Shown here: positions 1 through 64,000 of the stretch, piece by piece
Layout: each line of letters opens with the position of its first letter
Position numbering within the stretch: the stretch's first letter is position 1
NCBI RefSeq assembly: GCF_000732625.1
Contig: NZ_JPJI01000032.1
Location: forward strand, 558,001 to 622,000
Length of the DNA stretch: 64,000 nucleotides
Origin: Nonlabens ulvanivorans
GTDB taxonomy: Bacteria; Bacteroidota; Bacteroidia; Flavobacteriales; Flavobacteriaceae
Direction of reading: 5' to 3'
Notes under the pieces: generated by a model
Seen by the model: only the letters and a program-made list of their open reading frames with translations
Told to the model about the DNA's origin: nothing
The model's database searches: none
Position numbers and translations under genes: made by a program

Positions 1-1152
1 TTTACCTTCTAGCATTTCTAGCATTGCACCACCACCGGTAGAGACATAACTTACTTGATCATCAAAACCAAATTGTTTTACCGCAGCAACAGAATCACCA
101 CCACCTACTAAAGAAAATGCTCCTGCAGCAGTAGATGCTGCGACAGATTTACCTAAAGAAATAGTACCATGAGAAAATGGCTCAAGCTCAAAAACACCTG
201 CTGGACCATTCCATAAAATAGTTTTGGCCTGCATTAATACAGTATGAAATTGTGATCTAGACTTCTCTCCTATATCTAATCCCATCCAACCATTTGGGAT
301 AGCGTCAATAGCTGCATTATCTATGGTTGCGTGCTCAGAAAAAGCATCGGCAGTAATAGCATCTACAGGTAAGTGTATGTTAGTATTTTTTGATTTGGCT
401 TTTTCAAGAATTTCAAGTGCTAATTCCATTTTATCGTCTTCACAGAGAGAATCCCCTATTTTACCACCTTGCGCTTTGATAAAGGTATATGCCATACCAC
501 CTGCGATAATAAGATCATCAACTTTATCGAGTATATTTTCAATAACGGTGATCTTAGATGAAACTTTTGCACCACCTAAAATCGCTACGACTGGTTTATC
601 TGGAGTTTCCAACACTTTATTCAAGCTCTCAATCTCTCTTGTCATTAAGTGACCAAAGCATTTTTCATCAAAATATTGAGCAATTATTGCTGTAGATGCA
701 TGTGCTCTATGTGCGGTACCAAATGCGTCGTTTACATATACGTCTCCTAATTGAGATAACGCTTTCGCGAAAGCGGAATCACCAGCAGTTTCTTCACTGT
801 GAAACCTTAAGTTTTCTAATAAGAGAACTTCACATGGCTGTAGATTTGCAGCTGCTTGTTGAGCGGCATCGCCTATACAATCATCCACAAACTTTACCTG
901 AACACCTAATATATCAGTAGCAGCGGCAACGATGTGCTTTAAAGAAAATTCTTCTTGATTTCCTTTAGGGCGACCTAGATGTGACATAAGTATTACTGAG
1001 CCTTCATCTTCTAGAATTTTAATGATGGTATCTTTTGCCGCAAGGATACGAGTCGCATCCGTTACTTCAAAATCATCATTGAGCGGCACGTTAAAGTCAA
1101 CTCTTACTAAGGCTTTTTTATCTTTAAAATTGATATCGTTAATAGTCTTCAT
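1..1152 (-). CDS. pgk: Phosphoglycerate kinase (3' end cut by window)
   Basis: Catalyses the ATP-forming transfer from 1,3-bisphosphoglycerate to ADP in glycolysis, in the cytosol. Read on the minus strand from an ATG at 1152, giving 384 residues with no stop before base 1. The family is about 395 residues, so only about a dozen C-terminal residues are missing. Visible: the N-terminal VRVDFNVP substrate motif (residues 16-23), SHLGRPKG, the DAFGTAHR motif, LGGAKVSSKI, WNGPAGVFE and the C-domain GGGDS nucleotide loop. A copy of the 16-bp palindrome (760-775) is translated as AFAKA near residue 126, a helix where related enzymes carry similar residues, so it looks tolerated. Transcribed divergently from holB, with a -7 element at 1175-1182. 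Confidence 0.97.
   Translation of the reverse strand, partial: MKTINDINFKDKKALVRVDFNVPLNDDFEVTDATRILAAKDTIIKILEDEGSVILMSHLGRPKGNQEEFSLKHIVAAATDILGVQVKFVDDCIGDAAQQAAANLQPCEVLLLENLRFHSEETAGDSAFAKALSQLGDVYVNDAFGTAHRAHASTAIIAQYFDEKCFGHLMTREIESLNKVLETPDKPVVAILGGAKVSSKITVIENILDKVDDLIIAGGMAYTFIKAQGGKIGDSLCEDDKMELALEILEKAKSKNTNIHLPVDAITADAFSEHATIDNAAIDAIPNGWMGLDIGEKSRSQFHTVLMQAKTILWNGPAGVFELEPFSHGTISLGKSVAASTAAGAFSLVGGGDSVAAVKQFGFDDQVSYVSTGGGAMLEMLEGK
760..775. repeat. 16-bp palindrome copy 1 (exact, in pgk)
   Basis: CGCTTTCGCGAAAGCG, exact. It lies inside pgk and is translated as AFAKA. The downstream base triplet reads TTA rather than the TAA stop of the extended consensus. Confidence 0.95.
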
Positions 1153-1174
1153 AGTTATATGTTGTGAATGGTCA

Positions 1175-1182
1175 CAAATATA
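1175..1182 (-). promoter_or_regulatory. Promoter -7 element of pgk
   Basis: TATATTTG on the minus strand matches the Bacteroidetes -7 consensus TAnnTTTG. It is 22 bases before the pgk ATG. I see no TTG at the expected -33 distance. Confidence 0.55.
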
Positions 1183-1214
1183 GCGGTTATGATACAACCT
1201 CGCGCCTATACTTT

Positions 1215-1222
1215 TATATTTG
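1215..1222 (+). promoter_or_regulatory. Promoter -7 element of holB (four bases before ATG)
   Basis: TATATTTG ends four bases before the ATG at 1227. Transcription from such an element would begin at or next to the A of ATG, so a leaderless mRNA is predicted. This also argues against the upstream start at 1164. Confidence 0.55.
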
Positions 1223-1226
1223 CATT

Positions 1227-2357
1227 ATGCGATATCAAGATATCATAGGACTAGAACATCTTAAGACACATTTACAAACCACGGTTGAAAATGGTAGGAT
1301 TGCACACGCGCAATTAATGGTAGGTCCTACAGGAAGTGGTGTTTTACCACTAGCACTGGCGTATGCCAGAAGTATATTATGTAATTCTAATAATGATAGA
1401 TGTGATGCCCAAATGGATCAAATCGCACATCCAGATTTACATTTTGCTTATCCTGTAGCAAATAATGCAAAGATTAAAGCCAAAGCAGTATCTGATGATT
1501 TTATTGCAGAATGGCGAGAGTTTTTAAAAACACAACCTTATGGTAGCCTTGCAGATTGGTATCAAGCCATTGAGATTGAAAAAAAGCAAAGTAAAATAGG
1601 TGTTGATGAGGCTAAAAGAATAGTTTCTAAATTGAGTCTCAAATCCTATGAAGGTGGATATAAAGTTTTAATAATTTGGGGTGCGGATAAATTAAATACC
1701 GAGGCTTCTAACAAATTATTGAAACTGATTGAAGAGCCACCGGCAAAAACAGTCTTTTTACTAATCGCTGAAGATGAAGATCAAATCATCAATACTATTA
1801 AATCAAGGTGCCAGCTTTTACATGTTCCTAAATTAAATAGTGAATCTATCGCTAATGGACTACTTGAAAGAAACGGTTTAGAAATAACACGTGCTCAACA
1901 AATCGCAAGACAGTCAAATGGTGATTATAATAAAGCTGTACAGTCGATTCATAACATATCTGAAGATACTGATTTTGAAAAATGGTTTGTAACCTGGGTA
2001 CGTACCGCATTTGCAGCACGTGGTCGCAAGTCTGCAATAAACGATTTAATTGCGTGGGCAGATATGATAGCCGCAACTAATCGAGAAACTCAAAAACGCT
2101 TTTTATTATATTGCCTAGAATATTTCAGACAAGCAATGCTACTTAATTACAAAGCAAATAGTGCGGTTTATTTAACACCGCAAATGCCAGATTTTAAATT
2201 AGAAAAGTTTGCTCCATTTATAGAAGGTCATCGTATACAACCTATAAGTGATGAAATAGAGAAGGCTATTTACCATATTGAAAGAAATGGTAATGGTAAA
2301 GTCATTCTAACAGACCTAGCAATAGGACTTACTCGTCTTATTCATAAATCTGCTTAA
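1227..2357 (+). CDS. holB: DNA polymerase III, delta' subunit (clamp loader)
   Basis: Clamp-loader AAA+ subunit that helps open and load the sliding clamp at the replication fork; 376 residues. The start at 1227 (MRYQDIIGLEH) is preferred over the in-frame one at 1164 because the -7 element lies between them. The AAA+ core is visible: P-loop region GPTGSGVL (residues 33-40), a KLIEEPP motif and the sensor-1/SRC segment (KSRCQLLHVP). The P-loop lacks the Lys-Thr/Ser pair needed for ATP hydrolysis, as is known for delta' but not for the tau/gamma subunit, and this supports delta'. The zinc module normally following the P-loop is reduced to two cysteines (CNSNNDRC). Divergent from pgk. Confidence 0.9.
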   Translation: MRYQDIIGLEHLKTHLQTTVENGRIAHAQLMVGPTGSGVLPLALAYARSILCNSNNDRCDAQMDQIAHPDLHFAYPVANNAKIKAKAVSDDFIAEWREFLKTQPYGSLADWYQAIEIEKKQSKIGVDEAKRIVSKLSLKSYEGGYKVLIIWGADKLNTEASNKLLKLIEEPPAKTVFLLIAEDEDQIINTIKSRCQLLHVPKLNSESIANGLLERNGLEITRAQQIARQSNGDYNKAVQSIHNISEDTDFEKWFVTWVRTAFAARGRKSAINDLIAWADMIAATNRETQKRFLLYCLEYFRQAMLLNYKANSAVYLTPQMPDFKLEKFAPFIEGHRIQPISDEIEKAIYHIERNGNGKVILTDLAIGLTRLIHKSA

Positions 2358-2434
2358 AAGTAGTTAACATGTTGAAAATTAGGAATTAATTATAAAAAGG
2401 TAGTAATTTTACCTTTCGTTAAAAATTCTTTCTG

Positions 2435-2827
2435 TTGATTACTTATTCAGGTCCCATTTTAATTTTAGTTTTTTTGCTGTTAACAATAATTATTTCTGCT
2501 TATGAAAAATTATTTGTTTGGAATAAGACTCTCAAGGATTATGTAGAAATGTATAAAAACCATCTACCGCCTTTTTTAGTGAAACTATCTTTAATTATAA
2601 TTTTAGGCCTTGAGATAATTGTGACCTCATTCCTAGCTTTGGGAATTTATGATATCATAGTTGATCAAGATATCTCCTTGAGCGAAATAGGATTAATAAT
2701 TACAGGAGTTCTTTTCTTAATTCTACTTATCGGATTGAGAATTTTACAGGATTATCGTGGCGCAGGTAGAACAGCTATTTATTTTCTTCTCGTCGTTTTT
2801 GGTCTATTTTGGATACAATCAATATAA
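2435..2827 (+). CDS. DoxX-like integral membrane protein
   Basis: 130 residues with about four membrane segments (roughly 5-25, 48-72, 82-103, 110-128). The first loop, EKLFVWNKTLKDYVEMYKN, and the overall size and spacing resemble DoxX/DoxD-family proteins common in Flavobacteria; biochemical role unknown. The only start that keeps the first membrane helix is TTG at 2435; the next in-frame Met (residue about 39) would delete it. Same strand as holB, 77 bases downstream. Confidence 0.65.
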   Translation: MITYSGPILILVFLLLTIIISAYEKLFVWNKTLKDYVEMYKNHLPPFLVKLSLIIILGLEIIVTSFLALGIYDIIVDQDISLSEIGLIITGVLFLILLIGLRILQDYRGAGRTAIYFLLVVFGLFWIQSI

Positions 2828-2935
2828 ACTATTGTTTTTATACATAAAATAAATTAAGTTTATTAAAAACCTTCTAATTAAAGCAATCTACACGGTGTTT
2901 TAAATAATATTACACGCAACTACAGTAATATATAT

Positions 2936-2957
2936 AAAAGCCTCTTAAAAGGCTTTA
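2936..2957 (-). terminator. Terminator-like hairpin after the methyltransferase gene
   Basis: AAAGCCT (2937-2943) pairs with AGGCTTT (2950-2956) around a six-base loop. It overlaps the stop codon and is followed on the minus strand by a TTTTATATATATT tract. Confidence 0.55.
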
Positions 2958-3800
2958 AAATCGTTTTTTAAGGACGTAAACTAGTGAAGATGGTTCTTTA
3001 GTGAAGACCGCAGAACAATTAGATAAAAAACCTATACATAAACCATAAAGAAAGGAAAATTTTCTTTTCTGATAACGTGCAGATAATATGGAAACATATA
3101 AACTGTCAAACCACATCGGTTTTGTAGTTATTAATTCAAAACGGTCTTGAAAGATATTTCTTATAGCTTCTTTGTTGAAATGATATAAGTGTCGAGGGAC
3201 GTCATATCCAGCCCATTCATTTTTAAAATATTTTGCATCAAATGAATTATAATTAGGCAGTGCCAAAATTAGAATCCCATCTTTTGTTAACCAGTTTTGG
3301 ATTTGATTAATTTGCTGTTCAAAATCAGGCACATGTTCAAGAACGTGATACATACTTATAACCTTAATACTTTTTGGTTCTATAGAATCCGTTTGATTTA
3401 AAAGTTCGATTCCTTTTCTCGCGGCAAATGATCTTGCTTTTTCACTAGGTTCAAACCCTATAGCATCATAACCCGCATTTTTTAAAATGGCTACGACATC
3501 GCCTACTCCAGCACCTATATCCAAAATTTTTCCGTCGATTGCATACTTTGCAATCAACTGTTTTTTGCTCTTAAGGTTCCACCTTTTAGCGAACTGATAA
3601 CATTTTGCAAAAAAAGAGGTTTGAGAATCATCGTGAGATAGATAATCCTCACTTTCATAATAAGCTTCTAAATGCTTAGGTTGAGGAATCGTTTTAAGAA
3701 CTGCGGAAGAAGGATCCTTATATAGTTCAAATGATTCTTGAGTTAAAAAATAGTCTTTTAAAGAAAGAAAATGCTCTGAGTAATTATTGTTTTTTTTCAT
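2955..3800 (-). CDS. Class I SAM-dependent methyltransferase
   Basis: 281 residues, cytosolic. The SAM-binding motif I (KILDIGAGVGDVV, near residue 93) is followed by an acidic strand end (GFEPSEKA), and the motif-IV region contains YHVLEHVPD, all typical of the Methyltransf_11/23-type fold. Two hydrophobic stretches near the C-terminus (about residues 235-268) may contact the membrane. Substrate not identifiable from sequence; similar proteins act on lipids, quinones or surface polysaccharides. It starts 15 bases past the mnmG stop, with a parS-like site occupying the junction, and is probably cotranscribed with mnmG and ybeY. Confidence 0.8.
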   Translation of the reverse strand: MKKNNNYSEHFLSLKDYFLTQESFELYKDPSSAVLKTIPQPKHLEAYYESEDYLSHDDSQTSFFAKCYQFAKRWNLKSKKQLIAKYAIDGKILDIGAGVGDVVAILKNAGYDAIGFEPSEKARSFAARKGIELLNQTDSIEPKSIKVISMYHVLEHVPDFEQQINQIQNWLTKDGILILALPNYNSFDAKYFKNEWAGYDVPRHLYHFNKEAIRNIFQDRFELITTKPMWFDSLYVSILSARYQKRKFSFLYGLCIGFLSNCSAVFTKEPSSLVYVLKKRF

Positions 3801-3816
3801 TGTTTCACGTGAAACT
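3801..3816. promoter_or_regulatory. parS-like site (15 of 16)
   Basis: TGTTTCACGTGAAACT differs in the last base only from the palindromic ParB-binding consensus TGTTTCACGTGAAACA. It fills the junction between the mnmG stop codon (3815-3817) and the methyltransferase ATG (3800). Confidence 0.75.
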
Positions 3817-5686
3817 ATCTTCCCATATGTACTAATAACACCGAAATATCACTAGGAGAAACTCCCGAGATACGAGATGCTTGAGAAACTGTTGCTGGTT
3901 GAATTGCTGTTAACTTTTCGCGTGCCTCATAGGAAAGAGACTTAATAGATTTAAAATCATAATCAGATGGAATTTTCACATTTTCTAATCTGTGTAACTT
4001 ATCAGCATTATCTTTTTCTTTTGCAATGTAGCCAGCATATTTTACATGAACTTCAACTTGTTCTAGAATATCATCATCTAGATCATTAGTTTCAAGATAT
4101 TCTTTTACCTGAGAAATCGTTTTGATATCCTCTAGATTAATCTGAGGTCTAGAAAAAACTTTAAAAAGCTTATCATTTTGAGTAACTTGTTTAGTACCCT
4201 TAGCTACTAACAGATTATTCATTTCTTTAAAATCATAACTTGTATCACGTAAAAACTGAACCATTCTTTCTGATTCTGTAGCTTTACGATCTACTCTTTT
4301 GAGAGCTTCATCAGTAACAATACCCAACTCAACAGCTCTAGGTGTTAACCTTAAATCTGCATTATCTTGTCGCAACAACGTTCGATATTCAGCGCGTGAT
4401 GTAAACATTCTATAAGGTTCCTCAGTTCCTTTAGTAATCAAATCATCCACAAGTACACCAATATAAGCTTCATCTCTTTTTAGAATGAATGGCTCTTCTT
4501 CTCTTATTTTACGAACTGCATTAATACCAGCCATTAAACCTTGAGAAGCGGCTTCTTCATATCCTGTAGTACCATTTATCTGACCAGCAAAATATAAACC
4601 ATCAATAAGTTTAGTCTCTAAGGTATGTTTTAACTGAGTAGGTGGAAAATAATCATATTCAATAGCGTAACCTGGTCTGAAAAACTTCACTTTTTCAAAA
4701 CCAACCACACTACGTAAAGCTTTAAATTGTACATCCTCAGGTAAAGATGTACTAAAACCATTTACATAAACCTCACAAGTATTCCATCCCTCAGGTTCTA
4801 CAAATAATTGATGTCTATCCTTATCAGCAAATCGATCTATTTTATCTTCAATACTAGGACAATAACGAGGACCTAAAGATTTAATCCTACCATTAAACAT
4901 AGGAGATCTATCAAATCCTTCACGCAATAAATTATGAACCTCGGGACTGGTATAGGTCATATGACAATCCCTTTGAGATTTCAGAGATGTAGTAAGATTA
5001 CTGTAACTAAATTTAGAAGTAATTGCATCGCCTGGCTGTGGCTCCATTCTAGAATAATCTAAAGAACGACCATCAACACGAGGTGGAGTACCTGTCTTCA
5101 TACGGCCAGATTCAAAACCTAAATCAACTAACTGACCTGTAATACCCGTTGAAGCACGCTCACCTGCCCTACCACCACCAAACTGTTTATCACCAATATG
5201 AATCAAACCATTCAAAAAAGTACCATTAGTAAGAACTACAGCTTTAGATCTAATTTCAATACCTAAAGAGGTTCGAACACCAACTACTTTATTACCTTCA
5301 ATAACTAAACCAGCTACCATTTCTTGATAGAAATCAAGTAACGGAATAGCCTCCAATTGCAACCTCCATTCCTCAGAAAAGCGCATCCTATCATTTTGTG
5401 TTCTAGGAGACCACATAGCAGGACCTTTAGATTGATTAAGCATTTTAAATTGAATAGCACTCTTATCTGAAACTATTCCACTCAATCCTCCTAAAGCATC
5501 AATTTCTCTAACAATTTGTCCTTTTGCAATACCTCCCATAGCAGGATTACAAGACATTTGTCCAATAGTTTCAAGATTCATAGTAACCAATAATGTACTA
5601 GAACCCATATTTGCAGATACAGCTGCGGCTTCACTTCCTGCATGTCCTGCACCAACAACTATTACATCATATTCTTTATCAAACAT
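3815..5686 (-). CDS. mnmG: tRNA uridine-34 5-carboxymethylaminomethylation enzyme MnmG (GidA)
   Basis: FAD enzyme that, with MnmE, adds a carboxymethylaminomethyl (or aminomethyl) group to wobble uridine 34 of certain tRNAs; 623 residues, the normal family length. Visible: N-terminal Rossmann FAD motif (VIVVGAGHAGSEAA, about residues 8-21), CNPAMGGIAKGQ with the conserved Cys, GRMKTGTPPRVDGRS, CPSIEDKI, the second GxG FAD segment GLYFAGQINGTTGYEEA, and the helical C-domain used for MnmE contact. Preceded by ybeY with a 2-bp gap. parS-like sites lie at both ends of the gene. In many bacteria mnmG is near the replication origin. Confidence 0.97.
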   Translation of the reverse strand: MFDKEYDVIVVGAGHAGSEAAAVSANMGSSTLLVTMNLETIGQMSCNPAMGGIAKGQIVREIDALGGLSGIVSDKSAIQFKMLNQSKGPAMWSPRTQNDRMRFSEEWRLQLEAIPLLDFYQEMVAGLVIEGNKVVGVRTSLGIEIRSKAVVLTNGTFLNGLIHIGDKQFGGGRAGERASTGITGQLVDLGFESGRMKTGTPPRVDGRSLDYSRMEPQPGDAITSKFSYSNLTTSLKSQRDCHMTYTSPEVHNLLREGFDRSPMFNGRIKSLGPRYCPSIEDKIDRFADKDRHQLFVEPEGWNTCEVYVNGFSTSLPEDVQFKALRSVVGFEKVKFFRPGYAIEYDYFPPTQLKHTLETKLIDGLYFAGQINGTTGYEEAASQGLMAGINAVRKIREEEPFILKRDEAYIGVLVDDLITKGTEEPYRMFTSRAEYRTLLRQDNADLRLTPRAVELGIVTDEALKRVDRKATESERMVQFLRDTSYDFKEMNNLLVAKGTKQVTQNDKLFKVFSRPQINLEDIKTISQVKEYLETNDLDDDILEQVEVHVKYAGYIAKEKDNADKLHRLENVKIPSDYDFKSIKSLSYEAREKLTAIQPATVSQASRISGVSPSDISVLLVHMGR

Positions 5687-5688
5687 AC

Positions 5689-6108
5689 CTATTGTTTCAC
5701 GTGAAACATTTTAATTTTTTCATCTTCTTTGAGTCGCATAATACTTTTTTCGATATCAGTTTTATCACCAAAACCAATAAGGTGAAGCAGCCCATGAGAC
5801 ATAACTCGTAACAGCTCATCGTCAAAGCTTACGACAAAATCCTTAGCATTATCCTTAACTCTATCCACAGAAATATATATTTCCCCATGAATAAAATCAT
5901 CGTCGCAATAATCGAAAGTTATAATATCCGTTAAAGTATCATGATTTAAATACTTCTGATTTATTTCCAATAGAAAATCATCAGTACAAAAAACATAGGA
6001 TAAATCACCTAAAGATTTATTCTCAGATAAAGCAACAGCTCGTAACCATTTTGAATATCGTACTTCATCTGATAATTCAAAATTAAATTGATAATTAAAG
6101 TCTACCAT
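5689..6108 (-). CDS. ybeY: Endoribonuclease YbeY (16S rRNA maturation)
   Basis: Metal-dependent single-strand RNase in 16S rRNA processing and ribosome quality control; 139 residues. The signature HGLLHLIGFGDKT is present near residues 105-117: the first two histidines of the family's H-x3-H-x5-H zinc site are there, but the third is replaced (GFGDKT), a variation I associate with Bacteroidetes members. The last five codons (FHVKQ) are formed by a perfect parS sequence. The 5' end overlaps the upstream coiled-coil protein gene by 14 bases, so translation is likely coupled. Confidence 0.9.
   Translation of the reverse strand: MVDFNYQFNFELSDEVRYSKWLRAVALSENKSLGDLSYVFCTDDFLLEINQKYLNHDTLTDIITFDYCDDDFIHGEIYISVDRVKDNAKDFVVSFDDELLRVMSHGLLHLIGFGDKTDIEKSIMRLKEDEKIKMFHVKQ
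5693..5708. promoter_or_regulatory. parS site (perfect 16-bp palindrome)
   Basis: TGTTTCACGTGAAACA, the perfect palindrome known as the ParB/Spo0J centromere site. It lies within the last codons of ybeY, seven bases before the mnmG start codon. Confidence 0.82.
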
Positions 6109-9100
6109 CTTCTTTAAAATACTCCTTTACCTTCTGTTTATATTGCTGTTGCAAAGGTAGTACTTGTCTATTTAAAATCTCCTTACTATTAAAATACATG
6201 GATGCATCTGGTAAAACAGCATTAGTAGGATTGTTGAAGTCTTTACGATTAGTATTTCCTTCTCTTTCATCCTCCTTACCTTGTTGCAATCCTGCGTCTT
6301 TTAACTTCAATAAATCATGTTGTATCTCCATCATTTGATTTTGAACTTCACGATTAAAACCTTGATCTAATAGCTTACGCTCCACTGCCTTCATCTTATC
6401 AGTAATGTCATCAACAATTCCTTCAAGACCTTCCTGACGAATCATATCCTCTAATTGATTTCTCAATTCCTGTTGTCTTTTATAAATCTCATAAATCCTG
6501 CCACTTTCTTCTTCTGATTCTTTATATCCACGTTTCTCTTGACTATCACCAGATCCATTTTCATTTCCATCTTTTCCACTCGTACCATCACTACCCGATC
6601 CTTCACCATTAGAACCTTGACCGCCTTCACCACCTTGACCACCTTGGCCAGATTCACCAGTACTTCCTTTACCGTCTTTACCGCCTTGACCACTTTCACC
6701 ACCTTCACCAGATTGACCACCTTCACCCGACTGACCTTCTTGACCATACTTTCCTCCTTGACCAGGTGGACCAGATTCTCCAGGTTTACCTTCGCCAGGT
6801 TTTTTTCCCTTACCATCACCAGGTTTTTTACCATCGTTACCTTCCTTACCGTCCTGTCCTTCTTTCATCAAAGACTCCTGTTTCTTAATAATGTCTGGTA
6901 ACTGAAAACCTGAACTTTGACCTTCACCAGGTTCTCCTTCACCTTTACCAGGTAAAGCCATCGCATTATTCATAGCATCCATAGCGCTGCTAAGTAGATT
7001 TGCTAGTTTATTAGAACCATTCAAAGTGAACTGCTGTGATATCTGCCCTTTATTCATCTCAAAATCACTTAGTTGCACCAAAGATTTATCTATATAATAG
7101 TAAATATCAGTTACTTCTCTATTTATTTCTATTCCCACCTCAGGATTACGTGATGCAAGAGCAAATAAACTGTCATCGACGTGTTTAAATGCTTTCTCAA
7201 GATCCTTTTGGATTTTAAGTTTTTTACCAAAATTTGGACTGTTTCTATTTAGATTCTTAACACCATTAAGAACGTTTTCTTGTTCCTTTGAAAACACAAT
7301 CAGGTTATCTAATATCTGACGCAACATATCTGCATCCTCTTTCAATTTCTCAGATTTACCAGAACTCATTTGAGCTTTCATAGCTTGCGCTTGCTCTTTC
7401 ATTTTATCTGCGGCACTTTTTTGTTTTTTACTAGCATCCGGCGTTTTAGAATTCTCAAGATGATCGCTAGATTCCTGCTGTTCTTTCTTAATCTCTGGTG
7501 AGTTAAGTGGATCAAAATCTAACTTCATAGGTTTTTTAAGACCATTGTTTTCCTTCTCAAGTTCCTGTAGTTCCTTTTCCCATTTCTTATAAGCTTCATT
7601 TAACTTATCCTGTTCAGACTTCTTATTCTTATCACCTTCTTTTTTTGATTGATCTTCTTGCTGTTGTGCAATGTCCTTCAGCTTATCAATCATTTGCTCA
7701 TACTTCTGCGTAACGTAATACATTTTTGTGAGCTCTAGCAATTGTTTTAAATTACGCTTTTGCTGCTTTGAATTCTTTTGAGCCTTCTCTATTTTTTCTT
7801 TAAGATCTTCTTTACTTAACTTATCTTGGTACTCTTGAAGCTCTTTAAGTAATTCTTCATTTTTCTTAATCTCTTCTTCACTTTGCTGTAAACGTTCTTT
7901 TAAAGCCTGTTTCATAGGATCTTTTTCAGGATTAGACTTCTCTAAATTATCCCTCATTTTTTCCATTTGTTGACGCATTTCACGTTCCTGCTCTTGTTGA
8001 TTTTTAAGAGCTTGTTCTAATTTTTTCTTATCGTTAAAACCACGTTGTTTTTTCTCAATTTGCTCTTGACTTATTTCTTTAAGTTCTTCTTGTTGTTTTT
8101 CTTGTTCTAATAATGATTTCTCTAGCTCTTCTAAAGATTCTTTTTGACCTTTTAATTGTTTTTGCTGTTCCTCTTCTTTTGTAGATTTTTTGAAACCATA
8201 AACCTGACTCTTTGCACTTTTAAAATTATTAACAACATCATTATCAACTACTTCAAAATAAAATTGATAATTTTTACCGCCTTTTAAGGGTAAATTACCA
8301 GGAAAAGTGAAAAGAAATTGATCAAATGTTCCACGATTCTTTCCTATCTCATAAATCTGCTGACTTACGTTATTATCGCTTTCAAAATAAACAAGTTGTA
8401 TCCTTCTAATCCCATAATCATCAGCTACTTGACCTCTGAAATAAAGAATATCTTCTTGAATACTATCTTTCTTCATTTCCATTTTTAATTCTGGATAATC
8501 ATCCTTAGTAACTTCAATTTTAAAATTCAATTCTTCAAAATCCCTTGCATTCACATTGGATGTTGAGATAGCATATTTAAGTGGCTTTAATATCGCTTTC
8601 GCGAAAGCGTAATCATTACCATCCTTCTCAAACGATTCTACAGCATTAGTATATTTAAAATCTACATGATCTGTCGCAGCGGTTTCTAATTTCCAAGTAA
8701 TCTTAGTTCCCTGTGGAACCAGAGCATTTCCCGTGCTTTTTATAACCTCATCTTTCTTACCAGTATAGGATGGATAGTCCATCAATAATTCAAATTTATT
8801 AATGGAAGGGACAGCATCGACAGTAAGTTCAAAATTCTCACTACGCACTTCATTTGCTTTAAGATAAAATGGAGTGTCTGCAGATGGATTATTAAATACA
8901 AAACTAAATCTACCTGGAGCGTCTTGAGTTAAATAATAAGTTTGATTATTAAAATGAATACTTGCGTTTTCAGGAATTGTTCTTCCTGAAACTTCTACAT
9001 TAAGTTTGAAATCACGTTTTTGTAAAGTATTCAAATCTTCATTAAGCAACTTAAAAGTGAAAGGTGCTGGTGGGATGTACTCATTGTTAAAGTCTGCTAC

Positions 9101-9646
9101 ACGTTTTGTACTTTCTGTTAGTACATCATTATTACCAGTGAAGAAAAGTGCAGCAATAATTAACAATGGAATAGCAAGATATTTTAAATATGCCGCGTTC
9201 TTTTTAAAATCGATGGCGAGAGAAAAAGGAATAGGTTTGAGCTCTTCACTCTTCTGATTAATACTGGCCCAAGTAAGCTCATCATCTCCTCCATTTTTAT
9301 GTAATTGTAATATGTTGATTAATTTATCTGATACTTCAGGAAAATGAGTTCCTATCATATTACTGGCATCTCTAAAATCAATTCCTGAAAATAATTTGAA
9401 TAGTCTTGCTAATGGTATACCAATAAATTTAAACAATAATGCTGCCTGTACTAACACAAAAAGACCAAATAAAATTGTTCTACCTGTAGAACTCAACCAT
9501 AAAAAATGCTCGATAACAGCAGTAAATAGGAAGTACAATAATCCTATCGCTAGAAATAAAATAATACCACGAATGATCTCATTTGTGTAATATTTTTTAA
9601 TAAAAAGTTTGAGCTTGTGCTCTATGATTTGAAAGTTATTCATCAC
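6095..9646 (-). CDS. Giant DUF4175-like membrane-anchored coiled-coil protein
   Basis: 1183 residues. Order: N-terminal pair of membrane helices (about 22-42 and 57-75), a third helix near 152-170, an extracytoplasmic beta-rich region (about 180-480), a very long Gln/Glu/Lys-rich coiled coil (about 490-780), a helical region, then a Gly/Lys/Glu/Ser low-complexity stretch (about 920-1040) built from GxxGxxG-like repeats, and a charged C-terminus. The architecture matches the DUF4175-type proteins I know from Bacteroidetes; function is not established, and an envelope structural or scaffolding role is inference. A palindrome copy is read as AFAKA near residue 348. It probably heads an operon with ybeY, mnmG and the methyltransferase. 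Confidence 0.72.
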   Translation of the reverse strand: MMNNFQIIEHKLKLFIKKYYTNEIIRGIILFLAIGLLYFLFTAVIEHFLWLSSTGRTILFGLFVLVQAALLFKFIGIPLARLFKLFSGIDFRDASNMIGTHFPEVSDKLINILQLHKNGGDDELTWASINQKSEELKPIPFSLAIDFKKNAAYLKYLAIPLLIIAALFFTGNNDVLTESTKRVADFNNEYIPPAPFTFKLLNEDLNTLQKRDFKLNVEVSGRTIPENASIHFNNQTYYLTQDAPGRFSFVFNNPSADTPFYLKANEVRSENFELTVDAVPSINKFELLMDYPSYTGKKDEVIKSTGNALVPQGTKITWKLETAATDHVDFKYTNAVESFEKDGNDYAFAKAILKPLKYAISTSNVNARDFEELNFKIEVTKDDYPELKMEMKKDSIQEDILYFRGQVADDYGIRRIQLVYFESDNNVSQQIYEIGKNRGTFDQFLFTFPGNLPLKGGKNYQFYFEVVDNDVVNNFKSAKSQVYGFKKSTKEEEQQKQLKGQKESLEELEKSLLEQEKQQEELKEISQEQIEKKQRGFNDKKKLEQALKNQQEQEREMRQQMEKMRDNLEKSNPEKDPMKQALKERLQQSEEEIKKNEELLKELQEYQDKLSKEDLKEKIEKAQKNSKQQKRNLKQLLELTKMYYVTQKYEQMIDKLKDIAQQQEDQSKKEGDKNKKSEQDKLNEAYKKWEKELQELEKENNGLKKPMKLDFDPLNSPEIKKEQQESSDHLENSKTPDASKKQKSAADKMKEQAQAMKAQMSSGKSEKLKEDADMLRQILDNLIVFSKEQENVLNGVKNLNRNSPNFGKKLKIQKDLEKAFKHVDDSLFALASRNPEVGIEINREVTDIYYYIDKSLVQLSDFEMNKGQISQQFTLNGSNKLANLLSSAMDAMNNAMALPGKGEGEPGEGQSSGFQLPDIIKKQESLMKEGQDGKEGNDGKKPGDGKGKKPGEGKPGESGPPGQGGKYGQEGQSGEGGQSGEGGESGQGGKDGKGSTGESGQGGQGGEGGQGSNGEGSGSDGTSGKDGNENGSGDSQEKRGYKESEEESGRIYEIYKRQQELRNQLEDMIRQEGLEGIVDDITDKMKAVERKLLDQGFNREVQNQMMEIQHDLLKLKDAGLQQGKEDEREGNTNRKDFNNPTNAVLPDASMYFNSKEILNRQVLPLQQQYKQKVKEYFKEDGRL
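8594..8609. repeat. 16-bp palindrome copy 2 (exact, in DUF4175-like gene)
   Basis: CGCTTTCGCGAAAGCG, exact; translated on the minus strand as AFAKA, followed by an Ile codon instead of the TAA of the extended consensus. Confidence 0.95.
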
Positions 9647-9773
9647 TTAATATGTCGTCTATGTAGGGTAAATATAACGCAATGAGCACGATGTTTATGA
9701 TATGGTGTATATTAGAACTTGTTCTTTAAGAAAATAACGCCCTTAAAATTTCAATAGTTTAATCATCATACTC

Positions 9774-10841
9774 ATGAAAGATCTCAAATACCTAACCGCA
9801 TATATCGTTCCTATTTTGTGCGTGATTGGTATTTATTATAGAGGATCTGCTTTATATATTACCCCATTGATGGTTTTTACAATCGTACCATTAATTGAAC
9901 TAATCATGCCATCTTTAACTAGCAATTTAGATGCGGAAAGTAAAGAGAGTAAGTTGAAAAATAAATTATTTGACATCTTATTGTGGTTAAATGTACCTAT
10001 CATATTTAGTGTTCTTATTTATGGTTTATACATGTACTCTATCAGTAATTTTGAAACTTATGAAGTAATGGGTTTAATCTTTACGTTAGGAATAGTGGCT
10101 GGTAGTAATGGAATTAATGTTGCACATGAATTAGGTCACAGACAAGAATCGTGGGAACGTTTTCTAGGTAAAATATTGTTATTACCTAGTCTCTACATGC
10201 ATTTTTATATAGAGCATAACTATGGACATCATGTAAATGCTGCAACACCTGAGGACCCAGCTAGTGCGCGTTACAATGAAAGTCTATATGCATTCTGGTG
10301 GCGTTCTGTTATCAATCAATATAAAAACTCATGGAGTATTCAAAATAGATTATTGAAAGCAAACGATCAATCATTCTATTCTGTAAAAAATGACATGCTT
10401 TGGTACACAGTTATACAATTGAATTATTTAATTATTATAGGTATTTCATTTTCTTGGATGACTTCTATAATTGCATTATGTATTGCTGTAGTCGGTTTTA
10501 GTTTGCTAGAAATTATAAATTATCTAGAACATTATGGGTTGAGAAGAGTACAGAAAAAGTCAGGCAGATATGAAGTAGTAAGAGAAATACATAGCTGGAA
10601 TTCTAACCACGCGCTGGGTAGAATTTTGCTTTATGAACTTACTAGACATAGTGATCATCACTATAGAGCAAATAAAAAGTATCAACTTCTAGATTATCAT
10701 GAAAACAGTCCACAACTACCCTATGGATATCCTACTATGATGGTTATTGCTACGATACCACCATTGTGGTTTTCAATTGTTAATAAACATGTGCCACAAG
10801 AAATGATAGAATTATCTGAAAATAAAAATAGACATTTATAA
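9774..10841 (+). CDS. alkB: AlkB-type membrane di-iron alkane hydroxylase
   Basis: Integral-membrane non-haem di-iron monooxygenase; the family hydroxylates medium-chain alkanes at a terminal carbon using rubredoxin-supplied electrons. 355 residues with about six membrane helices. All histidine boxes are present: HELGH (about residue 118), EHNYGHH (about 147) and RHSDHHY (about 291), plus the AlkB-specific EHYG segment (about 251) and the NHALGR lead-in, which separates it from desaturases and XylM-like enzymes less clearly. It is shorter than the roughly 400-residue Pseudomonas enzyme. No rubredoxin or rubredoxin reductase gene lies next to it, so electron partners must be elsewhere. Substrate is not provable from sequence. 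Confidence 0.88.
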   Translation: MKDLKYLTAYIVPILCVIGIYYRGSALYITPLMVFTIVPLIELIMPSLTSNLDAESKESKLKNKLFDILLWLNVPIIFSVLIYGLYMYSISNFETYEVMGLIFTLGIVAGSNGINVAHELGHRQESWERFLGKILLLPSLYMHFYIEHNYGHHVNAATPEDPASARYNESLYAFWWRSVINQYKNSWSIQNRLLKANDQSFYSVKNDMLWYTVIQLNYLIIIGISFSWMTSIIALCIAVVGFSLLEIINYLEHYGLRRVQKKSGRYEVVREIHSWNSNHALGRILLYELTRHSDHHYRANKKYQLLDYHENSPQLPYGYPTMMVIATIPPLWFSIVNKHVPQEMIELSENKNRHL

Positions 10842-10930
10842 TCGTTAAATATTGTCCTACCATAGCTATAGAGAACCACTTTCTTGAGAAAGTCTTAACT
10901 GTTAACACTGAACTCATAACTTACAAATAT

Positions 10931-10938
10931 TATCTTTG
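10931..10938 (+). promoter_or_regulatory. Promoter -7 element of gltX
   Basis: TATCTTTG matches TAnnTTTG and ends 20 bases before the gltX ATG. No clear -33 TTG. Confidence 0.5.
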
Positions 10939-10958
10939 CAGCCTTAAAAACGGCGATA

Positions 10959-12476
10959 ATGAGCACTTCAGTTAGAGTAAGATTTGCACCTAGTCCTACG
11001 GGACCATTACATATAGGTGGCGTTAGAACAGCATTGTTCAACTATTTATTTGCAAAAAAACACAACGGTACTTTTGTACTACGTATTGAAGATACAGACC
11101 AAAACAGGTATGTAGAAGGTGCTGAAGATTATATTATTAACGCTTTAAACTGGTGTCATATTCCTTATGATGAAGGACCAGGAAAAGAAGGAGATTGTGG
11201 ACCTTATAGACAAAGCGAACGCAAATCAATGTATAAACAATATGCGCTAGACCTTATAGAAAAAGGTGCCGCCTATTATGCGTTTGATACTGCGCAAGAA
11301 TTGCAAACCGCTCGTGAAAATGCAGAAGCAAAAAAGGAAACTTTTATATACAATCATAACAATCGTAACGATTTTACCAATTCTCTAACCTTATCTAGTG
11401 ATGAAGTAAAAGAACGTATCAATCGTGGAGATGATTATGTGATCCGTTTTAAGCCAGAGTTGAAAACACTACACATGTTTGATGAAATCCGTAAAGGGAT
11501 TGAAATAGACACTTCACTTATCGATGATAAAGTATTATTTAAAAGTGATGGAATGCCTACTTACCACCTTGCTAATGTGGTAGATGACCATGATATGAAA
11601 ATTTCTCACGTGATACGTGGTGAAGAATGGTTGCCTAGCATGGCATTGCATGTATTGCTTTATGAAAGCTTTGGATGGGAACGACCTAAGTTTGCTCACC
11701 TACCATTAATACTTAAACCTACCGGAAAAGGAAAATTAAGTAAGCGTGATGGTGATAAAATGGGCTTTTCAGTATTCCCACTAGAATGGAAAGATCCTAA
11801 AAGTGGAGAAATATCTACAGGTTTTAAACAAGATGGTTTTCTTCCAGAGACAATGATCAATATTTTAGCGTTCTTAGGATGGAATCCAGGAACTGAACAA
11901 GAGATTTTCAGTCTAGATGAATTGGTTCAAGCTTTTAGTCTTGATAAGGTAAATAGTTCTGGTGCAAAATATGATCCGGAAAAAGCTAAATGGTTTCAGC
12001 AACAATGGTATGTTGCACAAGATGATGCTGTTATAGGTGCCGCTTTTGCGAAAGCGTTAGAAGAAAAAGATATCGATTATGGATCACAGGATTATGTGAA
12101 TATAGTTTGTGGTCTAGTGAAAGAACGTGCTGTTTTTACAGAAGATCTTTTTGAACTGGCTGGTTTCTTCTTTACTGCACCAGATTCATATGATGAAAAA
12201 GCAGCTAAAAAAGCTTGGAAAGAAGATACTTCTAACATTATGACAGATGTGATTAAAATTATCGAAGACTGCACTGATGATAGCGCTACCGGTTTAAGTA
12301 CTGCAATTAAAGGCTGGATTACTACTCAAGAAATGGGATTTGGTAAAGTAATGATGCCATTAAGACTATCATTAGTAGGTAGTTTGATGGGACCTGATGT
12401 ATTTGAAATAGCAAGTATGATAGGTAAAGATCAAACTATCGCTCGCATTCAACATGCTATAAAGAAGTTATCTTAA
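10959..12476 (+). CDS. gltX: Glutamate--tRNA ligase
   Basis: Class I aminoacyl-tRNA synthetase that charges tRNA-Glu; 505 residues, normal length. The HIGH-type signature PSPTGPLHIGG is at residues 11-21 and the KMSKS-type signature KLSKRDG near 258. The FRIEDTD-like segment appears as LRIEDTDQNRY. The C-terminal anticodon-binding helical domain is complete. A one-mismatch palindrome copy (12041-12056) is translated as AFAKA in the C-domain. The stop overlaps the stop of the convergent barrel-protein gene by four bases. Confidence 0.97.
   Translation: MSTSVRVRFAPSPTGPLHIGGVRTALFNYLFAKKHNGTFVLRIEDTDQNRYVEGAEDYIINALNWCHIPYDEGPGKEGDCGPYRQSERKSMYKQYALDLIEKGAAYYAFDTAQELQTARENAEAKKETFIYNHNNRNDFTNSLTLSSDEVKERINRGDDYVIRFKPELKTLHMFDEIRKGIEIDTSLIDDKVLFKSDGMPTYHLANVVDDHDMKISHVIRGEEWLPSMALHVLLYESFGWERPKFAHLPLILKPTGKGKLSKRDGDKMGFSVFPLEWKDPKSGEISTGFKQDGFLPETMINILAFLGWNPGTEQEIFSLDELVQAFSLDKVNSSGAKYDPEKAKWFQQQWYVAQDDAVIGAAFAKALEEKDIDYGSQDYVNIVCGLVKERAVFTEDLFELAGFFFTAPDSYDEKAAKKAWKEDTSNIMTDVIKIIEDCTDDSATGLSTAIKGWITTQEMGFGKVMMPLRLSLVGSLMGPDVFEIASMIGKDQTIARIQHAIKKLS
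12041..12056. repeat. 16-bp palindrome copy 3 (one mismatch, in gltX)
   Basis: CGCTTTTGCGAAAGCG, one change (C to T at position 7). Translated as AFAKA; the change is silent (TTC to TTT, Phe). Confidence 0.85.
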
Positions 12477-13108
12477 AAATAAAAGCGAACTCCAGCGGTG
12501 ATATAACTCATATTACCGTTGAGTTCTTCGCTTAAGGCGTTTTTACCATTTAAAACATCTAAAAACGCATAGTGGTAATGAGCAGAAAATCTAATCTTCT
12601 CTGATCCACCACTTAAACCGACAATTCCATTAATATTTATTGGCGATGTTTCTTGAAAAGAAGCAACGGTAACAGCGCTACTACCTGTAATTATGCTGTC
12701 TTCATACCGTTTATCTGCTACTTTAAATTCACCATTAAAAGATACGGCTGGTCCTATTTCTAAAGAAAGATAATCTCTATTATCAATTTTATAAGCCCAT
12801 AGTAACTTTACCTCTGCACCGATAACACTCATGTCTATATCATCAAGTGTTAACGCTTCTTGAACAGAAAATTTATTATTAAAAAGGTGTATTCCAAAAA
12901 TCAGATCCCAATAAGGTCTAGAGGATCCTCTGGTTTCTAATCCAGCGCTCCACCCTACTTTACCATCTACCGCTACATCATCAGTGTTTAAACTAAAAAA
13001 GGTAGCATCTAGAGCTATACCTAGTCTATTATTTGAAGCTTGTCTTCTTTGAGCCTGAGCAACTATATTGAAACCACAAATGAAAATAATAATAAATAAA
13101 CTTCTCAT
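12473..13108 (-). CDS. Small outer-membrane beta-barrel protein, unknown role
   Basis: 211 residues. A signal peptide (about 1-19, ending AQAQ) is followed by alternating polar/hydrophobic strands (for example YLSLEIGPAVSF, IRFSAHYHYAF) and a C-terminal strand ending in Phe (YITAGVRFYF), the usual signature of an outer-membrane barrel recognised by BamA. About eight strands fit the length. No family name recognised. Convergent with gltX, overlapping by four bases at the stops. Confidence 0.65.
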   Translation of the reverse strand: MRSLFIIIFICGFNIVAQAQRRQASNNRLGIALDATFFSLNTDDVAVDGKVGWSAGLETRGSSRPYWDLIFGIHLFNNKFSVQEALTLDDIDMSVIGAEVKLLWAYKIDNRDYLSLEIGPAVSFNGEFKVADKRYEDSIITGSSAVTVASFQETSPININGIVGLSGGSEKIRFSAHYHYAFLDVLNGKNALSEELNGNMSYITAGVRFYF

Positions 13109-13218
13109 AATTAAATTAAAAGCTAAACATAATAATAAAAGAACTCAGAGACTAAATAGAAAGCAAACAATATCATTATTGTTTACCTTGGCTACAAATT
13201 CTTTAAAAGAAATAAAAG

Positions 13219-13851
13219 ATGAAAAATACAATCCTTACATTTTTTCTGATTATCCCATTGATTTCTATAGCTGCAAAGTATTATCCCGGAAAGGCTGTAA
13301 AGACCGACGGAACAGAATTAATAGGTTATTTTGAAGAACCAGATTTTGCAGCGGTTAAAAAAATTAAATTCAAAAGTTCTTTAGATAGTAAGAAACAAAA
13401 ATTTCTGTCAGTAGAATTTTCTACACTTGAATTTACTAAAGGCGAAGAGCTTGTGAAATATGAAGTTTTATACTACATGCAGGCAAAATTTTTAAATTTT
13501 AAGAAACTAAAGGTGAGTAAAAAGCCCATTTGGTTTAAAGTTATAGAAAAGAATATTGATGGTGTATCTATTTATGTGGCTTGGGGAAAATCAAATGACG
13601 GCCGCGGAAACATTTCTTACAGCATGACTTCATACATGAAACTACCTGATGAAAAAGAACTTAAATATCTTCAATATGAAGGAAGCTCTATGACTGAAAT
13701 TAAAATTGGATTTTATAAAGCATTCACCAAAATCATAGATTATTATTTTAAAGATTCATGTCCTGAATTACTGACACATGTCACAAAAGATCTCTATAAA
13801 GAAAAAGGAGTTTTAATGTTGACAGAGCTTTATAAAGAACATTGTAAATAG
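13219..13851 (+). CDS. Secreted protein of unknown function
   Basis: 210 residues with an N-terminal signal peptide (about 1-18, MKNTILTFFLIIPLISIAA). The mature part, beginning YYPGKAVKTDGTELIGYFEEPDF, resembles small Bacteroidetes exported proteins with a 'G.v...dG.t..G.i' opening that I cannot assign to a function. No membrane helix after the signal. Followed 70 bases later by the SPFH gene on the same strand. Confidence 0.6.
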   Translation: MKNTILTFFLIIPLISIAAKYYPGKAVKTDGTELIGYFEEPDFAAVKKIKFKSSLDSKKQKFLSVEFSTLEFTKGEELVKYEVLYYMQAKFLNFKKLKVSKKPIWFKVIEKNIDGVSIYVAWGKSNDGRGNISYSMTSYMKLPDEKELKYLQYEGSSMTEIKIGFYKAFTKIIDYYFKDSCPELLTHVTKDLYKEKGVLMLTELYKEHCK

Positions 13852-13921
13852 TGCCTGTAACTTTTTTAAATAAAATAAGACTAATTGTACTGTATCTTTA
13901 AACAAACTTAAAACACTAACT

Positions 13922-14890
13922 ATGGGACAATTAATTTTTCCAATTTTAGGAGTAATCATACTTCTACTAATTTTCAGTTCATTTTTTACGGTAAAGCAAC
14001 AAACAGCTGCTCTAATTGAGCGTTTTGGAAAATTTACCAGTATGCGTCATTCTGGACTTCAGTTTAAAGTGCCATTAATTGATAAAATTGCAGGACGTAT
14101 TAATCTTAAAATTCAACAACTAGATGTTATTGTTGAAACTAAGACAAAAGATGATGTATTTGTTCGTCTTAAAATATCTGTACAATTCCAGGTTAGAAGA
14201 GAAAAAGTATATGATGCTTTTTATAGATTACAAAACCCACATGACCAGATAACATCATATGTATTTGATGTAGTACGTGCAGAGGTTCCTAAAATGAAAC
14301 TAGACTACGTTTTTGAAAAGAAAGATGATATTGCCATTGCTGTAAAACGTGAATTAAACGAAGCAATGATGGATTATGGATATGACATCATTAAAACGCT
14401 TGTAACAGACATTGATCCAGATATACAGGTAAAGGCAGCTATGAATCGTATTAATGCAGCAGAGCGCGAGAAAACAGCTGCTGAGTATGAAGCTGAAGCT
14501 GATCGTATCAAGATTGTTGCAAAAGCACGTGCCGAGGCTGAATCTAAACGTTTACAAGGTCAAGGTATCGCAGATCAACGCCGTGAAATCGCTCGTGGAT
14601 TAGAAGAAAGTGTTGATGTTTTAAATAACGTAGGTATCAATTCTCAAGAGGCAAGTGCTTTAATCGTAGTTACTCAGCACTATGATACTTTACAATCTTT
14701 GGGTGAAGAAACTAATTCTAACCTTATTCTTTTACCTAACTCACCACAAGCTGGTAGTGATATGTTAAACAACATGATTGCTAGTTTCACTGCAAGTGCA
14801 CAAATAGGTGAGCAAATGAAAAAAACTAATAAAAATAAAGAAGTAGATGAGGCAAATAGAAATAAAGATTCTGATGGATGGCAAGATTAA
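13922..14890 (+). CDS. SPFH/Band 7 (stomatin/prohibitin-like) membrane protein
   Basis: 322 residues. One N-terminal membrane helix (about 4-24) anchors an SPFH domain (about 28-190: FTVKQQTAALIERFGKF, VFVRLKISVQFQV), then an Ala/Glu/Arg-rich coiled coil (about 185-225, with AAEREKTAAEYEAEADRIK) used for ring oligomerisation, and a polar tail ending in Asn/Lys/Asp. Family members organise membrane microdomains or regulate membrane proteases. No NfeD partner is adjacent, so assignment to the NfeD-linked or the QmcA-like branch stays open. A strong bidirectional terminator follows. Confidence 0.85.
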   Translation: MGQLIFPILGVIILLLIFSSFFTVKQQTAALIERFGKFTSMRHSGLQFKVPLIDKIAGRINLKIQQLDVIVETKTKDDVFVRLKISVQFQVRREKVYDAFYRLQNPHDQITSYVFDVVRAEVPKMKLDYVFEKKDDIAIAVKRELNEAMMDYGYDIIKTLVTDIDPDIQVKAAMNRINAAEREKTAAEYEAEADRIKIVAKARAEAESKRLQGQGIADQRREIARGLEESVDVLNNVGINSQEASALIVVTQHYDTLQSLGEETNSNLILLPNSPQAGSDMLNNMIASFTASAQIGEQMKKTNKNKEVDEANRNKDSDGWQD

Positions 14891-14913
14891 TCTTATAAAT
14901 CTATTTTATTAAA

Positions 14914-14946
14914 TAAAAAAAGCACCGCTGTTGCGGTGCTTTTTCA
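14914..14946. terminator. Bidirectional intrinsic terminator
   Basis: AGCACCGC (14921-14928) pairs perfectly with GCGGTGCT (14933-14940) around TGTT, with a T tract after and an A tract before. It serves both the SPFH gene and the convergent envelope cluster. Confidence 0.9.
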
Positions 14947-14965
14947 TTTATTTTTCAATGCAATT

Positions 14966-15172
14966 TTATCTTCCTATCAATTTGTTGACCGTTTTAAGAA
15001 TCACCGCTTTCTTTGCAATAGAACTTACAATACTAGTTAATACTGATACTGCAGAGAAGCTTTCCTTTACTTCATTCAGATTAAGTTTCATGGTCTCTTG
15101 ATCAACCTGTTTTTGCAGTTGTAAATACCTTAAATCTCTATCTATTTCGTCAAAACTATTATAAACTCTCAT
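14966..15172 (-). CDS. 68-residue protein of the YtxH/holin-like cluster
   Basis: 68 residues from the ATG at 15172; a TTG three codons upstream is the alternative. The N-terminal half is a charged amphipathic helix (FDEIDRDLRYLQLQKQVDQE) and the C-terminal half has a weakly hydrophobic segment and a basic end. I do not recognise a named function. Its start overlaps the stop of the upstream holin-like gene by 14 bases, so the two are translationally coupled. Last gene of a three-gene cluster. Confidence 0.6.
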   Translation of the reverse strand: MRVYNSFDEIDRDLRYLQLQKQVDQETMKLNLNEVKESFSAVSVLTSIVSSIAKKAVILKTVNKLIGR

Positions 15173-15542
15173 ACTTGTCAATTTTTATATCCTCATTTGA
15201 ATTGAAGAATTGCTGGCTGGTCTTGCGCAATAGACTTTTTTCAATGACTGGCTTCATAAATAAAGCTACTAGTATAACGAGTAAAAAATAAAATAATCCA
15301 ACGATTAAATATCCAAGAGCATCGTTATCTAATAAATCACCAATGTAGATACTGACAGCAAGACTTAAAAATAGAATTGATATCAGTAAAAAAAATCCCA
15401 ATAGCAATTTATGGCTGCTCGATATCACGCCACTCATTACTTTTTTATAAAGATCGAGTTTATGATAGTTAATAGATGATTCTATAAAACTTTGAGTAGC
15501 GGTGGTAAATTCTTGAATATTCTCACTTATACCTTTTCCCAT
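15159..15542 (-). CDS. Holin-like/DUF1469-type two-helix membrane protein
   Basis: 127 residues. An N-terminal amphipathic helix (about 8-35) is followed by two membrane helices (about 46-68 and 76-97) and a charged cytoplasmic tail, as in the 'phage holin family' / DUF1469 (YqjE-like) proteins. Despite the family label there is no phage context; next to a YtxH protein these are considered general stress or envelope proteins. Nine bases downstream of the YtxH gene. Confidence 0.65.
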   Translation of the reverse strand: MGKGISENIQEFTTATQSFIESSINYHKLDLYKKVMSGVISSSHKLLLGFFLLISILFLSLAVSIYIGDLLDNDALGYLIVGLFYFLLVILVALFMKPVIEKSLLRKTSQQFFNSNEDIKIDKYESL

Positions 15543-15551
15543 ATATCAGAT

Positions 15552-15905
15552 TTATACCGTGGTTTTTCCGTTTACCTTAGGCTTCTGTAATTTTGCATTT
15601 TGTGCTCTTAACTGCTCTAATTTTCTTTCTAACGAAACAATTGCATCGTCAGCTTTAAAACTTGCTGTTGATAATGCAGTCTCGATGCGCTCATCTAGGG
15701 TACCTTTATATTCAGTGGCCTTAGTTGTTAAAGTATCATAAGCAGTTTGTGCTTGATTTTTAATATCCTTTTGCGCCTTATCAGCCTTTTTCTTTAATTT
15801 CTTTCTAGTTTTCTCACCACTTTCTGGTGCATAAAGTAAGCCTGCAGCTATTCCTATTGCTGCTCCTGCTACTAGTGCTACTAATGCGTTTCCTGTCTTT
15901 GCCAT
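15552..15905 (-). CDS. YtxH-domain envelope stress protein
   Basis: 117 residues. Gly/Ala-rich membrane segment (about 6-24, ALVALVAGAAIGIAAGLLY) ends in the family hallmark APESGEKTRKKLKKKA, then a Lys/Ala/Glu-rich helical tail with coiled-coil character. YtxH proteins are small membrane-anchored proteins tied to general stress in Firmicutes; the role in Flavobacteria is unproven. First gene of the three-gene minus-strand cluster. Confidence 0.8.
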   Translation of the reverse strand: MAKTGNALVALVAGAAIGIAAGLLYAPESGEKTRKKLKKKADKAQKDIKNQAQTAYDTLTTKATEYKGTLDERIETALSTASFKADDAIVSLERKLEQLRAQNAKLQKPKVNGKTTV

Positions 15906-16001
15906 CTTCGTTTAATTTATTGATTATTAATTGATTCAAAGATAAACACACTGTATGTGGTAATACGTTAATAACCGGTTAACAATTATGGTATATATAT
16001 T

Positions 16002-16058
16002 AAATCCTTCTTAAATCAACATAATTATTACTAATTGTAGTTAAAATAAGAAGGATTT
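16002..16058 (-). terminator. Possible terminator after glnS (long loop)
   Basis: 12-base arms AAATCCTTCTTA (16002-16013) and its complement at 16047-16058, separated by 33 bases, downstream of glnS on the minus strand. The loop is long, so this may be another kind of mRNA 3' hairpin. Confidence 0.35.
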
Positions 16059-16067
16059 TATAAGATA

Positions 16068-16083
16068 CGCTTTCGCGAAAGCG
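16068..16083. repeat. 16-bp palindrome copy 4 (exact, intergenic)
   Basis: Exact core with TA before and TAATT after; 26 bases downstream of the glnS stop. Confidence 0.95.
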
Positions 16084-16109
16084 TAATTATTCAAAATATT
16101 TAGAAAATA

Positions 16110-17789
16110 CTAGTCCTCTAGCTTTGCCCAAGTATCTCGCAAGGTTACTGTACGGTTATATACCATTTGATCCTCTGTAGTATCTGGATCAACACAGAAA
16201 TATCCCATACGTTGGAATTGTACAATGTCACCTATTTTTAAGTTTTTCATTGCAGGCTCTGCCATGGCAGTAATAACTTCTAGAGAATTAGGGTTCACAA
16301 ATTCCATAAAGTCTTTTTCCTTATCAGTATCTGGTGATGGTACTGTAAATAAACGATCATAAAGGCGTACTTCTACAGGCACTGCATGTGCAGCACTTAC
16401 CCAGTGAAGTGTACCTTTTACTTTGCGCATACTCGCTTCAGTACCGCTACCACTTTTAGAATCTGGATCATAGGTGGCGTGAATCTCTGTAATATTACCG
16501 TCTGCATCTTTAAGGCAACCTTCACCTTTAATGATGTATCCGTTCTTAAGACGTACTTCTTTTCCATTTTTAAGACGGAAGAATTTCTTATTTGCCTCTT
16601 CTCTGTAATCTTCACGTTCTATATAAAGTTCTTTGGAAAAAGGAACTTCTCTAAAACCACGAGACTCGTCTTCCTGACTATTTTCTGCCTGAAGGATCTC
16701 TACCTGATCGTCTGGATAATTAGTAATAACCAGTTTTACTGGATCTAATACACACATCACACGATCTGCAGTTTTATTTAAATCATCTCTTAAATGAAAC
16801 TCGAGATGGTTCATATCTACTAGGTTATCACGTTTTGCGATTCCTATAGACTCTGCAAAGTTTTTTAATGATGCTGGAGTGTAACCTCGACGTCTTAAAC
16901 CAGATATGGTCGTCATACGTGGATCATCCCATCCGTTAACTACACCAGCTTCTACCAGTTTTTGAAGTTTACGTTTACTGGTCACAGTATGTGATACGTT
17001 TCTACGGGCAAATTCACGTTGCTTAGGACGTATTTTATCTTTATCGATAACTTGATCAAGGAACCAGTCATAAAGCTCTCTATGAGGCTTAAATTCAAGC
17101 GTACAGAAAGAATGTGAGATTTGCTCTAGATAATCACTTTCTCCATGTGTCCAATCGTACATAGGATAGATTTTCCAGTCAGTACCGGTTCTATGGTGTG
17201 CTTTATCAACCACACGATACATGATAGGATCGCGCATGAGCATGTTATTAGACTGCATATCAATTTTAGCACGCAGGATATGTTCTCCTTCACCATATTC
17301 TCCATTCTTCATACCTTCAAAAAGTGCTAGATTTTCTTCCACACTTCTATTACGGTAAGGTCCATCTACTCCAGGTTGAGTAGGTGTCCCTTTTTGAGCG
17401 GCCATTTCTTCACTAGATTGAGAATCTACATAAGCTTTTCCGTCTTTAATCATTTGAACTGCCCAGTCATAAAGCTCTTGAAAATAGTCTGACGCATAAC
17501 ACAGATTATCCCATTTATAACCTAACCATTCTACGTCTTTTTGAATCGCAGCTACATATTTTGCTTCTTCTTTTGCAGGATTAGTATCATCAAAACGCAG
17601 ATTTACTGGCCTGTTGTACTTCTCTCCTAGCCCAAAGTTTAAACATATTGCACTAGCGTGACCTATGTGTAAAAACCCATTAGGTTCTGGTGGAAAACGG
17701 AAACGTAATTTATCTTGAGAAAGACCATTGTTTAAATCGTCTTCTATAATGTCTTCTATGAAGTTATTAGGTTTAGTAGTATCACTCAT
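16110..17789 (-). CDS. glnS: Glutamine--tRNA ligase
   Basis: Class I synthetase charging tRNA-Gln; 559 residues from the ATG at 17789 (MSDTTKPNNF), which matches the usual family start better than the upstream one at 17819. HIGH signature: PPEPNGFLHIGHA near residues 35-47; KMSKS-type: VTSKRKL near 265. The two-barrel anticodon-binding domain is complete. Presence of GlnRS beside GltX shows direct charging of tRNA-Gln, so the amidotransferase route is not needed for Gln. Confidence 0.96.
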   Translation of the reverse strand: MSDTTKPNNFIEDIIEDDLNNGLSQDKLRFRFPPEPNGFLHIGHASAICLNFGLGEKYNRPVNLRFDDTNPAKEEAKYVAAIQKDVEWLGYKWDNLCYASDYFQELYDWAVQMIKDGKAYVDSQSSEEMAAQKGTPTQPGVDGPYRNRSVEENLALFEGMKNGEYGEGEHILRAKIDMQSNNMLMRDPIMYRVVDKAHHRTGTDWKIYPMYDWTHGESDYLEQISHSFCTLEFKPHRELYDWFLDQVIDKDKIRPKQREFARRNVSHTVTSKRKLQKLVEAGVVNGWDDPRMTTISGLRRRGYTPASLKNFAESIGIAKRDNLVDMNHLEFHLRDDLNKTADRVMCVLDPVKLVITNYPDDQVEILQAENSQEDESRGFREVPFSKELYIEREDYREEANKKFFRLKNGKEVRLKNGYIIKGEGCLKDADGNITEIHATYDPDSKSGSGTEASMRKVKGTLHWVSAAHAVPVEVRLYDRLFTVPSPDTDKEKDFMEFVNPNSLEVITAMAEPAMKNLKIGDIVQFQRMGYFCVDPDTTEDQMVYNRTVTLRDTWAKLED

Positions 17790-17855
17790 GGCTCTTTTCA
17801 ATATATTTAGATAAAACAAATTTACAGCTTATTTCAGTCCTAACCATACTCATAG

Positions 17856-17863
17856 TATCTTTA
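17856..17863 (+). promoter_or_regulatory. Promoter -7-like element of folB
   Basis: TATCTTTA, one change from TAnnTTTG, ends four bases before the folB ATG at 17868, the same spacing as at holB, rnpA, rbfA and dus. Confidence 0.4.
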
Positions 17864-17867
17864 CCAC

Positions 17868-18224
17868 ATGCATACAATTATACTTGAAAACGTAAAGGTT
17901 TATACTAACCATGGATGTCTCGATGAAGAGGCTATGATAGGTAGTGAATATCGAGTAGATCTAGAAGTAACTGCTGATCTATCAAAAAGCGCTAAGACTG
18001 ATGAACTGAGTGATACCGTGGATTATGTTTCACTTAATAGAATTATAGTAGAAGAAATGGCGATACGTTCAAAATTACTGGAACAAGTCGCACAAAGAAT
18101 ACTGGATCGAGTTCTGAATGAAGAGCAATTAGTACAAAAAGCGCATGTAAAAGTGGCAAAAATCAATCCTCCTATAAGTGGTGATGTGGCAAGTGTGGTC
18201 ATTTCTATGCAGCAAAGTCGCTAG
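17868..18224 (+). CDS. folB: Dihydroneopterin aldolase
   Basis: Splits 7,8-dihydroneopterin to 6-hydroxymethyl-dihydropterin and glycolaldehyde in folate synthesis. 118 residues, normal length. Visible: N-terminal ILENVKVYTNHGCLDEE with the conserved HG and acidic residues, the DELSDTVDYVSL segment with the substrate Tyr, and the C-terminal AHVKVAKINPPI with the catalytic-Lys/pterin region. Stands alone between glnS (divergent) and tRNA-Cys. Confidence 0.92.
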   Translation: MHTIILENVKVYTNHGCLDEEAMIGSEYRVDLEVTADLSKSAKTDELSDTVDYVSLNRIIVEEMAIRSKLLEQVAQRILDRVLNEEQLVQKAHVKVAKINPPISGDVASVVISMQQSR

Positions 18225-18300
18225 AAGTCAACACTAAAGAGCGTTTTTGATTAATAATAGTGATAAAGACAACTTTTTTGTTATTTTTGCGGGCGTAAAA

Positions 18301-18371
18301 GGCGTCTTGGCCGAGCGGCTAGGCATGGGTCTGCAAAATCTAGTACAGCGGTTCGAATCCGCTAGACGCCT
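18301..18371 (+). tRNA. tRNA-Cys (GCA)
   Basis: 71-base cloverleaf. Acceptor arms GGCGTCT / AGACGCC pair fully, anticodon loop CTGCAAA has GCA at 18333-18335, T-arm GCGGTTCGAATCCGC, discriminator T as expected for Cys. No encoded CCA. Confidence 0.96.
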
Positions 18372-18375
18372 CTGA

Positions 18376-18408
18376 AATCCTCAATCTTTACTGATTGGGG
18401 ATTTTTTA
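18376..18408 (+). terminator. Intrinsic terminator after tRNA-Cys
   Basis: AATCCTCAATC (18376-18386) pairs with GATTGGGGATT (18393-18403), one T-G wobble, followed by a T run. Confidence 0.88.
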
Positions 18409-18410
18409 TT

Positions 18411-19154
18411 TTAAATAGAATCGTTAAGTACAGGAATTTCCTCCACACCTTCTAGTTCTGGAGCGACTGGTTCTGGTAATTCTGGAATAATGTGCAGTTG
18501 CTCTTCTACCTGATTAGTTACACTAGGAAAAGCTCCTTTAAAAATAAGTACCGCACCACTAATCATCATTATGATAGCTATCAATCTTTTTAATAGAAAT
18601 ATACGATGTGGTGTGAGGTAACGATTTAGGCTTTTTGCTAGCACTATTTTACATAGATCAACAATAAAATAAGTGACTAATACTGCACCAAAAAAGGTGA
18701 TAATTCTATTAGAATCATTCTCTAACTGAGGACTAAAAACGACTATTAATCCTAGCCAAAATCCTAAGACACCTATATTGATAAAGTTGAGGAAAAAACC
18801 TTTTATAAATAAAGAAAAGTAGTTGTTCTTCTTTACAATAAGTACTTTAGGATCAACCTCTTTAAGATAAGATTTTCTAGTTTTTACAAAAGAAACGATA
18901 CCATATATCGCAAGTATAGAACCGCCAAAAATATAAAGTCCAGGATCATCTTTTAACTTCTCTAAAATAGAGGAAGTCATAAAATATGCTGCTAGTAAAA
19001 AAATAATATCTGCAAGAATAACTCCTATATCTAGTGCTACCGCAGCTCTAAATCCTTTAATCGCACTGGTTTCTAGTAATGCAAAGAACACTGGTCCTAT
19101 GAGAAAGGCCATTAAAAATCCCAGCGGAATTGCACTAAGAACATCTTCGAGCAT
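18411..19154 (-). CDS. LysE-family translocator (amino-acid exporter type)
   Basis: 247 residues with six membrane helices. The N-terminus PLGFLMAFLIGPVFFALLETSAIKGFRAA is the LysE/RhtB signature (G-P/L-G rich first helix and loop), followed by IGVILADIIFLLAAYF. The C-terminal 35 residues are a polar Pro/Glu-rich tail (LPEPVAPELEGVEEIP) beyond the usual family end, probably cytosolic. Substrate not predictable; the family exports basic or neutral amino acids. Confidence 0.8.
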   Translation of the reverse strand: MLEDVLSAIPLGFLMAFLIGPVFFALLETSAIKGFRAAVALDIGVILADIIFLLAAYFMTSSILEKLKDDPGLYIFGGSILAIYGIVSFVKTRKSYLKEVDPKVLIVKKNNYFSLFIKGFFLNFINIGVLGFWLGLIVVFSPQLENDSNRIITFFGAVLVTYFIVDLCKIVLAKSLNRYLTPHRIFLLKRLIAIIMMISGAVLIFKGAFPSVTNQVEEQLHIIPELPEPVAPELEGVEEIPVLNDSI

Positions 19155-19228
19155 ATAATTAAAAGGTTATTGCTCAAAGGTAAAAATTAATGTTGGGTTT
19201 TCTTATACCTGTGTGTTGATAATTAACA

Positions 19229-19244
19229 CGCTTTCGCGAAAGCG
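19229..19244. repeat. 16-bp palindrome copy 5 (exact, intergenic)
   Basis: Exact core followed by TAATTA, 32 bases downstream of the DUF2807 gene on the minus strand. Confidence 0.95.
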
Positions 19245-19276
19245 TAATTACAGGAATTTTTACTTAATAAGTTGTC

Positions 19277-19951
19277 TTAATCCCTTATCTCAATACGTCC
19301 ACCTGCAAAAGTTTTTTTAGAAATTTCTTGTGGATTACCATAGACTATAACATCACCGCCTGCCTGAATATTAATATCTACAGCGTTAGTGGCATATACT
19401 TCTACTTCTCCACCAGCTCTAAGTTTTACTTTGGTACGTTTTGATTTAAGATCTTGGTTCTCTACAATTCCACCAGTATTGACGTTAACGATTTGTTGAT
19501 CTACAGTACCACTTACTTCAGTAATTCCACCAGATACGGCTTTAATCTCAAGATATTCTACCATTACACCAGCTTTAACTCGAGCGCCTTCTTGTACTCT
19601 AATCTCCAATTGTGGTTGTTCTATAAGTTCATTAGACGTGATAAAGGCACCTTCATTTCCATCAATTACTTTTAAATCTGTGTAGTGAACATGGACAAAA
19701 GTTTCTGTACCATCAAATTGTTTATCAAAAGCCATGCGTATTTTCAAAGTTCCATTTTTGTGAACATACTCTACATCACTAGCATCGTGACCAGAAATAA
19801 CAATTTTATTAACGTCAGATTTTACAAGATTAACAGTGATTAAATCATAGACTTTAATAGTATCAAAGTTACCTAACTCAACTTCCCTAGGGTTTTGAGA
19901 AAAACTGAATGCCGTAACAAATAAGAACAAAAATAGAGTTGAAATTTTCAT
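19277..19951 (-). CDS. Secreted DUF2807 (GIN-domain) protein
   Basis: 224 residues from the ATG at 19951, which begins directly with a signal peptide (MKISTLFLFLFVTAFSFSQ); the upstream in-frame start at 19981 would add a non-signal lead. The mature part has two right-handed beta-helix-like halves typical of DUF2807: FDTIKVYDLITVNLVKS and later repeats of the type 'GGxxEVxGTVDQQxVNVNTGG'. Family members are periplasmic or surface proteins of unknown, possibly adhesive, role. Confidence 0.8.
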   Translation of the reverse strand: MKISTLFLFLFVTAFSFSQNPREVELGNFDTIKVYDLITVNLVKSDVNKIVISGHDASDVEYVHKNGTLKIRMAFDKQFDGTETFVHVHYTDLKVIDGNEGAFITSNELIEQPQLEIRVQEGARVKAGVMVEYLEIKAVSGGITEVSGTVDQQIVNVNTGGIVENQDLKSKRTKVKLRAGGEVEVYATNAVDINIQAGGDVIVYGNPQEISKKTFAGGRIEIRD

Positions 19952-20002
19952 GTGTATCATTTTTATAAAGATGTCATACAAATGATTTTGTTACAGTAAA
20001 CG

Positions 20003-20037
20003 AAAAAAGGTAGTCTATCATATGACAAACTACCTTT
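20003..20037 (-). terminator. Terminator in the 19982-20309 gap
   Basis: AGGTAGT (20008-20014) pairs with ACTACCT (20029-20035), with outer A/T pairs; on the minus strand a T6 run follows. It lies 270 bases past the 20310-20771 gene. The rest of this 328-base gap is AT-rich and I see no gene in it. Confidence 0.6.
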
Positions 20038-20309
20038 CATACTAACCAAAAAAACTCTACTTTTTTGAAATGATATTTTGATATTTAGGGAATATCTAAA
20101 ATATCTTTATGTACTACTTTTTTCAGGGGAAAAATGTAAATACACTTTCTTAGTTAACTAACCAGGATAACCGATACAAATATCTAGCCTTTTACCTAGG
20201 GTAGTTAAAATGTGAGTTAGTAAAATCATTTTATAGATTAAAATACAAAATCATAGATGAAATACAGTAAAAAAGGTTTTTACTATTATCATTAAAATTT
20301 AAAACCGTC

Positions 20310-20771
20310 TTATCTTCTTTTAAAAGTATAATCGATTGACATCTGATCACTATAAACTTGTGCTTTAAGGCTATCGTTTATAATAGAATATTTAATGTGA
20401 GTAGGAAACTCATTTTCTAAATTTACTGCTGTAAAACTTTTACTAGTAAATTCTTTAATTTCAAAAATAGTAGGAGATTCATTGACACCTGTAACTTGAA
20501 GTACCCATCTATTATCATTTTTAACTAGTATATTAAGTGGCTTGATAGCTAATTTTTCTTCAAAAACAGTGTCGTTTTCTTCTAGAGTAAAACCATGACC
20601 TAAAAAGCTTCCATCGATTTGCATCCTCCAATTTTCAAAAGTACTTCTACCATCTCTATCATCTACTCTTTGCCATTTACCTTGTAACCAGCTTAACTGA
20701 GGTCCTTTAGAAAAATCTCGCTTACAAGAAACGAGTGAGCATATCGTTAATAATAATAATATTCTTTTCAT
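20310..20771 (-). CDS. Lipoprotein of unknown function
   Basis: 153 residues. Signal peptide with lipobox LVSC (Cys at residue 16). The mature part opens with LSWLQGKWQRVDDRDGRSTFENW, a 'WLxGxW' lipocalin-like opening that small Bacteroidetes lipoproteins (DUF6265-type) share, then beta strands. Function unknown. It starts two bases after the stop of the zinc-ribbon ORF and so belongs to the rnr transcript. Confidence 0.65.
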   Translation of the reverse strand: MKRILLLLTICSLVSCKRDFSKGPQLSWLQGKWQRVDDRDGRSTFENWRMQIDGSFLGHGFTLEENDTVFEEKLAIKPLNILVKNDNRWVLQVTGVNESPTIFEIKEFTSKSFTAVNLENEFPTHIKYSIINDSLKAQVYSDQMSIDYTFKRR

Positions 20772-20773
20772 AA

Positions 20774-20941
20774 CTAGTGTCTTTTACCTTTCCAGGTTCC
20801 ACCATATTTATAAAAAGGTAAAGACTGGTGATTTTCTGTGCAGGTCTTGCAACAAAAAATCCAGTCTTTGCCTTTAGTAATCTGTATGCGATACATAACT
20901 GTATCTTCTTTTTTACAGGTATAACAATGCTTAGTTTTCAA
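20774..20941 (-). CDS. 55-residue zinc-ribbon protein (short ORF)
   Basis: Short ORF read from a TTG at 20941 to a TAG at 20774. Two cysteine pairs form a ribbon: CYTC at residues 6-9 and CKTC (preceded by a further Cys) at about 31-34, separated by a stretch with MYRIQIT and DWIFC; the C-terminus is a basic YKYGGTWKGK. The only in-frame ATG is after the first Cys pair, so TTG is the likely start. It overlaps the rnr stop by 11 bases and ends two bases before the lipoprotein ATG, so it is tightly nested in an operon. Probably a nucleic-acid or protein-binding zinc protein; this is inference. Confidence 0.68.
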   Translation of the reverse strand: MKTKHCYTCKKEDTVMYRIQITKGKDWIFCCKTCTENHQSLPFYKYGGTWKGKRH

Positions 20942-23129
20942 CAGCTTCTTTACTACCTATCATCCAGAAATCTAGATGTTTCTTAACAAGATCTGCATTT
21001 TTTACTTTTACATAAACCTCGTCGCCTAGTCTGTAAGCGTTTTTAGTCTTGCGACCTATCACTGCAAACTCTTCTTCTACAAATTCATAACTATCATCAT
21101 CTAGATCTCCTAAACGTATCATTCCTTCACACTTATTAGAAATAATTTCTACATAAATTCCCCAATCGGTAACTCCAGAAATAACACCTAAGAACTGCTC
21201 GTCTTCATGATCCTTCATGAACTTAACCTGCATGTACTTGATAGAATCACGTTCTGCCTTAGTAGCTAGAATTTCCATATTAGTAGAATGGTGACACTTT
21301 TCTTCATAGAGCTCTTCACTTACACTTTTTCCTTTATCTAGATAATGTTGTAATAGTCTATGGACCATCACGTCTGGATAACGACGTATAGGTGAAGTAA
21401 AGTGAGAATAATAATCAAACGCTAGACCGTAATGACCTATGTTTTGTGTAGAATACTCTGCCTTGGACATGGTTCTAATAGCAAGTGTATCGACCATGTT
21501 TTGCTCTTTATTCCCTTTTACATCACTTAATAATTTGTTTAAAGATTGAGTAACATGTTTGCGATCTCTTAAGTCTAGTTTATGACCAAAACGAGTCACA
21601 ATTTTTGCAAGTGCACCTAGTTTTTCATCATTAGGCTCATCGTGAATACGATAAACAAAAGTATGTTTAGGATCACGTTTTCCTATAAATGCAGCTACTT
21701 TTCTATTAGCCAATAGCATAAATTCTTCTATTAACTTATTAGCATCTTTAGAGGTTTTAAAATAAACACCTACTGGCTCACTGTTATCATTAAGATTAAA
21801 TTTAACCTCAGTTTTATCAAAGCTCAATGCACCTTGTACCATACGTTCATTACGCATCTTTTTTGCGATACTGTCTAAGGTAAGAGTTGCTTCTACAATA
21901 GCAGGATCTGCAGTTGTATCTTTTTGAGTAAGTGATATGTCTGCAGGAATTTCTCCTTTACCAGTCTCAATAATGTGCTGTGCTTCTTCATAAGCAAAAC
22001 GTTGATCTGAATGAATGATAGTACGACCAAACCACTGTTTATAAACCTTTCCACTATCGTCCATTTCAAATACTGCAGAAAAACAAAGTTTATCCTCGTG
22101 TGGATTTAAAGAACATACACCATTTGATAATACCTCTGGTAACATAGGTACTACTCTATCAACTAGATATACAGAAGTTGCTCGTTCATATGCTTCATCA
22201 TCTAGTGGCGTTCCTTCTTTTACATAATGACTTACATCTGCAATATGGATTCCTATTTCATAATGACCATTTTCTAATTTTTCAAAAGAAAGTGCATCAT
22301 CAAAATCTTTGGCATCTGCTGGATCAATAGTATAAGTAAGCGATTCTCGCATATCGCGACGTTTACTTATTTCTTTATCTGTTATGGTTTTATCTAACTG
22401 GTCTGCATATTCTTCTACAGTTGTAGGGAATTCATATGGCAAACCATATTGTGCTAGTATAGCGTGAATTTCAGTATTATGCTCACCAGGTTCTCCTAAA
22501 ACAGCTTTTACTTTACCGTTAGGTGAATCTTGCTTATCATTCCATTCTACAAATTCAACTAGAACTACTTGTCCATCTTTTGCACCATTAATCTCGCGAC
22601 CTGGTATAAAGAAATCTGTTTGAATTTTTGGATCGGTAACGTTTACAAAAGCAAATTTTTCATGTACTTGTATAGTACCTACAAATTCAGTTTTCTTACG
22701 TTCTATTACTTTAGTAATTTCTCCTTCAGGCTGTTGACCTCTTCTTCTATGATAAACATATACTTCTACCTGATCACCATTTAAGGCCTGACCTAATGAA
22801 CGACGCGGAATCATAATATCTTCCTGTAATTCTTCTGTAATAACATATCCAGTACCACGTGTACTGATATCTATAGTACCGGTATAATAATCAATTGCTT
22901 TTATTATTTTAAACTTACCACGACCTGTTTCTTCAATTTGAGCTTTGGCTTTTAATTGGTGAAGTCTTTTTATAACTTGATTACGTGTACTAGCGTCTGT
23001 TATTGAGAGCTTTGCACATATTTGTTTATAATTAAAATCCTTATTAGGTTCTTGTTTTAATACATTCAGCACAGATTGACTGAGGTTTTGAAACTTTGTT
23101 TTTGAGTTTCTTTTTTTCTTCTTCTTCAT
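20931..23129 (-). CDS. rnr: Ribonuclease R
   Basis: Processive 3'-5' exoribonuclease that degrades structured RNA and takes part in rRNA and tmRNA quality control; 732 residues. Order: N-terminal winged-helix (about 20-75), cold-shock/OB domains (about 78-235), the RNB catalytic domain (about 265-600) with the metal-binding YTIDPADAKDFDDALS, and a C-terminal S1 domain (about 640-720, FLGVISGVTDWGIYVEI) with a short tail. Expressed leftwards, away from the candidate origin, followed by two small overlapping genes. Confidence 0.95.
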   Translation of the reverse strand: MKKKKKRNSKTKFQNLSQSVLNVLKQEPNKDFNYKQICAKLSITDASTRNQVIKRLHQLKAKAQIEETGRGKFKIIKAIDYYTGTIDISTRGTGYVITEELQEDIMIPRRSLGQALNGDQVEVYVYHRRRGQQPEGEITKVIERKKTEFVGTIQVHEKFAFVNVTDPKIQTDFFIPGREINGAKDGQVVLVEFVEWNDKQDSPNGKVKAVLGEPGEHNTEIHAILAQYGLPYEFPTTVEEYADQLDKTITDKEISKRRDMRESLTYTIDPADAKDFDDALSFEKLENGHYEIGIHIADVSHYVKEGTPLDDEAYERATSVYLVDRVVPMLPEVLSNGVCSLNPHEDKLCFSAVFEMDDSGKVYKQWFGRTIIHSDQRFAYEEAQHIIETGKGEIPADISLTQKDTTADPAIVEATLTLDSIAKKMRNERMVQGALSFDKTEVKFNLNDNSEPVGVYFKTSKDANKLIEEFMLLANRKVAAFIGKRDPKHTFVYRIHDEPNDEKLGALAKIVTRFGHKLDLRDRKHVTQSLNKLLSDVKGNKEQNMVDTLAIRTMSKAEYSTQNIGHYGLAFDYYSHFTSPIRRYPDVMVHRLLQHYLDKGKSVSEELYEEKCHHSTNMEILATKAERDSIKYMQVKFMKDHEDEQFLGVISGVTDWGIYVEIISNKCEGMIRLGDLDDDSYEFVEEEFAVIGRKTKNAYRLGDEVYVKVKNADLVKKHLDFWMIGSKEAVEN

Positions 23130-23147
23130 ATTCTATTTATACTTCTA

Positions 23148-23155
23148 CAAAGTTA
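23148..23155 (-). promoter_or_regulatory. Promoter -7 element of rnr
   Basis: TAACTTTG on the minus strand, 18 bases before the rnr ATG. Confidence 0.5.
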
Positions 23156-23248
23156 ATCTTTTAAAACTCTGAGAGATTATAACTGGTTTATACTTTGATT
23201 ATTAATGATTTAATATACCGTTATTAACAATTATTTAAGAAATAGCTG

Positions 23249-23256
23249 TAACTTTG
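23249..23256 (+). promoter_or_regulatory. Promoter -7 element before the 56-aa membrane protein
   Basis: TAACTTTG. A transcript from here would start near 23263, after the in-frame ATG at 23258, which supports the later start at 23297. Confidence 0.5.
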
Positions 23257-23296
23257 TATGATGTTAGTCGTCTTATCGATAACAATAATTGAACAA

Positions 23297-23467
23297 ATGG
23301 AAACTAGAAAGCCTCTAAAATCAACTTTACTATTCATAGGGATCTTTCTTGTGGGTATACTTCTAGTTGTTCTTTTTGTTAATAAAGCATTGGATACAGA
23401 ACACACTGTAGATAGTTTTGAGGAATCTTCACCTCTTATTGAAAATACAACGACTACTAGTGCTTAA
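23297..23467 (+). CDS. Small single-pass membrane protein, unknown
   Basis: 56 residues from the ATG at 23297 (METRKPLKSTLLF). A single membrane helix (about 9-29, LLFIGIFLVGILLVVLFV) follows a basic N-terminus; the acidic Ser/Thr-rich tail is likely outside the cytosol. No family recognised. It lies directly beside the candidate replication origin, divergent from rnr. Confidence 0.5.
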   Translation: METRKPLKSTLLFIGIFLVGILLVVLFVNKALDTEHTVDSFEESSPLIENTTTTSA

Positions 23468-24198
23468 CTAGATATTACTTATTAAATAATCACCAATTTA
23501 TATCCTAGTTAGATTCAATACTTAACTTAGAAATCAATCTATCGATATTTTTTAAAAGTGATTATTAAAATATTTATAAATCATATCAACTACACCATGC
23601 ATTTACTATTCCAAAAAGAATTTTAAAGAAATTCTTTTGTTCCACAATATTGATTCGTTTCTTCTTTAATCATCGTATTGAATTTTTATCGTTTTCAACG
23701 TTATCCACATTATAAACAATATCATTTTTTCTTTTTTAAAAATTTAAATAAAATTGATGATGATGATGTAGTGTGAATAGCGGTATATCTTTTTACTAAA
23801 TAATTAGGAACTTGTTACTTTTACAACTTATCGCTACTTATCCACATGTTATACTAACGTTAACTAATTGTAAAGTAAGTTTCTAATGTAAACGAGCTAG
23901 GTTTATACACAGTTGTTGACAACCCTTATTCACATCAAAATGTACATAAACTAGCTATATATTTTATGTTAATGAACATCATTTTAGGTCTGAAAAGTCA
24001 GTCTTAAATTGATGAGTTATATTTTGGTTATGTCGATTTTAAATGGATATGGGTTATTAAACCTTCACTTCCTAATGTTTTCTTTCAATTGATATCAACA
24101 GGTTATCTATTGTTTATGAATAGTGTAAAACCATCGATGTTAATAACCCTAGATTATCAATAACTAGACTTAAATTTGTATGGTAAAACACCGCTATT
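23468..24198. other. Candidate chromosomal replication origin (oriC), gene-free
   Basis: 731 bases without a gene. Four perfect DnaA boxes of the form TTATNCACA lie in one orientation: 23701-23709 (TTATCCACA), 23838-23846 (TTATCCACA), 23903-23911 (TTATACACA) and 23926-23934 (TTATTCACA). Between the first two lies a strongly AT-rich stretch (about 23711-23754, with TTTTTTC and TTTAAAAATTTAAA runs) suited to unwinding, followed by a TGATGATGATGATG run (23755-23768). Flanking genes diverge: rnr leftwards, rpiB rightwards. The genes around it include mnmG and rnpA, often origin-linked, and parS-like sites lie 18-20 kb away. dnaA itself is not in the window, which is common in Bacteroidetes. Confidence 0.72.
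24171..24178 (+). promoter_or_regulatory. Promoter -7 element of rpiB
   Basis: TAAATTTG ends 20 bases before the rpiB ATG. Confidence 0.5.
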
Positions 24199-24630
24199 AT
24201 GAACATCTCTATAGGAAACGACCACGCAGGACCAGATTATAAACAAGCTATTGTTAATATGCTTAAAGAAAGAGGTCATCAAGTAACTAATCATGGAACA
24301 GATACTTTAGATAGTGTTGATTATCCTGACTTTGCTCACAAGGTAGGGCAGGATGTTGATAACCACGCGGCAGATCTAGGTGTAGTTATTTGCGGTAGTG
24401 CACAAGGTGTCTCTATGACCGTTAATAAGTATCAAAATGTTCGTGGCGCAGTATGTTGGACCAAAGAAATTGCAGGACTAGCACGCGAGCATAATAATGC
24501 AAATATCATCTGTATACCAGCACGTTTCACTTCTATACCACAGGCTATTGCCATGGTAGAGACTTTTTTAGATACAGAATTTGCAGGTGGACGCCATGCA
24601 AATCGTGTGAATAAGATAGCTTGTTCATAA
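24199..24630 (+). CDS. rpiB: Ribose-5-phosphate isomerase B
   Basis: Interconverts ribose 5-phosphate and ribulose 5-phosphate in the pentose phosphate pathway; 143 residues. Visible: N-terminal IGNDHAGPDYK with the family's D-H pair, YPDFAH, the catalytic Cys at residue 65 in VICGSAQGVSM, the REHNNANI segment and a C-terminal RHANRVNKI phosphate-binding part. RpiB is of the bacterial LacAB type. A palindrome copy lies four bases after the stop codon. Confidence 0.93.
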   Translation: MNISIGNDHAGPDYKQAIVNMLKERGHQVTNHGTDTLDSVDYPDFAHKVGQDVDNHAADLGVVICGSAQGVSMTVNKYQNVRGAVCWTKEIAGLAREHNNANIICIPARFTSIPQAIAMVETFLDTEFAGGRHANRVNKIACS

Positions 24631-24633
24631 GTA

Positions 24634-24649
24634 CGCTTTCGCGAAAGCG
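24634..24649. repeat. 16-bp palindrome copy 6 (exact, intergenic)
   Basis: Exact core, starting four bases after the rpiB stop. Confidence 0.95.
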
Positions 24650-24670
24650 GGATACTCCACAACATAGTAG

Positions 24671-24892
24671 ATGATGTTGTTATCTGGTGGATCACTAGCT
24701 GATTATTTTCTACTACTTTTTATATTTATAATACTACCTAGTGGTATACTATTTTTGATTACTAGGTATTTAGTATTTAGGTATATATTTTTAACAATAG
24801 GAAATAGATGGTATAGAATTTTTACTGGCTTGTTGTTTTATATATTATCATTAACTGTAGTGATCTTATGTATTTATTTTTATAATTACTAG
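24671..24892 (+). CDS. Small two-helix membrane protein, unknown
   Basis: 73 residues, nearly all hydrophobic, with two or three helices (about 10-30, 35-45, 50-71). Ends one base before the next gene. No family recognised. The ATG-ATG start has no clear competing start. Moderate confidence because it is short and AT-rich, but the tight spacing with the next gene supports it. Confidence 0.5.
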   Translation: MMLLSGGSLADYFLLLFIFIILPSGILFLITRYLVFRYIFLTIGNRWYRIFTGLLFYILSLTVVILCIYFYNY

Positions 24893-24893
24893 T

Positions 24894-25169
24894 ATGAATC
24901 TTAATAAAAGGCAAGAGTATCTAGATCTAGGTAATGCATTACCTAATCAATATTATCACTTAAAATTTGATAATCATTGCTATTGGCGCATTGCTTTAGA
25001 CAATACTTTATTTGCAAAATGGAGTGAAGTAGTACCAGCTCCAGCTTATAGAAATATTACAGAGGATCAATTAGATTATGCAATCCATTTATTAAAAAGC
25101 TATCAAAAAGACGAGCAACTTTTATTAGAACACAATCGTATATCTTTAATTTATCGCGGTAAGAAATAG
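24894..25169 (+). CDS. Conserved-looking 91-residue protein, unknown
   Basis: 91 residues, soluble, no signal. Features: KFDNHCYWRIALDNTLFAKWSEVVPAP, rich in aromatic residues, followed by an amphipathic helix (LDYAIHLLKSYQ) and a basic end. The composition reads as a real protein. I do not recognise a named family. One base separates it from the preceding membrane protein gene. Confidence 0.58.
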   Translation: MNLNKRQEYLDLGNALPNQYYHLKFDNHCYWRIALDNTLFAKWSEVVPAPAYRNITEDQLDYAIHLLKSYQKDEQLLLEHNRISLIYRGKK

Positions 25170-25252
25170 TACGATAATTAGACTATACAAATAATAATTA
25201 ATTTAAATAGGTGAGTCACGATTTGTGATTTTCATCTGTGTGTAAAGTGAAT

Positions 25253-25513
25253 ATGAGAAAAGAAGCTTCTATTATAATACATCAATTAAGAACAGCAGTT
25301 CATCCTCAAAAGAAATTGATGGAGATATGGCGTGATCTTGAAGAATTTGATGAAAAAGATCGAGAAGAAACACTGGATGATCTAGATGCTAGACGTCAAG
25401 AATTTATGGCGACTGGCGATGAAGAATTTGGAAATATGCTAGAGAAAATAATTACTGACATAAGAATAGGAGTGAAGCCACCACAGCCCAAAGTGGTTCC
25501 AAAACAATTTTAA
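25253..25513 (+). CDS. 86-residue acidic protein, unknown
   Basis: 86 residues from the ATG at 25253; a GTG five codons upstream is possible. Highly charged and helical (WRDLEEFDEKDREETLDDLDARRQ), ending in a Pro-rich basic tail (KPPQPKVVPKQF). No signal or membrane segment. No family recognised. Directly followed (2-bp gap) by the GNAT gene. Confidence 0.55.
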   Translation: MRKEASIIIHQLRTAVHPQKKLMEIWRDLEEFDEKDREETLDDLDARRQEFMATGDEEFGNMLEKIITDIRIGVKPPQPKVVPKQF

Positions 25514-25515
25514 AA

Positions 25516-25956
25516 ATGGAAGTAATAGTTAAATCATTTTCTGACTTTAATATTCAAGAATTATATGATGTACTACAATTGCGTACTGAAGTTTTTGTGG
25601 TAGAACAAGACTGTGTTTATCAAGATATGGATGGTAAGGATCAAAAAGCTATTCATATTGTAGGATATATAAATGATAAACTTGTAGCTTATACTCGTGT
25701 GTTTCAACCAGGTGATTATTTTAAACAAGCTAGTATAGGTAGAGTAGTAGTAAATCCAGAAAATCGTGGCGCGGCCTACGGCCAGAAAATCATGACTGCG
25801 AGTATTGATTATTGTAAAAATCAAGGATTTCCATCCATTAAAATATCTGCTCAATGTTATCTAGATAGATTTTATAAAGATTTAGGTTTTATGGCTACAG
25901 GTGAAAAATATCTAGAAGACGGAATTCCTCATCAAGCGATGACTTTAGAATTTTAA
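25516..25956 (+). CDS. GNAT-family N-acetyltransferase (ElaA-like)
   Basis: 146 residues, cytosolic. ElaA-type opening LQLRTEVFVVEQDCVYQDMDGKD, acetyl-CoA-binding motif A around VNPENRGAAYGQKIM (residues about 79-93, the R/Q-x-x-G-x-G/A part), and a C-terminal FYKDLGFMATGEKYLEDGIPHQAM typical of the ElaA branch. Transfers an acetyl group from acetyl-CoA; substrate unknown. Three bases before the Crp/Fnr gene. Confidence 0.85.
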   Translation: MEVIVKSFSDFNIQELYDVLQLRTEVFVVEQDCVYQDMDGKDQKAIHIVGYINDKLVAYTRVFQPGDYFKQASIGRVVVNPENRGAAYGQKIMTASIDYCKNQGFPSIKISAQCYLDRFYKDLGFMATGEKYLEDGIPHQAMTLEF

Positions 25957-25958
25957 AT

Positions 25959-26582
25959 ATGGCCTTTACTGATCTTCATAAACAGTTTCCGTTTTTTAAT
26001 AAAACACTGGTGGATACTATTAATCGAGAATGTGACATTATTACTGTGCCTCATCATCAAGAGATTTTACGCAAAGGTCAGTATGTAAAGGTGATACCAG
26101 TGGTGTTAAAAGGACTGTTGCGAGTTTATACTACCCATGATGATAAAGAATTATTACTATATCATATAAAAGCAAGTGAGAGCTGTGTGATGTCCTTTGC
26201 AGCAGGTATTAAAAATGGAACCAGTGAGATTTATGCACAGACATTAGAAGATACAGAAATACTTTTACTACCTGCAGACAGACTTAAAAAATGGCTGCAG
26301 CAATATCCAGAGTTAAATCTACTTTTTAACTCACAATATGAGATGCGCTATGCAGATTTATTAAACACTATAGAGAATATGGTGTTTCATAAAATGGACG
26401 AGCGTATTTTAAATTTACTGCACGATAAAGCAGCATTAACTAATTCTCAAATAATTAAAATCTCTCATCAAGCGCTTGCAGACGATCTGGCTACATCTCG
26501 AGAGGTGATTAGTCGTGTTTTAAAAAAATTAGAGAACGATAACAAACTTGTTTTATCACATCAAACTATTAAAATTCTTTAG
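25959..26582 (+). CDS. Crp/Fnr-family transcriptional regulator
   Basis: 207 residues. N-terminal cyclic-nucleotide-binding-type beta-barrel (about 15-120), a long dimerisation helix (about 120-145) and a C-terminal winged helix (about 145-205) with the recognition helix LADDLATSREVISRVLKKLE, which keeps the Glu-x-x-x-Arg contact pair of Crp/Fnr proteins. No Cys cluster is visible for an iron-sulfur sensor, though two Cys (residues about 26 and 74) exist; the effector is unknown. Directly downstream of its stop is a dyad GTGACTTAAGTCAC that could be its own or its target operator for the next gene. Confidence 0.87.
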   Translation: MAFTDLHKQFPFFNKTLVDTINRECDIITVPHHQEILRKGQYVKVIPVVLKGLLRVYTTHDDKELLLYHIKASESCVMSFAAGIKNGTSEIYAQTLEDTEILLLPADRLKKWLQQYPELNLLFNSQYEMRYADLLNTIENMVFHKMDERILNLLHDKAALTNSQIIKISHQALADDLATSREVISRVLKKLENDNKLVLSHQTIKIL

Positions 26583-26584
26583 TT

Positions 26585-26598
26585 GTGACTTAAGTCAC
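26585..26598. promoter_or_regulatory. Crp/Fnr-type operator palindrome
   Basis: GTGACTTAAGTCAC, a perfect 14-base palindrome; read as TGTGA-CTTAAG-TCACT it matches the Crp-type TGTGA-N6-TCACA in nine of ten positions. It sits between the Crp/Fnr stop and the DUF2892 gene. Confidence 0.6.
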
Positions 26599-26652
26599 TT
26601 TTTAAGAACGTACACTAGACTACTATTGTATCTCATTTTAAAAGTATAAGTA

Positions 26653-26859
26653 ATGAAGAAAAATTTAGGAAACATCGATAGAATAGTAAGAGTATTATTT
26701 GCAGTAATAGTATCTATTTTATTCTTTACTAATGTAATAACAGGTACACTAGGAATTATTTTATTAATTGTAGGTGGTGTATTATTAGCCACTAGTTTTA
26801 TGAACTTTTGTCCATTATATGCAGTTTTAGGGATTAATAGTTGCCCAGTAAAAAAGTAA
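26653..26859 (+). CDS. DUF2892 (YgaP-type) small membrane protein
   Basis: 68 residues with two membrane helices (about 14-31 and 34-52). The sequence NLGNIDRIVRVLFAVIV and the FMNFCPLYAVLGINSCPVKK end, with the two conserved cysteines, are the DUF2892 pattern. In other bacteria such domains are found with rhodanese and sulfur or redox stress genes. The likely Crp/Fnr operator lies just upstream, so regulation by the neighbouring regulator is plausible. Confidence 0.83.
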   Translation: MKKNLGNIDRIVRVLFAVIVSILFFTNVITGTLGIILLIVGGVLLATSFMNFCPLYAVLGINSCPVKK

Positions 26860-26871
26860 ATAATAGACAAA

Positions 26872-26916
26872 AAAAGCTCAATATTTTGAAAGAAACCTTC
26901 ATCATATTGAGCTTTT
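26872..26916. terminator. Bidirectional intrinsic terminator
   Basis: 13-base arms AAAAGCTCAATAT (26872-26884) and ATATTGAGCTTTT (26904-26916); shared by the DUF2892 gene and the convergent TonB receptor gene. Confidence 0.85.
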
Positions 26917-26934
26917 AATAAAAGTAAAATTTAC

Positions 26935-29145
26935 TTAATCATCATGATGTCCATGACCGTGATGACTTTTATTACCAAATGGTTTCCATATGATTCCTGC
27001 ACTTAAGATAAAACCATCTGTAGGCGCATAAATTTCATTAAAAGTAGGTACTCCAGTAATATCTGTAGTGACAGTAGGAGAGTAGCGGCTTTGTCTTCTA
27101 TCTGTTAGATTTTCAAAATTCATATATAGATTTCCCCAGTCAAAGTTTTTCATAACCAGCAGACCCATCAATAAAAAATCTTGAGAATCTGAGCCATCAA
27201 ATAAAAGTTGTTTACCAGTATAATAGGTTTCATAACCTATGCGCCATTTCTCATTTTCATACATAATAACGCTACCGGCATTATGTTTTGCAGTCAGTGG
27301 TTTTTGAGGATTACCATCTAGATAATTAAGTTGAGTGTCTATAAGTGCATAGTTTAAGAACCATTTAAAATCTTTATAAGAGAATTTAATATTAGTCTCT
27401 GCACCGCGACTGAAGGTAAAATCTGTTGCATTTGAATATTCAAACATTCCTGGACTAGTGGCACTGCTATTGAGTAATAATCCGTTATCTATGGCGGTTA
27501 AATAAAATAATTGATTAATCGAGAAATTAATCTGATCAGTAATAGCAAACCCATAATCAAAATCTAGATTCATACCATAAGAGGTCTCTGCCACTAATTC
27601 ATTTTTGTCTATCCCCATTACATTTTGAAAATTCAATCTTTCAGCATCTTCAGTAAATAAATCTGGAATTTTATAACCTAATCCACCACCTAAACGACTT
27701 GTAAACCTTCCATCACTTTTATATAATAAAGATGCTCTAGGTAACACAAAAGCACCCCAATCTGTTGTAAAATCTGTACGTAGACCAGTTTCTAATATCC
27801 AGTTATTATTAATATCTGTAATGTTATTTACAAAAGCACCTATGGTAGTATCTTTTTGATCACGTTCATTAATCTGCACGTCTTCGTCAAAGCTAGATGT
27901 ATATAAATTAGCTCCCAAAACCCAGTCAGTCTTTGTAGAATTAGTTTTATAATTTACCTCAGTAAATGTGTTGACCTGATTACCTTTAAAATCCATATTA
28001 GGAATCAGTAATTCTCTATTAAAATAAGCAATACTATTTTTAAACTGGAAGCTAGAATGATCTGTAAGTTGAGTATCCCATACCGCTTGTGTACTTAACC
28101 TGCGCGATATGTTTTGTTCTAGATATCCATTATTATTGCCATCTATAGCATCTAGATTTCCACCTTTACGATCGTCAAATGTACCGTTAAGACCTAGCCA
28201 TAAGGTTGTTTTCTCACTAGGATAATAAAATACTTTAGGATTTAGTGAAATGGTACGCGCTCGAGGTAAATTAGAATATTCATCTCCATCTGGATCATAC
28301 TCTTTTTGAGAATTTGCGCTTCCATAAAGCGTCATTCCCCATTTATCATTACGTGCACTGTAAAATACGTTTCCAGTAACTCCTAGGGCTTGTGTCCCTA
28401 CTAACATTAAATCTAGCTCTGCCTCATCATCTGGCGTTTTAGACTGCATATTTACCAGTCCTGCAATGGCACCACCACCATATAGTGTAGAAGAACTTCC
28501 TTTAATGATTTCAAATTGAGAAATATCTAATGGTGGTACTTGCATGATACTTAATCCACCAGCAAAGCCACCGTAAAGTGGAAATCCATCTTTTAACAAC
28601 TGTGTATATCGACCATCTAACCCTTGTATACGTATGGATTGATTTGCACTGCTTTGAGAGGTTTGTTGCATCTGTATACCGGTGCTTTCTCTCAGTACCA
28701 TAGCAATATTAGTACTGTTCATTGCTGTTTTTTCAATAAGCTCTTCTCCACCTATAAATTCTACTCGAGTAGGTGTGCGTTTAAAACTACGAGAAGATCG
28801 TGTAGACTGTATGACGATTTCTTCCAGTTCGCCTTTTGCCTCGTGTAGTTGAAATGTATAATCCAGTTGATCTGGTATAACAGCAGTAACGGTTTGTTTT
28901 TCATATCCTATAAAAGAAATGGTCAGTTCATAAGTTCCAGCTTCTAGGTTGTTAATGGTTCCTTTCCCGTTGATATCCATCATCGCACCTTTTTGGAGAT
29001 TTTGGATGGTAGCGTTTGCACCTAGTAATGGTTCGTTATTTTCTTCAGATACCACAGTGATGTTGATATCATAGGTTGTTTTGGATTGCGCTTTCGCGAA
29101 AGCGTAACACAGCAACAACATGCTGCATAAAATGATTTTTTTCAT
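26935..29145 (-). CDS. TonB-dependent outer-membrane receptor, probably for metals
   Basis: 736 residues. Signal peptide (about 1-20, CYAFAKAQS); carboxypeptidase-regulatory-like domain (about 25-105, with GTYELTISFIGYEKQTV); plug domain (about 110-220, with IRIQGLDGRYTQLLKDGFPLYGG) and a 22-strand barrel. The C-terminal end is His-rich (SHHGHGHHDD), and the upstream gene product is small, secreted and His/Cys-rich, pointing to Cu or Zn uptake or handling (inference). A palindrome copy forms the end of the signal peptide. The gene has its own terminator. Confidence 0.87.
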   Translation of the reverse strand: MKKIILCSMLLLCYAFAKAQSKTTYDINITVVSEENNEPLLGANATIQNLQKGAMMDINGKGTINNLEAGTYELTISFIGYEKQTVTAVIPDQLDYTFQLHEAKGELEEIVIQSTRSSRSFKRTPTRVEFIGGEELIEKTAMNSTNIAMVLRESTGIQMQQTSQSSANQSIRIQGLDGRYTQLLKDGFPLYGGFAGGLSIMQVPPLDISQFEIIKGSSSTLYGGGAIAGLVNMQSKTPDDEAELDLMLVGTQALGVTGNVFYSARNDKWGMTLYGSANSQKEYDPDGDEYSNLPRARTISLNPKVFYYPSEKTTLWLGLNGTFDDRKGGNLDAIDGNNNGYLEQNISRRLSTQAVWDTQLTDHSSFQFKNSIAYFNRELLIPNMDFKGNQVNTFTEVNYKTNSTKTDWVLGANLYTSSFDEDVQINERDQKDTTIGAFVNNITDINNNWILETGLRTDFTTDWGAFVLPRASLLYKSDGRFTSRLGGGLGYKIPDLFTEDAERLNFQNVMGIDKNELVAETSYGMNLDFDYGFAITDQINFSINQLFYLTAIDNGLLLNSSATSPGMFEYSNATDFTFSRGAETNIKFSYKDFKWFLNYALIDTQLNYLDGNPQKPLTAKHNAGSVIMYENEKWRIGYETYYTGKQLLFDGSDSQDFLLMGLLVMKNFDWGNLYMNFENLTDRRQSRYSPTVTTDITGVPTFNEIYAPTDGFILSAGIIWKPFGNKSHHGHGHHDD
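29089..29104. repeat. 16-bp palindrome copy 7 (exact, in signal peptide)
   Basis: Exact core within the TonB receptor gene; translated as AFAKA, where AKA followed by Gln is the signal-peptidase cleavage motif. Confidence 0.95.
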
Positions 29146-29197
29146 GTAAAATGTTTAAATAGACTAAAATAAAATGAGCACAATGCTCTTGAAGTTT

Positions 29198-29515
29198 CTA
29201 GCTATTTAATTGTGGTGGCTGCAAGATAGAGCCATCAAACCCGTCATAAACAGGACTGATATAAAAAGAAATTTGTGAATTAATTACCGGTAGTACTATA
29301 AACTCTAGTGGCTCAAATTCAAAAGAGATCACATGAACAGAGCAGCAATTACACTGGCAAAATGGTGAGCATTCATCTTCATGATCGTGATTATCATGGT
29401 CGTCGATATCTACAGTTTGTTCTACCTCATCATGCTGCTCAATATTACCATCATTACAAGGCATGATGTTGAGTCCTAGAAAATATATCGAGAAGATGAA
29501 TAATATAACTTTCAC
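29198..29515 (-). CDS. Small secreted His/Cys-rich protein (DUF6660-like)
   Basis: 105 residues from a GTG at 29515. Signal peptide (about 1-18) ends before a metal-ligand-rich stretch: DIDDHDNHDHEDECSPFCQCNCCSVHV, with clustered His/Asp and Cys. The C-terminal part is beta-rich. Such proteins are often coded just before metal-type TonB receptors in Flavobacteria, as here. Metal binding is inferred from composition only. A -7 element sits four bases before the start codon. Confidence 0.7.
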   Translation of the reverse strand: MKVILFIFSIYFLGLNIMPCNDGNIEQHDEVEQTVDIDDHDNHDHEDECSPFCQCNCCSVHVISFEFEPLEFIVLPVINSQISFYISPVYDGFDGSILQPPQLNS

Positions 29516-29519
29516 AAGA

Positions 29520-29527
29520 CAAAGATA
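29520..29527 (-). promoter_or_regulatory. Promoter -7 element four bases before the GTG start
   Basis: TATCTTTG on the minus strand ends four bases before the GTG at 29515, predicting a leaderless transcript. Confidence 0.55.
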
Positions 29528-29542
29528 CTAAAGCAATCAGAA

Positions 29543-30499
29543 CTATTTAGTAGCTCTTTTTAAGCGATCATTAATGGATTTTCCTAGGTCGTGATCTGGT
29601 AATCGTTGTGCTACAATCATGTCTAGATCTAGTTGATCTAGCTCGTGCATTGCGTTATATAATCTAGATGCAGCCTCTTTTAAATGTCCGGTTTTAGATA
29701 AATAATTTACCTGCGTTACTGCATAATCTGGATGATCTGTAGAGTGGAGTAGAAGTCCTATTTTTTTACCAGCATGTAGAGCGATAAATTCACTTATGTC
29801 ATCTACTAGATAAGTTGCCGTACGTGGTGCATAATGCTTCTCGAGCATTCCTGGTGCATTGGGTGCTTGCTCTTTATTATTTTTTACAGTGACAGGTCCT
29901 ATGATGGACGTGATATCTTCTAATGATATAGAGCCTAGTCTATAAACAACGGTCTTTTCATTTTCAAAGCCTATGATGGTGGACTCGATTCCGTTCTCGC
30001 AATTACCACCATCTAATACCATTTCTAGAGAACCATCAAAATAGTTTTTTACATGCTGTGCCGTCGTAGGACTAATATGCGTAAAAGGATTTGCACTAGG
30101 TGCCGCTACTGGGAAATCTAAGTTTCTTAATAATTCTAGGGTTAATTCATGCTGCGGCATTCTAATCCCAACAGTATCTTTTCCGGCAGTGATGAGGTCT
30201 GGAACATCATTCTTTTTAGGTAAAATAAGTGTTAAAGAACCTGGCCAAAAAGCTTGTGCCAGTTCTTTTGCTTTATCAGGAAAATTTACTGCCAGTTCCA
30301 TTACTTGCTCCATGCTATGAATATGCACTATCAGCGGATTAAAAAACGGGCGTTTTTTCATCTCAAAAATCTTCTTAATGGCAGTCTCGCTATAGATATT
30401 TCCAGCGAGTCCATAAACGGTCTCGGTAGGAATAGCAACGAGTTCTTCTCTCTTGAGAATTTCGGCAGCTTTTAAGATGTCTTTTGAAACTAGTGTCAT
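29543..30499 (-). CDS. tsaC: L-threonylcarbamoyladenylate synthase (Sua5 type)
   Basis: Makes threonylcarbamoyl-AMP from Thr, bicarbonate and ATP for t6A37 tRNA modification. 318 residues, thus the long Sua5 form: YrdC domain (about 10-200, with the KRPFFNPLIVHI and SANPFTHISPTTA motifs) plus the C-terminal Sua5 domain (about 215-318). Start ATG at 30499. No operon partner needed; downstream genes are convergent or unrelated. Confidence 0.92.
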   Translation of the reverse strand: MTLVSKDILKAAEILKREELVAIPTETVYGLAGNIYSETAIKKIFEMKKRPFFNPLIVHIHSMEQVMELAVNFPDKAKELAQAFWPGSLTLILPKKNDVPDLITAGKDTVGIRMPQHELTLELLRNLDFPVAAPSANPFTHISPTTAQHVKNYFDGSLEMVLDGGNCENGIESTIIGFENEKTVVYRLGSISLEDITSIIGPVTVKNNKEQAPNAPGMLEKHYAPRTATYLVDDISEFIALHAGKKIGLLLHSTDHPDYAVTQVNYLSKTGHLKEAASRLYNAMHELDQLDLDMIVAQRLPDHDLGKSINDRLKRATK

Positions 30500-30560
30500 G
30501 ATGCTTTTCCTAAACGTTTTAGGTGCTGCAAATATCGTTGTTATGGTTTATATTTTATTA

Positions 30561-30596
30561 TTTCTCAAGCGCAGAGTTAACCCTACACTTGAGAAA
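30561..30596 (-). terminator. Terminator-like hairpin after ACR3
   Basis: TTTCTCAAG (30561-30569) pairs with CTTGAGAAA (30588-30596) around an 18-base loop, downstream of the arsenic operon. No strong T tract follows, so the terminator call is weak. Confidence 0.3.
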
Positions 30597-30625
30597 TTAT
30601 AACGATGATTATGACGGTGATTCAT

Positions 30626-31657
30626 CTAATAATACTTCTTCTTCAACCAAAATGCCACACGTACCAGTAATATCAATGCGGGAACTTCTACCAGTGGTCC
30701 GATCACACCTGTAAACGCCTGACCAGAATTAAGTCCAAAAACCGCAATAGCAACTGCAATCGCTAATTCAAAATTATTTCCAGCTGCAGTAAAAGCAATT
30801 GCTGCGTTTTCACTGTAGGACGCACCACGATATTTACTGATAAAAAATCCTATCAAGAACATGACTATGAAATAAATCATTAAAGGAACCGCAATCAATA
30901 ACACATCAAACGGAATTTCAACAATTAACTCACCTTTTAATGAGAACATTAAAATAATAGTAAGCAATAATGCCACTAAAGTAATAGGTGAAATAGCCGG
31001 AATAAATACGTTTTCATACCATTCTTTACCACGAGCTTTCACAAGAAAGTAACGACTTAAAATTCCCATTAAAAATGGAATTCCTAGATAGATAGCAACA
31101 CTTTCTGCAATGGTCGCAATTGATATATCTACAATTGCACCGTCAAAGCCGAAATAAGGCGGCAATACGGTTATAAACAACCATGCATAGAATGAGTATG
31201 CAAAAACTTGAAAAACGCTGTTTAAAGCGACTAATCCAGCTCCATATTCAGGAGAACCATCTGCTAGATCATTCCATACTAGTACCATGGCTATACAGCG
31301 TGCTAGACCTATTAAAATAAGTCCCACCATATATTCTGGATGATTCTGAAGAAATATTAACGCAAGTGCAAACATCAATACGGGACCTATTACCCAATTT
31401 AATAAAAGTGAGATACTTAATATCTTAGTGTTTTTAAAAACGACTGGTAAGAGTTTATAGTCTGCTTTTGCTAGCGGTGGATACATCATTAAAATAAGAC
31501 CTATTGCAATGGGAATATTAGTCGTTCCACTACTCATGTTGTTAATAGAAGTAGCTATAGTAGGTATATAATAACCTAATCCTACACCTATTGCCATGGC
31601 CAGAAATATCCATAGGGTTAAGTATTGATTGAGAAAGCTTAGTTTTTTAGTGCTCAT
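30626..31657 (-). CDS. arsB: ACR3-family arsenite efflux transporter
   Basis: 343 residues with ten membrane helices; exports arsenite (and antimonite) by the membrane potential. Shows ACR3 features: [24 protein letters not shown] with the conserved Cys in helix IV and a charged loop, and [18 protein letters not shown]. The symbol arsB is used here for ACR3-type pumps. Last gene of the arsenic operon; its ATG overlaps the arsC-like stop by four bases. Confidence 0.9.
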
Positions 31658-32268
31658 AACTTAATTTCTGAAAAGACGTATTTTAATTCACTAGCTATTT
31701 GAAGACTACGTTCTTTATACGCAGCTGCTTGTCGGTCAGTACCATCAGCGATTTTAGGATCTTCATAAGTTATAGGTATTCTAGCTGAAGCACCTAATAT
31801 TAGTGGACAACCTTGATCTGCACTCGAGCAAGTCATAATGGCTGCAAATTGCTGCTGTACATTAAATGCTGCATTGAATTTCTTTGAAAATCCTATAATA
31901 GGATGATCGGTCTCATTATATCTGATGCTGTAAACAGGATTTTCATGTTGTGATAGTTTTTCAACTTGAAAACCTGCATCTTTTAAAGCTTCTGTAACTT
32001 CTGGAAATAACGCTGTAGCTTCTGTACCACCAGAATAACATTGTAAATTATTGATGCCATAAAAACTTCCTATAGCCTGTGCCCATGATTGTGAGAGGTG
32101 ACTACGTCGGGAATTATGTGTGCAAATAAAGTTAAGATTGACCTTTTGTTCTTTGTCAATTTGACTTTGAATATAATCTTTAAGTTGGTCTAGGATACGC
32201 TTTCGCGAAAGCGTAATTCCATCAATATTTAAATCTGTAATGGTTTGTTCTAAAGTAGAAAACATCAT
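31654..32268 (-). CDS. arsC: ArsC-like low-molecular-weight phosphatase-fold protein
   Basis: 204 residues from the ATG-ATG at 32268; the upstream start at 32307 lies inside the previous gene. LMW-PTP-type active-site loop CTHNSRR (CX5R) at residue 49 and downstream Asp/Cys region ([21 protein letters not shown]) fit thioredoxin-linked arsenate reductases. Reduces arsenate to arsenite, which the ACR3 pump exports; whether it is a reductase or a general phosphatase is not proven. A palindrome copy encodes LSRKR at residues 20-24. Confidence 0.8.
32198..32213. repeat. 16-bp palindrome copy 8 (exact, in arsC-like gene)
   Basis: Exact core, translated in the frame LSRKR (preceded by a Thr codon, as the extended consensus predicts). 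Confidence 0.95.
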
Positions 32269-32281
32269 TTTATATTTTAAG

Positions 32282-32752
32282 TTAACAACAACCAGATCCT
32301 GGCGCACATGTATTTTGGGCTTCAGAAAGTTGAACTTTAGGTTTTTTTAATTGTTCTGGTGGTATACCGCAGGAATCTTTGGCAAGACAATCGGTCAATT
32401 TATTGGTAAGTAGAAAGTGTTCACCATTGTAATCGATACCAAATTTACCAATTGTTCCCGCTTGATATTCTACTTCTATTTCTACATCTGGTAGGCCTAA
32501 TTTATCCTGAGATAGCTCTATAATAGAAACTAATTTTTCTGGATGTAATCGATGATCATAATCGTTTGCTTCCCATAGTTGAAAATTAACTACAGTTTCT
32601 AGACGTTCTGTACCACCACAATCTATAAAGTGTTTTACAACTTTACCTACCTCAGTTACATGAAAGTGTGATGGTACCAGACTACCATCTGGTAATTTAA
32701 ATGCGATTTGTTCTAATTGTGATAGCTGATTTTTAAATGCGGATAGTTTCAT
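32282..32752 (-). CDS. DUF6428-type protein of the arsenic operon
   Basis: 156 residues, cytosolic. Opens with LPDGSLVPSHFHVTEVGKVVKHFIDCGG, a pattern I associate with DUF6428 proteins encoded next to arsR in Bacteroidetes. Ends in a Cys-rich tail CAPGSGCC, with other Cys at CLAKDSCG, which suggests thiol-metal(loid) binding (inference). Between arsR and arsC, 13 bases before arsC. Confidence 0.72.
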   Translation of the reverse strand: MKLSAFKNQLSQLEQIAFKLPDGSLVPSHFHVTEVGKVVKHFIDCGGTERLETVVNFQLWEANDYDHRLHPEKLVSIIELSQDKLGLPDVEIEVEYQAGTIGKFGIDYNGEHFLLTNKLTDCLAKDSCGIPPEQLKKPKVQLSEAQNTCAPGSGCC

Positions 32753-32767
32753 AGTATTTCTTTTATT

Positions 32768-32777
32768 GTAATATTAC
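32768..32777 (-). promoter_or_regulatory. Second ArsR-type dyad
   Basis: GTAATATTAC, part of TTGTAATATTACGATTAA, repeats the core of the dyad at arsR and lies 15 bases before the DUF6428 start codon, suggesting a second operator. Confidence 0.45.
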
Positions 32778-32798
32778 GATTAATAAATTCAAATTTTT

Positions 32799-33137
32799 TT
32801 AGCAACAATTTGTGTTGTTATCAGTTTCAAGATTTAATAAAGGAGATAGTAAGCTTTTCATGACGTCCCATTTCTCATAATCTAAACAATAACAAGTACT
32901 AGTGCCTTCTATATTTCCTTTAATAAGTCCTGCAGTTTTAAGTGCTTTTAAGTGTTGAGATATAGTAGGTTGTGCTAGTCCTATTTCTAAAACTAGATCA
33001 CCACATATACAAGTATCTTGTTTTAATAAGTATTGTACAATGGCTATGCGTGCAGGATGACCCAATGCTTTTGCCATTTGAGCCATTTGATTTTGTTGCT
33101 CTGTAAATATTTCAGTTTTAGTTGTTCCCATATTCAT
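32799..33137 (-). CDS. arsR: ArsR-family metalloregulator
   Basis: 112 residues, winged-helix dimer repressing the arsenic genes until As(III) binds. Visible: recognition helix QPTISQHLKALKTAGLI, and the alpha-3 sensing site TCICGDLV with a Cys-x-Cys pair as in As(III) sensors, plus a C-terminal Cys pair (NCC). The start at 33137 overlaps the operator dyad; Met 3 (33131) is an alternative. It heads the operon arsR-DUF6428-arsC-ACR3. Confidence 0.88.
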   Translation of the reverse strand: MNMGTTKTEIFTEQQNQMAQMAKALGHPARIAIVQYLLKQDTCICGDLVLEIGLAQPTISQHLKALKTAGLIKGNIEGTSTCYCLDYEKWDVMKSLLSPLLNLETDNNTNCC

Positions 33138-33152
33138 CGCAATATTACGATG
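33135..33152. promoter_or_regulatory. ArsR operator candidate (18-bp dyad)
   Basis: CATCGCAATATTACGATG, an 18-base near-perfect inverted repeat (one mismatched pair) that overlaps the arsR start codon. Confidence 0.6.
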
Positions 33153-33182
33153 AAGTGATTAAATAAAAAAGAATAATTGCTT

Positions 33183-34241
33183 TTAATTTTTAGGAGGATC
33201 TATTTTAGTGATGTAAAGTTCGACTCTACGGTCTAGTTTATCAATACCACCTAATGGTCTAGTCCTTCCATATCCCTTAAACCTCATACGTGTGTGTTTC
33301 ACACCACGACTGCGCAATATTTTATATATAGCTAGTGCTCTAGCATGGGATAGATTTGATTTTTTAGTATCTCTATTATACGCATCTGGATAGGCAGGAT
33401 TGATACAGCATACATGTCCGTGTATTTCAAAATGAATATCTTCTCTAGCGATTAAAATTTCTGCAACACGATCGAGTAGTGGCTGTGATTCTTCTAAAAT
33501 CGTAGAACGACCTTTATAGAATAGAATATTCTCTAATCTAATGACCTGTCCCTTTTTAAGTTTTTTACTTAAAAGAGACTTAAATGGTTCTTTAGTATTA
33601 TCAATAGGTGGATCGAGTTTAGTAGGGATATCTAAGAATTCATCTTCTTCGACGACTTCTACAGATACTTCTGGCTCAGTTGTATTACTGGTTTTAATTA
33701 CTTCTGTACTACTCGGGTTCTCTAAGATAGCAGCGACGACTTTCTTTTCATAGATAGGTATCTCTTTTGCCTCTTCTATGGTAAGTTCTTGTTTGCGCAA
33801 TTTTTTAATGGCAACTCGTTTGGTTTTATCTGCGCTTAAAGAGAATTCGACATCTACACGACGGTTTTGAGCTCTTATTTCTTCAGTTTCTTCTTGATCT
33901 AATTCTTCTTCAAGAGCTACTTCTCCTAATCCTTCTACTTTTTTAGAGATGTTCTCTAGTTCTATATCATGGTTTTCTAACCATTCAGAAACGGTTTCTA
34001 CTCGTCTGTTAGATAAGTCTAAATTATACTCATAACTACCTCTATCATCACAATAGCCTAGTATTTTAACAGTAAGAATGGGTTTATAAATAAGATCATC
34101 AAAGAATGACGTGAGTTGTTTTCCTTCACTAAAAGAGAACTGATCTTTATCCACATCAAAATATACAGAATGTGTGACTGTGATTTGTGAACTAGCACAA
34201 AAAGCAGTAAGGAAAGCACATATGTATAGTAATCGCTTCAT
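33183..34241 (-). CDS. Protein with two OmpA-like peptidoglycan-binding domains
   Basis: 352 residues with signal peptide (about 1-18). First OmpA-like domain (about 22-135: YFDVDKDQF, LGYCDDRGSYEYNLDLSNRR) and a second one (about 235-345: ILFYKGRSTILEES, IHGHVCC, KGYGRTRPL), joined by an acidic linker. The usual Asp/Arg diaminopimelate ligands are visible in the first domain (NLDLSNRR) and partly in the second (LSHAR). Anchors the envelope to peptidoglycan; no beta-barrel is present, so it is not a classical OmpA. Two bases after the S41 protease gene stop. Confidence 0.82.
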   Translation of the reverse strand: MKRLLYICAFLTAFCASSQITVTHSVYFDVDKDQFSFSEGKQLTSFFDDLIYKPILTVKILGYCDDRGSYEYNLDLSNRRVETVSEWLENHDIELENISKKVEGLGEVALEEELDQEETEEIRAQNRRVDVEFSLSADKTKRVAIKKLRKQELTIEEAKEIPIYEKKVVAAILENPSSTEVIKTSNTTEPEVSVEVVEEDEFLDIPTKLDPPIDNTKEPFKSLLSKKLKKGQVIRLENILFYKGRSTILEESQPLLDRVAEILIAREDIHFEIHGHVCCINPAYPDAYNRDTKKSNLSHARALAIYKILRSRGVKHTRMRFKGYGRTRPLGGIDKLDRRVELYITKIDPPKN

Positions 34242-34243
34242 TC

Positions 34244-35887
34244 TTATTTTAAAATTCTGTTGTATTTATTTTGATCTTCTAGAACATTTACAGCTTCTAA
34301 AATTTCTGGATTGAATTTTAATTGATAGTTATATAAACCGTCACGATAGAAATATCTTTTAACGATTTCATCAGTAAGAAGGCTCATGATTTCAGCCTTT
34401 TTATCTTTCATATCCTTTTTCTTAGCATTATTAATCGCTTCTTGCATGGCCTTATAGCTAGAGTTAATATCATCATCTAGTTCTTCTTTCTCGGCAGTTT
34501 TAAATGCTTTTGCAAATGCAGACTCTGTTTCAGTATTAAAATCAAATCCTTTTTTCTCAACCCAATTAACAAAGTCATTAAAATCGGTGTCCGTGAATCT
34601 AAAACTATCCATATCTGTTACCTGATGATTATAATAATACTCTGTAGCATAATCAAAAATGGCGTTATCTCTAAGTAAGGCTGTCGTGATAGGTGAGTAA
34701 GCAGCGCTTTCTAATTCAATATCTGGCTGTACACCACCACCGTCGTAAACGGTACGACCGCTATTAACAGTTTTAAAGGCATTATAATCTTCTTTTTTAG
34801 TACGGACGGCATTACCATCTTCATCACGATTCCAGTAGTCTAATGCTTGTATACAACGACCACTAGGTGTATAATATCTTGAGATGGTTATTTTTACTTG
34901 TGTACCATAAGATAGTGGTTTAGGACGTTGTACTAGTCCTTTACCAAAACTACGAGCACCTATTACAACACCACGATCATAATCTTGTATACTACCACTT
35001 ACTATTTCACTAGCACTGGCACTGCGTCCATTAATAAGTACTGCAACAGGTATGTCTGGATCATACGCAGGACGTTTTGTTAGGTACGTTTTATTATACT
35101 GTTCAACAACAGATTGAGTGCTGGTTATCAGTTTGTCTTTCTCTATAAAAAGATTAGAAACAGCAACCGCTTCACTTAATAAACCACCAGGATTGCCTCT
35201 TAAATCAAGAATTATTTTAGTAGCTCCTTTTTCTTTTAATGCTAAAATTGCAGCCTTAGTTTCTCGAGAAGCTTTCTCATTAAATTTAGATAATACCACA
35301 TATCCTATTTCTGGTGTTGCCATTTCATAAAAAGGAACGGCATTAACCTCAACTGCCTGTCTTTTAACTTTTGCTGATTTCTCTTTTCCCTGTCGTTTAT
35401 AAACGATTGATATTTCTGTATCTGCACTACCTTTCAATAAATCACCGGCATTTTCTTTATAGTCCGCTAGCTTGATGCCATCTATTTCTATAATCTCGTC
35501 ACCAGCTTTAAGTCCTGCAACATCAGCAGGATGGTCTTTCCATGGTTCTACTATAATCACTTTATCATCTCTAGTACTTACTACAGCACCTATACCTGTG
35601 TAAGCGCCACGTCTATTAATGATAGACTTCTCAACTTCTTGTTCTGTCCAGTATTTAGTATAAGGATCCAATTCTGACAGCATTCCTTCTATGGCGTTAT
35701 CCATTAAGTCTGCTGGATTAGTCTCATCTACATAGTTCATATTGAGCTGTTTATACATTTCTGTGAAAATCTCAATCTGCTTTGCGATTTCAAAAAAGTC
35801 GTTTTGAAAACTAGCTGTCGTAAAGAAAATAGACGCTCCTAGAATAGGAAGTAAAATCTGTCTTTTAATATTAATGGTACCTTTCAT
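34244..35887 (-). CDS. S41-family C-terminal processing peptidase
   Basis: 547 residues. N-terminal signal or anchor segment (about 8-28), N-terminal helical part, PDZ domain (about 85-170, with VGLKAGDEIIEI-type residues), and the tail-specific protease domain (about 175-360) with the catalytic Ser in NGRSASASEIVSG and the catalytic Lys in SFGKGLVQ, then a helical C-terminal part (about 400-545). Cuts proteins near the C-terminus in the periplasm. Placed between the OmpA-domain protein and rnpA. Confidence 0.9.
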   Translation of the reverse strand: MKGTINIKRQILLPILGASIFFTTASFQNDFFEIAKQIEIFTEMYKQLNMNYVDETNPADLMDNAIEGMLSELDPYTKYWTEQEVEKSIINRRGAYTGIGAVVSTRDDKVIIVEPWKDHPADVAGLKAGDEIIEIDGIKLADYKENAGDLLKGSADTEISIVYKRQGKEKSAKVKRQAVEVNAVPFYEMATPEIGYVVLSKFNEKASRETKAAILALKEKGATKIILDLRGNPGGLLSEAVAVSNLFIEKDKLITSTQSVVEQYNKTYLTKRPAYDPDIPVAVLINGRSASASEIVSGSIQDYDRGVVIGARSFGKGLVQRPKPLSYGTQVKITISRYYTPSGRCIQALDYWNRDEDGNAVRTKKEDYNAFKTVNSGRTVYDGGGVQPDIELESAAYSPITTALLRDNAIFDYATEYYYNHQVTDMDSFRFTDTDFNDFVNWVEKKGFDFNTETESAFAKAFKTAEKEELDDDINSSYKAMQEAINNAKKKDMKDKKAEIMSLLTDEIVKRYFYRDGLYNYQLKFNPEILEAVNVLEDQNKYNRILK

Positions 35888-35998
35888 AGTTGTTAACGGT
35901 TCTATACGCGTTGCAATAAATATAGGATAAAAACGGTAGATGACTCATTTTCTTGCCGTTTAGTAGCTATTTATAATAGAATACAATTAAAATGCCAA

Positions 35999-36376
35999 TT
36001 AATCTTCTAATTGTTGATGTTGCTTGTTTAACTCGATGATTAGCTTTTTAATCAATTGTTGAACGGTTTCAAATTCAGGCATTTTAGGAGATTGAAAAAG
36101 AAACATCATTTCAATACTTTTTCCTTCAGGAGTTATTAAGTCATGTTGATTCAAACGATAAGCTTCTCTCAACAACCTTTTAATACGATTGCGATTTGGT
36201 GCTTTTTTAAAAAATCGTTTTGAAACGCTGACACCTATTTTATGAGGTTGATCCATGTTTATGAGATTATAAACACAACGTATAGGTCCTTTACGTATAG
36301 AAGAACCTTCTGTAAAAAGTAACTCTATAGATTTTTTACTTTTAAGCTTAGTCTCTTTTCCTAGGGTGAAACGCAT
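35999..36376 (-). CDS. rnpA: Ribonuclease P protein component
   Basis: Protein cofactor of the RNase P ribozyme that matures tRNA 5' ends; 125 residues. The RNR motif is NRNRIKRLLREAYR near residues 60-73, with the basic N-terminal F-x-x-G-x-E-x-K-L-K opening. rpmH, its usual neighbour, is not adjacent here. The start at 36376 is preceded after four bases by a -7 element. Confidence 0.92.
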   Translation of the reverse strand: MRFTLGKETKLKSKKSIELLFTEGSSIRKGPIRCVYNLINMDQPHKIGVSVSKRFFKKAPNRNRIKRLLREAYRLNQHDLITPEGKSIEMMFLFQSPKMPEFETVQQLIKKLIIELNKQHQQLED

Positions 36377-36380
36377 GATG

Positions 36381-36388
36381 CAAAGATA
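36381..36388 (-). promoter_or_regulatory. Promoter -7 element of rnpA (four bases before ATG)
   Basis: TATCTTTG on the minus strand, four bases before the rnpA ATG, predicting a leaderless transcript. Confidence 0.55.
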
Positions 36389-36427
36389 TGTTTTTAAGAG
36401 AATGCTATGATTGAATTTAAGACAACA

Positions 36428-36459
36428 AAAAAGCAGCTGTAATTAAACAGCTGCTTTTT
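36428..36459 (-). terminator. Terminator after the M1 peptidase gene
   Basis: AAAAAGCAGCTGT (36428-36440) pairs with ACAGCTGCTTTTT (36447-36459), six-base loop, T run on the minus strand. Confidence 0.85.
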
Positions 36460-36480
36460 CAAAATCTAATGGCTGATAAC

Positions 36481-38343
36481 TTACTCTTGTAAAGACCAGT
36501 TGTTATTTTCTTTATCCACATCTGCCATGTTATTCATAGGATCAATTTCAACAGATTTTATAGAACGCATATCCACGCCGTCTAATTCTAGTTCATAGGT
36601 TGGGTAAGCCCAAGCCCAATCATTTAAAACAGTCCAGTTATTGGGTACGGCTTTCTCACCACGCATTTCTTCTAACGGTATGTAAAACCATTTCTCGCTT
36701 CCATCATTCATGGTTACTTTAATATCTAATGGCATAGGCATTAAACCATTACGCTTTAATGATACCACGCTCATGCCGTCTAGACTGCTTAAGTTCTCAA
36801 TAGAATAATCGATAACGTTTGTAGTCATTGTCCAGTCACGTAAGTACCATTCTAGGTCAAATCCGCTAACACGCTCTGCAACACGTTTAAAATCATTAGG
36901 CTCTGGATGTTTGAATTTCCACGTGTTATAATATTCTTTAATTACGTCATCACGTTTTTCATCACCAATAATGTAGCCTAATTGTGCTAAAAAAGTAGCA
37001 CCTTTATTATAAGCACTAGCACCGTATGCACCATTATACTCATAACGATCTGCATGTGTGGTTTGAGGTTGTTCTTTACCAGAATTTGCTAGACCTAGAT
37101 AACCTCTATAAGAACCACTATTTGCAGTACCTTCATCTTCTCCATTAATGTAAGCCATAGCTTTATTAGAGATAAAAGTGGTAAAACCTTCATCCATCCA
37201 TTCATGTTTTGCCTCATTAGTAGCAAGAATGTGATTGAACCACGAGTGTGCAAACTCATGAGCCGTAACGCCCATTAAACTACCATAGCTGCGTTCTCCT
37301 GTGATTAAAGTACACATGGCATATTCCATACCACCATCACCACCTTGTATCACACTATATTGCTTATAAGGATACTCACCGATGTGCTCGTTGAAGTATT
37401 TCAACATTTCATTAGTCTTAGGCTGTAGTTTTTCCCAGTTTTCTTTAATCGCATCGTTATCCTTGTATAAAAAGTGGAGTTTTACACCATTTGCACCATT
37501 ATATACATCATGGATAAAATCTGGATCTGCGCCCCATGCAAAATCATGTACCATAGGTGCGTTAAAATGCCAAGTTAATTTACCGTCTTTACCTTTTGCA
37601 GGACCAGAGTTTGCTTTATCATAACCGTGACCTATGTCTTTTGGGTTTTGTAAATATCCAGTACCACCTACAGTATAATCTTTATCAAGTGTCAATTTTA
37701 CGTCAAAATTTCCCCATACACCATGAAACTCGCGTCCTATGTATGGACTTGTGTTCCATCCGGTAGCGTCGAATTCTGCCATTTTAGGAAACCATTGTGT
37801 CATGGATAGTGCAACGCCTTCTTTGTTATTGCGACCACTTCTACGTACTTGAACAGGAACCTGACCGTTAAAATCTAGTTTTAAAGTAGTAGACTGTCCT
37901 GGCGCTAGAGCTTTGGCTAGTTTTACAACTAAAACAGTTCCTTCTTCTTGTGGTTGAAGAGTTGTACCATCTTGTGTCATATTGGAAACATGTAGATAAC
38001 CTATTTCATTAGGTTCTAATGCAGCAATTCTAGATCCAACACGTCTATCAGGATCTGCAATGGTGCGAGATCTTACATCCATTTCACTACCTGGTTGAAA
38101 AGCATTGAAGAATAAATGATAATAAACTCTGTCTAAAGTCTCTGGAGAATTATTTGTGTAAACTAAGGTCTGTTTTCCCGTATATTGATAACGGTCCACA
38201 TCCATATCTACATCCATCTTATAGTCTACAGCTTGCTGCCAGTAACCGTTTGCATTGGTGCTTTGGTTAGCTACAACATCTTTTGAAGATCCACAACTTG
38301 CAAGTATAACTGCGGTGGTGAGTAGTAAAATGATTTTTTTCAT
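36481..38343 (-). CDS. M1-family zinc metallopeptidase, lipoprotein
   Basis: 620 residues. Lipobox LASC at about residue 17. M1 aminopeptidase domain: GGMEYAM exopeptidase-type segment (near residue 335) and the zinc motif HEFAH (about 361) followed 18 residues later by a Glu (WMDEGF). Lipoprotein location is on the periplasmic or outer-membrane side. Likely degrades peptides outside the cytosol. Only the N- and catalytic domains are present; the long C-terminal helical domain of PepN is absent. Confidence 0.9.
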   Translation of the reverse strand: MKKIILLLTTAVILASCGSSKDVVANQSTNANGYWQQAVDYKMDVDMDVDRYQYTGKQTLVYTNNSPETLDRVYYHLFFNAFQPGSEMDVRSRTIADPDRRVGSRIAALEPNEIGYLHVSNMTQDGTTLQPQEEGTVLVVKLAKALAPGQSTTLKLDFNGQVPVQVRRSGRNNKEGVALSMTQWFPKMAEFDATGWNTSPYIGREFHGVWGNFDVKLTLDKDYTVGGTGYLQNPKDIGHGYDKANSGPAKGKDGKLTWHFNAPMVHDFAWGADPDFIHDVYNGANGVKLHFLYKDNDAIKENWEKLQPKTNEMLKYFNEHIGEYPYKQYSVIQGGDGGMEYAMCTLITGERSYGSLMGVTAHEFAHSWFNHILATNEAKHEWMDEGFTTFISNKAMAYINGEDEGTANSGSYRGYLGLANSGKEQPQTTHADRYEYNGAYGASAYNKGATFLAQLGYIIGDEKRDDVIKEYYNTWKFKHPEPNDFKRVAERVSGFDLEWYLRDWTMTTNVIDYSIENLSSLDGMSVVSLKRNGLMPMPLDIKVTMNDGSEKWFYIPLEEMRGEKAVPNNWTVLNDWAWAYPTYELELDGVDMRSIKSVEIDPMNNMADVDKENNNWSLQE

Positions 38344-38378
38344 TTGATTGTTGTTGAGTAATTAGGTTATAAATATAC

Positions 38379-38394
38379 CGCTTTCGCGAAAGCG
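38379..38394. repeat. 16-bp palindrome copy 9 (exact, intergenic)
   Basis: Exact core, in the gap between the M1 and S8 peptidase genes, abutting the S8 terminator's T tract. Confidence 0.95.
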
Positions 38395-38429
38395 TAAAAA
38401 GAAAAGCCCGTCCATATTAGGACAGGCTT
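38395..38429 (-). terminator. Terminator after the S8 peptidase gene
   Basis: AAGCCCGTCC (38404-38413) pairs with GGACAGGCTT (38420-38429), one mismatch; a T-rich tract follows on the minus strand. Confidence 0.75.
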
Positions 38430-38451
38430 AACAATATTATTTAAATACGGC

Positions 38452-40080
38452 TTACATTTTAGACGCCATAATCAAGGCGTTGTAAAGGTTTGCCATTTTA
38501 CCTGAAGTAGTAATTTCTTGGAATGGTTTAGTATCTGCTCCACCACCAACATTTACACGTGCCATAGTTGTTAAACCACTGTCCATAATGATGTGTTTTA
38601 CCTCACTAGCAGATAGTTTAGGGAACTGTGAACGTATTACCGCTGCAACACCAGCAACTGCTGGAGAAGCCATAGATGTTCCACTTGCATTGCGATATTC
38701 ATTTAATGGTGCTGTAGAATAAATCTGAGCTCCAGGACCAAAAACGTCTACTGTTGCTTTACCATAATTAGAGAAACTTGCTGGCATGTCTGCACCGTAA
38801 GATGGAGCAAGAGCACCTACTGTAAGGAAATTATCAGAGATCTCTGGTCCTGCAAGTTCTTGATCTTGTGGATATACTTGAGTAAAATCTGTATCTGTCC
38901 CTTCATTACCAGCTGCGTTTACAAATAGTACATCTTTACTTTCAGCATATTTAATAGCATCCCAAACAAATTCTGGGTTTGAAGAATGGTATTTACCAAA
39001 ACTACCATTGATGACCTTAGCACCGTTATCTGCTGCATAGCGTATTGCTGCTGCGATATCTTTATCATACTCGTCGCCCATGCTTACGGCTCTTAGTACC
39101 ATAATTTCTACATTATTTGCAACACCATTTACACCTAGACCGTTATCACGCTCTGAAGCGATGATTCCTGCAACGTGTGTACCGTGAAATGCATCTGCTT
39201 TTTCTGGGTCTGGACCGCTGTACTGGTTGTCTCCCCAAATTTCTCCTGGAGTATAAGAATAAGGATTGTTACCTGGCATCGCATCTTCACGATAGTTGGA
39301 TTTTAACTTTTCGCCATTTAATAGGTTCGTGGCATCTGTAATGTAATCACCTAGGACCTCTTTTGCCTGTGCAACAGACTCAAGACCTTGACCAAAGAAG
39401 AAACTCAATGTTCCTTTTGCGTTGTTTACCGTTTCATCTTCAGAACTGATTGCAGCAACCTCTGCTGGTGTATAGTCTGACTTGCCTAAGTGTGCACTTA
39501 CAACTTTATCAGCTTCAACGATTTGCTGTAGGATACCTTCAAAACGTTCTTTGCTTTGTGTCGCTTGCGCTAGTTTTGCATCATACTCTTTTTGAGCTTT
39601 TGCTACGATATCTGCTGGTAACATAGCTTTATCTCTTACGATACGCTCATACTCTAGATTCTCATCAACGATGTTCCCTAAGAAGTTCCATCCATGTACA
39701 TCATCGATGTATCCATTTTTATCATCATCGATACCATTTCCTGGGATTTCATCTTCATTAGTCCAGATTACACCATCTAGATCTTCATGCTCGATGTCAA
39801 TACCTGAATCTATTACTGCAACCACAGTAGTAGTTCCCATGCGACCTTTAAGGATTTCAGTATAAGCCTTATTAACACTCATTCCAGGAATGGTGTCTGT
39901 CTGTAGGTCTAGATCCTTCCAGTTTTTTGCCTCAACCTCAGACATTGCAGTCGTTTTAATAGGTGTTGAGTCTATGTTTTCAATAGGTGGAGATACGATC
40001 GTAAATCCACTACCACAACCAGCTAGCATACCTGCTGCCGCTACGGTTAACATTGTTTTCTTAATAAAGGAGTAATTCAT
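38452..40080 (-). CDS. S8-family subtilisin-like serine peptidase, lipoprotein
   Basis: 542 residues. Lipobox AGC near residue 22. Catalytic triad: Asp in VVAVIDSGIDIEHEDLDG (about 90), His in HGTHVAG (about 300) and Ser in GTSMASPAVAG (about 467). An insertion of roughly 200 residues between Asp and His (KEYDAKLAQATQSKERFEG and a helical segment) is unusual for classical subtilisins but seen in Bacteroidetes S8 proteins. Exported peptidase; substrate unknown. Confidence 0.9.
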   Translation of the reverse strand: MNYSFIKKTMLTVAAAGMLAGCGSGFTIVSPPIENIDSTPIKTTAMSEVEAKNWKDLDLQTDTIPGMSVNKAYTEILKGRMGTTTVVAVIDSGIDIEHEDLDGVIWTNEDEIPGNGIDDDKNGYIDDVHGWNFLGNIVDENLEYERIVRDKAMLPADIVAKAQKEYDAKLAQATQSKERFEGILQQIVEADKVVSAHLGKSDYTPAEVAAISSEDETVNNAKGTLSFFFGQGLESVAQAKEVLGDYITDATNLLNGEKLKSNYREDAMPGNNPYSYTPGEIWGDNQYSGPDPEKADAFHGTHVAGIIASERDNGLGVNGVANNVEIMVLRAVSMGDEYDKDIAAAIRYAADNGAKVINGSFGKYHSSNPEFVWDAIKYAESKDVLFVNAAGNEGTDTDFTQVYPQDQELAGPEISDNFLTVGALAPSYGADMPASFSNYGKATVDVFGPGAQIYSTAPLNEYRNASGTSMASPAVAGVAAVIRSQFPKLSASEVKHIIMDSGLTTMARVNVGGGADTKPFQEITTSGKMANLYNALIMASKM

Positions 40081-40085
40081 GATTT

Positions 40086-40940
40086 TTAATTAAATAAGTC
40101 GTTAAAAGTAAGGGATTTATCGAGACGCACACCTTTTTCGGTGTGTTTCACGGTAATTATTTCATTATTAGGGTCGTGTTCTAGGATGAGATAATAACCT
40201 TTTGTGGCAGCTTCATTAAGAAATTTTGCTTTCTCATCGAGAGTAAGTAATGGTCTGGTATCATAGCCCATTACATAAGGTATAGGTATGTGTCCTGCTG
40301 TAGGCAAAAGGTCTGCCATGTAAACTAAGGTTTTATCACCTATAGTGATGTGTGGTATCATCATCTTTTCTGTATGACCATCAACAAAAAGGATGTCAAA
40401 ATCCATTTCGTTTTGTGTTGCAAAAGAGCTGTTTTGTTTGATAAAATTTAACTGGCCACTTTCTTCTATAGGCTTAATGTTTTCTGTAAGGAAAGATGCT
40501 TTTTCTCTCGCATTAGGTTCTACAGCCCATTTCCAATGCTCTTCATTAGTCCAAAATTTTGCATTTGCAAACGCAGGTTCATAAAAATCATTCTTTTTTT
40601 TCTCTATCACACCACCACAGTGGTCAAAGTGTAAGTGAGTTAAAAAGACGTCTGTAATATCATCTCGAGAAAAACCAGCTTTCTTAAGAGAGCTGTCTAA
40701 GTCATAGATATGATCCATAAAATAATAACCAAAGAATTTCTCTGATTGTTTATTTCCCATTCCGGTATCTATCAAGGTTAATCGATCACCATTTTCTACC
40801 AGCAAACAACGTGCTGCCATATCGATCATATTATTAGAATCTGCTGGATTAGTACGTTGCCATAAAGACTTAGGGACGACACCAAACATGGCGCCACCAT
40901 CCAATTTAAAATTACCAGCTTCTATAGAATGTATTTTCAT
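40086..40940 (-). CDS. MBL-fold metallohydrolase
   Basis: 284 residues, no signal peptide. The metal motif HLHFDHCGG is at about residue 103, with later Asp (MADLLPTAGH) and His (LEHDPNN) positions as metal ligands in the metallo-beta-lactamase fold. Similar proteins include lactonases and hydrolases; I cannot pick a substrate. Ends five bases before the S8 peptidase gene, probably co-transcribed. Confidence 0.82.
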   Translation of the reverse strand: MKIHSIEAGNFKLDGGAMFGVVPKSLWQRTNPADSNNMIDMAARCLLVENGDRLTLIDTGMGNKQSEKFFGYYFMDHIYDLDSSLKKAGFSRDDITDVFLTHLHFDHCGGVIEKKKNDFYEPAFANAKFWTNEEHWKWAVEPNAREKASFLTENIKPIEESGQLNFIKQNSSFATQNEMDFDILFVDGHTEKMMIPHITIGDKTLVYMADLLPTAGHIPIPYVMGYDTRPLLTLDEKAKFLNEAATKGYYLILEHDPNNEIITVKHTEKGVRLDKSLTFNDLFN

Positions 40941-41100
40941 AAAATGAATCTCTTTTATAGGTAGTGCAATTTAAAATTTTGTTACATCAAAAGTCTTGAA
41001 ATTGCGTTAAACTACTTTTATAATATTAAATTGAAATAAACGGGATGAATTATAAAGGATGCACATTTTTTAATTTTTATCACCCTATGTTATATAAATA

Positions 41101-41116
41101 CGCTTTCGCGAAAGCG
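41101..41116. repeat. 16-bp palindrome copy 10 (exact, intergenic)
   Basis: Exact core with TA before and TAAAT after, 55 bases before the antiporter start. Confidence 0.95.
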
Positions 41117-41170
41117 TAAATCACGTCATCATTTAATAAAAGGTCGTAATTTTCAGCCAAAATAGAGAAT

Positions 41171-43015
41171 ATGCTAGAACTAGCTGGAATTATAATACTA
41201 GGAATACTTGCACAATGGATGGCGTGGCGATTTAAAATACCAGCCATTCTACCTTTAATAATTATAGGTTTATTAGTAGGTCCTATTGCATCTTTATATA
41301 CAGAAGATGCATCTAAATTAATCGAACCTATATGGAATGGACAGCAAGGCCTATTTCCCGGCGAGAGTCTTTTTTATTTTGTATCGCTAGCGATTAGTAT
41401 CATACTTTTTGAAGGTGGACTTACTTTAAAGAAAGAAGAGATTCTTAATACAGGACCGGTGATAGGTAAATTAATATCGGTTGCGGTGATCATTACATTT
41501 GCTGGTGCCGGTGTTGCGGCGCACTATATTTTTGGACTTAGTTGGGAAATCGCTTTACTATTCTCAGCCTTAATTATAGTTACCGGACCTACCGTTATAA
41601 CTCCTATCTTAAGAAATATACCTCTTAAAAAAGATGTGAGTTCAATTTTAAAATGGGAAGGGATTTTAATTGATCCTATAGGTGCTTTATTTGCGGTACT
41701 GGTATTTGAATTTATAAGCGCAAATGCTGGTGGAGAGTTTACATTAGTAGCGCTTGAGGAATTTGGTAAGATTGTGTTGTTTGGATTCTCTTTTGGATTC
41801 TCATTTGCTCATGCACTGGCATTTTCTATTAAGAAGAAGTTGATACCTCATTATCTATTAAATGTATTTACACTTGCGGCTGTTCTAGGAGTGTTTGTTC
41901 TTAGTGATTCATTTGCACACGAGTCTGGTTTACTAGCTGTAGTTGTTATGGGTATGGTTATGGGTAATATTAATTTACCTAACCTTAAAGAACTACTTTA
42001 TTTTAAAGAGTCGTTGAGTGTTTTATTGATATCGATTCTGTTTATACTTCTTGCAGCAAATATTAATATGGAAGATTTGTACCTTATCTACAGATGGGAA
42101 ACGGCAGTATTGTTTGCAATAGTATCCTTTATCATACGTCCATTAGGTGTATTTGCTAGTTCGATAAATAGTGGTTTAAAAATTAATGAGAAGCTATTTA
42201 TATCATGGGTCGGGCCTCGCGGTATTGTAGCGGCAGGTATTGCGTCACTATTTGGTTCTAAACTGGTTACACAAGGTGTTGAAGGAGCAGAGTATATCAC
42301 ACCGCTCGTATTTATGATTGTATTAGGTACCGTATTATTAAATGCAACAACTGCCAGATTGTTTGCAAAAATTGTAGGTGTGTTCTTGAAGCAATCTGAT
42401 GGTATTATGATCGTAGGAGCTTCAAAGTTCTCTAGATTAATAGCTAGTTATTTAAAAGTACATGGACGCAGTGTTGTACTAGTAGATACTAATACTAATA
42501 ATGTGCGTATTGCAAAAGAAAAAGGATTGGACGCTGTAGCGGCAGATATTTATAGTGATGCCATAACCGATGATATTGAATTTAATAACATAGGTTTTCT
42601 AATGGCGCTAACAGGTAACTCGCAGATTAATGATTATGCACTAGAGCGTTTTACAGCACGTTTTGGAGAAAATGGCGCATACCGATTAGTTCACTCTACT
42701 GAAGTGAGCAATCCTGATGAAAATCCTACTAGAGGTCTGTTTTCATCTACCGATGATTATGTAAACATGATGGAAGTAGCACGTTATTATGGAGAGATAC
42801 ATGAAATCACTATTAAATCACAAGAGCACTATGAAGGATTGATTGAAATCACAAAAACTGATGAAAACATCATTCCTTTATTTATAAGAAAGAAAAATGA
42901 GATAGATATTATACCATCTACATCACTAGATATGGAAGTAGAAGAAGATAGTAAGCTGGTTTATCTAGGTAAAAAAATTGTAGTGCAAGCGAGTGGTGAT
43001 GTGGTCATGGAATAA
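41171..43015 (+). CDS. CPA1-type cation:proton antiporter with RCK-like domain
   Basis: 614 residues. About 12 membrane helices (residues 1-400), with the CPA helix motifs VTGPTVITPIL and EGILIDPIGALFAV (the second carries the Glu and Asp residues used for ion exchange). C-terminal TrkA_N/RCK-like nucleotide-binding fold (about 410-530: IMIVGASKFSRLIASYLKVHGRSVVLVD) and a final RCK_C-like part. Exchanges Na+ or K+ for protons, with gating by a nucleotide plausible (inference). Confidence 0.85.
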   Translation: MLELAGIIILGILAQWMAWRFKIPAILPLIIIGLLVGPIASLYTEDASKLIEPIWNGQQGLFPGESLFYFVSLAISIILFEGGLTLKKEEILNTGPVIGKLISVAVIITFAGAGVAAHYIFGLSWEIALLFSALIIVTGPTVITPILRNIPLKKDVSSILKWEGILIDPIGALFAVLVFEFISANAGGEFTLVALEEFGKIVLFGFSFGFSFAHALAFSIKKKLIPHYLLNVFTLAAVLGVFVLSDSFAHESGLLAVVVMGMVMGNINLPNLKELLYFKESLSVLLISILFILLAANINMEDLYLIYRWETAVLFAIVSFIIRPLGVFASSINSGLKINEKLFISWVGPRGIVAAGIASLFGSKLVTQGVEGAEYITPLVFMIVLGTVLLNATTARLFAKIVGVFLKQSDGIMIVGASKFSRLIASYLKVHGRSVVLVDTNTNNVRIAKEKGLDAVAADIYSDAITDDIEFNNIGFLMALTGNSQINDYALERFTARFGENGAYRLVHSTEVSNPDENPTRGLFSSTDDYVNMMEVARYYGEIHEITIKSQEHYEGLIEITKTDENIIPLFIRKKNEIDIIPSTSLDMEVEEDSKLVYLGKKIVVQASGDVVME

Positions 43016-43036
43016 AGGAGAACATTATTATAATAT

Positions 43037-43072
43037 AAAAGGGACAGAATTAATATTCTGTCCCTTTTTTTA
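43037..43072 (+). terminator. Terminator after the antiporter gene
   Basis: AGGGACAGAAT (43040-43050) pairs with ATTCTGTCCCT (43055-43065), with a T7 run. The same stem appears at 44297-44330. Confidence 0.85.
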
Positions 43073-43092
43073 ATAAAAATTAGACTTAAAAA

Positions 43093-44205
43093 TTAGTCTA
43101 GAGTTACCATAAATTCATTTGAAAAATATGATGTATTATCATCTTCAACAATAAACTGGATGGTATAATCTCCATCTATAAAGAAATTACGGTTTAAGTT
43201 TAAGGTTAACACATTAGCATCATGGAATCCTCTTCTACCATTAACTGCCGAAGCTACTAAAGCCATTCCTTCAATCGTACAATCACCGGTTAAAGTATTT
43301 ATTGGGAAGATATCGCTAGCTAGATATGTTCTTGAAATAGTAGGGTCTACTATGTTAGTTATTTTTACATTGTAGTTATATTGATTATTGTAGTCGCTAT
43401 TTGTTGAGGTTCCTTGATCACGTAACCAGAAACGACCTCTAGGTTGTATGATTCCTCTTTTACCAGAATTTGAGCATATAGATCCAGTAAGAACACCAGA
43501 TTCAATATATGGTACGTGATTATCAATACTAAAGACACTTCTAGGTTGTGTAAGTGTATTAGTCTGTGTATCTGTTGTGATTCTAGTATATGCCTCATTA
43601 GTAAACAGACCTATTTCAAATGGGTAATTGTATTGATAATTATCTGCAGTGGTGGGAAGTATAGTTCTTACGTTTTTCCCAACCTCAAAGTCGATTTGAG
43701 TTGATGTAGCAGTTACATTTAATAATGGTACACTATCATTTTCTATGATGATATAACCACTTAAAGGTTGAGCAAAATCACCAAACTCTGTATTGCCCTC
43801 ATAAATCACTTCATAAAGATGATTTACTTCAGTATCTCTAGAAAATAAAGGGTTCCCTGGTGTATGTGTAAAACCTAGTGTTGTTACGGATAGGGTAGGA
43901 CTAGTGTAGTCTTGTCCATTTCTCGTACGTGTAAAGAACATATCATATTTAGTTCCTTTTTCTAATCCGCTAATGGTGTTAGATGACGTTTGTTGATAGT
44001 TCCCAGTACCTGATAAGGCATAACTAGTTACAGTAGTAAAATTAGGGCCACCTTCAGATGTGGTGCTCAAGGTGACACTGGTAGTCGATTTACTTTGCAC
44101 TGAAATCTGTAGGTTAGTTAGTCCACTATCTGTAGGCGAATCTTCTTCACTGCTACATGAGAATAAAACGCTTAAGACGATGAATAGGGATAATAATTTT
44201 TTCAT
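43093..44205 (-). CDS. Lipoprotein with fibronectin-III-like N-domain, unknown
   Basis: 370 residues. Lipobox FSC at about residue 17. The part after the lipobox looks like a fibronectin type III-like domain (NTISGLEKGTKYDMFFTRTRNGQDY resembles the G-L-x-x-x-T-x-Y signature, about residues 25-110). The C-terminal part is beta-rich with Asn/Thr (about 120-370). No catalytic motif seen. Surface adhesion or binding is only a guess. Confidence 0.62.
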   Translation of the reverse strand: MKKLLSLFIVLSVLFSCSSEEDSPTDSGLTNLQISVQSKSTTSVTLSTTSEGGPNFTTVTSYALSGTGNYQQTSSNTISGLEKGTKYDMFFTRTRNGQDYTSPTLSVTTLGFTHTPGNPLFSRDTEVNHLYEVIYEGNTEFGDFAQPLSGYIIIENDSVPLLNVTATSTQIDFEVGKNVRTILPTTADNYQYNYPFEIGLFTNEAYTRITTDTQTNTLTQPRSVFSIDNHVPYIESGVLTGSICSNSGKRGIIQPRGRFWLRDQGTSTNSDYNNQYNYNVKITNIVDPTISRTYLASDIFPINTLTGDCTIEGMALVASAVNGRRGFHDANVLTLNLNRNFFIDGDYTIQFIVEDDNTSYFSNEFMVTLD

Positions 44206-44296
44206 AGATTTTTTTAATTTGAGCGCGAATATACATTACAACACTCAATATGTAGGAAATCTTTTATAAGTAAGTTCTAAGAATTCTTCAAACATC

Positions 44297-44331
44297 AAAA
44301 AGGGACAGAAAATTAATTCTGTCCCTTTTTT
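44297..44331 (-). terminator. Terminator after the GIY-YIG gene
   Basis: AAAAAGGGACAGAA pairs with TTCTGTCCCTTTTT; ends in a T run. Same stem as at 43040-43065. Confidence 0.7.
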
Positions 44332-44378
44332 AGATTTTATATGACTGGTTATGAATTCGCTATTTGAAATTCGTTTTC

Positions 44379-44436
44379 AATTACTTCAGACCTCGCATTT
44401 GAGAATACAGCGAGCATTGAGGCACTCGAAATGCGG
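44379..44436. repeat. Hairpin repeat family, copy A
   Basis: Contains CAGACCTCGCATTTGAG and GCATTGAGGCACTCGAAATG, the pattern shared with copies B-D. Degenerate in its left arm. Ends six bases before the GIY-YIG stop codon. Confidence 0.75.
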
Positions 44437-44442
44437 TTTTAA

Positions 44443-44760
44443 TTACCTAATCTTTTTATAATCCTCAATATCTCGATATGCTTTAGCTAATTCAGGTAAG
44501 TCGTTAAATTTCCCTTCAATTAAAGCTTCTTTTTTTCTTCTGCTCCATCCTTGTATTTGTTTCTCTCTGTAAAAGGCTAAATCAACACGATGGTATTCTT
44601 CAAAATAGATCAAGTCCACAGGCAAACGTTTCTTGGTGTGGTTAGCTCCTTTTCCTTCTTGATGTTGATTTACTCTTAATTCAATATCTACCGTACTACC
44701 AGTATAGTAAGAACCATCGCTACATTCTAGAATATAAGTATAACCTACTTTAAAAGTCAT
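44443..44760 (-). CDS. GIY-YIG-domain endonuclease-like protein (URI type)
   Basis: 105 residues. Single GIY-YIG domain: the YTYILECSDGSYYTGST motif (about 6-22), the conserved Arg (LRVNQHQEGKG), and a Glu in the helix FYREKQIQGWSRRKKEALI. Such stand-alone domains are widespread and mostly of unknown substrate, some acting on structured or repeat DNA. It is flanked by copies A and B of a hairpin repeat family, 7 and 59 bases away. Confidence 0.85.
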   Translation of the reverse strand: MTFKVGYTYILECSDGSYYTGSTVDIELRVNQHQEGKGANHTKKRLPVDLIYFEEYHRVDLAFYREKQIQGWSRRKKEALIEGKFNDLPELAKAYRDIEDYKKIR

Positions 44761-44818
44761 TTTTAAAGATAACTAATTAACAGGTAAGTGATTAAGAAAG
44801 TGACTTATTTATAAATAA

Positions 44819-44885
44819 CCGGTCTTCGAGAACCTCAGACCTCGCTTTTGAGGATAAAACGAGCATTGAGGTTCTCGAAATGCGG
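44819..44885. repeat. Hairpin repeat family, copy B (intact)
   Basis: Perfect 13-base inverted arms TTCGAGAACCTCA (44825-44837) and TGAGGTTCTCGAA (44867-44879) with 29 bases between. Starts CCGGTC and ends ATGCGG. Located 59 bases upstream of the GIY-YIG start. The 284-base gap 44761-45044 also holds copy C and no gene. Confidence 0.8.
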
Positions 44886-44925
44886 CTATAGAGAGTACGA
44901 TGTACTGAAATATTCTTTTTAAAAT

Positions 44926-44986
44926 CCGGTCTTTGAGTGCCTCAGACCTCGCATCTGAGAATACAGCGGGCATTAAAATTTTTGAA
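44926..44986. repeat. Hairpin repeat family, copy C (right half decayed)
   Basis: Same left half as copy B (CCGGTCTTTGAGTGCCTCAGACC), but the right arm (CATTAAAATTTTTGAAAAT) has diverged. Confidence 0.7.
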
Positions 44987-45044
44987 AATATTTTTTCTTT
45001 AAAACTTTAAAACTTGTAGCTTATCTTTTGCCAAAATTTTAACA

Positions 45045-45521
45045 ATGAAAAAACTTACAATCATTGGGCTGTTGTTTTTGAGTGCTCTTTGTTATGGGCA
45101 GGAAAATGAAACTTCCATAGGTTTACATGTAGGCTACCCATTAGATACTGATGTTTCTCAGTACAACTTTGGAATCTTTGTAAACCCTATGTGGGAACTC
45201 TCAGAAGATAGTTATTTAGGTGGTTATGCTGGCCTTAATTATATCGTTCTTCAATCTGAAGATGCTGGTGGAGCAGAGTTGCCACTTGCAGATTTTGGAG
45301 CATCTTATAAATATTATTTTTTAGAATTTGTTTACGCTCAAGTAAATGGAGGAATAAGTTATAATGGACCAGAAGGGTTTTTTACAATCGCTGGATTTGC
45401 AAATCCTACTATAGGATATTCATTTAATAGTACAAACGTGTTTGTAGGCTATCGCAAACTTTTCTTTAATAACGCTAACCTTGATACCATAGAAATAGGT
45501 ATCTCATTTAAACCATTTTAA
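45045..45521 (+). CDS. Small outer-membrane barrel-type protein, unknown
   Basis: 158 residues with signal peptide (about 1-18, ending CYGQ). Alternating strands with Gly/Tyr and a C-terminal aromatic end (IGISFKPF). It is followed after two bases by the next secreted protein gene on the same strand, likely co-transcribed. No named family recognised; porin-like is the best description. Confidence 0.6.
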   Translation: MKKLTIIGLLFLSALCYGQENETSIGLHVGYPLDTDVSQYNFGIFVNPMWELSEDSYLGGYAGLNYIVLQSEDAGGAELPLADFGASYKYYFLEFVYAQVNGGISYNGPEGFFTIAGFANPTIGYSFNSTNVFVGYRKLFFNNANLDTIEIGISFKPF

Positions 45522-45523
45522 AA

Positions 45524-47077
45524 ATGATAAAAACAATAACCATTTTAACGATGTCATTATGTTCATTAATGGCATTTTCACAAATTGCACCAGAGCTTAT
45601 TGTGAGTAAACCTGTAGAGGTGAAAAAGTCCACAAATCAAATAGTCTACGGTACTGAAGATGATCAAGGTAATACCATTATTTTAATGAATAATTTTGAA
45701 GGTGGAGTTCAGTTTATGGTAAAGCTTGATGAGAACATAAATGTTATGAAAGCTGATGCTTTAAAGGCTAAAAGAAAAGAAAATGTTATTAGTGACATTA
45801 GATTTAATAGTAATAAATTGGAGGCTTTAGTAGATACAGAGAAGACTTTTGTAACGGCCTCTTTTGATGTTAGTAAAAACGAATTCAATATTCCAAAATA
45901 TAAGGTTTTTAAGTCGTTAAATGCCATTATTAATCCTAACGCAACAATATTTTCTCCAAATAAAGAATACTATTTGAAATCTTATCGTACAGCAAAAGGT
46001 AGAAAGCCGTTAAAGGATAAACGAAATTTTGTAATCGGAGATAAGGAATGGAATGAATTGGAAGTTAAAACAATAACTAGCGACTTACCGCCTGAGTTTT
46101 ATGAGGGTTTTACATTCTATCAGACATCTTCCATTTTAGACGATAAAACTGTTATTATGCAGTCTATTCCGCATTTCATAAAAGAAATTAAAGGAAAATC
46201 ATCAAGAAAAAGCAGAAATTTGAAAAAAAATCTACCTCGTGAGATTAAATTTAATTTTTTACCTCCTAATAGTAATGAGGCTTCTAAGACTCTTTATTTA
46301 GGTAGTGATTCAAGGGCTATTATTAGTTCAAATTATATTACTGATAAAGAAAACTTGTATGCAGTTTCAATCACTCAAGAGTTTTCATTTGAAGAAGGCT
46401 TGTTAGATAAATCGTTTATCCAAGTGGATAAGATTTCTTTTTCTACTAAAGAAGTGATTGATACAAAAGAATATGAAATTGAAAAAAGCACTGGAGAATT
46501 CTTCGTTAATGTTATAAAAACTATAACAAAAGATGATTCAGGTTCAATCAAATTTGTTGCAGAGCATATTTACTCAGGAAACTTTTTTAATGATGCAATT
46601 TATGACAATCTAAAATATGAAGGCCATGGAGATGTTTTAATAGGTGAAATAACTAATAATAAATCTAATTTTTATTACCTAGATAGAAAAATGAAAAATG
46701 AGGTGATCCAAAAAATAAAAGGTGCTGGTTCAAGATTCACTTCTGGTGTGTTTTCATTTGAGAAAAACAATGAATTATATGTTTTATTAAATAGTGGAAA
46801 TTTCAGTGAGATTGATAAGAATAATTTCACAGCTAATTACTTAGATAGCGCCAGTCAAAAAATAAGAGATAAAAAAGGAATAGGAGCTTTGTTGAAAAAC
46901 ATCAAATCCCAAGCCTATGTTTTTAAACTTGGAGCCAATGGTTTAGAATATGAGGCTATTGAAAAGAATTATGATAACAATCTAGCCTTTGAGAAAGCAT
47001 ATTTAAATGAAAAAGGTGAAGTAATCGTCGCCACAGGAGAATGGAATTCTAAACAGTTTGTGAAGATGAAATTCTAA
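45524..47077 (+). CDS. Large secreted protein of unknown function
   Basis: 517 residues with signal peptide (about 1-19, ending AFSQ). Beta-rich with repeated strand-turn segments (for example NTIILMNNFEGGVQFMVKLDENINVMKAD), possibly a propeller-like fold, but no repeat motif is clean enough to name. No membrane helix afterwards. Co-oriented with the barrel protein two bases upstream. A terminator follows. Confidence 0.6.
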   Translation: MIKTITILTMSLCSLMAFSQIAPELIVSKPVEVKKSTNQIVYGTEDDQGNTIILMNNFEGGVQFMVKLDENINVMKADALKAKRKENVISDIRFNSNKLEALVDTEKTFVTASFDVSKNEFNIPKYKVFKSLNAIINPNATIFSPNKEYYLKSYRTAKGRKPLKDKRNFVIGDKEWNELEVKTITSDLPPEFYEGFTFYQTSSILDDKTVIMQSIPHFIKEIKGKSSRKSRNLKKNLPREIKFNFLPPNSNEASKTLYLGSDSRAIISSNYITDKENLYAVSITQEFSFEEGLLDKSFIQVDKISFSTKEVIDTKEYEIEKSTGEFFVNVIKTITKDDSGSIKFVAEHIYSGNFFNDAIYDNLKYEGHGDVLIGEITNNKSNFYYLDRKMKNEVIQKIKGAGSRFTSGVFSFEKNNELYVLLNSGNFSEIDKNNFTANYLDSASQKIRDKKGIGALLKNIKSQAYVFKLGANGLEYEAIEKNYDNNLAFEKAYLNEKGEVIVATGEWNSKQFVKMKF

Positions 47078-47104
47078 GTAGAATCAATTTAGTTTATACC
47101 AAAA

Positions 47105-47134
47105 AAAACCGCATCGAGAGATGCGGTTTTTTGT
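47105..47134 (+). terminator. Terminator after the 517-aa protein gene
   Basis: AACCGCATC (47107-47115) pairs with GATGCGGTT (47120-47128), four-base loop, T run. Confidence 0.88.
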
Positions 47135-47153
47135 ATTTAGTATATTTAGAAAT

Positions 47154-47242
47154 CGGTCTTCGAGAACCTTAGACCTCGCTTTTGAGTTTACAGCGAGCAT
47201 TGAGGTGGTCACTGAGCTTGACGAAGTACTCTCGAAATGCGG
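47154..47242. repeat. Hairpin repeat family, copy D (with insert)
   Basis: Same ends as copy B, but about 22 extra bases around GTCACTGAGCTTGACGAAG are inserted in the right half. Lies between the terminator and the lepA 3' end. Confidence 0.75.
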
Positions 47243-47262
47243 AATTTGTAATACGCTCTTAA

Positions 47263-49062
47263 TTAATCATTCAATTTCAACACTGCCATAAATGCCTGTT
47301 GAGGTATCTCTACATTACCTACCTGGCGCATACGTTTTTTACCTTTCTTTTGTTTCTCTAGAAGCTTACGTTTACGAGAGATATCACCACCATAACATTT
47401 TGCCGTAACGTCTTTACGTAGGGCTTTAATAGTTTCACGAGCAATAATTTTTGCTCCTACAGCAGCTTGAACAGGTATATCAAATTGTTGTCTAGGGATG
47501 AGTTCACGCAGCTTTTCTACCATCTTTTTACCTATGGTATAAGCATTGTCAGCATGTATTAAGGCACTTAAAGCATCTACAGGTTGTGCATTTAAAAGAA
47601 CATCTAATCTTACAAGTTTAGAAACACGCATTCCTATAGGCGCATAGTCAAATGATGCATAACCTTTAGAAACGGTTTTTAAACGATCATAGAAATCAAA
47701 AACAATCTCGGCCAGTGGCATGTCAAAGGTAAGTTCAACACGCTCTGTAGTTAAGTATGTTTGATTAGTAACTATACCACGTTTTTCAATACATAAAGAC
47801 ATCACATTACCTACAAAATCTGATTTTGTAATAATTGTTGCTTTAATATATGGTTCTTCAACTCTATTTAAAGTAGAAGGTTCTGGTAAATCACTTGGGT
47901 TATTAACGATGATGCGAGCATCAGGTTCTTTATTAGTATAAGCATAATAAGAAACGTTAGGCACAGTTGTGATAACAGTCATATTGAACTCTCGTTCTAG
48001 ACGTTCTTGAATGATTTCTAAGTGTAACATACCTAAAAACCCACAACGGAATCCAAAACCAAGTGCAGCACTACTTTCTGCTGCAAACACCAAAGATGCG
48101 TCGTTTAACTGTAGTTTTTCCATACTAGAACGTAAGTCTTCATAGTCGTCAGTATCTACTGGATAAATACCGGCAAAAACCATAGGCTTAACGTCTTCAA
48201 AACCTTCAATCGGATTTGTAGTAGGGTTTGAATGATCTGTTATAGTATCACCTACCTTTACTTCTTTAGCCTCTTTAATACCGGTAATTAAGTAACCTAC
48301 ATCACCAGCTTTTATTTCTTTTTTAGGAACTTGATTCAATTTCAAAGTACCTATTTCATCAGCATAATAACTCTCGCCAGTAGCGACAAATTTGATGTGT
48401 TGTCCTTTTTTTATAGTTCCATTAATAACCCTAAAAATAGTCTCTACACCACGGAACTGGTTGTATTGTGAGTCAAAAACTAAAGCCTGTAACGGCTCAT
48501 CAACATTACCAGTAGGTGCGGGAACACGTTCTATAATTGCGTCTAGAATATCTTGAATCCCTAGACCTGTTTTTGCACTAGCAGGTATTACTTCACTAGG
48601 ATCACATCCTAATAAATCAACGATATCATCTGTTACCTCTTCTACGTTTGCACTAGGTAAATCTACTTTATTAAGTACAGGTATGATTTCTAAATCATTT
48701 TCTAGTGCTAGATAAAGGTTAGAGATTGTTTGTGCTTGGATACTTTGCGCAGCATCAACAATTAAAAGAGCGCCTTCACAAGCTGCAATTGATCGTGAAA
48801 CCTCATAAGAGAAATCTACGTGACCTGGTGTATCTATCAGGTTAAGAATGTATTGCTCACCATCAGGTGCAGTATAATCCATTTGAATCGCATGCGATTT
48901 TATCGTTATACCGCGCTCACGTTCTAGATCCATATTGTCTAGTAATTGTGCTTGCGATTCACGTTTTGTAACCGTATGGGTAGCATCTAACAGTCTGTCT
49001 GCCAGTGTGCTTTTACCGTGGTCAATGTGTGCGATGATACAAAAATTGCGTATGTTCTTCAT
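47263..49062 (-). CDS. lepA: Elongation factor 4 (LepA)
   Basis: Ribosome-associated GTPase that promotes back-translocation or stabilises stalled ribosomes; 599 residues, normal length. GTPase motifs [15 protein letters not shown] (residues about 9-23), [17 protein letters not shown] and NKVDLP are present, and the C-terminal LepA-specific region ends with [18 protein letters not shown] -7 element is at 49082-49089. Confidence 0.97.
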
Positions 49063-49081
49063 AGTCCGTTAAATACTGCTG

Positions 49082-49089
49082 CAAATATA
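49082..49089 (-). promoter_or_regulatory. Promoter -7 element of lepA
   Basis: TATATTTG on the minus strand, 19 bases before the lepA ATG. Confidence 0.5.
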
Positions 49090-49152
49090 ATCTAATTCCT
49101 TGCCCAATTTTTTAAGGAGCTTTCCTATTTTAGAGGCTCTTTTATTTATTGC

Positions 49153-51564
49153 ATGAAACTGATATCCATTTTATTACTATTCACTTCTTTAAGTACGTTT
49201 GCTCAAATTAATCTTACAGGTAACCTTATCGATTCTGACGGTGCTCCCATTGCTTTTGCAAATGTGGTGCTTCTCGATGTAGAAGAGGGAACTTTTAAAT
49301 ACGGTACTTCAACTGATGAGACAGGAAACTTTTCTTTCCCTAATGTAATTAACGGCGATTATAATTTCAATGCCTCTTTTGTGGGTTATGTTACGCTTTC
49401 GCGAAAGCTGACTCTACAAAAAAACACTGCTCTTAACAATCTCACCTTAGAAACAGATGCTGCGCAACTAGACGCTGTAACAATCATCGCAGAGAAACCA
49501 ACTATAGAGCGCAAGTCTGATCGTCTTATTTTTAATGTTGAAAACACAACCTTAAGCACAGGAAATGCATCACAGATTTTACAATCTACACCAGGAGTGT
49601 TTGAAATGAATGGTACTTATACTGTAAAAGGTAGTGTAGCCCAAGTGTACATTAATAACAAACGTGTCTATTTAAGTAATGAAGAATTAGAACAATTATT
49701 AAGTGGATATAGCGGTGAGAACGTAAAAAGTGTTGAAGTTATTCATAATCCACCTGCTCTATATGATGCAGAAGGTGGCGCAGTAATTAATATCGTTACT
49801 AGTAAGAACGTCTCATTAGGCTATAAGGGCTCGTTAACGGGCAAGTATGAAATTGACACTTTTGCAAAATATAATATCGGTACCAGTCAGTATTATAAAA
49901 ATAACTGGCTTAACGTGTACGCAAATTATAATTTTAATCCACGTAAAGACTTGACTCTCGAAGAATCTCAAGTAGGTTTTTTTAATAATGATGGAACAAG
50001 AAGCTCTCGCTGGTTTACTGATTTAAATAGTGTCTCACGCAGTCAGTCACATGCATTCAATACCATTATAGATATCAATATTAATGAGAAAAACAGCTTA
50101 TCTATTTTAGGTTATCTAGGATTAGACAATGGTAGAGAGGTAGATACGGATGTGAACACCTTAATCTTACCACAAGGAGGAACTATGTTTAGTGGTTTTA
50201 ATACGGATTCTAGTACGGGACGCGATGCCACTATCGGTTCTCTTAACTTAGGATGGATTAACATTATGAATGATAATGGCGGTACATTAAGTGTGGAAGG
50301 AAGTTACTTTTTTACTGAAGTAGACAATGGGCAAGACTTTTTCAGCACATTTTTTGATGACACGCAAACTACATCTAGTACAAACAGTTTCAATACCGTA
50401 GGTTTTCAAGATATAAATATATTTACTGCAAAAGCAGATTACCTTAATCAGATCGGTGCTTATTCACTATCTGCTGGATTAAAATATTCTGATATTTCAT
50501 CTCAGAGTAAACAAGATTTTTTTGATACCAATATGGGTAGTAGTATAGACCCGTCACTATCAGACAACTATTCTTATGATGAGCATATTTATGCAGCATA
50601 TGCGCAATTAGAAAGAGAATGGACTAAATGGTCTTTTACCGGAGGATTAAGATTAGAACAAACAGATGTCGTGGGAGATAGTGAAACTTTAGGCTTAGTT
50701 AATTCTCAAAATTACCTCGGCTTTTTTCCTAATATATCGGTTACTCATAATCTTAATGAAAAGAATGATTTATCGTTAAGTTACAAACGCTCTATTGAAA
50801 GACCTAGGTATGGTGATTTAAATCCATTTAATAATTTTATAAATGATAATAATATAGAGTCTGGTAACCCTAATTTACAACCAGCCTTTACTAATAAAGT
50901 AACACTAGGGTGGACATACGACTATGAGTTATTTGTAGATGCTTACTACATTTATACTAAAGGTATTTTAGATAATTTACCTTTTCAAAATAATAATACA
51001 AACGTGTTGACCACACAAAGCGCTAATCTGAATTATGAATTTCAATATAGTGTTGATGCAACACTTATAAAATATCCTACTGAAAAGTGGACTTCTTTAA
51101 CAAGTGTAAGTGCTTTTTATATGGAAAATGAATTTAAAGCCATACAATCAATTAGTGAGAACCAAAGATTAAATACTACAGGATTTTTTATTCAAACACA
51201 GAATTTATTTGAGCTTTCTAAGGATGGCACATTAAATATGTTGATAGAAGCAGATTATATTACTAGCATTCTTTTCGGTTCATACAAATATGAGAATATG
51301 CTAGCCAGTAGTATAGGCTTTTCAAAAAGATTATGGAATGATAGAGCTATATTAACTGCAAAGTATAGTGATATATTTCTTTCACAAAACCAGCCTTTTG
51401 TAAGTCGGTATGCAAATCAAGATAATCGCGTGTTAACCATTCCAGAAACTCAATTATTTACTATAGGATTTACTTATAAATTTGGAAACTTTAGATTAGA
51501 TAATCGAGAGCCAGAAGCTTCAGAAGAATTAGAACGTACTGGTAAAAAAACTAAAGGGTTATAA
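49153..51564 (+). CDS. Outer-membrane receptor-like beta-barrel with carboxypeptidase-like N-domain
   Basis: 803 residues. Signal peptide (about 1-17), carboxypeptidase-regulatory-like domain (about 19-105), plug-like part (about 110-220, GNASQILQSTPGVFEMNG) and a large barrel (OMP_b-brl_3-type) to the C-terminus. Few features allow a substrate assignment and no adjacent SusD gene exists, so it is not a polysaccharide locus pair. A one-mismatch palindrome copy is read as LSRKL near residue 83. Confidence 0.82.
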   Translation: MKLISILLLFTSLSTFAQINLTGNLIDSDGAPIAFANVVLLDVEEGTFKYGTSTDETGNFSFPNVINGDYNFNASFVGYVTLSRKLTLQKNTALNNLTLETDAAQLDAVTIIAEKPTIERKSDRLIFNVENTTLSTGNASQILQSTPGVFEMNGTYTVKGSVAQVYINNKRVYLSNEELEQLLSGYSGENVKSVEVIHNPPALYDAEGGAVINIVTSKNVSLGYKGSLTGKYEIDTFAKYNIGTSQYYKNNWLNVYANYNFNPRKDLTLEESQVGFFNNDGTRSSRWFTDLNSVSRSQSHAFNTIIDININEKNSLSILGYLGLDNGREVDTDVNTLILPQGGTMFSGFNTDSSTGRDATIGSLNLGWINIMNDNGGTLSVEGSYFFTEVDNGQDFFSTFFDDTQTTSSTNSFNTVGFQDINIFTAKADYLNQIGAYSLSAGLKYSDISSQSKQDFFDTNMGSSIDPSLSDNYSYDEHIYAAYAQLEREWTKWSFTGGLRLEQTDVVGDSETLGLVNSQNYLGFFPNISVTHNLNEKNDLSLSYKRSIERPRYGDLNPFNNFINDNNIESGNPNLQPAFTNKVTLGWTYDYELFVDAYYIYTKGILDNLPFQNNNTNVLTTQSANLNYEFQYSVDATLIKYPTEKWTSLTSVSAFYMENEFKAIQSISENQRLNTTGFFIQTQNLFELSKDGTLNMLIEADYITSILFGSYKYENMLASSIGFSKRLWNDRAILTAKYSDIFLSQNQPFVSRYANQDNRVLTIPETQLFTIGFTYKFGNFRLDNREPEASEELERTGKKTKGL
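49394..49409. repeat. 16-bp palindrome copy 11 (one mismatch, in barrel receptor)
   Basis: CGCTTTCGCGAAAGCT, last base changed; translated in the LSRK frame. Confidence 0.85.
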
Positions 51565-51603
51565 AACGCATTAATTCTCTTCAATTCAAATTAGATTATA
51601 CCT

Positions 51604-51611
51604 TATTTTTG
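51604..51611 (+). promoter_or_regulatory. Promoter -7 element of dus (four bases before ATG)
   Basis: TATTTTTG ends four bases before the ATG at 51616. Confidence 0.5.
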
Positions 51612-51615
51612 CAAC

Positions 51616-52614
51616 ATGCCTAAAATAGGAGATATACAATTACCCGATTTCCCACTACTACTTGCACCTATGGAAGATGTAAGTGATCCACCTTTCCGCG
51701 CACTTTGTAAAGAAAATGGAGCAGACGTGGTCTACACAGAATTCATATCTAGTGAAGGATTGATACGTGATGCCGCAAAAAGCACCATGAAACTAGATAT
51801 CTATGAGGCAGAGCGTCCTGTAGGAATCCAGATTTTTGGTGCAAACCTAGACTCGATGTTACAGTCTGTAGAAATCGTAGAACGTACTAAACCAGATATT
51901 ATAGATATCAACTTCGGTTGTCCAGTGAAAAAAGTAGTTTCTCGTGGTGCTGGAGCTGGGATATTAAAAGATATAGATCTTATGGTATCTCTTACAGCTG
52001 CCATGGTAAAACATACGGATTTACCTATTACGGTAAAGACTAGACTAGGCTGGGACGACGACTCTATAAAAATTGTTGAGGTTGCAGAGCGTTTACAAGA
52101 TGTAGGTATTAAAGCAATATCTATTCATGGCCGCACACGTGCCCAAATGTATAAAGGAAATGCAGACTGGAAACCTATTGCAGCTGTAAAGAATAATCCT
52201 CGCATGCACATTCCAGTTTTTGGTAATGGAGATGTAAATACTCCAGAACGTGCTTTAGAAATGCGTGACGATTATGGACTGGATGGTGCTATGATAGGTC
52301 GTGCCAGCATAGGTTATCCATGGTTTTTTAGAGAAGTAAAGCACTTTTTTGAGACTGGAGAGCATATGGCAAAACCAACTATGCAAGAGCGTGTAGAGGT
52401 CGCAAGACGTCATTTAGAAATGTCTATAGCTTGGAAAGGAGAAACTTTAGGTGTCTTTGAAACCAGACGTCATTATACTAACTATTTTAAAGGAATTCCT
52501 AATTTTAAAGAATACCGAATGAAAATGGTTACCAGTGATGACTCTAAAGGTGTTTTTGACACCTTTAATGAAGTACTCGATAAGTTTGGCAACCATAGAT
52601 TTGATTATAGATAA
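51616..52614 (+). CDS. dusB: tRNA-dihydrouridine synthase (DusB type)
   Basis: FMN enzyme reducing uridine to dihydrouridine in tRNA; 332 residues. TIM-barrel start LAPMEDVSDPPFRALCKENGAD, catalytic Cys at about residue 102 in NFGCPVKKVVSRGAGAG, and the HGRTRAQMYKGNADW motif, followed by a C-terminal helical domain. Followed by a palindromic terminator. Confidence 0.92.
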   Translation: MPKIGDIQLPDFPLLLAPMEDVSDPPFRALCKENGADVVYTEFISSEGLIRDAAKSTMKLDIYEAERPVGIQIFGANLDSMLQSVEIVERTKPDIIDINFGCPVKKVVSRGAGAGILKDIDLMVSLTAAMVKHTDLPITVKTRLGWDDDSIKIVEVAERLQDVGIKAISIHGRTRAQMYKGNADWKPIAAVKNNPRMHIPVFGNGDVNTPERALEMRDDYGLDGAMIGRASIGYPWFFREVKHFFETGEHMAKPTMQERVEVARRHLEMSIAWKGETLGVFETRRHYTNYFKGIPNFKEYRMKMVTSDDSKGVFDTFNEVLDKFGNHRFDYR

Positions 52615-52627
52615 GAATTAATTAAAT

Positions 52628-52664
52628 AAAAAGGGTTCTATTTAAATAGAACCCTTTTTATTTG
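52628..52664. terminator. Bidirectional intrinsic terminator
   Basis: A perfect 16-base inverted repeat (52628-52643 with 52644-52659) built on AAGGGTTCTATTT, with T tail; likely a smaller loop in practice. Shared with the convergent 66-aa gene. Confidence 0.82.
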
Positions 52665-52687
52665 AAACACATAATAGATATACGTTT

Positions 52688-52888
52688 TTATTGAATTTGA
52701 TCAGGACGTCTTATATGTGCAGAGTTTGAACAATTTGAATCATGACAATTCATGCGATGAAGTACTTTTTTCTTATCGATGTTCTTAGATTGTGGCGTAT
52801 TAACTGTGGTGTTTTCATTTCCTGACGCAGCTATAGCAACACTAAACATAAAAAGTAATGGTAATAAGACTAGTTTTAAATTTTTCAT
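52688..52888 (-). CDS. Small secreted protein with Cys pair, unknown
   Basis: 66 residues. Signal peptide (about 1-21, ending AIAAS). The rest is polar with two Cys and two His in HRMNCHDSNCSNSAHI. No family recognised; metal or disulfide binding is possible. It is short, so confidence is moderate. Confidence 0.5.
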   Translation of the reverse strand: MKNLKLVLLPLLFMFSVAIAASGNENTTVNTPQSKNIDKKKVLHRMNCHDSNCSNSAHIRRPDQIQ

Positions 52889-52981
52889 TGAAGAGATTTA
52901 GTGATTAATGCTAAATATAGATTTTTTCTGACAGAAAAACCTTCAATCAGTCTCATTCTTTTAATTACTAGGCCTATTGGA

Positions 52982-54199
52982 TTATAATTTTGCTTGAGAA
53001 AGCAACGCTTCATTGATTCGTCTAGATGCGATATAACTTGCTATAATACCTAATATGGATGTTGTCCCTATGGCAACAGCAACATTAGTTAAGACCATTT
53101 CAAAAGGATAAGGAAGTCCTGGAGCTATATAAAGAAGACTATATTCTATCTGTAGGTAAACAAAGGCAACACCTATAAAGAGACCTATTAATCCACCACT
53201 TATCGTCATTAAACTACCTTGAATAAAAAATATTTTACGTAAAGATTTCACACTAGCGCCTAAATCTAATAAGGTTTTTAAGTTTTGTTTTTTATCCAGA
53301 ATCATCATGATTATGGACCCTAAAACATTAAATAGCGCGATGATTAGTACTAAAGTAAAGATCAGATAAACAGCAAGGTTCTCTGAATTAAGCATTTTGT
53401 ATAAACCATCATTCATTTGAAGTCTATTTTTAATAACTATAGGGACATCAAATAATGCTTCTATTTCTTCTCTTATTTGATCTTCGTCAACATCAGGTGA
53501 AATTTTAATCTCTAAGCTACTTGCCTGGTCACCATTATAATTCAATAATTTTCTGGCAGCTGCAATGGTTGTAAAAATATATTTACTGTCTAGATTTTCA
53601 TTAATACTAAAAACTCCCGTAGCGACAACATCAATCTGACTAAAAGAATCCCTATAATTTAAAGCGTTAATCGCATTTTTTCCAGGTTTAGGCACCATGA
53701 TTTGTAAAAACCTACCATAATTATCTACTTGTAAAGAAAGCTCATCAGATATTGCTGCACCAGCGACAATTTGTAAATCACTGTTGCCTAGCCAACTACC
53801 TTCTAGTAATATCGTGTCTGTTTTTATGATTTGGTCATAATTACTGTCGACACCTTTGATGTAAGCGATGTCGTTTTTACCATCATAATGTAAAAAAGCT
53901 TTTTCCTCAATGGTAGCACTTAGCAATGTGATACCCGATATGTTTTCTAGTTCTCGCTTTCGCGAAAGCGGAATCTCTATAACTTTACCATTTAAAGGAG
54001 TAACCTTAAGGTCTGGATCAAAATAACTACTAAACTCTGTACTAAAACTTTTTAATCCTGAGAATCCAGAAAGCACAATGAATAAGGCAGCTGTCCCAAC
54101 AATAGTTATTATAAAACTAAGTATGTTGATAATGTTAATGGCGTTTTTACCATTTTTAGATACCAGATATCGCTTTGCGATGTAATAAGAAAAGTTCAC
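52982..54199 (-). CDS. FtsX/LolC-family ABC transporter permease
   Basis: 405 residues from a GTG at 54199. N-terminal membrane helix (about 22-45), large periplasmic MacB-like region (about 50-255), and three C-terminal helices (about 265-395) with the FtsX-family pattern. Of the LolC/E type for lipoprotein release, or another MacB-like function; the ATPase partner is not adjacent. A palindrome copy is read as LSRKR near residue 80. Its start overlaps the rbfA stop by one base (TAGTG). Confidence 0.82.
   Translation of the reverse strand: MNFSYYIAKRYLVSKNGKNAINIINILSFIITIVGTAALFIVLSGFSGLKSFSTEFSSYFDPDLKVTPLNGKVIEIPLSRKRELENISGITLLSATIEEKAFLHYDGKNDIAYIKGVDSNYDQIIKTDTILLEGSWLGNSDLQIVAGAAISDELSLQVDNYGRFLQIMVPKPGKNAINALNYRDSFSQIDVVATGVFSINENLDSKYIFTTIAAARKLLNYNGDQASSLEIKISPDVDEDQIREEIEALFDVPIVIKNRLQMNDGLYKMLNSENLAVYLIFTLVLIIALFNVLGSIIMMILDKKQNLKTLLDLGASVKSLRKIFFIQGSLMTISGGLIGLFIGVAFVYLQIEYSLLYIAPGLPYPFEMVLTNVAVAIGTTSILGIIASYIASRRINEALLSQAKL
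53955..53970. repeat. 16-bp palindrome copy 12 (exact, in LolC-like gene)
   Basis: Exact core; translated as LSRKR in the periplasmic region. Confidence 0.95.
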
Positions 54200-54594
54200 T
54201 AAGATTTTTTTCTGCGCGGCAATATATTTGGATTTTCAATAGGATTGTTAAGACCTTTAAGCTCTCTATCTATTTGATCCATATACTCAAGAGAGTCATC
54301 ATTAAAGAACTGTAATTCAGGCATGCGGCGTAACTGGTGACGTACCTTTGCAGCTACTTGATGTCTCAATTCTGGTCCTATTTCTACAATTTCTTGAACA
54401 ACGGCTGCAGCCTTATCTGCAGGAAAGACGGACAGGTACGCTTTTGCATATCCCAGATCGGGTGTTACCGTAACCTTAGTTACAGATACTAGTAAGTTTT
54501 TAACGGTGTTCTTTCTTAAAAAATCCTGTATTACAGAAGATATGTCCTCTTGAAGAATACCACTAATCTTTTTCTGTCTATTACTTTCTTCCAT
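54199..54594 (-). CDS. rbfA: Ribosome-binding factor A
   Basis: Assists 16S rRNA 5' maturation and cold adaptation by binding the 30S subunit. 131 residues with the RbfA start (ISGILQEDISSVIQDFLRK), the KH-like body (VTVTPDLGYAKAYLSVFP) and the L-R-H-Q-V motif with RRMPELQFFNDDS. A -7 element lies four bases before the ATG. Its stop overlaps the permease start. Confidence 0.92.
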   Translation of the reverse strand: MEESNRQKKISGILQEDISSVIQDFLRKNTVKNLLVSVTKVTVTPDLGYAKAYLSVFPADKAAAVVQEIVEIGPELRHQVAAKVRHQLRRMPELQFFNDDSLEYMDQIDRELKGLNNPIENPNILPRRKKS

Positions 54595-54598
54595 GCGA

Positions 54599-54606
54599 CA
54601 AAGGTA
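54599..54606 (-). promoter_or_regulatory. Promoter -7 element of rbfA (four bases before ATG)
   Basis: TACCTTTG on the minus strand, four bases before the rbfA ATG at 54594. Confidence 0.5.
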
Positions 54607-54650
54607 AGCAAATGCTTTTGTGATATTTTTGAAAAATAAATTAAAGAGTT

Positions 54651-55058
54651 ATGTTAGGAAAAATTGAGCATTTAGGAATTGCTGTTAAAGATTTAGAAAA
54701 AGCAAATCAAACCTATGAGAAACTTTTAGGAAGGAAACCATACAAAAGTGAGGCTGTAGAAAGTGAGCATGTAATGACATCATTTTTTAAATCTGGAAAG
54801 AATAAAATTGAGTTATTAGCTGCTACTCATGAAGATAGCGCTATTGCAAAATATATAGAAAAAAGAGGTGAAGGTATACATCACGTTGCTTTTAACGTTA
54901 AAGATATTAAAGCAGAATTAAAAAGATTAGAAAAAGAAGGGTTTAAAATTTTGAATCACGAGCCTAAGAAAGGTGCTGATAATAAATGGGTTGCATTTAT
55001 TCATCCCAAATCTGCCAATGGTGTATTAGTAGAGTTATGTCAGGAAATTGAAGAATAG
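54651..55058 (+). CDS. mce: Methylmalonyl-CoA epimerase
   Basis: Converts (2S)- to (2R)-methylmalonyl-CoA in propionate and odd-chain metabolism. 135 residues, normal length, with two glyoxalase/VOC-type halves: IEHLGIAVKDLEKANQTYE with the first metal His, the IELLAATHEDSAIAKYI region, GEGIHHVAFNVKDIKAEL with the second His, and C-terminal VLVELCQ with the metal Glu. Methylmalonyl-CoA mutase is not in the window. Confidence 0.9.
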   Translation: MLGKIEHLGIAVKDLEKANQTYEKLLGRKPYKSEAVESEHVMTSFFKSGKNKIELLAATHEDSAIAKYIEKRGEGIHHVAFNVKDIKAELKRLEKEGFKILNHEPKKGADNKWVAFIHPKSANGVLVELCQEIEE

Positions 55059-55059
55059 T

Positions 55060-55089
55060 TTGTACAACAAGAATTATAGTTTAAATTTG
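55060..55089 (+). promoter_or_regulatory. Complete promoter of the tRNA gene
   Basis: TTG at 55060-55062, then 19 bases, then TAAATTTG at 55082-55089: the full Bacteroidetes -33/-7 pattern, about 40 bases before the tRNA. Confidence 0.68.
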
Positions 55090-55129
55090 CAGACTTTTTA
55101 GGACATACTATTCCATAAAAATAGTTGTC

Positions 55130-55203
55130 GGGCCTATAACTCAGTTGGTTAGAGTATCTGACTCATAATCAGAAAGTCCCTGGTTCGAGCCCAGGTGGGC
55201 CCA
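55130..55203 (+). tRNA. tRNA with CAT anticodon (Met or Ile2)
   Basis: 74-base cloverleaf: acceptor GGGCCTA pairs with TGGGCCC (one G-U), D-arm with TTGGTTAGAG, anticodon stem TCTGA/TCAGA with loop CTCATAA, T-arm CTGGTTCGAGCCCAG, discriminator A. No encoded CCA. The anticodon CAT fits tRNA-Met or the lysidine-modified tRNA-Ile2; sequence alone does not settle it. Confidence 0.9.
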
Positions 55204-55210
55204 CAAGTTT

Positions 55211-55246
55211 AAAAACCTCAGATTCAAATCTGAGGTTTTTTATTTT
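55211..55246 (+). terminator. Intrinsic terminator after the tRNA
   Basis: AACCTCAGAT (55214-55223) pairs with ATCTGAGGTT (55228-55237), four-base loop, followed by a T run. Confidence 0.88.
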
Positions 55247-55468
55247 ATACGAGTGATTTTACCTCTGTAATAAAATGTTTAATAGAATCGTTATAGAATA
55301 AAATGCGAACCTTTTTAAATGAATATGAGATAAATTTCAGGCTCTTTTCAAGTCTAAAATCCGTATTTCATCGACGAAAAGCGTTGTTTTTAAACTTTAC
55401 ATCAAGTTCACATTACTTTTTTGCGCTAATTCAATTAAAGTTTTACTTTCGCATTCGTTAAAACAACT

Positions 55469-55654
55469 ATGAGCAATATTCTTTCACTTTCCCTAACAGT
55501 GTTAGTACAGCAAGCAACACCACCTGTTCCAAAGATGGGTATACCGCCACCTGTAGGAGACGTTCCATTGGATGGAAATATATGGTTGTTAATAGCAAGT
55601 GCTGTTATTATAGGCGCTATTACTGTTTATAAAAGTCGCCGTAGAGCATTATAA
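55469..55654 (+). CDS. Small protein with PID-CTERM-like sorting tail
   Basis: 61 residues: hydrophobic start, Pro-rich middle (ATPPVPKMGIPPPVGDV), then PLDG, a membrane helix (about 36-53, IWLLIASAVIIGAI) and a basic end (YKSRRRAL). The order P-[I/L]-D-G, helix, Arg/Lys tail matches PID-CTERM-type sorting domains known in Bacteroidetes, where a transpeptidase-like protein is thought to process the tail. No other domain is present, so what it carries is unclear. Convergent with ribE, stops overlapping by six bases. Confidence 0.62.
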   Translation: MSNILSLSLTVLVQQATPPVPKMGIPPPVGDVPLDGNIWLLIASAVIIGAITVYKSRRRAL

Positions 55655-56233
55655 ACCCATTAATCTTTTTACATATTTACCGATAACGTCAAATTCTAAA
55701 TTGACGACGTTATTCTTTTTTAATGTTTTAAAACCTGTGTGCTCATACGTATAGGGTATTATAGCTACAGAGAATTCATTAATTTTAGAGTTAACCACAG
55801 TAAGGCTGACACCATTTATACAGATGCTACCTTTTTCAATAGTTACGTTATGTAAGTCCTTTTCGTACTCAAAAGTAAATATCCATGAGCCGTCTTTATT
55901 AATAATGTCTTTACAAACTGCTGTTTGATCAACATGACCTTGAACGATATGACCATCTAGCCTAGCGTTCATTTTCATAGCTCGTTCTATATTTACAATA
56001 TCACCTATATTAAGTGCACCGATATTTGTTTTCTGTAAGGTCTCTTCAATTGCGGTAACAACATATTGATTACCGTCAATGGCAACTACCGTTAAACAGA
56101 CACCATTGTGTGCAACGCTTTGATCTATTTTTAACTCGCTAGTGATATTACTCTCTAGTGTTAAGTGTAAATTTGTATTTTCTTTTTTGAGTTGAATAAC
56201 TCTTGCAGCAGACTCTATTATTCCTGTAAACAT
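55649..56233 (-). CDS. ribE: Riboflavin synthase (alpha subunit type)
   Basis: Dismutates 6,7-dimethyl-8-ribityllumazine to riboflavin. 194 residues of two lumazine-binding beta-barrel repeats: MFTGIIESAARV at the start, with HNGVCLTVVAI in the first (about residue 42) and INGVSLTVVNS in the second (about 140), plus RLDGHIVQGHVD between them. Divergent from pdxA. A -7-like element (TATTTTTG) lies at 56265-56272 upstream. Confidence 0.93.
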   Translation of the reverse strand: MFTGIIESAARVIQLKKENTNLHLTLESNITSELKIDQSVAHNGVCLTVVAIDGNQYVVTAIEETLQKTNIGALNIGDIVNIERAMKMNARLDGHIVQGHVDQTAVCKDIINKDGSWIFTFEYEKDLHNVTIEKGSICINGVSLTVVNSKINEFSVAIIPYTYEHTGFKTLKKNNVVNLEFDVIGKYVKRLMGL

Positions 56234-56293
56234 AAGTGATGAAAAACCGTTACTTTTATCTTCTCAAAAATACGGCGAAAAACAAAGCACCGC

Positions 56294-57343
56294 ATGAACA
56301 AAAAGCAAAACATTAGAGTAGGAATCTCATTAGGTGATCCTAATGGAATAGGTGGAGAGATTATTTTAAAAGCATTTGAGAATAATCAGATGTTGGAGCT
56401 ATACACTCCAGTGATTTTTGCAAGTACAAAACTTTTATCTTATTATATTAAAACTTTAAAACTTAATATTAAAATTCATGGCATCACCTCGCTGGATGAT
56501 GTTGTGGATGGTAAGGTAAATGTAGTACGATTAATTAAAGAGCCATTTAGGGTAAATTGGGGAACAGTTGATCCTATTGCTGGTGAACTAGCAGTACGTA
56601 GTTTAAAGGCGGCAACAGAGGCTTTAAAATTAAATCAAATCGATGTTTTAGTGACGGCTCCTATTCATAAAGAGTCTATACAATCAGAAGAGTTTAAATT
56701 CCCAGGTCATACCGACTATCTTAATCAAGAGTTAGATGGGGAAAGTTTAATGTTTATGGTTTCTGAAGATCTAAGAGTAGGATTACTTACAGATCACATA
56801 CCTTTAAAAGAGGTTCCTAGTCAAATTACAGAAAAACTTATCAAAACAAAAATAGGCACCATTAAAGAGTCGTTGAAGAAAGATTTTGGAATCGTTAAGC
56901 CTAAAATTGCTGTACTAGGTATTAATCCTCATGTAGGAGATAATGGCGTTATAGGCACAGATGACCAAGAATCATTAATTCCTGTTCTAGAAGAATTGAG
57001 AAAAGATGGTACGTTAATATTCGGACCATATCCAGCAGATAGTTTTTTTGGAAATAAAAAACATTTGCAATTTGATGCTGTTTTAGCATCTTATCATGAT
57101 CAAGGATTAGTGCCGTTTAAAACGATTACATTTGGTTCTGGTGTCAATTATACTGCAGGATTAAGTCATGTAAGAACTAGTCCAGATCATGGAACTGGAT
57201 TTGATATTGCAGGAAAGGGAAGTGCAAATCCATCTTCATTTATGGCGGCTATACATACTGCGGTCACTGTTTTTAAGCACAGAAAGATGTATGATGAGCT
57301 ATCTGCAAACCCGTTAAAAAATATTTCTAAGAAACGTAGATAA
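56294..57343 (+). CDS. pdxA: 4-hydroxythreonine-4-phosphate dehydrogenase
   Basis: NAD-dependent oxidation of 4-phosphohydroxy-L-threonine in the deoxyxylulose-5-phosphate-dependent pyridoxal-phosphate pathway; 349 residues. Visible: GISLGDPNGIGGEI start, VTAPIHKESI, metal-ligand His in FPGHTDYL, VLGINPHVGDNG, ASYHDQGLVPFKTI, TSPDHGTGFDIAG. Normal length. Its presence suggests the DXP-dependent PLP route. Confidence 0.95.
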   Translation: MNKKQNIRVGISLGDPNGIGGEIILKAFENNQMLELYTPVIFASTKLLSYYIKTLKLNIKIHGITSLDDVVDGKVNVVRLIKEPFRVNWGTVDPIAGELAVRSLKAATEALKLNQIDVLVTAPIHKESIQSEEFKFPGHTDYLNQELDGESLMFMVSEDLRVGLLTDHIPLKEVPSQITEKLIKTKIGTIKESLKKDFGIVKPKIAVLGINPHVGDNGVIGTDDQESLIPVLEELRKDGTLIFGPYPADSFFGNKKHLQFDAVLASYHDQGLVPFKTITFGSGVNYTAGLSHVRTSPDHGTGFDIAGKGSANPSSFMAAIHTAVTVFKHRKMYDELSANPLKNISKKRR

Positions 57344-57373
57344 TATTAACAATGTATTTTTAATAACTTTTAT

Positions 57374-57381
57374 TATCTTTG
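57374..57381 (+). promoter_or_regulatory. Promoter -7 element of the DUF177-rpmF operon
   Basis: TATCTTTG. Transcription from here would start near 57388, after the in-frame start at 57379, supporting the ATG at 57406. Confidence 0.5.
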
Positions 57382-57405
57382 CCCGCTCGTTTAACGAGGA
57401 AGATT

Positions 57406-57951
57406 ATGGAACTCAAAGATTTTAATATTTCCTTTGTTGGTTTAAAGCAGGGGAAACATCAGTTTCTATATGAGGTTGATAATACGTTTTTTGAAAATTT
57501 TGGTTTTGAGGACTTCAATAGTTCTCAGTTAAATGTTGAAGCCACATTAGATAAAAAATCCACTATAATGGAATTGCATCTAGAAGCTTCAGGTTCAATT
57601 AATGTCAATTGTGATGTTACTAATGAGCCATTTGACTTGGACATTGAAACAGAAATGGATGTCATTATTAAATTCGGTCCAGAATATAATGATGATAATG
57701 AAGAGCTACTCATTTTACCACATGGCGCTTATGAATTAAACATAAGTCAATTTGTGTATGAAATGTTGGTGCTAGGTATTCCATTGAAAAGAGTTCATCC
57801 AGGAGTAGAAGACGGATCATTAGATTCAGATTTGCTCGATAAATTGGAAGAGCTGCAGCCGAAAGACCTTGATATTATAGAAGACAATAAAGAAAGTACT
57901 GATCCCAGATGGGACGCATTAAAAAAAATACAAACGGATAATAATAAATAG
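57406..57951 (+). CDS. YceD/DUF177 protein
   Basis: 181 residues from the ATG at 57406, chosen because the -7 element precedes it. Acidic, with the DUF177 features: an N-terminal [21 protein letters not shown] and later [22 protein letters not shown] (where the Cys/Asp positions of the family are) and [20 protein letters not shown]. Coupled to rpmF and 23S rRNA or L32 accumulation in other bacteria. Three bases before rpmF, the conserved arrangement. Confidence 0.82.
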
Positions 57952-57953
57952 CC

Positions 57954-58151
57954 ATGGCGCATCCTAAGAGAAAAATCTCCAAAACAAGAAGAGATAAAAG
58001 AAGAACTCACTACAAAGCTAGTGTTCCACAAATTGCAACAGATAGCACAACTGGTGAAGCACACCTTTACCACAGAGCACACTGGCATGAAGGTAAATTA
58101 TATTACCGCGGTAATGTATTAATCGACAAAACAGAAGAAGTAGAAGCATAG
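57954..58151 (+). CDS. rpmF: Ribosomal protein L32
   Basis: 65 residues, N-terminal [21 protein letters not shown] and a C-terminal half with HYRAHWHEG-type residues. The zinc-binding Cys pairs found in many L32 proteins are absent, the so-called C-minus form usual in Bacteroidetes. Start of the yceD-rpmF-fabH-acc arrangement. Confidence 0.93.
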
Positions 58152-58205
58152 TTTGCTGATTTATCAAATCAGTAGAAAACAAAGCTTTTCTTTACAAATT
58201 CATAA

Positions 58206-58246
58206 AAAATGACACGTTTTAATTAAAAACGTGTCATTTTTATTTA
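58206..58246 (+). terminator. Intrinsic terminator between rpmF and fabH
   Basis: 15-base arms AAAATGACACGTTTT (58206-58220) and AAAACGTGTCATTTT (58226-58240), with T run. It overlaps the upstream in-frame start of fabH, so that start is unlikely. Confidence 0.82.
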
Positions 58247-58302
58247 TTTCTGCAAGTTTTTCAGTAGCTTTCACGGCTCTAATAATTACTAGAATCACCT
58301 GT

Positions 58303-59301
58303 ATGAGTAACATCAAAGCGGCGATTACTGCAGTAGGCGGCTATGTGCCAGACTACAAGCTTACTAACGCTATCCTAGCGACTATGGTTGATACAAATGA
58401 TGAGTGGATCACTACTCGTACTGGTATCAAAGAACGCAGGATTTTAAAAGATAAGGATAAGGGAACCTCGTACCTTGCTATTCAAGCGGCGCTAGACCTT
58501 ATCAAGAAAAAAGATTTAGATCCTTTATCTATAGACTTAGTCATAGTAGGAACTGTGACACCAGACATGCCCGTAGCATCAACGGCTGCTTATGTAGCAA
58601 GTGAGATAGGTGCGGTTAATGCATTTTCTTATGATTTACAAGCTGCATGTTCTAGTTTCCTTTATGGAATGAGCACTGCAAGCAGTTATATTGAATCTGG
58701 TCGCTATAAAAAAGTACTCCTTATAGGCGCAGATAAAATGTCTAGTATTATTGATTATAAAGATCGTACGACATGCATCATTTTTGGTGATGGCGCTGGA
58801 GCTGCTCTATTTGAAGCTACTGAAGATCAAAAGGTAGGATATGAAGACGAAATATTAAGAAGTGATGGCGTAGGTAGAAACTTCTTGAAAATTGAAGCTG
58901 GAGGTTCTTTGATGCCAGCAAGTCATGACACTATAGATAACAACCAGCACGTTGTATTTCAAGATGGAAAAAACGTTTTCAAATATGCAGTCTCTAATAT
59001 GGCAGACGTCGCAGAGAAAATTGTTAAACGTAACAATCTTACTAATGAAGATGTGGATTGGTTAGTACCTCATCAAGCAAATAAGCGTATTATAGACGCT
59101 ACCGCTAAAAGAGTCAACTTACCAGATGAAAAAGTAATGATGAATATAGATCGCTATGGAAACACCACTAGTGCTACATTACCATTACTATTAAACGAAT
59201 ATGAATCTCAATTAAAAAAGGGTGACAAGTTGGTGTTTGCCGCATTTGGCGGTGGATTCACTTGGGGCTCTATTTTATTAACATGGGCTTATAATAGCTA
59301 A
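58303..59301 (+). CDS. fabH: 3-oxoacyl-[ACP] synthase III
   Basis: Condenses acetyl-CoA (or branched acyl-CoA) with malonyl-ACP to start fatty acid synthesis; 332 residues from the ATG at 58303. Catalytic triad visible: Cys at 116 (DLQAACSSF), His at 257 (VPHQANKRI) and Asn at 287 (GNTTSA). Also ITTRTGIKERR near residue 35 and the C-terminal FGGGFTWGS. Followed 17 bases later by accB. Confidence 0.95.
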   Translation: MSNIKAAITAVGGYVPDYKLTNAILATMVDTNDEWITTRTGIKERRILKDKDKGTSYLAIQAALDLIKKKDLDPLSIDLVIVGTVTPDMPVASTAAYVASEIGAVNAFSYDLQAACSSFLYGMSTASSYIESGRYKKVLLIGADKMSSIIDYKDRTTCIIFGDGAGAALFEATEDQKVGYEDEILRSDGVGRNFLKIEAGGSLMPASHDTIDNNQHVVFQDGKNVFKYAVSNMADVAEKIVKRNNLTNEDVDWLVPHQANKRIIDATAKRVNLPDEKVMMNIDRYGNTTSATLPLLLNEYESQLKKGDKLVFAAFGGGFTWGSILLTWAYNS

Positions 59302-59318
59302 TCATAACCACTTAAATT

Positions 59319-59807
59319 ATGGATATAAAAGAAATTCAAAACTTAATCAAGTTTGTAGCAAAATCTGGAGCTAGCGAGGTAAAGCTAGAAATGGATGACG
59401 TTAAAATCACAATTAGAACTGGATCAGACTCTAATGAAGTGACTTATGTACAACAAGCAATGCCTATGCAAGCAGCACCTATGCCACAAGCAGCTCCTGC
59501 AGCGGCTCCAGCTGCAGCACCAGCAACAGAGGCTGCACCAGCACCAGCAGCAGATGATAACAGTAAATATGTTACTGTAAAATCACCTATTATTGGTACT
59601 TTCTATAGAAAACCTTCTCCAGATAAACCACTTTTCTGTGAAGTAGGAGATAGTATTAAAGAAGGTGATACACTTTGTATCATTGAGGCTATGAAACTTT
59701 TCAATGAAATTGAAAGTGAAGTTTCTGGTACTATCGTAAAAGTTTTAGTAGATGATTCTTCTCCGGTAGAATTTGACCAACCATTATTTTTAGTAGATCC
59801 TTCTTAA
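59319..59807 (+). CDS. accB: Biotin carboxyl carrier protein of acetyl-CoA carboxylase
   Basis: Carries biotin for acetyl-CoA carboxylase; 162 residues. An N-terminal helical part (1-40), then an Ala/Pro-rich linker (about 52-87) and the biotinyl domain (about 88-162) with the biotinylated Lys at 126 in EAMKLFNEI. Next to fabH and accC, the conserved order. A terminator-type hairpin covers its stop codon. Confidence 0.95.
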   Translation: MDIKEIQNLIKFVAKSGASEVKLEMDDVKITIRTGSDSNEVTYVQQAMPMQAAPMPQAAPAAAPAAAPATEAAPAPAADDNSKYVTVKSPIIGTFYRKPSPDKPLFCEVGDSIKEGDTLCIIEAMKLFNEIESEVSGTIVKVLVDDSSPVEFDQPLFLVDPS

Positions 59808-59826
59808 TTAAAAAGAAGGATTTTTT
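59797..59826 (+). terminator. Terminator-like hairpin between accB and accC
   Basis: ATCCTTCTT (59797-59805) pairs with AAGAAGGAT (59813-59821), loop of seven, T6 run. It overlaps the accB stop codon and may reduce read-through into accC. Confidence 0.7.
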
Positions 59827-59833
59827 GTGGATA

Positions 59834-59849
59834 CGCTTTCGCAAAAGCG
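59834..59849. repeat. 16-bp palindrome copy 13 (one mismatch, intergenic)
   Basis: CGCTTTCGCAAAAGCG, one change, with TA before and TAAAT after; between accB and accC. Confidence 0.85.
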
Positions 59850-59885
59850 TAAATACCACATTTACACTAACATAAAAAACGTATC

Positions 59886-61232
59886 ATGTTTAAAAAAATA
59901 TTGATAGCAAATCGTGGTGAAATAGCTCTTAGAGTTATTAGAACCTGTAAGGAGATGGGAATCAAGACTGTAGCTGTTTATTCTACTGCTGATGCTGATA
60001 GTCTCCATGTTAAATTTGCAGATGAGGCTGTTTGTATAGGACCACCACCTAGTAACTTATCTTATCTTAAAGTTTCTAATATCATTAGTGCTGCAGAAAT
60101 TACAAATGCAGATGCTATTCACCCAGGATATGGATTCCTTTCTGAAAATGCAGATTTCTCTCGTATATGTGGAGAGCACGATATCAAATTTATCGGCGCT
60201 AGTCCAGATATGATTGCAAAAATGGGAGATAAAGCAACTGCAAAAGAAACCATGAAAGCTGCTGGTGTACCTTGTGTACCAGGATCTGATGGTATTATTG
60301 CAGATTTTGACGATTGTAAAAAAATTGCTTTAGAAACTGGATATCCTGTCATGCTTAAAGCGACTGCCGGTGGTGGTGGTAAAGGTATGCGTGCTGTATG
60401 GAAAGAAGAAGACCTACTAGCAGCTTGGGAAAGTGCTCGTCAAGAAAGTAAAGCTGCGTTTGGTAATGATGATATGTACATGGAAAAACTCATTGAGGAG
60501 CCACGTCATATTGAAATTCAGGTGGTAGGTGATTCTTATGGAAAAGCATGTCACTTAAGTGAACGTGACTGTTCTGTACAGCGTCGTCACCAAAAATTAA
60601 CGGAAGAAGTACCTTCTCCATTCATGACTAAAAAGTTACGTAAGGATATGGGAGAAGCTGCCGTTAAAGCTGCAGAATTTATTAAATATGAAGGAGCTGG
60701 TACGGTAGAATTCTTAGTGGATAAGCACCGTAATTTCTACTTTATGGAAATGAATACTCGTATTCAAGTAGAGCACCCTATTACAGAACAAGTAATAGAT
60801 TTTGATCTTATAAGAGAACAAATTTTAGTTGCCGCTGGTGTAAAGATATCAGGTAAGAATTATGAGCCTACATTACATTCTATAGAATGTCGTATTAACG
60901 CTGAGGATCCTTATCACGATTTCCGTCCTTCTCCAGGTAAAATAACTACACTTCATGCACCAGGCGGTCATGGTGTGCGTCTAGATACTCATGTTTATGC
61001 AGGTTATTCTATCCCGCCTAATTATGATTCTATGATAGCAAAGTTAATTACTACTGCACGTACACGTCAGGAAGCAATTGATAAAATGAAAAGAGCTCTA
61101 GATGAGTTTGTAATTGAAGGTATTAAAACTACAATTCCTTTTCATAGACAGCTAATGGATCATCCAGATTATGTTGCAGGTAATTATACCACAGCATTTA
61201 TGAATGATTTTGAGATGGAAGCAAAGAAATAA
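59886..61232 (+). CDS. accC: Biotin carboxylase subunit of acetyl-CoA carboxylase
   Basis: ATP-dependent carboxylation of biotin on AccB; 448 residues. N-terminal [22 protein letters not shown], glycine-rich ATP-binding loop GGGGKGMR (about residue 163), [12 protein letters not shown] (about 288) and the C-terminal [18 protein letters not shown]. The complete family length is present. Downstream is a strong terminator. Confidence 0.95.
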
Positions 61233-61251
61233 AAGTAAATTTCCAAATATT

Positions 61252-61292
61252 AAAAAGTCCCATATTACAACTAGTAATATGGGACTTTTTTT
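61252..61292 (+). terminator. Intrinsic terminator after accC
   Basis: 17-base arms AAAAAGTCCCATATTAC (61252-61268) and GTAATATGGGACTTTTT (61274-61290), loop of five, T run. Confidence 0.9.
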
Positions 61293-61306
61293 GAAGGCTA
61301 ATTCAA

Positions 61307-61927
61307 TTAATATTTATTACAGGTCGTTTGTACTTCTAGCGCTCGTTCTTTTCCCCATGATGGTGTAAAGCCAGTTACTACTTCTTCATTAAATAATAAA
61401 ATAGCTTTATCAATGAGTTTACAATAAGGTGTGATGTCTTTACCAAAGTATTTTGCACTACCCATCAACCACTCTGCTCTAGAAAGTGCAACTCTAGGAT
61501 TTTCCGGCGCTATATTATAAGCTTTCTCATATAAGGCCGTTGTTTCTGCAGATAATTTCATTCCAAATGTTTTTGCATCATAGGTAATCCAGCAAGTATT
61601 TAAAAGCCCTTGTAAAACCATTAATTCTGGATTATTTGTAGAAATTGCCTTGGCATCGTTAATATAGTTTTGTGCTTTTTTCATGTAAAGCACAGTCTTG
61701 TCTTTTGGATTTTGTCCCCAAGAGCTATTTATATTACATAGCGCCACATAATAGGCTGGTTCCCATCTATCAGACTCGGCAGCGGCGACTCTTTCAAATT
61801 GTTGCGATGCAGCGAGTAAATCTGTTTTCATAAGCTCTAATCCTTTAATCATTGCTTTTTCATAGCCCGATTGAGCGTTTATAGAAAGAGTTAAGAACAG
61901 AATAATAAGAGTAGTAATTGATTTCAT
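61307..61927 (-). CDS. Secreted TPR-like protein, unknown
   Basis: 206 residues with signal peptide (about 1-18, ending INAQ). Helical pairs of TPR type, for example the A/Y/P pattern SDRWEPAYYVALCNINSSW and IAPENPRVALSRAEWLMGS. A periplasmic or surface binding role is inference. The terminator of accC lies in the convergent gap. Followed upstream by a palindrome copy. Confidence 0.65.
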   Translation of the reverse strand: MKSITTLIILFLTLSINAQSGYEKAMIKGLELMKTDLLAASQQFERVAAAESDRWEPAYYVALCNINSSWGQNPKDKTVLYMKKAQNYINDAKAISTNNPELMVLQGLLNTCWITYDAKTFGMKLSAETTALYEKAYNIAPENPRVALSRAEWLMGSAKYFGKDITPYCKLIDKAILLFNEEVVTGFTPSWGKERALEVQTTCNKY

Positions 61928-61974
61928 AATAAAGGTTTTAGAAGTTGTTGATATAGTAAATATGCTGTGTATTA

Positions 61975-61990
61975 CGCTTTCGCGAAAGCG
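61975..61990. repeat. 16-bp palindrome copy 14 (exact, intergenic)
   Basis: Exact core; here the palindrome extends further on both sides (ATTA before, TAAT after). 50 bases past the stop of the TonB receptor gene. Confidence 0.95.
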
Positions 61991-62040
61991 TAATCAACCC
62001 AACTGTCGTATCTTGATACTGAGTTGTGCAAAGCAAAATT

Positions 62041-64000
62041 TTATAGATTATCTAGTTGATTGTCATTACTACCTAGCGTCCAAAAGAAGCCTACAAAAAT
62101 AAATCTGTCTGCAGCCTGACCTATCGATCTACGATCAAAATTGCCCATCTGATCAGGTGTATTACTGTATTGATAATTAAAGATATTTTCTCTTCCTAAG
62201 ATATTTGTCACTGATAAGAATACGATTTTTTGTTGATCGATGAGATATGCCCAGTTTAAATTTAAACTTTGAAATGAAGCAGTTTTATCATTAAGAAAAC
62301 CTTCTAGGTTAGGATTAGTAAATGTTCTACCACTGGTATAATTGTAGGTAATACCTATTTGTGATTTTAAATCCTCAACCCAATACTTTCCTACCGCGCT
62401 GAAGTTATGTGAACTGGCAAAATTAGGCGTTGCAGTTTCTTGAAAATTAAGGTACTTTCTTTCAGTATCTAGATAAGAGTAGCTGATCCAGTAGTCTAAA
62501 TTTTTAACAGTTTTCTCATCGCGCCAAAATATATCTAGTCCAGTCGCATAGCCATCTCCATTTACCTCAAAATTACTATCAAATTGTGGTCTGTCAGTAT
62601 CATAGGTTAATAGACTAGAATAGTTTTTGTAGTAGGTCTCTGCACGTAGCATGCGACCATCTTTTTGATATAAAAAATTAAGGATATAATGCTCTGCACT
62701 TTCTGGTGCTAGTTGCTCATTATATTGAAGAATATTATTTTGAGCCTGCTGATAGAAATGCCCATAAGCAATAGATGCCTGCCAATTCTTAGATACACTT
62801 ATGGCAGCGCTCAATCTAGGAGATATAAGTAACTCTTCACTTAAGCCATAATAATCTGCTCTTACACCAGCTTTAAAGGCAAGATCTTTAGATAGAAAAA
62901 CTTCAGCCTCTGTAAAAACGCCTGAATTAGAAGAATTAACAGATGATTCAAAAGCGTTATCTTCTATAACAACACCTTCTTTATAGTTGATGAGAAATTG
63001 TTCTACACCGTAGTGGATTTTAAAGTAATTATTGTAACGCTTACGCAATTTTAATTTTGCATGTAATGCATTTTCTCTAGTGTCCACATCTGTACCTGCA
63101 ACGTTAATGTCATTACGATCATGTGCTAGACTAAGACCAGTTTCCATTTTCCAATCATTGTTAAGACGCTGCTCATAGTTTAAATTCCCGTAGTAATTCC
63201 CGTTTTTAAGTCCAAAGAATATCCCATCCTCTATATTAATATCTTCTTGTAGGATACTAAAATTACTATAAGAATAAGCACTGTAAGCCTTAAACATTCC
63301 TTTCTCGAGTTGATGTCTATAGACAGCTTCACCACTAATGGATTCATATGGATCTTCAAACTGATTGTTTTGCGGTATTAACTGATTATAAGGACCTAGG
63401 TTAATATAACTAGCATTAACACTAACACTATTCTTTCCCCATATTTGTGTATTTCCCACGCCACCACCTACACTCATGATTTGTAAGTCTGTTTTTTCCT
63501 CTGTAGGTATATCAGTGGTGTTTAATAATAATACACTCGATAGAGCGTCACCATACTCTGCACTGTAACCACCAGTAGAAAATGATATTCCATCAAATAA
63601 GAAAGGAGAAAACCTTCCTCGTGTAGGTATATTTCCAGTAACTGGCACAAAAGGGCGGAATACTCTACTATTATCAATAAATACTTGAGTTTCCTCACCA
63701 CTTCCACCACGTACAAAAAGACGCCCATCATCTGGATTTGCACTCGTTCCTGGAAGTGTTTGCAATGCACCGACAAAATCACCTACTGCACCAGCCGTGG
63801 TTACTATATCAAGTGGTTTAAGTGCGCTCGCCTTAGAACTGTCTCCAGCACTTAAAGTTCCAGCATTTAGAATCACAGAGTTAAGACTATTTACGCTTTC
63901 GCGGAAGCGTATTTCTACACCATTCAGCTCTCTAACGTCAGATTGCTGGATATAATCTTCATAGCCTATAAAACTGGCGACTAAGGTTACTGTAGAAGTT
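62041..64000 (-). CDS. TonB-dependent receptor (5' end cut by window)
   Basis: Reads on the minus strand from beyond base 64000; 652 residues are inside the window. The visible N-terminus is a carboxypeptidase-like domain end (TSTVTLVASFIGYEDYIQQ), then a plug domain (GRLFVRGGSGEETQVFIDNSRVFRP) and the barrel. The in-frame GTG at 63876 is internal, not the start. A one-mismatch palindrome copy at 63894-63909 is translated in the third frame (RFRES). Substrate unknown; no SusD gene is visible within the window. Confidence 0.85.
   Translation of the reverse strand, partial: TSTVTLVASFIGYEDYIQQSDVRELNGVEIRFRESVNSLNSVILNAGTLSAGDSSKASALKPLDIVTTAGAVGDFVGALQTLPGTSANPDDGRLFVRGGSGEETQVFIDNSRVFRPFVPVTGNIPTRGRFSPFLFDGISFSTGGYSAEYGDALSSVLLLNTTDIPTEEKTDLQIMSVGGGVGNTQIWGKNSVSVNASYINLGPYNQLIPQNNQFEDPYESISGEAVYRHQLEKGMFKAYSAYSYSNFSILQEDINIEDGIFFGLKNGNYYGNLNYEQRLNNDWKMETGLSLAHDRNDINVAGTDVDTRENALHAKLKLRKRYNNYFKIHYGVEQFLINYKEGVVIEDNAFESSVNSSNSGVFTEAEVFLSKDLAFKAGVRADYYGLSEELLISPRLSAAISVSKNWQASIAYGHFYQQAQNNILQYNEQLAPESAEHYILNFLYQKDGRMLRAETYYKNYSSLLTYDTDRPQFDSNFEVNGDGYATGLDIFWRDEKTVKNLDYWISYSYLDTERKYLNFQETATPNFASSHNFSAVGKYWVEDLKSQIGITYNYTSGRTFTNPNLEGFLNDKTASFQSLNLNWAYLIDQQKIVFLSVTNILGRENIFNYQYSNTPDQMGNFDRRSIGQAADRFIFVGFFWTLGSNDNQLDNL
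63894..63909. repeat. 16-bp palindrome copy 15 (one mismatch, in TonB receptor)
   Basis: CGCTTTCGCGGAAGCG, one change; read on the minus strand as RFRES, the third possible frame. Confidence 0.85.

Follow-up and report, generated by a model that had tools for sequence, protein, structure and literature searches.

The palindrome and its copies in the window

The window, i.e. the whole 64,000-nucleotide stretch analysed, comes from a Nonlabens genome (Flavobacteriaceae) and carries 15 copies of a 16-letter palindrome, CGCTTTCGCGAAAGCG, six of which fall within open reading frames (ORFs) of at least 150 aa. The initial annotation had listed 11 exact and four one-mismatch copies, and all its coordinates proved right, the mismatched copies being those at 12041, 49394, 59834 and 63894; raising the tolerance to three mismatches yielded no further copy in the window. 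Its expectation that such a word should be nearly absent by chance also holds, with 100 shuffles of the window giving a mean of 0.10 copies and a maximum of 1.

Among the copies within ORFs, site 2 (8594..8609, in ORF 6095-9646) and site 8 (32198..32213, in ORF 31654-32307) are exact both here and in five of five relatives, site 8 despite differing flanks, and site 12 (53955..53970, in ORF 52982-54199) is exact here, in G016 and in G003, with one mismatch in G001. Site 7 (29089..29104), near the start of a TonB-receptor-like ORF (26935-29145), is exact, as it is in three close relatives. Site 3 (12041..12056, in ORF 10959-12476) and site 11 (49394..49409, in ORF 49153-51564) each carry one mismatch, at an outer base in site 11, that three close relatives share; for site 3, G002 has the exact word and G010 one other mismatch. 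Tandem intergenic gaps hold site 5 (19229..19244; exact, also in four of five relatives, and absent in G010), site 9 (38379..38394; exact here and in three close relatives), site 13 (59834..59849; before accC, with one mismatch here, in G016 and in G003, and exact in G001) and site 14 (61975..61990; exact, with a degenerate stretch of the same length in G016), and a divergent gap holds site 10 (41101..41116; exact, its core kept in G016 and G001 despite different flanks). Sites 4 (16068..16083) and 6 (24634..24649) are exact and lie outside ORFs of at least 150 aa; the former is exact in three close relatives and unaligned in G002 and G010, and the latter is kept in three close relatives, with an altered first base in G001. 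Towards the ends of the window, site 1 (760..775) is an exact copy, exact also in G003, G001 and G002 and with one mismatch in G016 and G010, and site 15 (63894..63909) has one mismatch and is exact in G016, G003 and G001.

The flanks are also patterned: across 213 sites from two genomes, with orientations pooled, T reaches 0.71 at -2 and 0.54 at -3, and positions -9 to -12 are again rich in T, mirrored by A on the opposite side. No report of the exact motif, or of a highly iterated palindrome in flavobacteria, was found in the open-licence papers searched; in titles and abstract beginnings of these papers, searches for an over-represented palindromic uptake motif in flavobacteria and for Nonlabens palindromes likewise returned nothing on this motif.

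Lineage distribution, spacing and placement

The palindrome is not confined to the window, since 436 exact copies occur across the 3.21-Mb genome, against 0 for a reversed-pattern control; the genome-wide count is thus neither near random expectation, nor made up of copies in the window alone. All 23 of 23 Nonlabens genomes hold 180-737 exact copies. Dokdonia sinensis and G234 (related genus) are also motif-rich, and at least one site was present in six of six Dokdonia loci (within 80 named loci), whereas each of the remaining family genomes among the 397 sampled has at most 13 exact copies. In G022 exact copies are few, and the outer pair accounts for 69 of 81 mismatched letters. The RNase R loci of sister genera gave no other clearly over-represented palindrome.

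The mean spacing of sites is ~4.5 kb. That they are evenly spread is correct, and the effect is stronger than first stated: over 464 kb with 103 sites (<=2 mismatches), the coefficient of variation (CV) of the spacing was 0.46 versus 1.01 in placement controls, and 0 of 102 spacings were shorter than 1,135 bp versus ~24 expected. Evenness here refers to sites with <=2 or 3 mismatches; counting exact copies only gives a sparser set. On G019, a complete Nonlabens chromosome, 20 counts per 20 kb had a mean of 5.5 and a variance of 1.2, the spacing CV was 0.42 versus 0.87 in the control, and four of 90 spacings were below 1 kb versus 22.9 expected; the 20 samples, which lie round the chromosome and cover both signs of GC skew, held three to seven sites each, that with three containing 9,778 masked bases. 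G022 had a spacing CV of 0.39; in G234, counts from five 20-kb pieces had a mean of 4.6 and a variance of 5.3 and showed no under-dispersion. In a toy birth-death model, a site was made to count only if its surroundings, to a reach of 4 or 6 kb, held no second one; the observed mean and CV fall between the outcomes of the two settings, an agreement that would fit any function with local redundancy. A tendency of mismatched sites to lie nearer to their neighbours was not clear (p ~0.07).

Chi of E. coli, with 46 copies in 200 kb and a spacing CV of 0.89, served as a yardstick; Chi sites are directional and 5-8 nt long. The palindrome might analogously protect self DNA from an enzyme that resects DNA ends, its symmetry allowing it to be read from either side. 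Its density, of the same order as that of Chi, and its absence, even with <=3 mismatches, from two Nonlabens phages of 35.7 kb each, are consistent with this proposal. However, counts over both strands in six Nonlabens loci (~22 kb) gave 9-11 of the half site GCGAAAGC versus 5-6 palindromes, implying that it hardly occurs alone and that both halves seem needed, and the spacing of Chi is near random, unlike that of the palindrome; we consider a Chi-like role improbable and set Chi aside. Still less probable is a HIP1-like iterated palindrome, maintained through a bias of DNA methyltransferase or mismatch repair, which would share the high copy number, palindromic form, limitation to a lineage and presence in both coding and gap DNA; avoidance of close pairs is not an obvious outcome of such a bias, and methyltransferase sites are usually shorter than 14-16 bp.

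The MAG SAT51, a relative, contains 406 copies of a non-palindromic word, GGCGAAAGCC (reversed control, 10), on both strands; of 26 copies sampled, 22 lie in ORFs. This word may be a dialect of the palindrome system; SAT51, as a MAG, may be mixed, yet both words share contigs. Taken together, the sites in SAT51 are unevenly spaced (CV 0.80-0.94), and GGCGAAAGCC may therefore be unrelated to the palindrome.

The initial annotation held that copies occur in genes and gaps alike, which stands insofar as both are occupied but not as regards proportion. Coding sequence makes up 91% of the 464 kb and holds 59 of the 103 sites, whereas gaps hold 43, ~4.6-fold above their share, with one site unclassed, the gene calls here and for SAT51 being simple ORF picks rather than an annotation. 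The 43 intergenic sites lie in 28 tandem, 13 divergent and two convergent gaps. A dispersed palindrome enriched in gaps could in principle be a small mobile element (REP or MITE like), a terminator or an RNA hairpin, but we regard this group of readings as highly improbable. Convergent gaps contribute only the two sites, and the 600 bases round site 4, the one site scanned, contain nothing terminator-like, which argues against a terminator. Covariation of the outer pair is not clear (other Watson-Crick pairs number 8 in G022, where 5.0 are expected, and are missing from two further genomes), and two tRNAs are the sole Rfam matches in the window, which argues against an RNA hairpin. The view that the copies form neither terminators nor a tandem array is thus borne out.

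Conservation, acquired DNA and homologous exchange

The earlier suggestion of a tiny mobile palindrome is not supported by comparison of orthologous places, which align without a 16-bp indel (15 sites, up to five relatives, with 10 of the 15 not alignable on both sides in G002 and G010), so that mobile insertion is disfavoured. Two absent sites were seen: in the close relative G016, a substituted stretch of the same length is present, and in the distant G010 there are 13 bases versus 20, too diverged to judge. At orthologous sites, the identity of the core is 92-99%, versus 68-91% for the flanks.

Sites are scarce around conjugation and terminase genes, with a long site-free stretch at each of five traG and two terminase places, the prophage and ICE places having been located through one family each, such that others may exist. 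Site-free stretches of 29-50 kb occur within these chromosomes. The conjugative elements are not empty, one site lying ~3 kb from traG in four of the five places, and the motif is present on some phage-like contigs. Ancestry in a set of four Nonlabens is mosaic: the counts of the three 2:2 site patterns were 478, 860 and 760, with local clustering, implying that homologous exchange has been frequent. The signal of exchange is clear only to ~0.8 kb and has faded to baseline at 3-4 kb (noise at 8-10 kb reaches 0.38), a range below the 4.5-kb spacing. All 16 genomes tested have ComEC, both motif-rich and motif-poor, and the gene does not discriminate between them.

Over-representation, even spacing, a core better conserved than its flanks and scarcity round acquired DNA show that the palindrome is a recognition site in double-stranded DNA, specific to its lineage and maintained there.

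Candidate roles and comparison with known systems

The best reading, which we advance tentatively, is that of a self-DNA mark resembling an uptake sequence. Such a mark would be read by a probably dimeric protein, either a receptor or one involved in processing, that favours fragments carrying a site; since a fragment would need only one, a second site nearby would add nothing, and recombination would keep about one site per 4-5 kb. This reading is favoured by the abundance in every Nonlabens genome and in D. sinensis, G234 and the Dokdonia loci, by the even spacing in the 464 kb, G019 and G022 along with the local-redundancy model, by the conservation of the core above the flanks, by the frequent exchange among the four Nonlabens, and by GGCGAAAGCC of SAT51 as a possible dialect, DUS dialects existing in Neisseriaceae (excerpts of PMC3630211). 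The site-free stretches at conjugation and terminase genes point the same way, as in Neisseria, where recently acquired genes lack DUS and the spacing of DUS resembles that of conversion fragments (excerpts of PMC2397512), and ICEs are recognised by their atypical DUS distribution (excerpts of PMC7371117). Further support comes from the even spacing of USS in Haemophilus, Karlin's finding as reported in part of PMC1939737, and from Riemerella, which excerpts of PMC8459023 describe as naturally competent without pilus homologues. How such sequences, with their 9-10 bp cores, originate is debated, USS being held to evolve by point mutation (excerpts of PMC7811141) and many recent DUS to arise via recombination (excerpts of PMC2397512).

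Other observations weigh against an uptake mark: the exchange signal does not reach as far as the distance between sites, conjugative elements retain a site and some phage-like contigs bear the motif, ComEC is present regardless of motif richness, and neither the combined sites of SAT51 nor the counts in G234 are even. The cores of known uptake sequences are short and the sequences are, to our knowledge, not palindromic, whereas a perfect palindrome is at least as well suited to an intracellular dimer. A search of the open-licence literature for natural transformation with Nonlabens and Dokdonia together found nothing. The palindrome sites may also be more even than uptake sequences, USS being less even than a role in compaction would need, according to part of PMC1939737.

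The main alternative is that a putative, undescribed dimeric protein of chromosome organisation or segregation binds the palindrome and is anchored every few kb, as a ruler or loop anchor; we consider this possible but rather doubtful. It would account for the perfect palindrome with roughly independent outer mismatches, as for double-stranded DNA bound by a dimer, for a spacing more even than that of Chi, for the uniformity round G019 in both GC-skew signs, for the conservation of site positions between species and for T-rich left and A-rich right flanks, which could favour bending. A ruler in the stricter sense, i.e. a Bacteroidota dimer anchored about every 4.5 kb, with selection dropping redundant sites and restoring missing ones, is possible, although we lean against it. 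Sites of the MatP and Noc type have a terminus or origin bias, and none was seen across the 20 samples round G019; moreover, site-free stretches of 29-50 kb are tolerated, and the non-palindromic word of SAT51, if part of the same system, is ill-suited to a symmetric dimer. ParB_N is single-copy in six of seven motif-rich genomes, the second copy in G019 being a 616-aa frame resembling those of motif-poor G145, G352 and G033; an extra ParB_N protein is thus not typical of motif-rich genomes, which disfavours a Noc-like paralogue of the ParB_N family as the reader.

We know of no Bacteroidota DNA word that marks self DNA or organises the chromosome in this way, and no such report was found in the open-licence literature. 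The even spacing sets a length scale that can be measured, the palindrome could serve directly to fish out its protein, and site-free stretches may flag mobile elements in Nonlabens. If the palindrome is an uptake mark, it offers a way into the study of DNA uptake in these bacteria and would be the first such watermark in Bacteroidota, via pilus-free machinery, and as new as a ruler; if its role is structural, it would represent a new type of chromosome ruler.

The sites of Noc, MatP, SlmA and ParB are, like the Nonlabens motif, palindromic, and are bound by dimeric chromosome proteins, but the Nonlabens motif is present in hundreds of evenly spread copies, without regional bias and without a ParB_N paralogue. 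Chi is similar in density, but is not palindromic and is spaced near randomly. HIP1 of cyanobacteria (GCGATCGC) is likewise a highly repeated palindrome, and is low in a minority of genomes despite rich relatives (excerpts of PMC4390886), although it is of 8 bp and is linked there to orphan methyltransferases. The USS of Pasteurellaceae and DUS of Neisseriaceae share with our motif the hundreds of lineage-specific copies and, according to excerpts of PMC7811141, the lower frequency in coding and newly acquired DNA; we also count as possible likenesses their atypical distribution in ICEs, a spacing tied to fragment length and dialects, as described in the sources above. The Nonlabens motif differs in being a palindrome of 14-16 bp in another phylum and in being sparser, with one site per 4.5 kb compared with ~1 kb for USS.

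Abundance, anatomy and distribution of the palindrome

All 15 copies that the initial annotation had located in the window are there, 11 of them exact and four with one mismatch, and allowing up to three mismatches adds no further copy in the window; a shuffled window is expected to hold 0.10. The excess over chance reported there likewise extends beyond this stretch (C32:558001-622000, in a genome of 3.21 Mb and 45 contigs), with 436 exact copies genome-wide and 0 of the reversed control. The window RNase R shares 98% identity with its counterparts in Nonlabens ulvanivorans JCM 19298 and Flavobacteria bacterium BBFL7, which identifies the host as a Nonlabens. The long ORF at 6095-9646, which contains the site at 8594-8609, has a weak, below cut-off, match to a collagen-like adhesin model.

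A perfect copy of TGTTTCACGTGAAACA, which we take to be the parS word, occurs singly at 5693-5708. Each of the four tested Nonlabens genomes has a single copy of this word, which in genomes G002, G010 and G019, and likewise in the window, is separated from RNase R by 13-16 kb; no exact copy occurs in G250 or G234, two genomes discussed below. The replication origin is probably near the window.

Within the site, variation is tolerated most at the outer pair and next at pair 6-11, with positions 4, 5 and 8 being nearly invariant. Left flanks are rich in T and right flanks in A, the peaks lying 9 and 12 bases outward, and 37 of 59 coding sites use the frame reading Ala-Phe-Ala-Lys-Ala. Other Watson-Crick outer pairs number 8 versus 5.0 expected in genome G022, and 0 in both G000 and G019; because outer-pair mismatches are roughly independent, the pattern fits recognition of double-stranded DNA rather than of a hairpin.

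All 23 Nonlabens genomes examined carry 180-737 exact copies. The exact motif was present in 24 of the 59 genomes of that search, the 24th being G033, with four copies. Among 397 family genomes drawn, 48 had a match, and outside Nonlabens more than 13 copies occur only in G250 (630), assigned to Dokdonia sinensis, to which its RNase R is identical, and in G234 (153); the inner 12-mer is present 917 and 445 times in these two, respectively, and at most 21 times in every other non-Nonlabens genome. In a set of 80 named loci, one or more sites are present in each of the six that are labelled Dokdonia; of the 68 remaining loci from outside Nonlabens, only L089, L099 and L102 contain sites at up to two mismatches. 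In an RNase R tree G234 groups with Dokdonia (SH-aLRT 80), yet Leeuwenhoekiella, the sister of this combined group, is motif-poor, which implies that the word is either ancient with partial loss, or was acquired more than once.

Spacing and conservation of the sites

A contiguous stretch of 464 kb holds 69 exact, 29 one-mismatch and five two-mismatch sites, with a mean spacing of 4,543 bp (minimum 1,135, maximum 12,137) and a coefficient of variation (CV) of 0.46, versus a mean CV of 1.01 and a lowest value of 0.76 among 5,000 random placements that kept the coding and gap shares; such placement predicts 23.7 spacings below 1,135 bp. Twenty 20-kb samples from round the G019 chromosome, one with 9,778 masked bases, hold 110 sites (per-sample mean 5.5, variance 1.2), with a CV of 0.42 versus 0.87 in a matched control and 4 of 90 spacings below 1 kb versus 22.9 expected. 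At up to three mismatches the CV is 0.39 in G022, 0.47 in G002 and 0.58 in G010 (80 kb each for the latter two), and 0.50 in G234, the counts of which are not under-dispersed (mean 4.6, variance 5.3); at up to two mismatches it is 0.58 in Dokdonia sinensis (18 sites) and 0.82 in G234 (19 sites).

A simple model that favours a site solely when no other lies inside a set reach brackets the data at reaches of 4 and 6 kb and the two weaker strengths (means 3.9-5.9 kb, CV 0.32-0.56). As modelled, the spacing does not tell an uptake-type self mark from anchoring. Binding by a chromosome-organising protein accounts better than an uptake mark for both the palindrome and its evenness, and we regard this role as possible, if rather doubtful.

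Conservation was assessed with three close genomes (~91% identical) and two distant ones (~75%); in G002 and G010, 10 of the 15 sites are not alignable on both sides and are uninformative. At aligned sites, core identity is 0.92-0.99 versus 0.68-0.91 in the flanks, and at 41101 the core is kept with changed flanks in two relatives. The site at 61975 is absent in G016, being replaced by a substituted stretch of the same length; that at 19229 is absent in G010, where the stretch is too diverged for judgement.

Exchanged and mobile DNA

Informative sites among four Nonlabens genomes back all three groupings (478, 860 and 760), in local blocks, indicating that homologous exchange has been frequent. 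Grouping concordance falls from 0.64 under 50 bp to 0.42 at 400-800 bp and stays at its 0.35 baseline from 3-4 kb onward, apart from noise of up to 0.38; the exchange tracts look shorter than the site spacing.

TraG of the Bacteroidetes conjugation system is present in three of the 23 Nonlabens genomes, at five places, and Terminase_6N in two of 23. Sites are scarce in these surroundings: 33 kb in G019, 50 kb in G014 and 29 kb in G008 are site-free, a G015 contig has no site in 40 kb, and stretches of 42, 48 and 20 kb in G018 contain a single site apiece. At four of the five traG places (L224-L243) a site lies ~3 kb from traG; these sites apparently belong to the conjugative elements, which seem to retain one of their own. 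Frames of 602-616 aa that contain a ParB_N domain, roughly double the length of the chromosomal ParB, occur at G019:C1:1269093, G145:C1:2364602, G352:C1:1320466 and G033:C18:76088, that of G019 lying ~16 kb from its traG gene. Six of the seven motif-rich genomes compared have one ParB_N copy, which disfavours a ParB_N paralogue as the protein reading the palindrome.

Two Nonlabens phages have no site at up to three mismatches. Three phage-like IMG/VR contigs (four stretches scanned; terminase, portal, tail or integrase genes), chosen for containing the motif so that no rate is derivable, carry sites at host-like density, which speaks against a simple host-only picture. In the phage-like stretches L010, L025, L035 and L042 the motif recurs every ~4-5 kb, unlike in the two isolated phages.

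In some low-copy genomes the copies are clustered at recurring spacings. Twelve such stretches were examined, with ten proteins from four of them scanned: sites lie within or adjoining CusA/CzcA-type metal efflux genes in L174, L175 and L182, and in L174 also within a CopA-type ATPase gene, whereas L180 differs in having a TonB receptor; the eight stretches without a protein scan all align to L174. Spacings of 933, 2446 and 3460 recur at metal-efflux or copper-type ATPase genes of motif-poor Flavobacteriaceae (L174-L185). The clustering in metal-efflux DNA suggests that this DNA earlier resided in a motif-rich host.

Possible dialects and comparison with known systems

GGCGAAAGCC is present 406 times (control 10) in the MAG SAT51, which branches at the base of Leeuwenhoekiella in the tree; there are 32 copies in G234 (control 5), 21 in SAT149 (control 3), 3-9 in three Leeuwenhoekiella genomes and 24 (control 13) in a fourth. 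Among 26 SAT51 copies, which are preceded by a T run, 22 fall within ORFs, both strands being represented. The palindrome is also present, at lower density, on the contigs that carry GGCGAAAGCC, the combined spacing not being even. The SAT51 word is suggestive of dialects, short of proof. A hairpin family, GGCTT[AT]AAGCC, also recurs in SAT51 (L244-L259), mostly in gaps.

The palindrome is over-represented, evenly spaced, conserved and scarce around acquired DNA. A reader protein would recognise it, and selection or drive would disregard redundant sites. By analogy, we tentatively prefer an uptake-type self mark, a reading that may well prove wrong, because the deserts, the exchange and the possible dialect match published descriptions of Neisseria (PMC7371117, PMC2397512, PMC3630211), and because Riemerella, which is related and competent, is reported to lack pilus homologues (PMC8459023). 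The spacing differs from that of E. coli Chi, which has a CV of 0.89 and 12 of 42 spacings below 1 kb; the Nonlabens motif, compared in 50-kb pieces, has a CV of 0.44 and 0 of 90.
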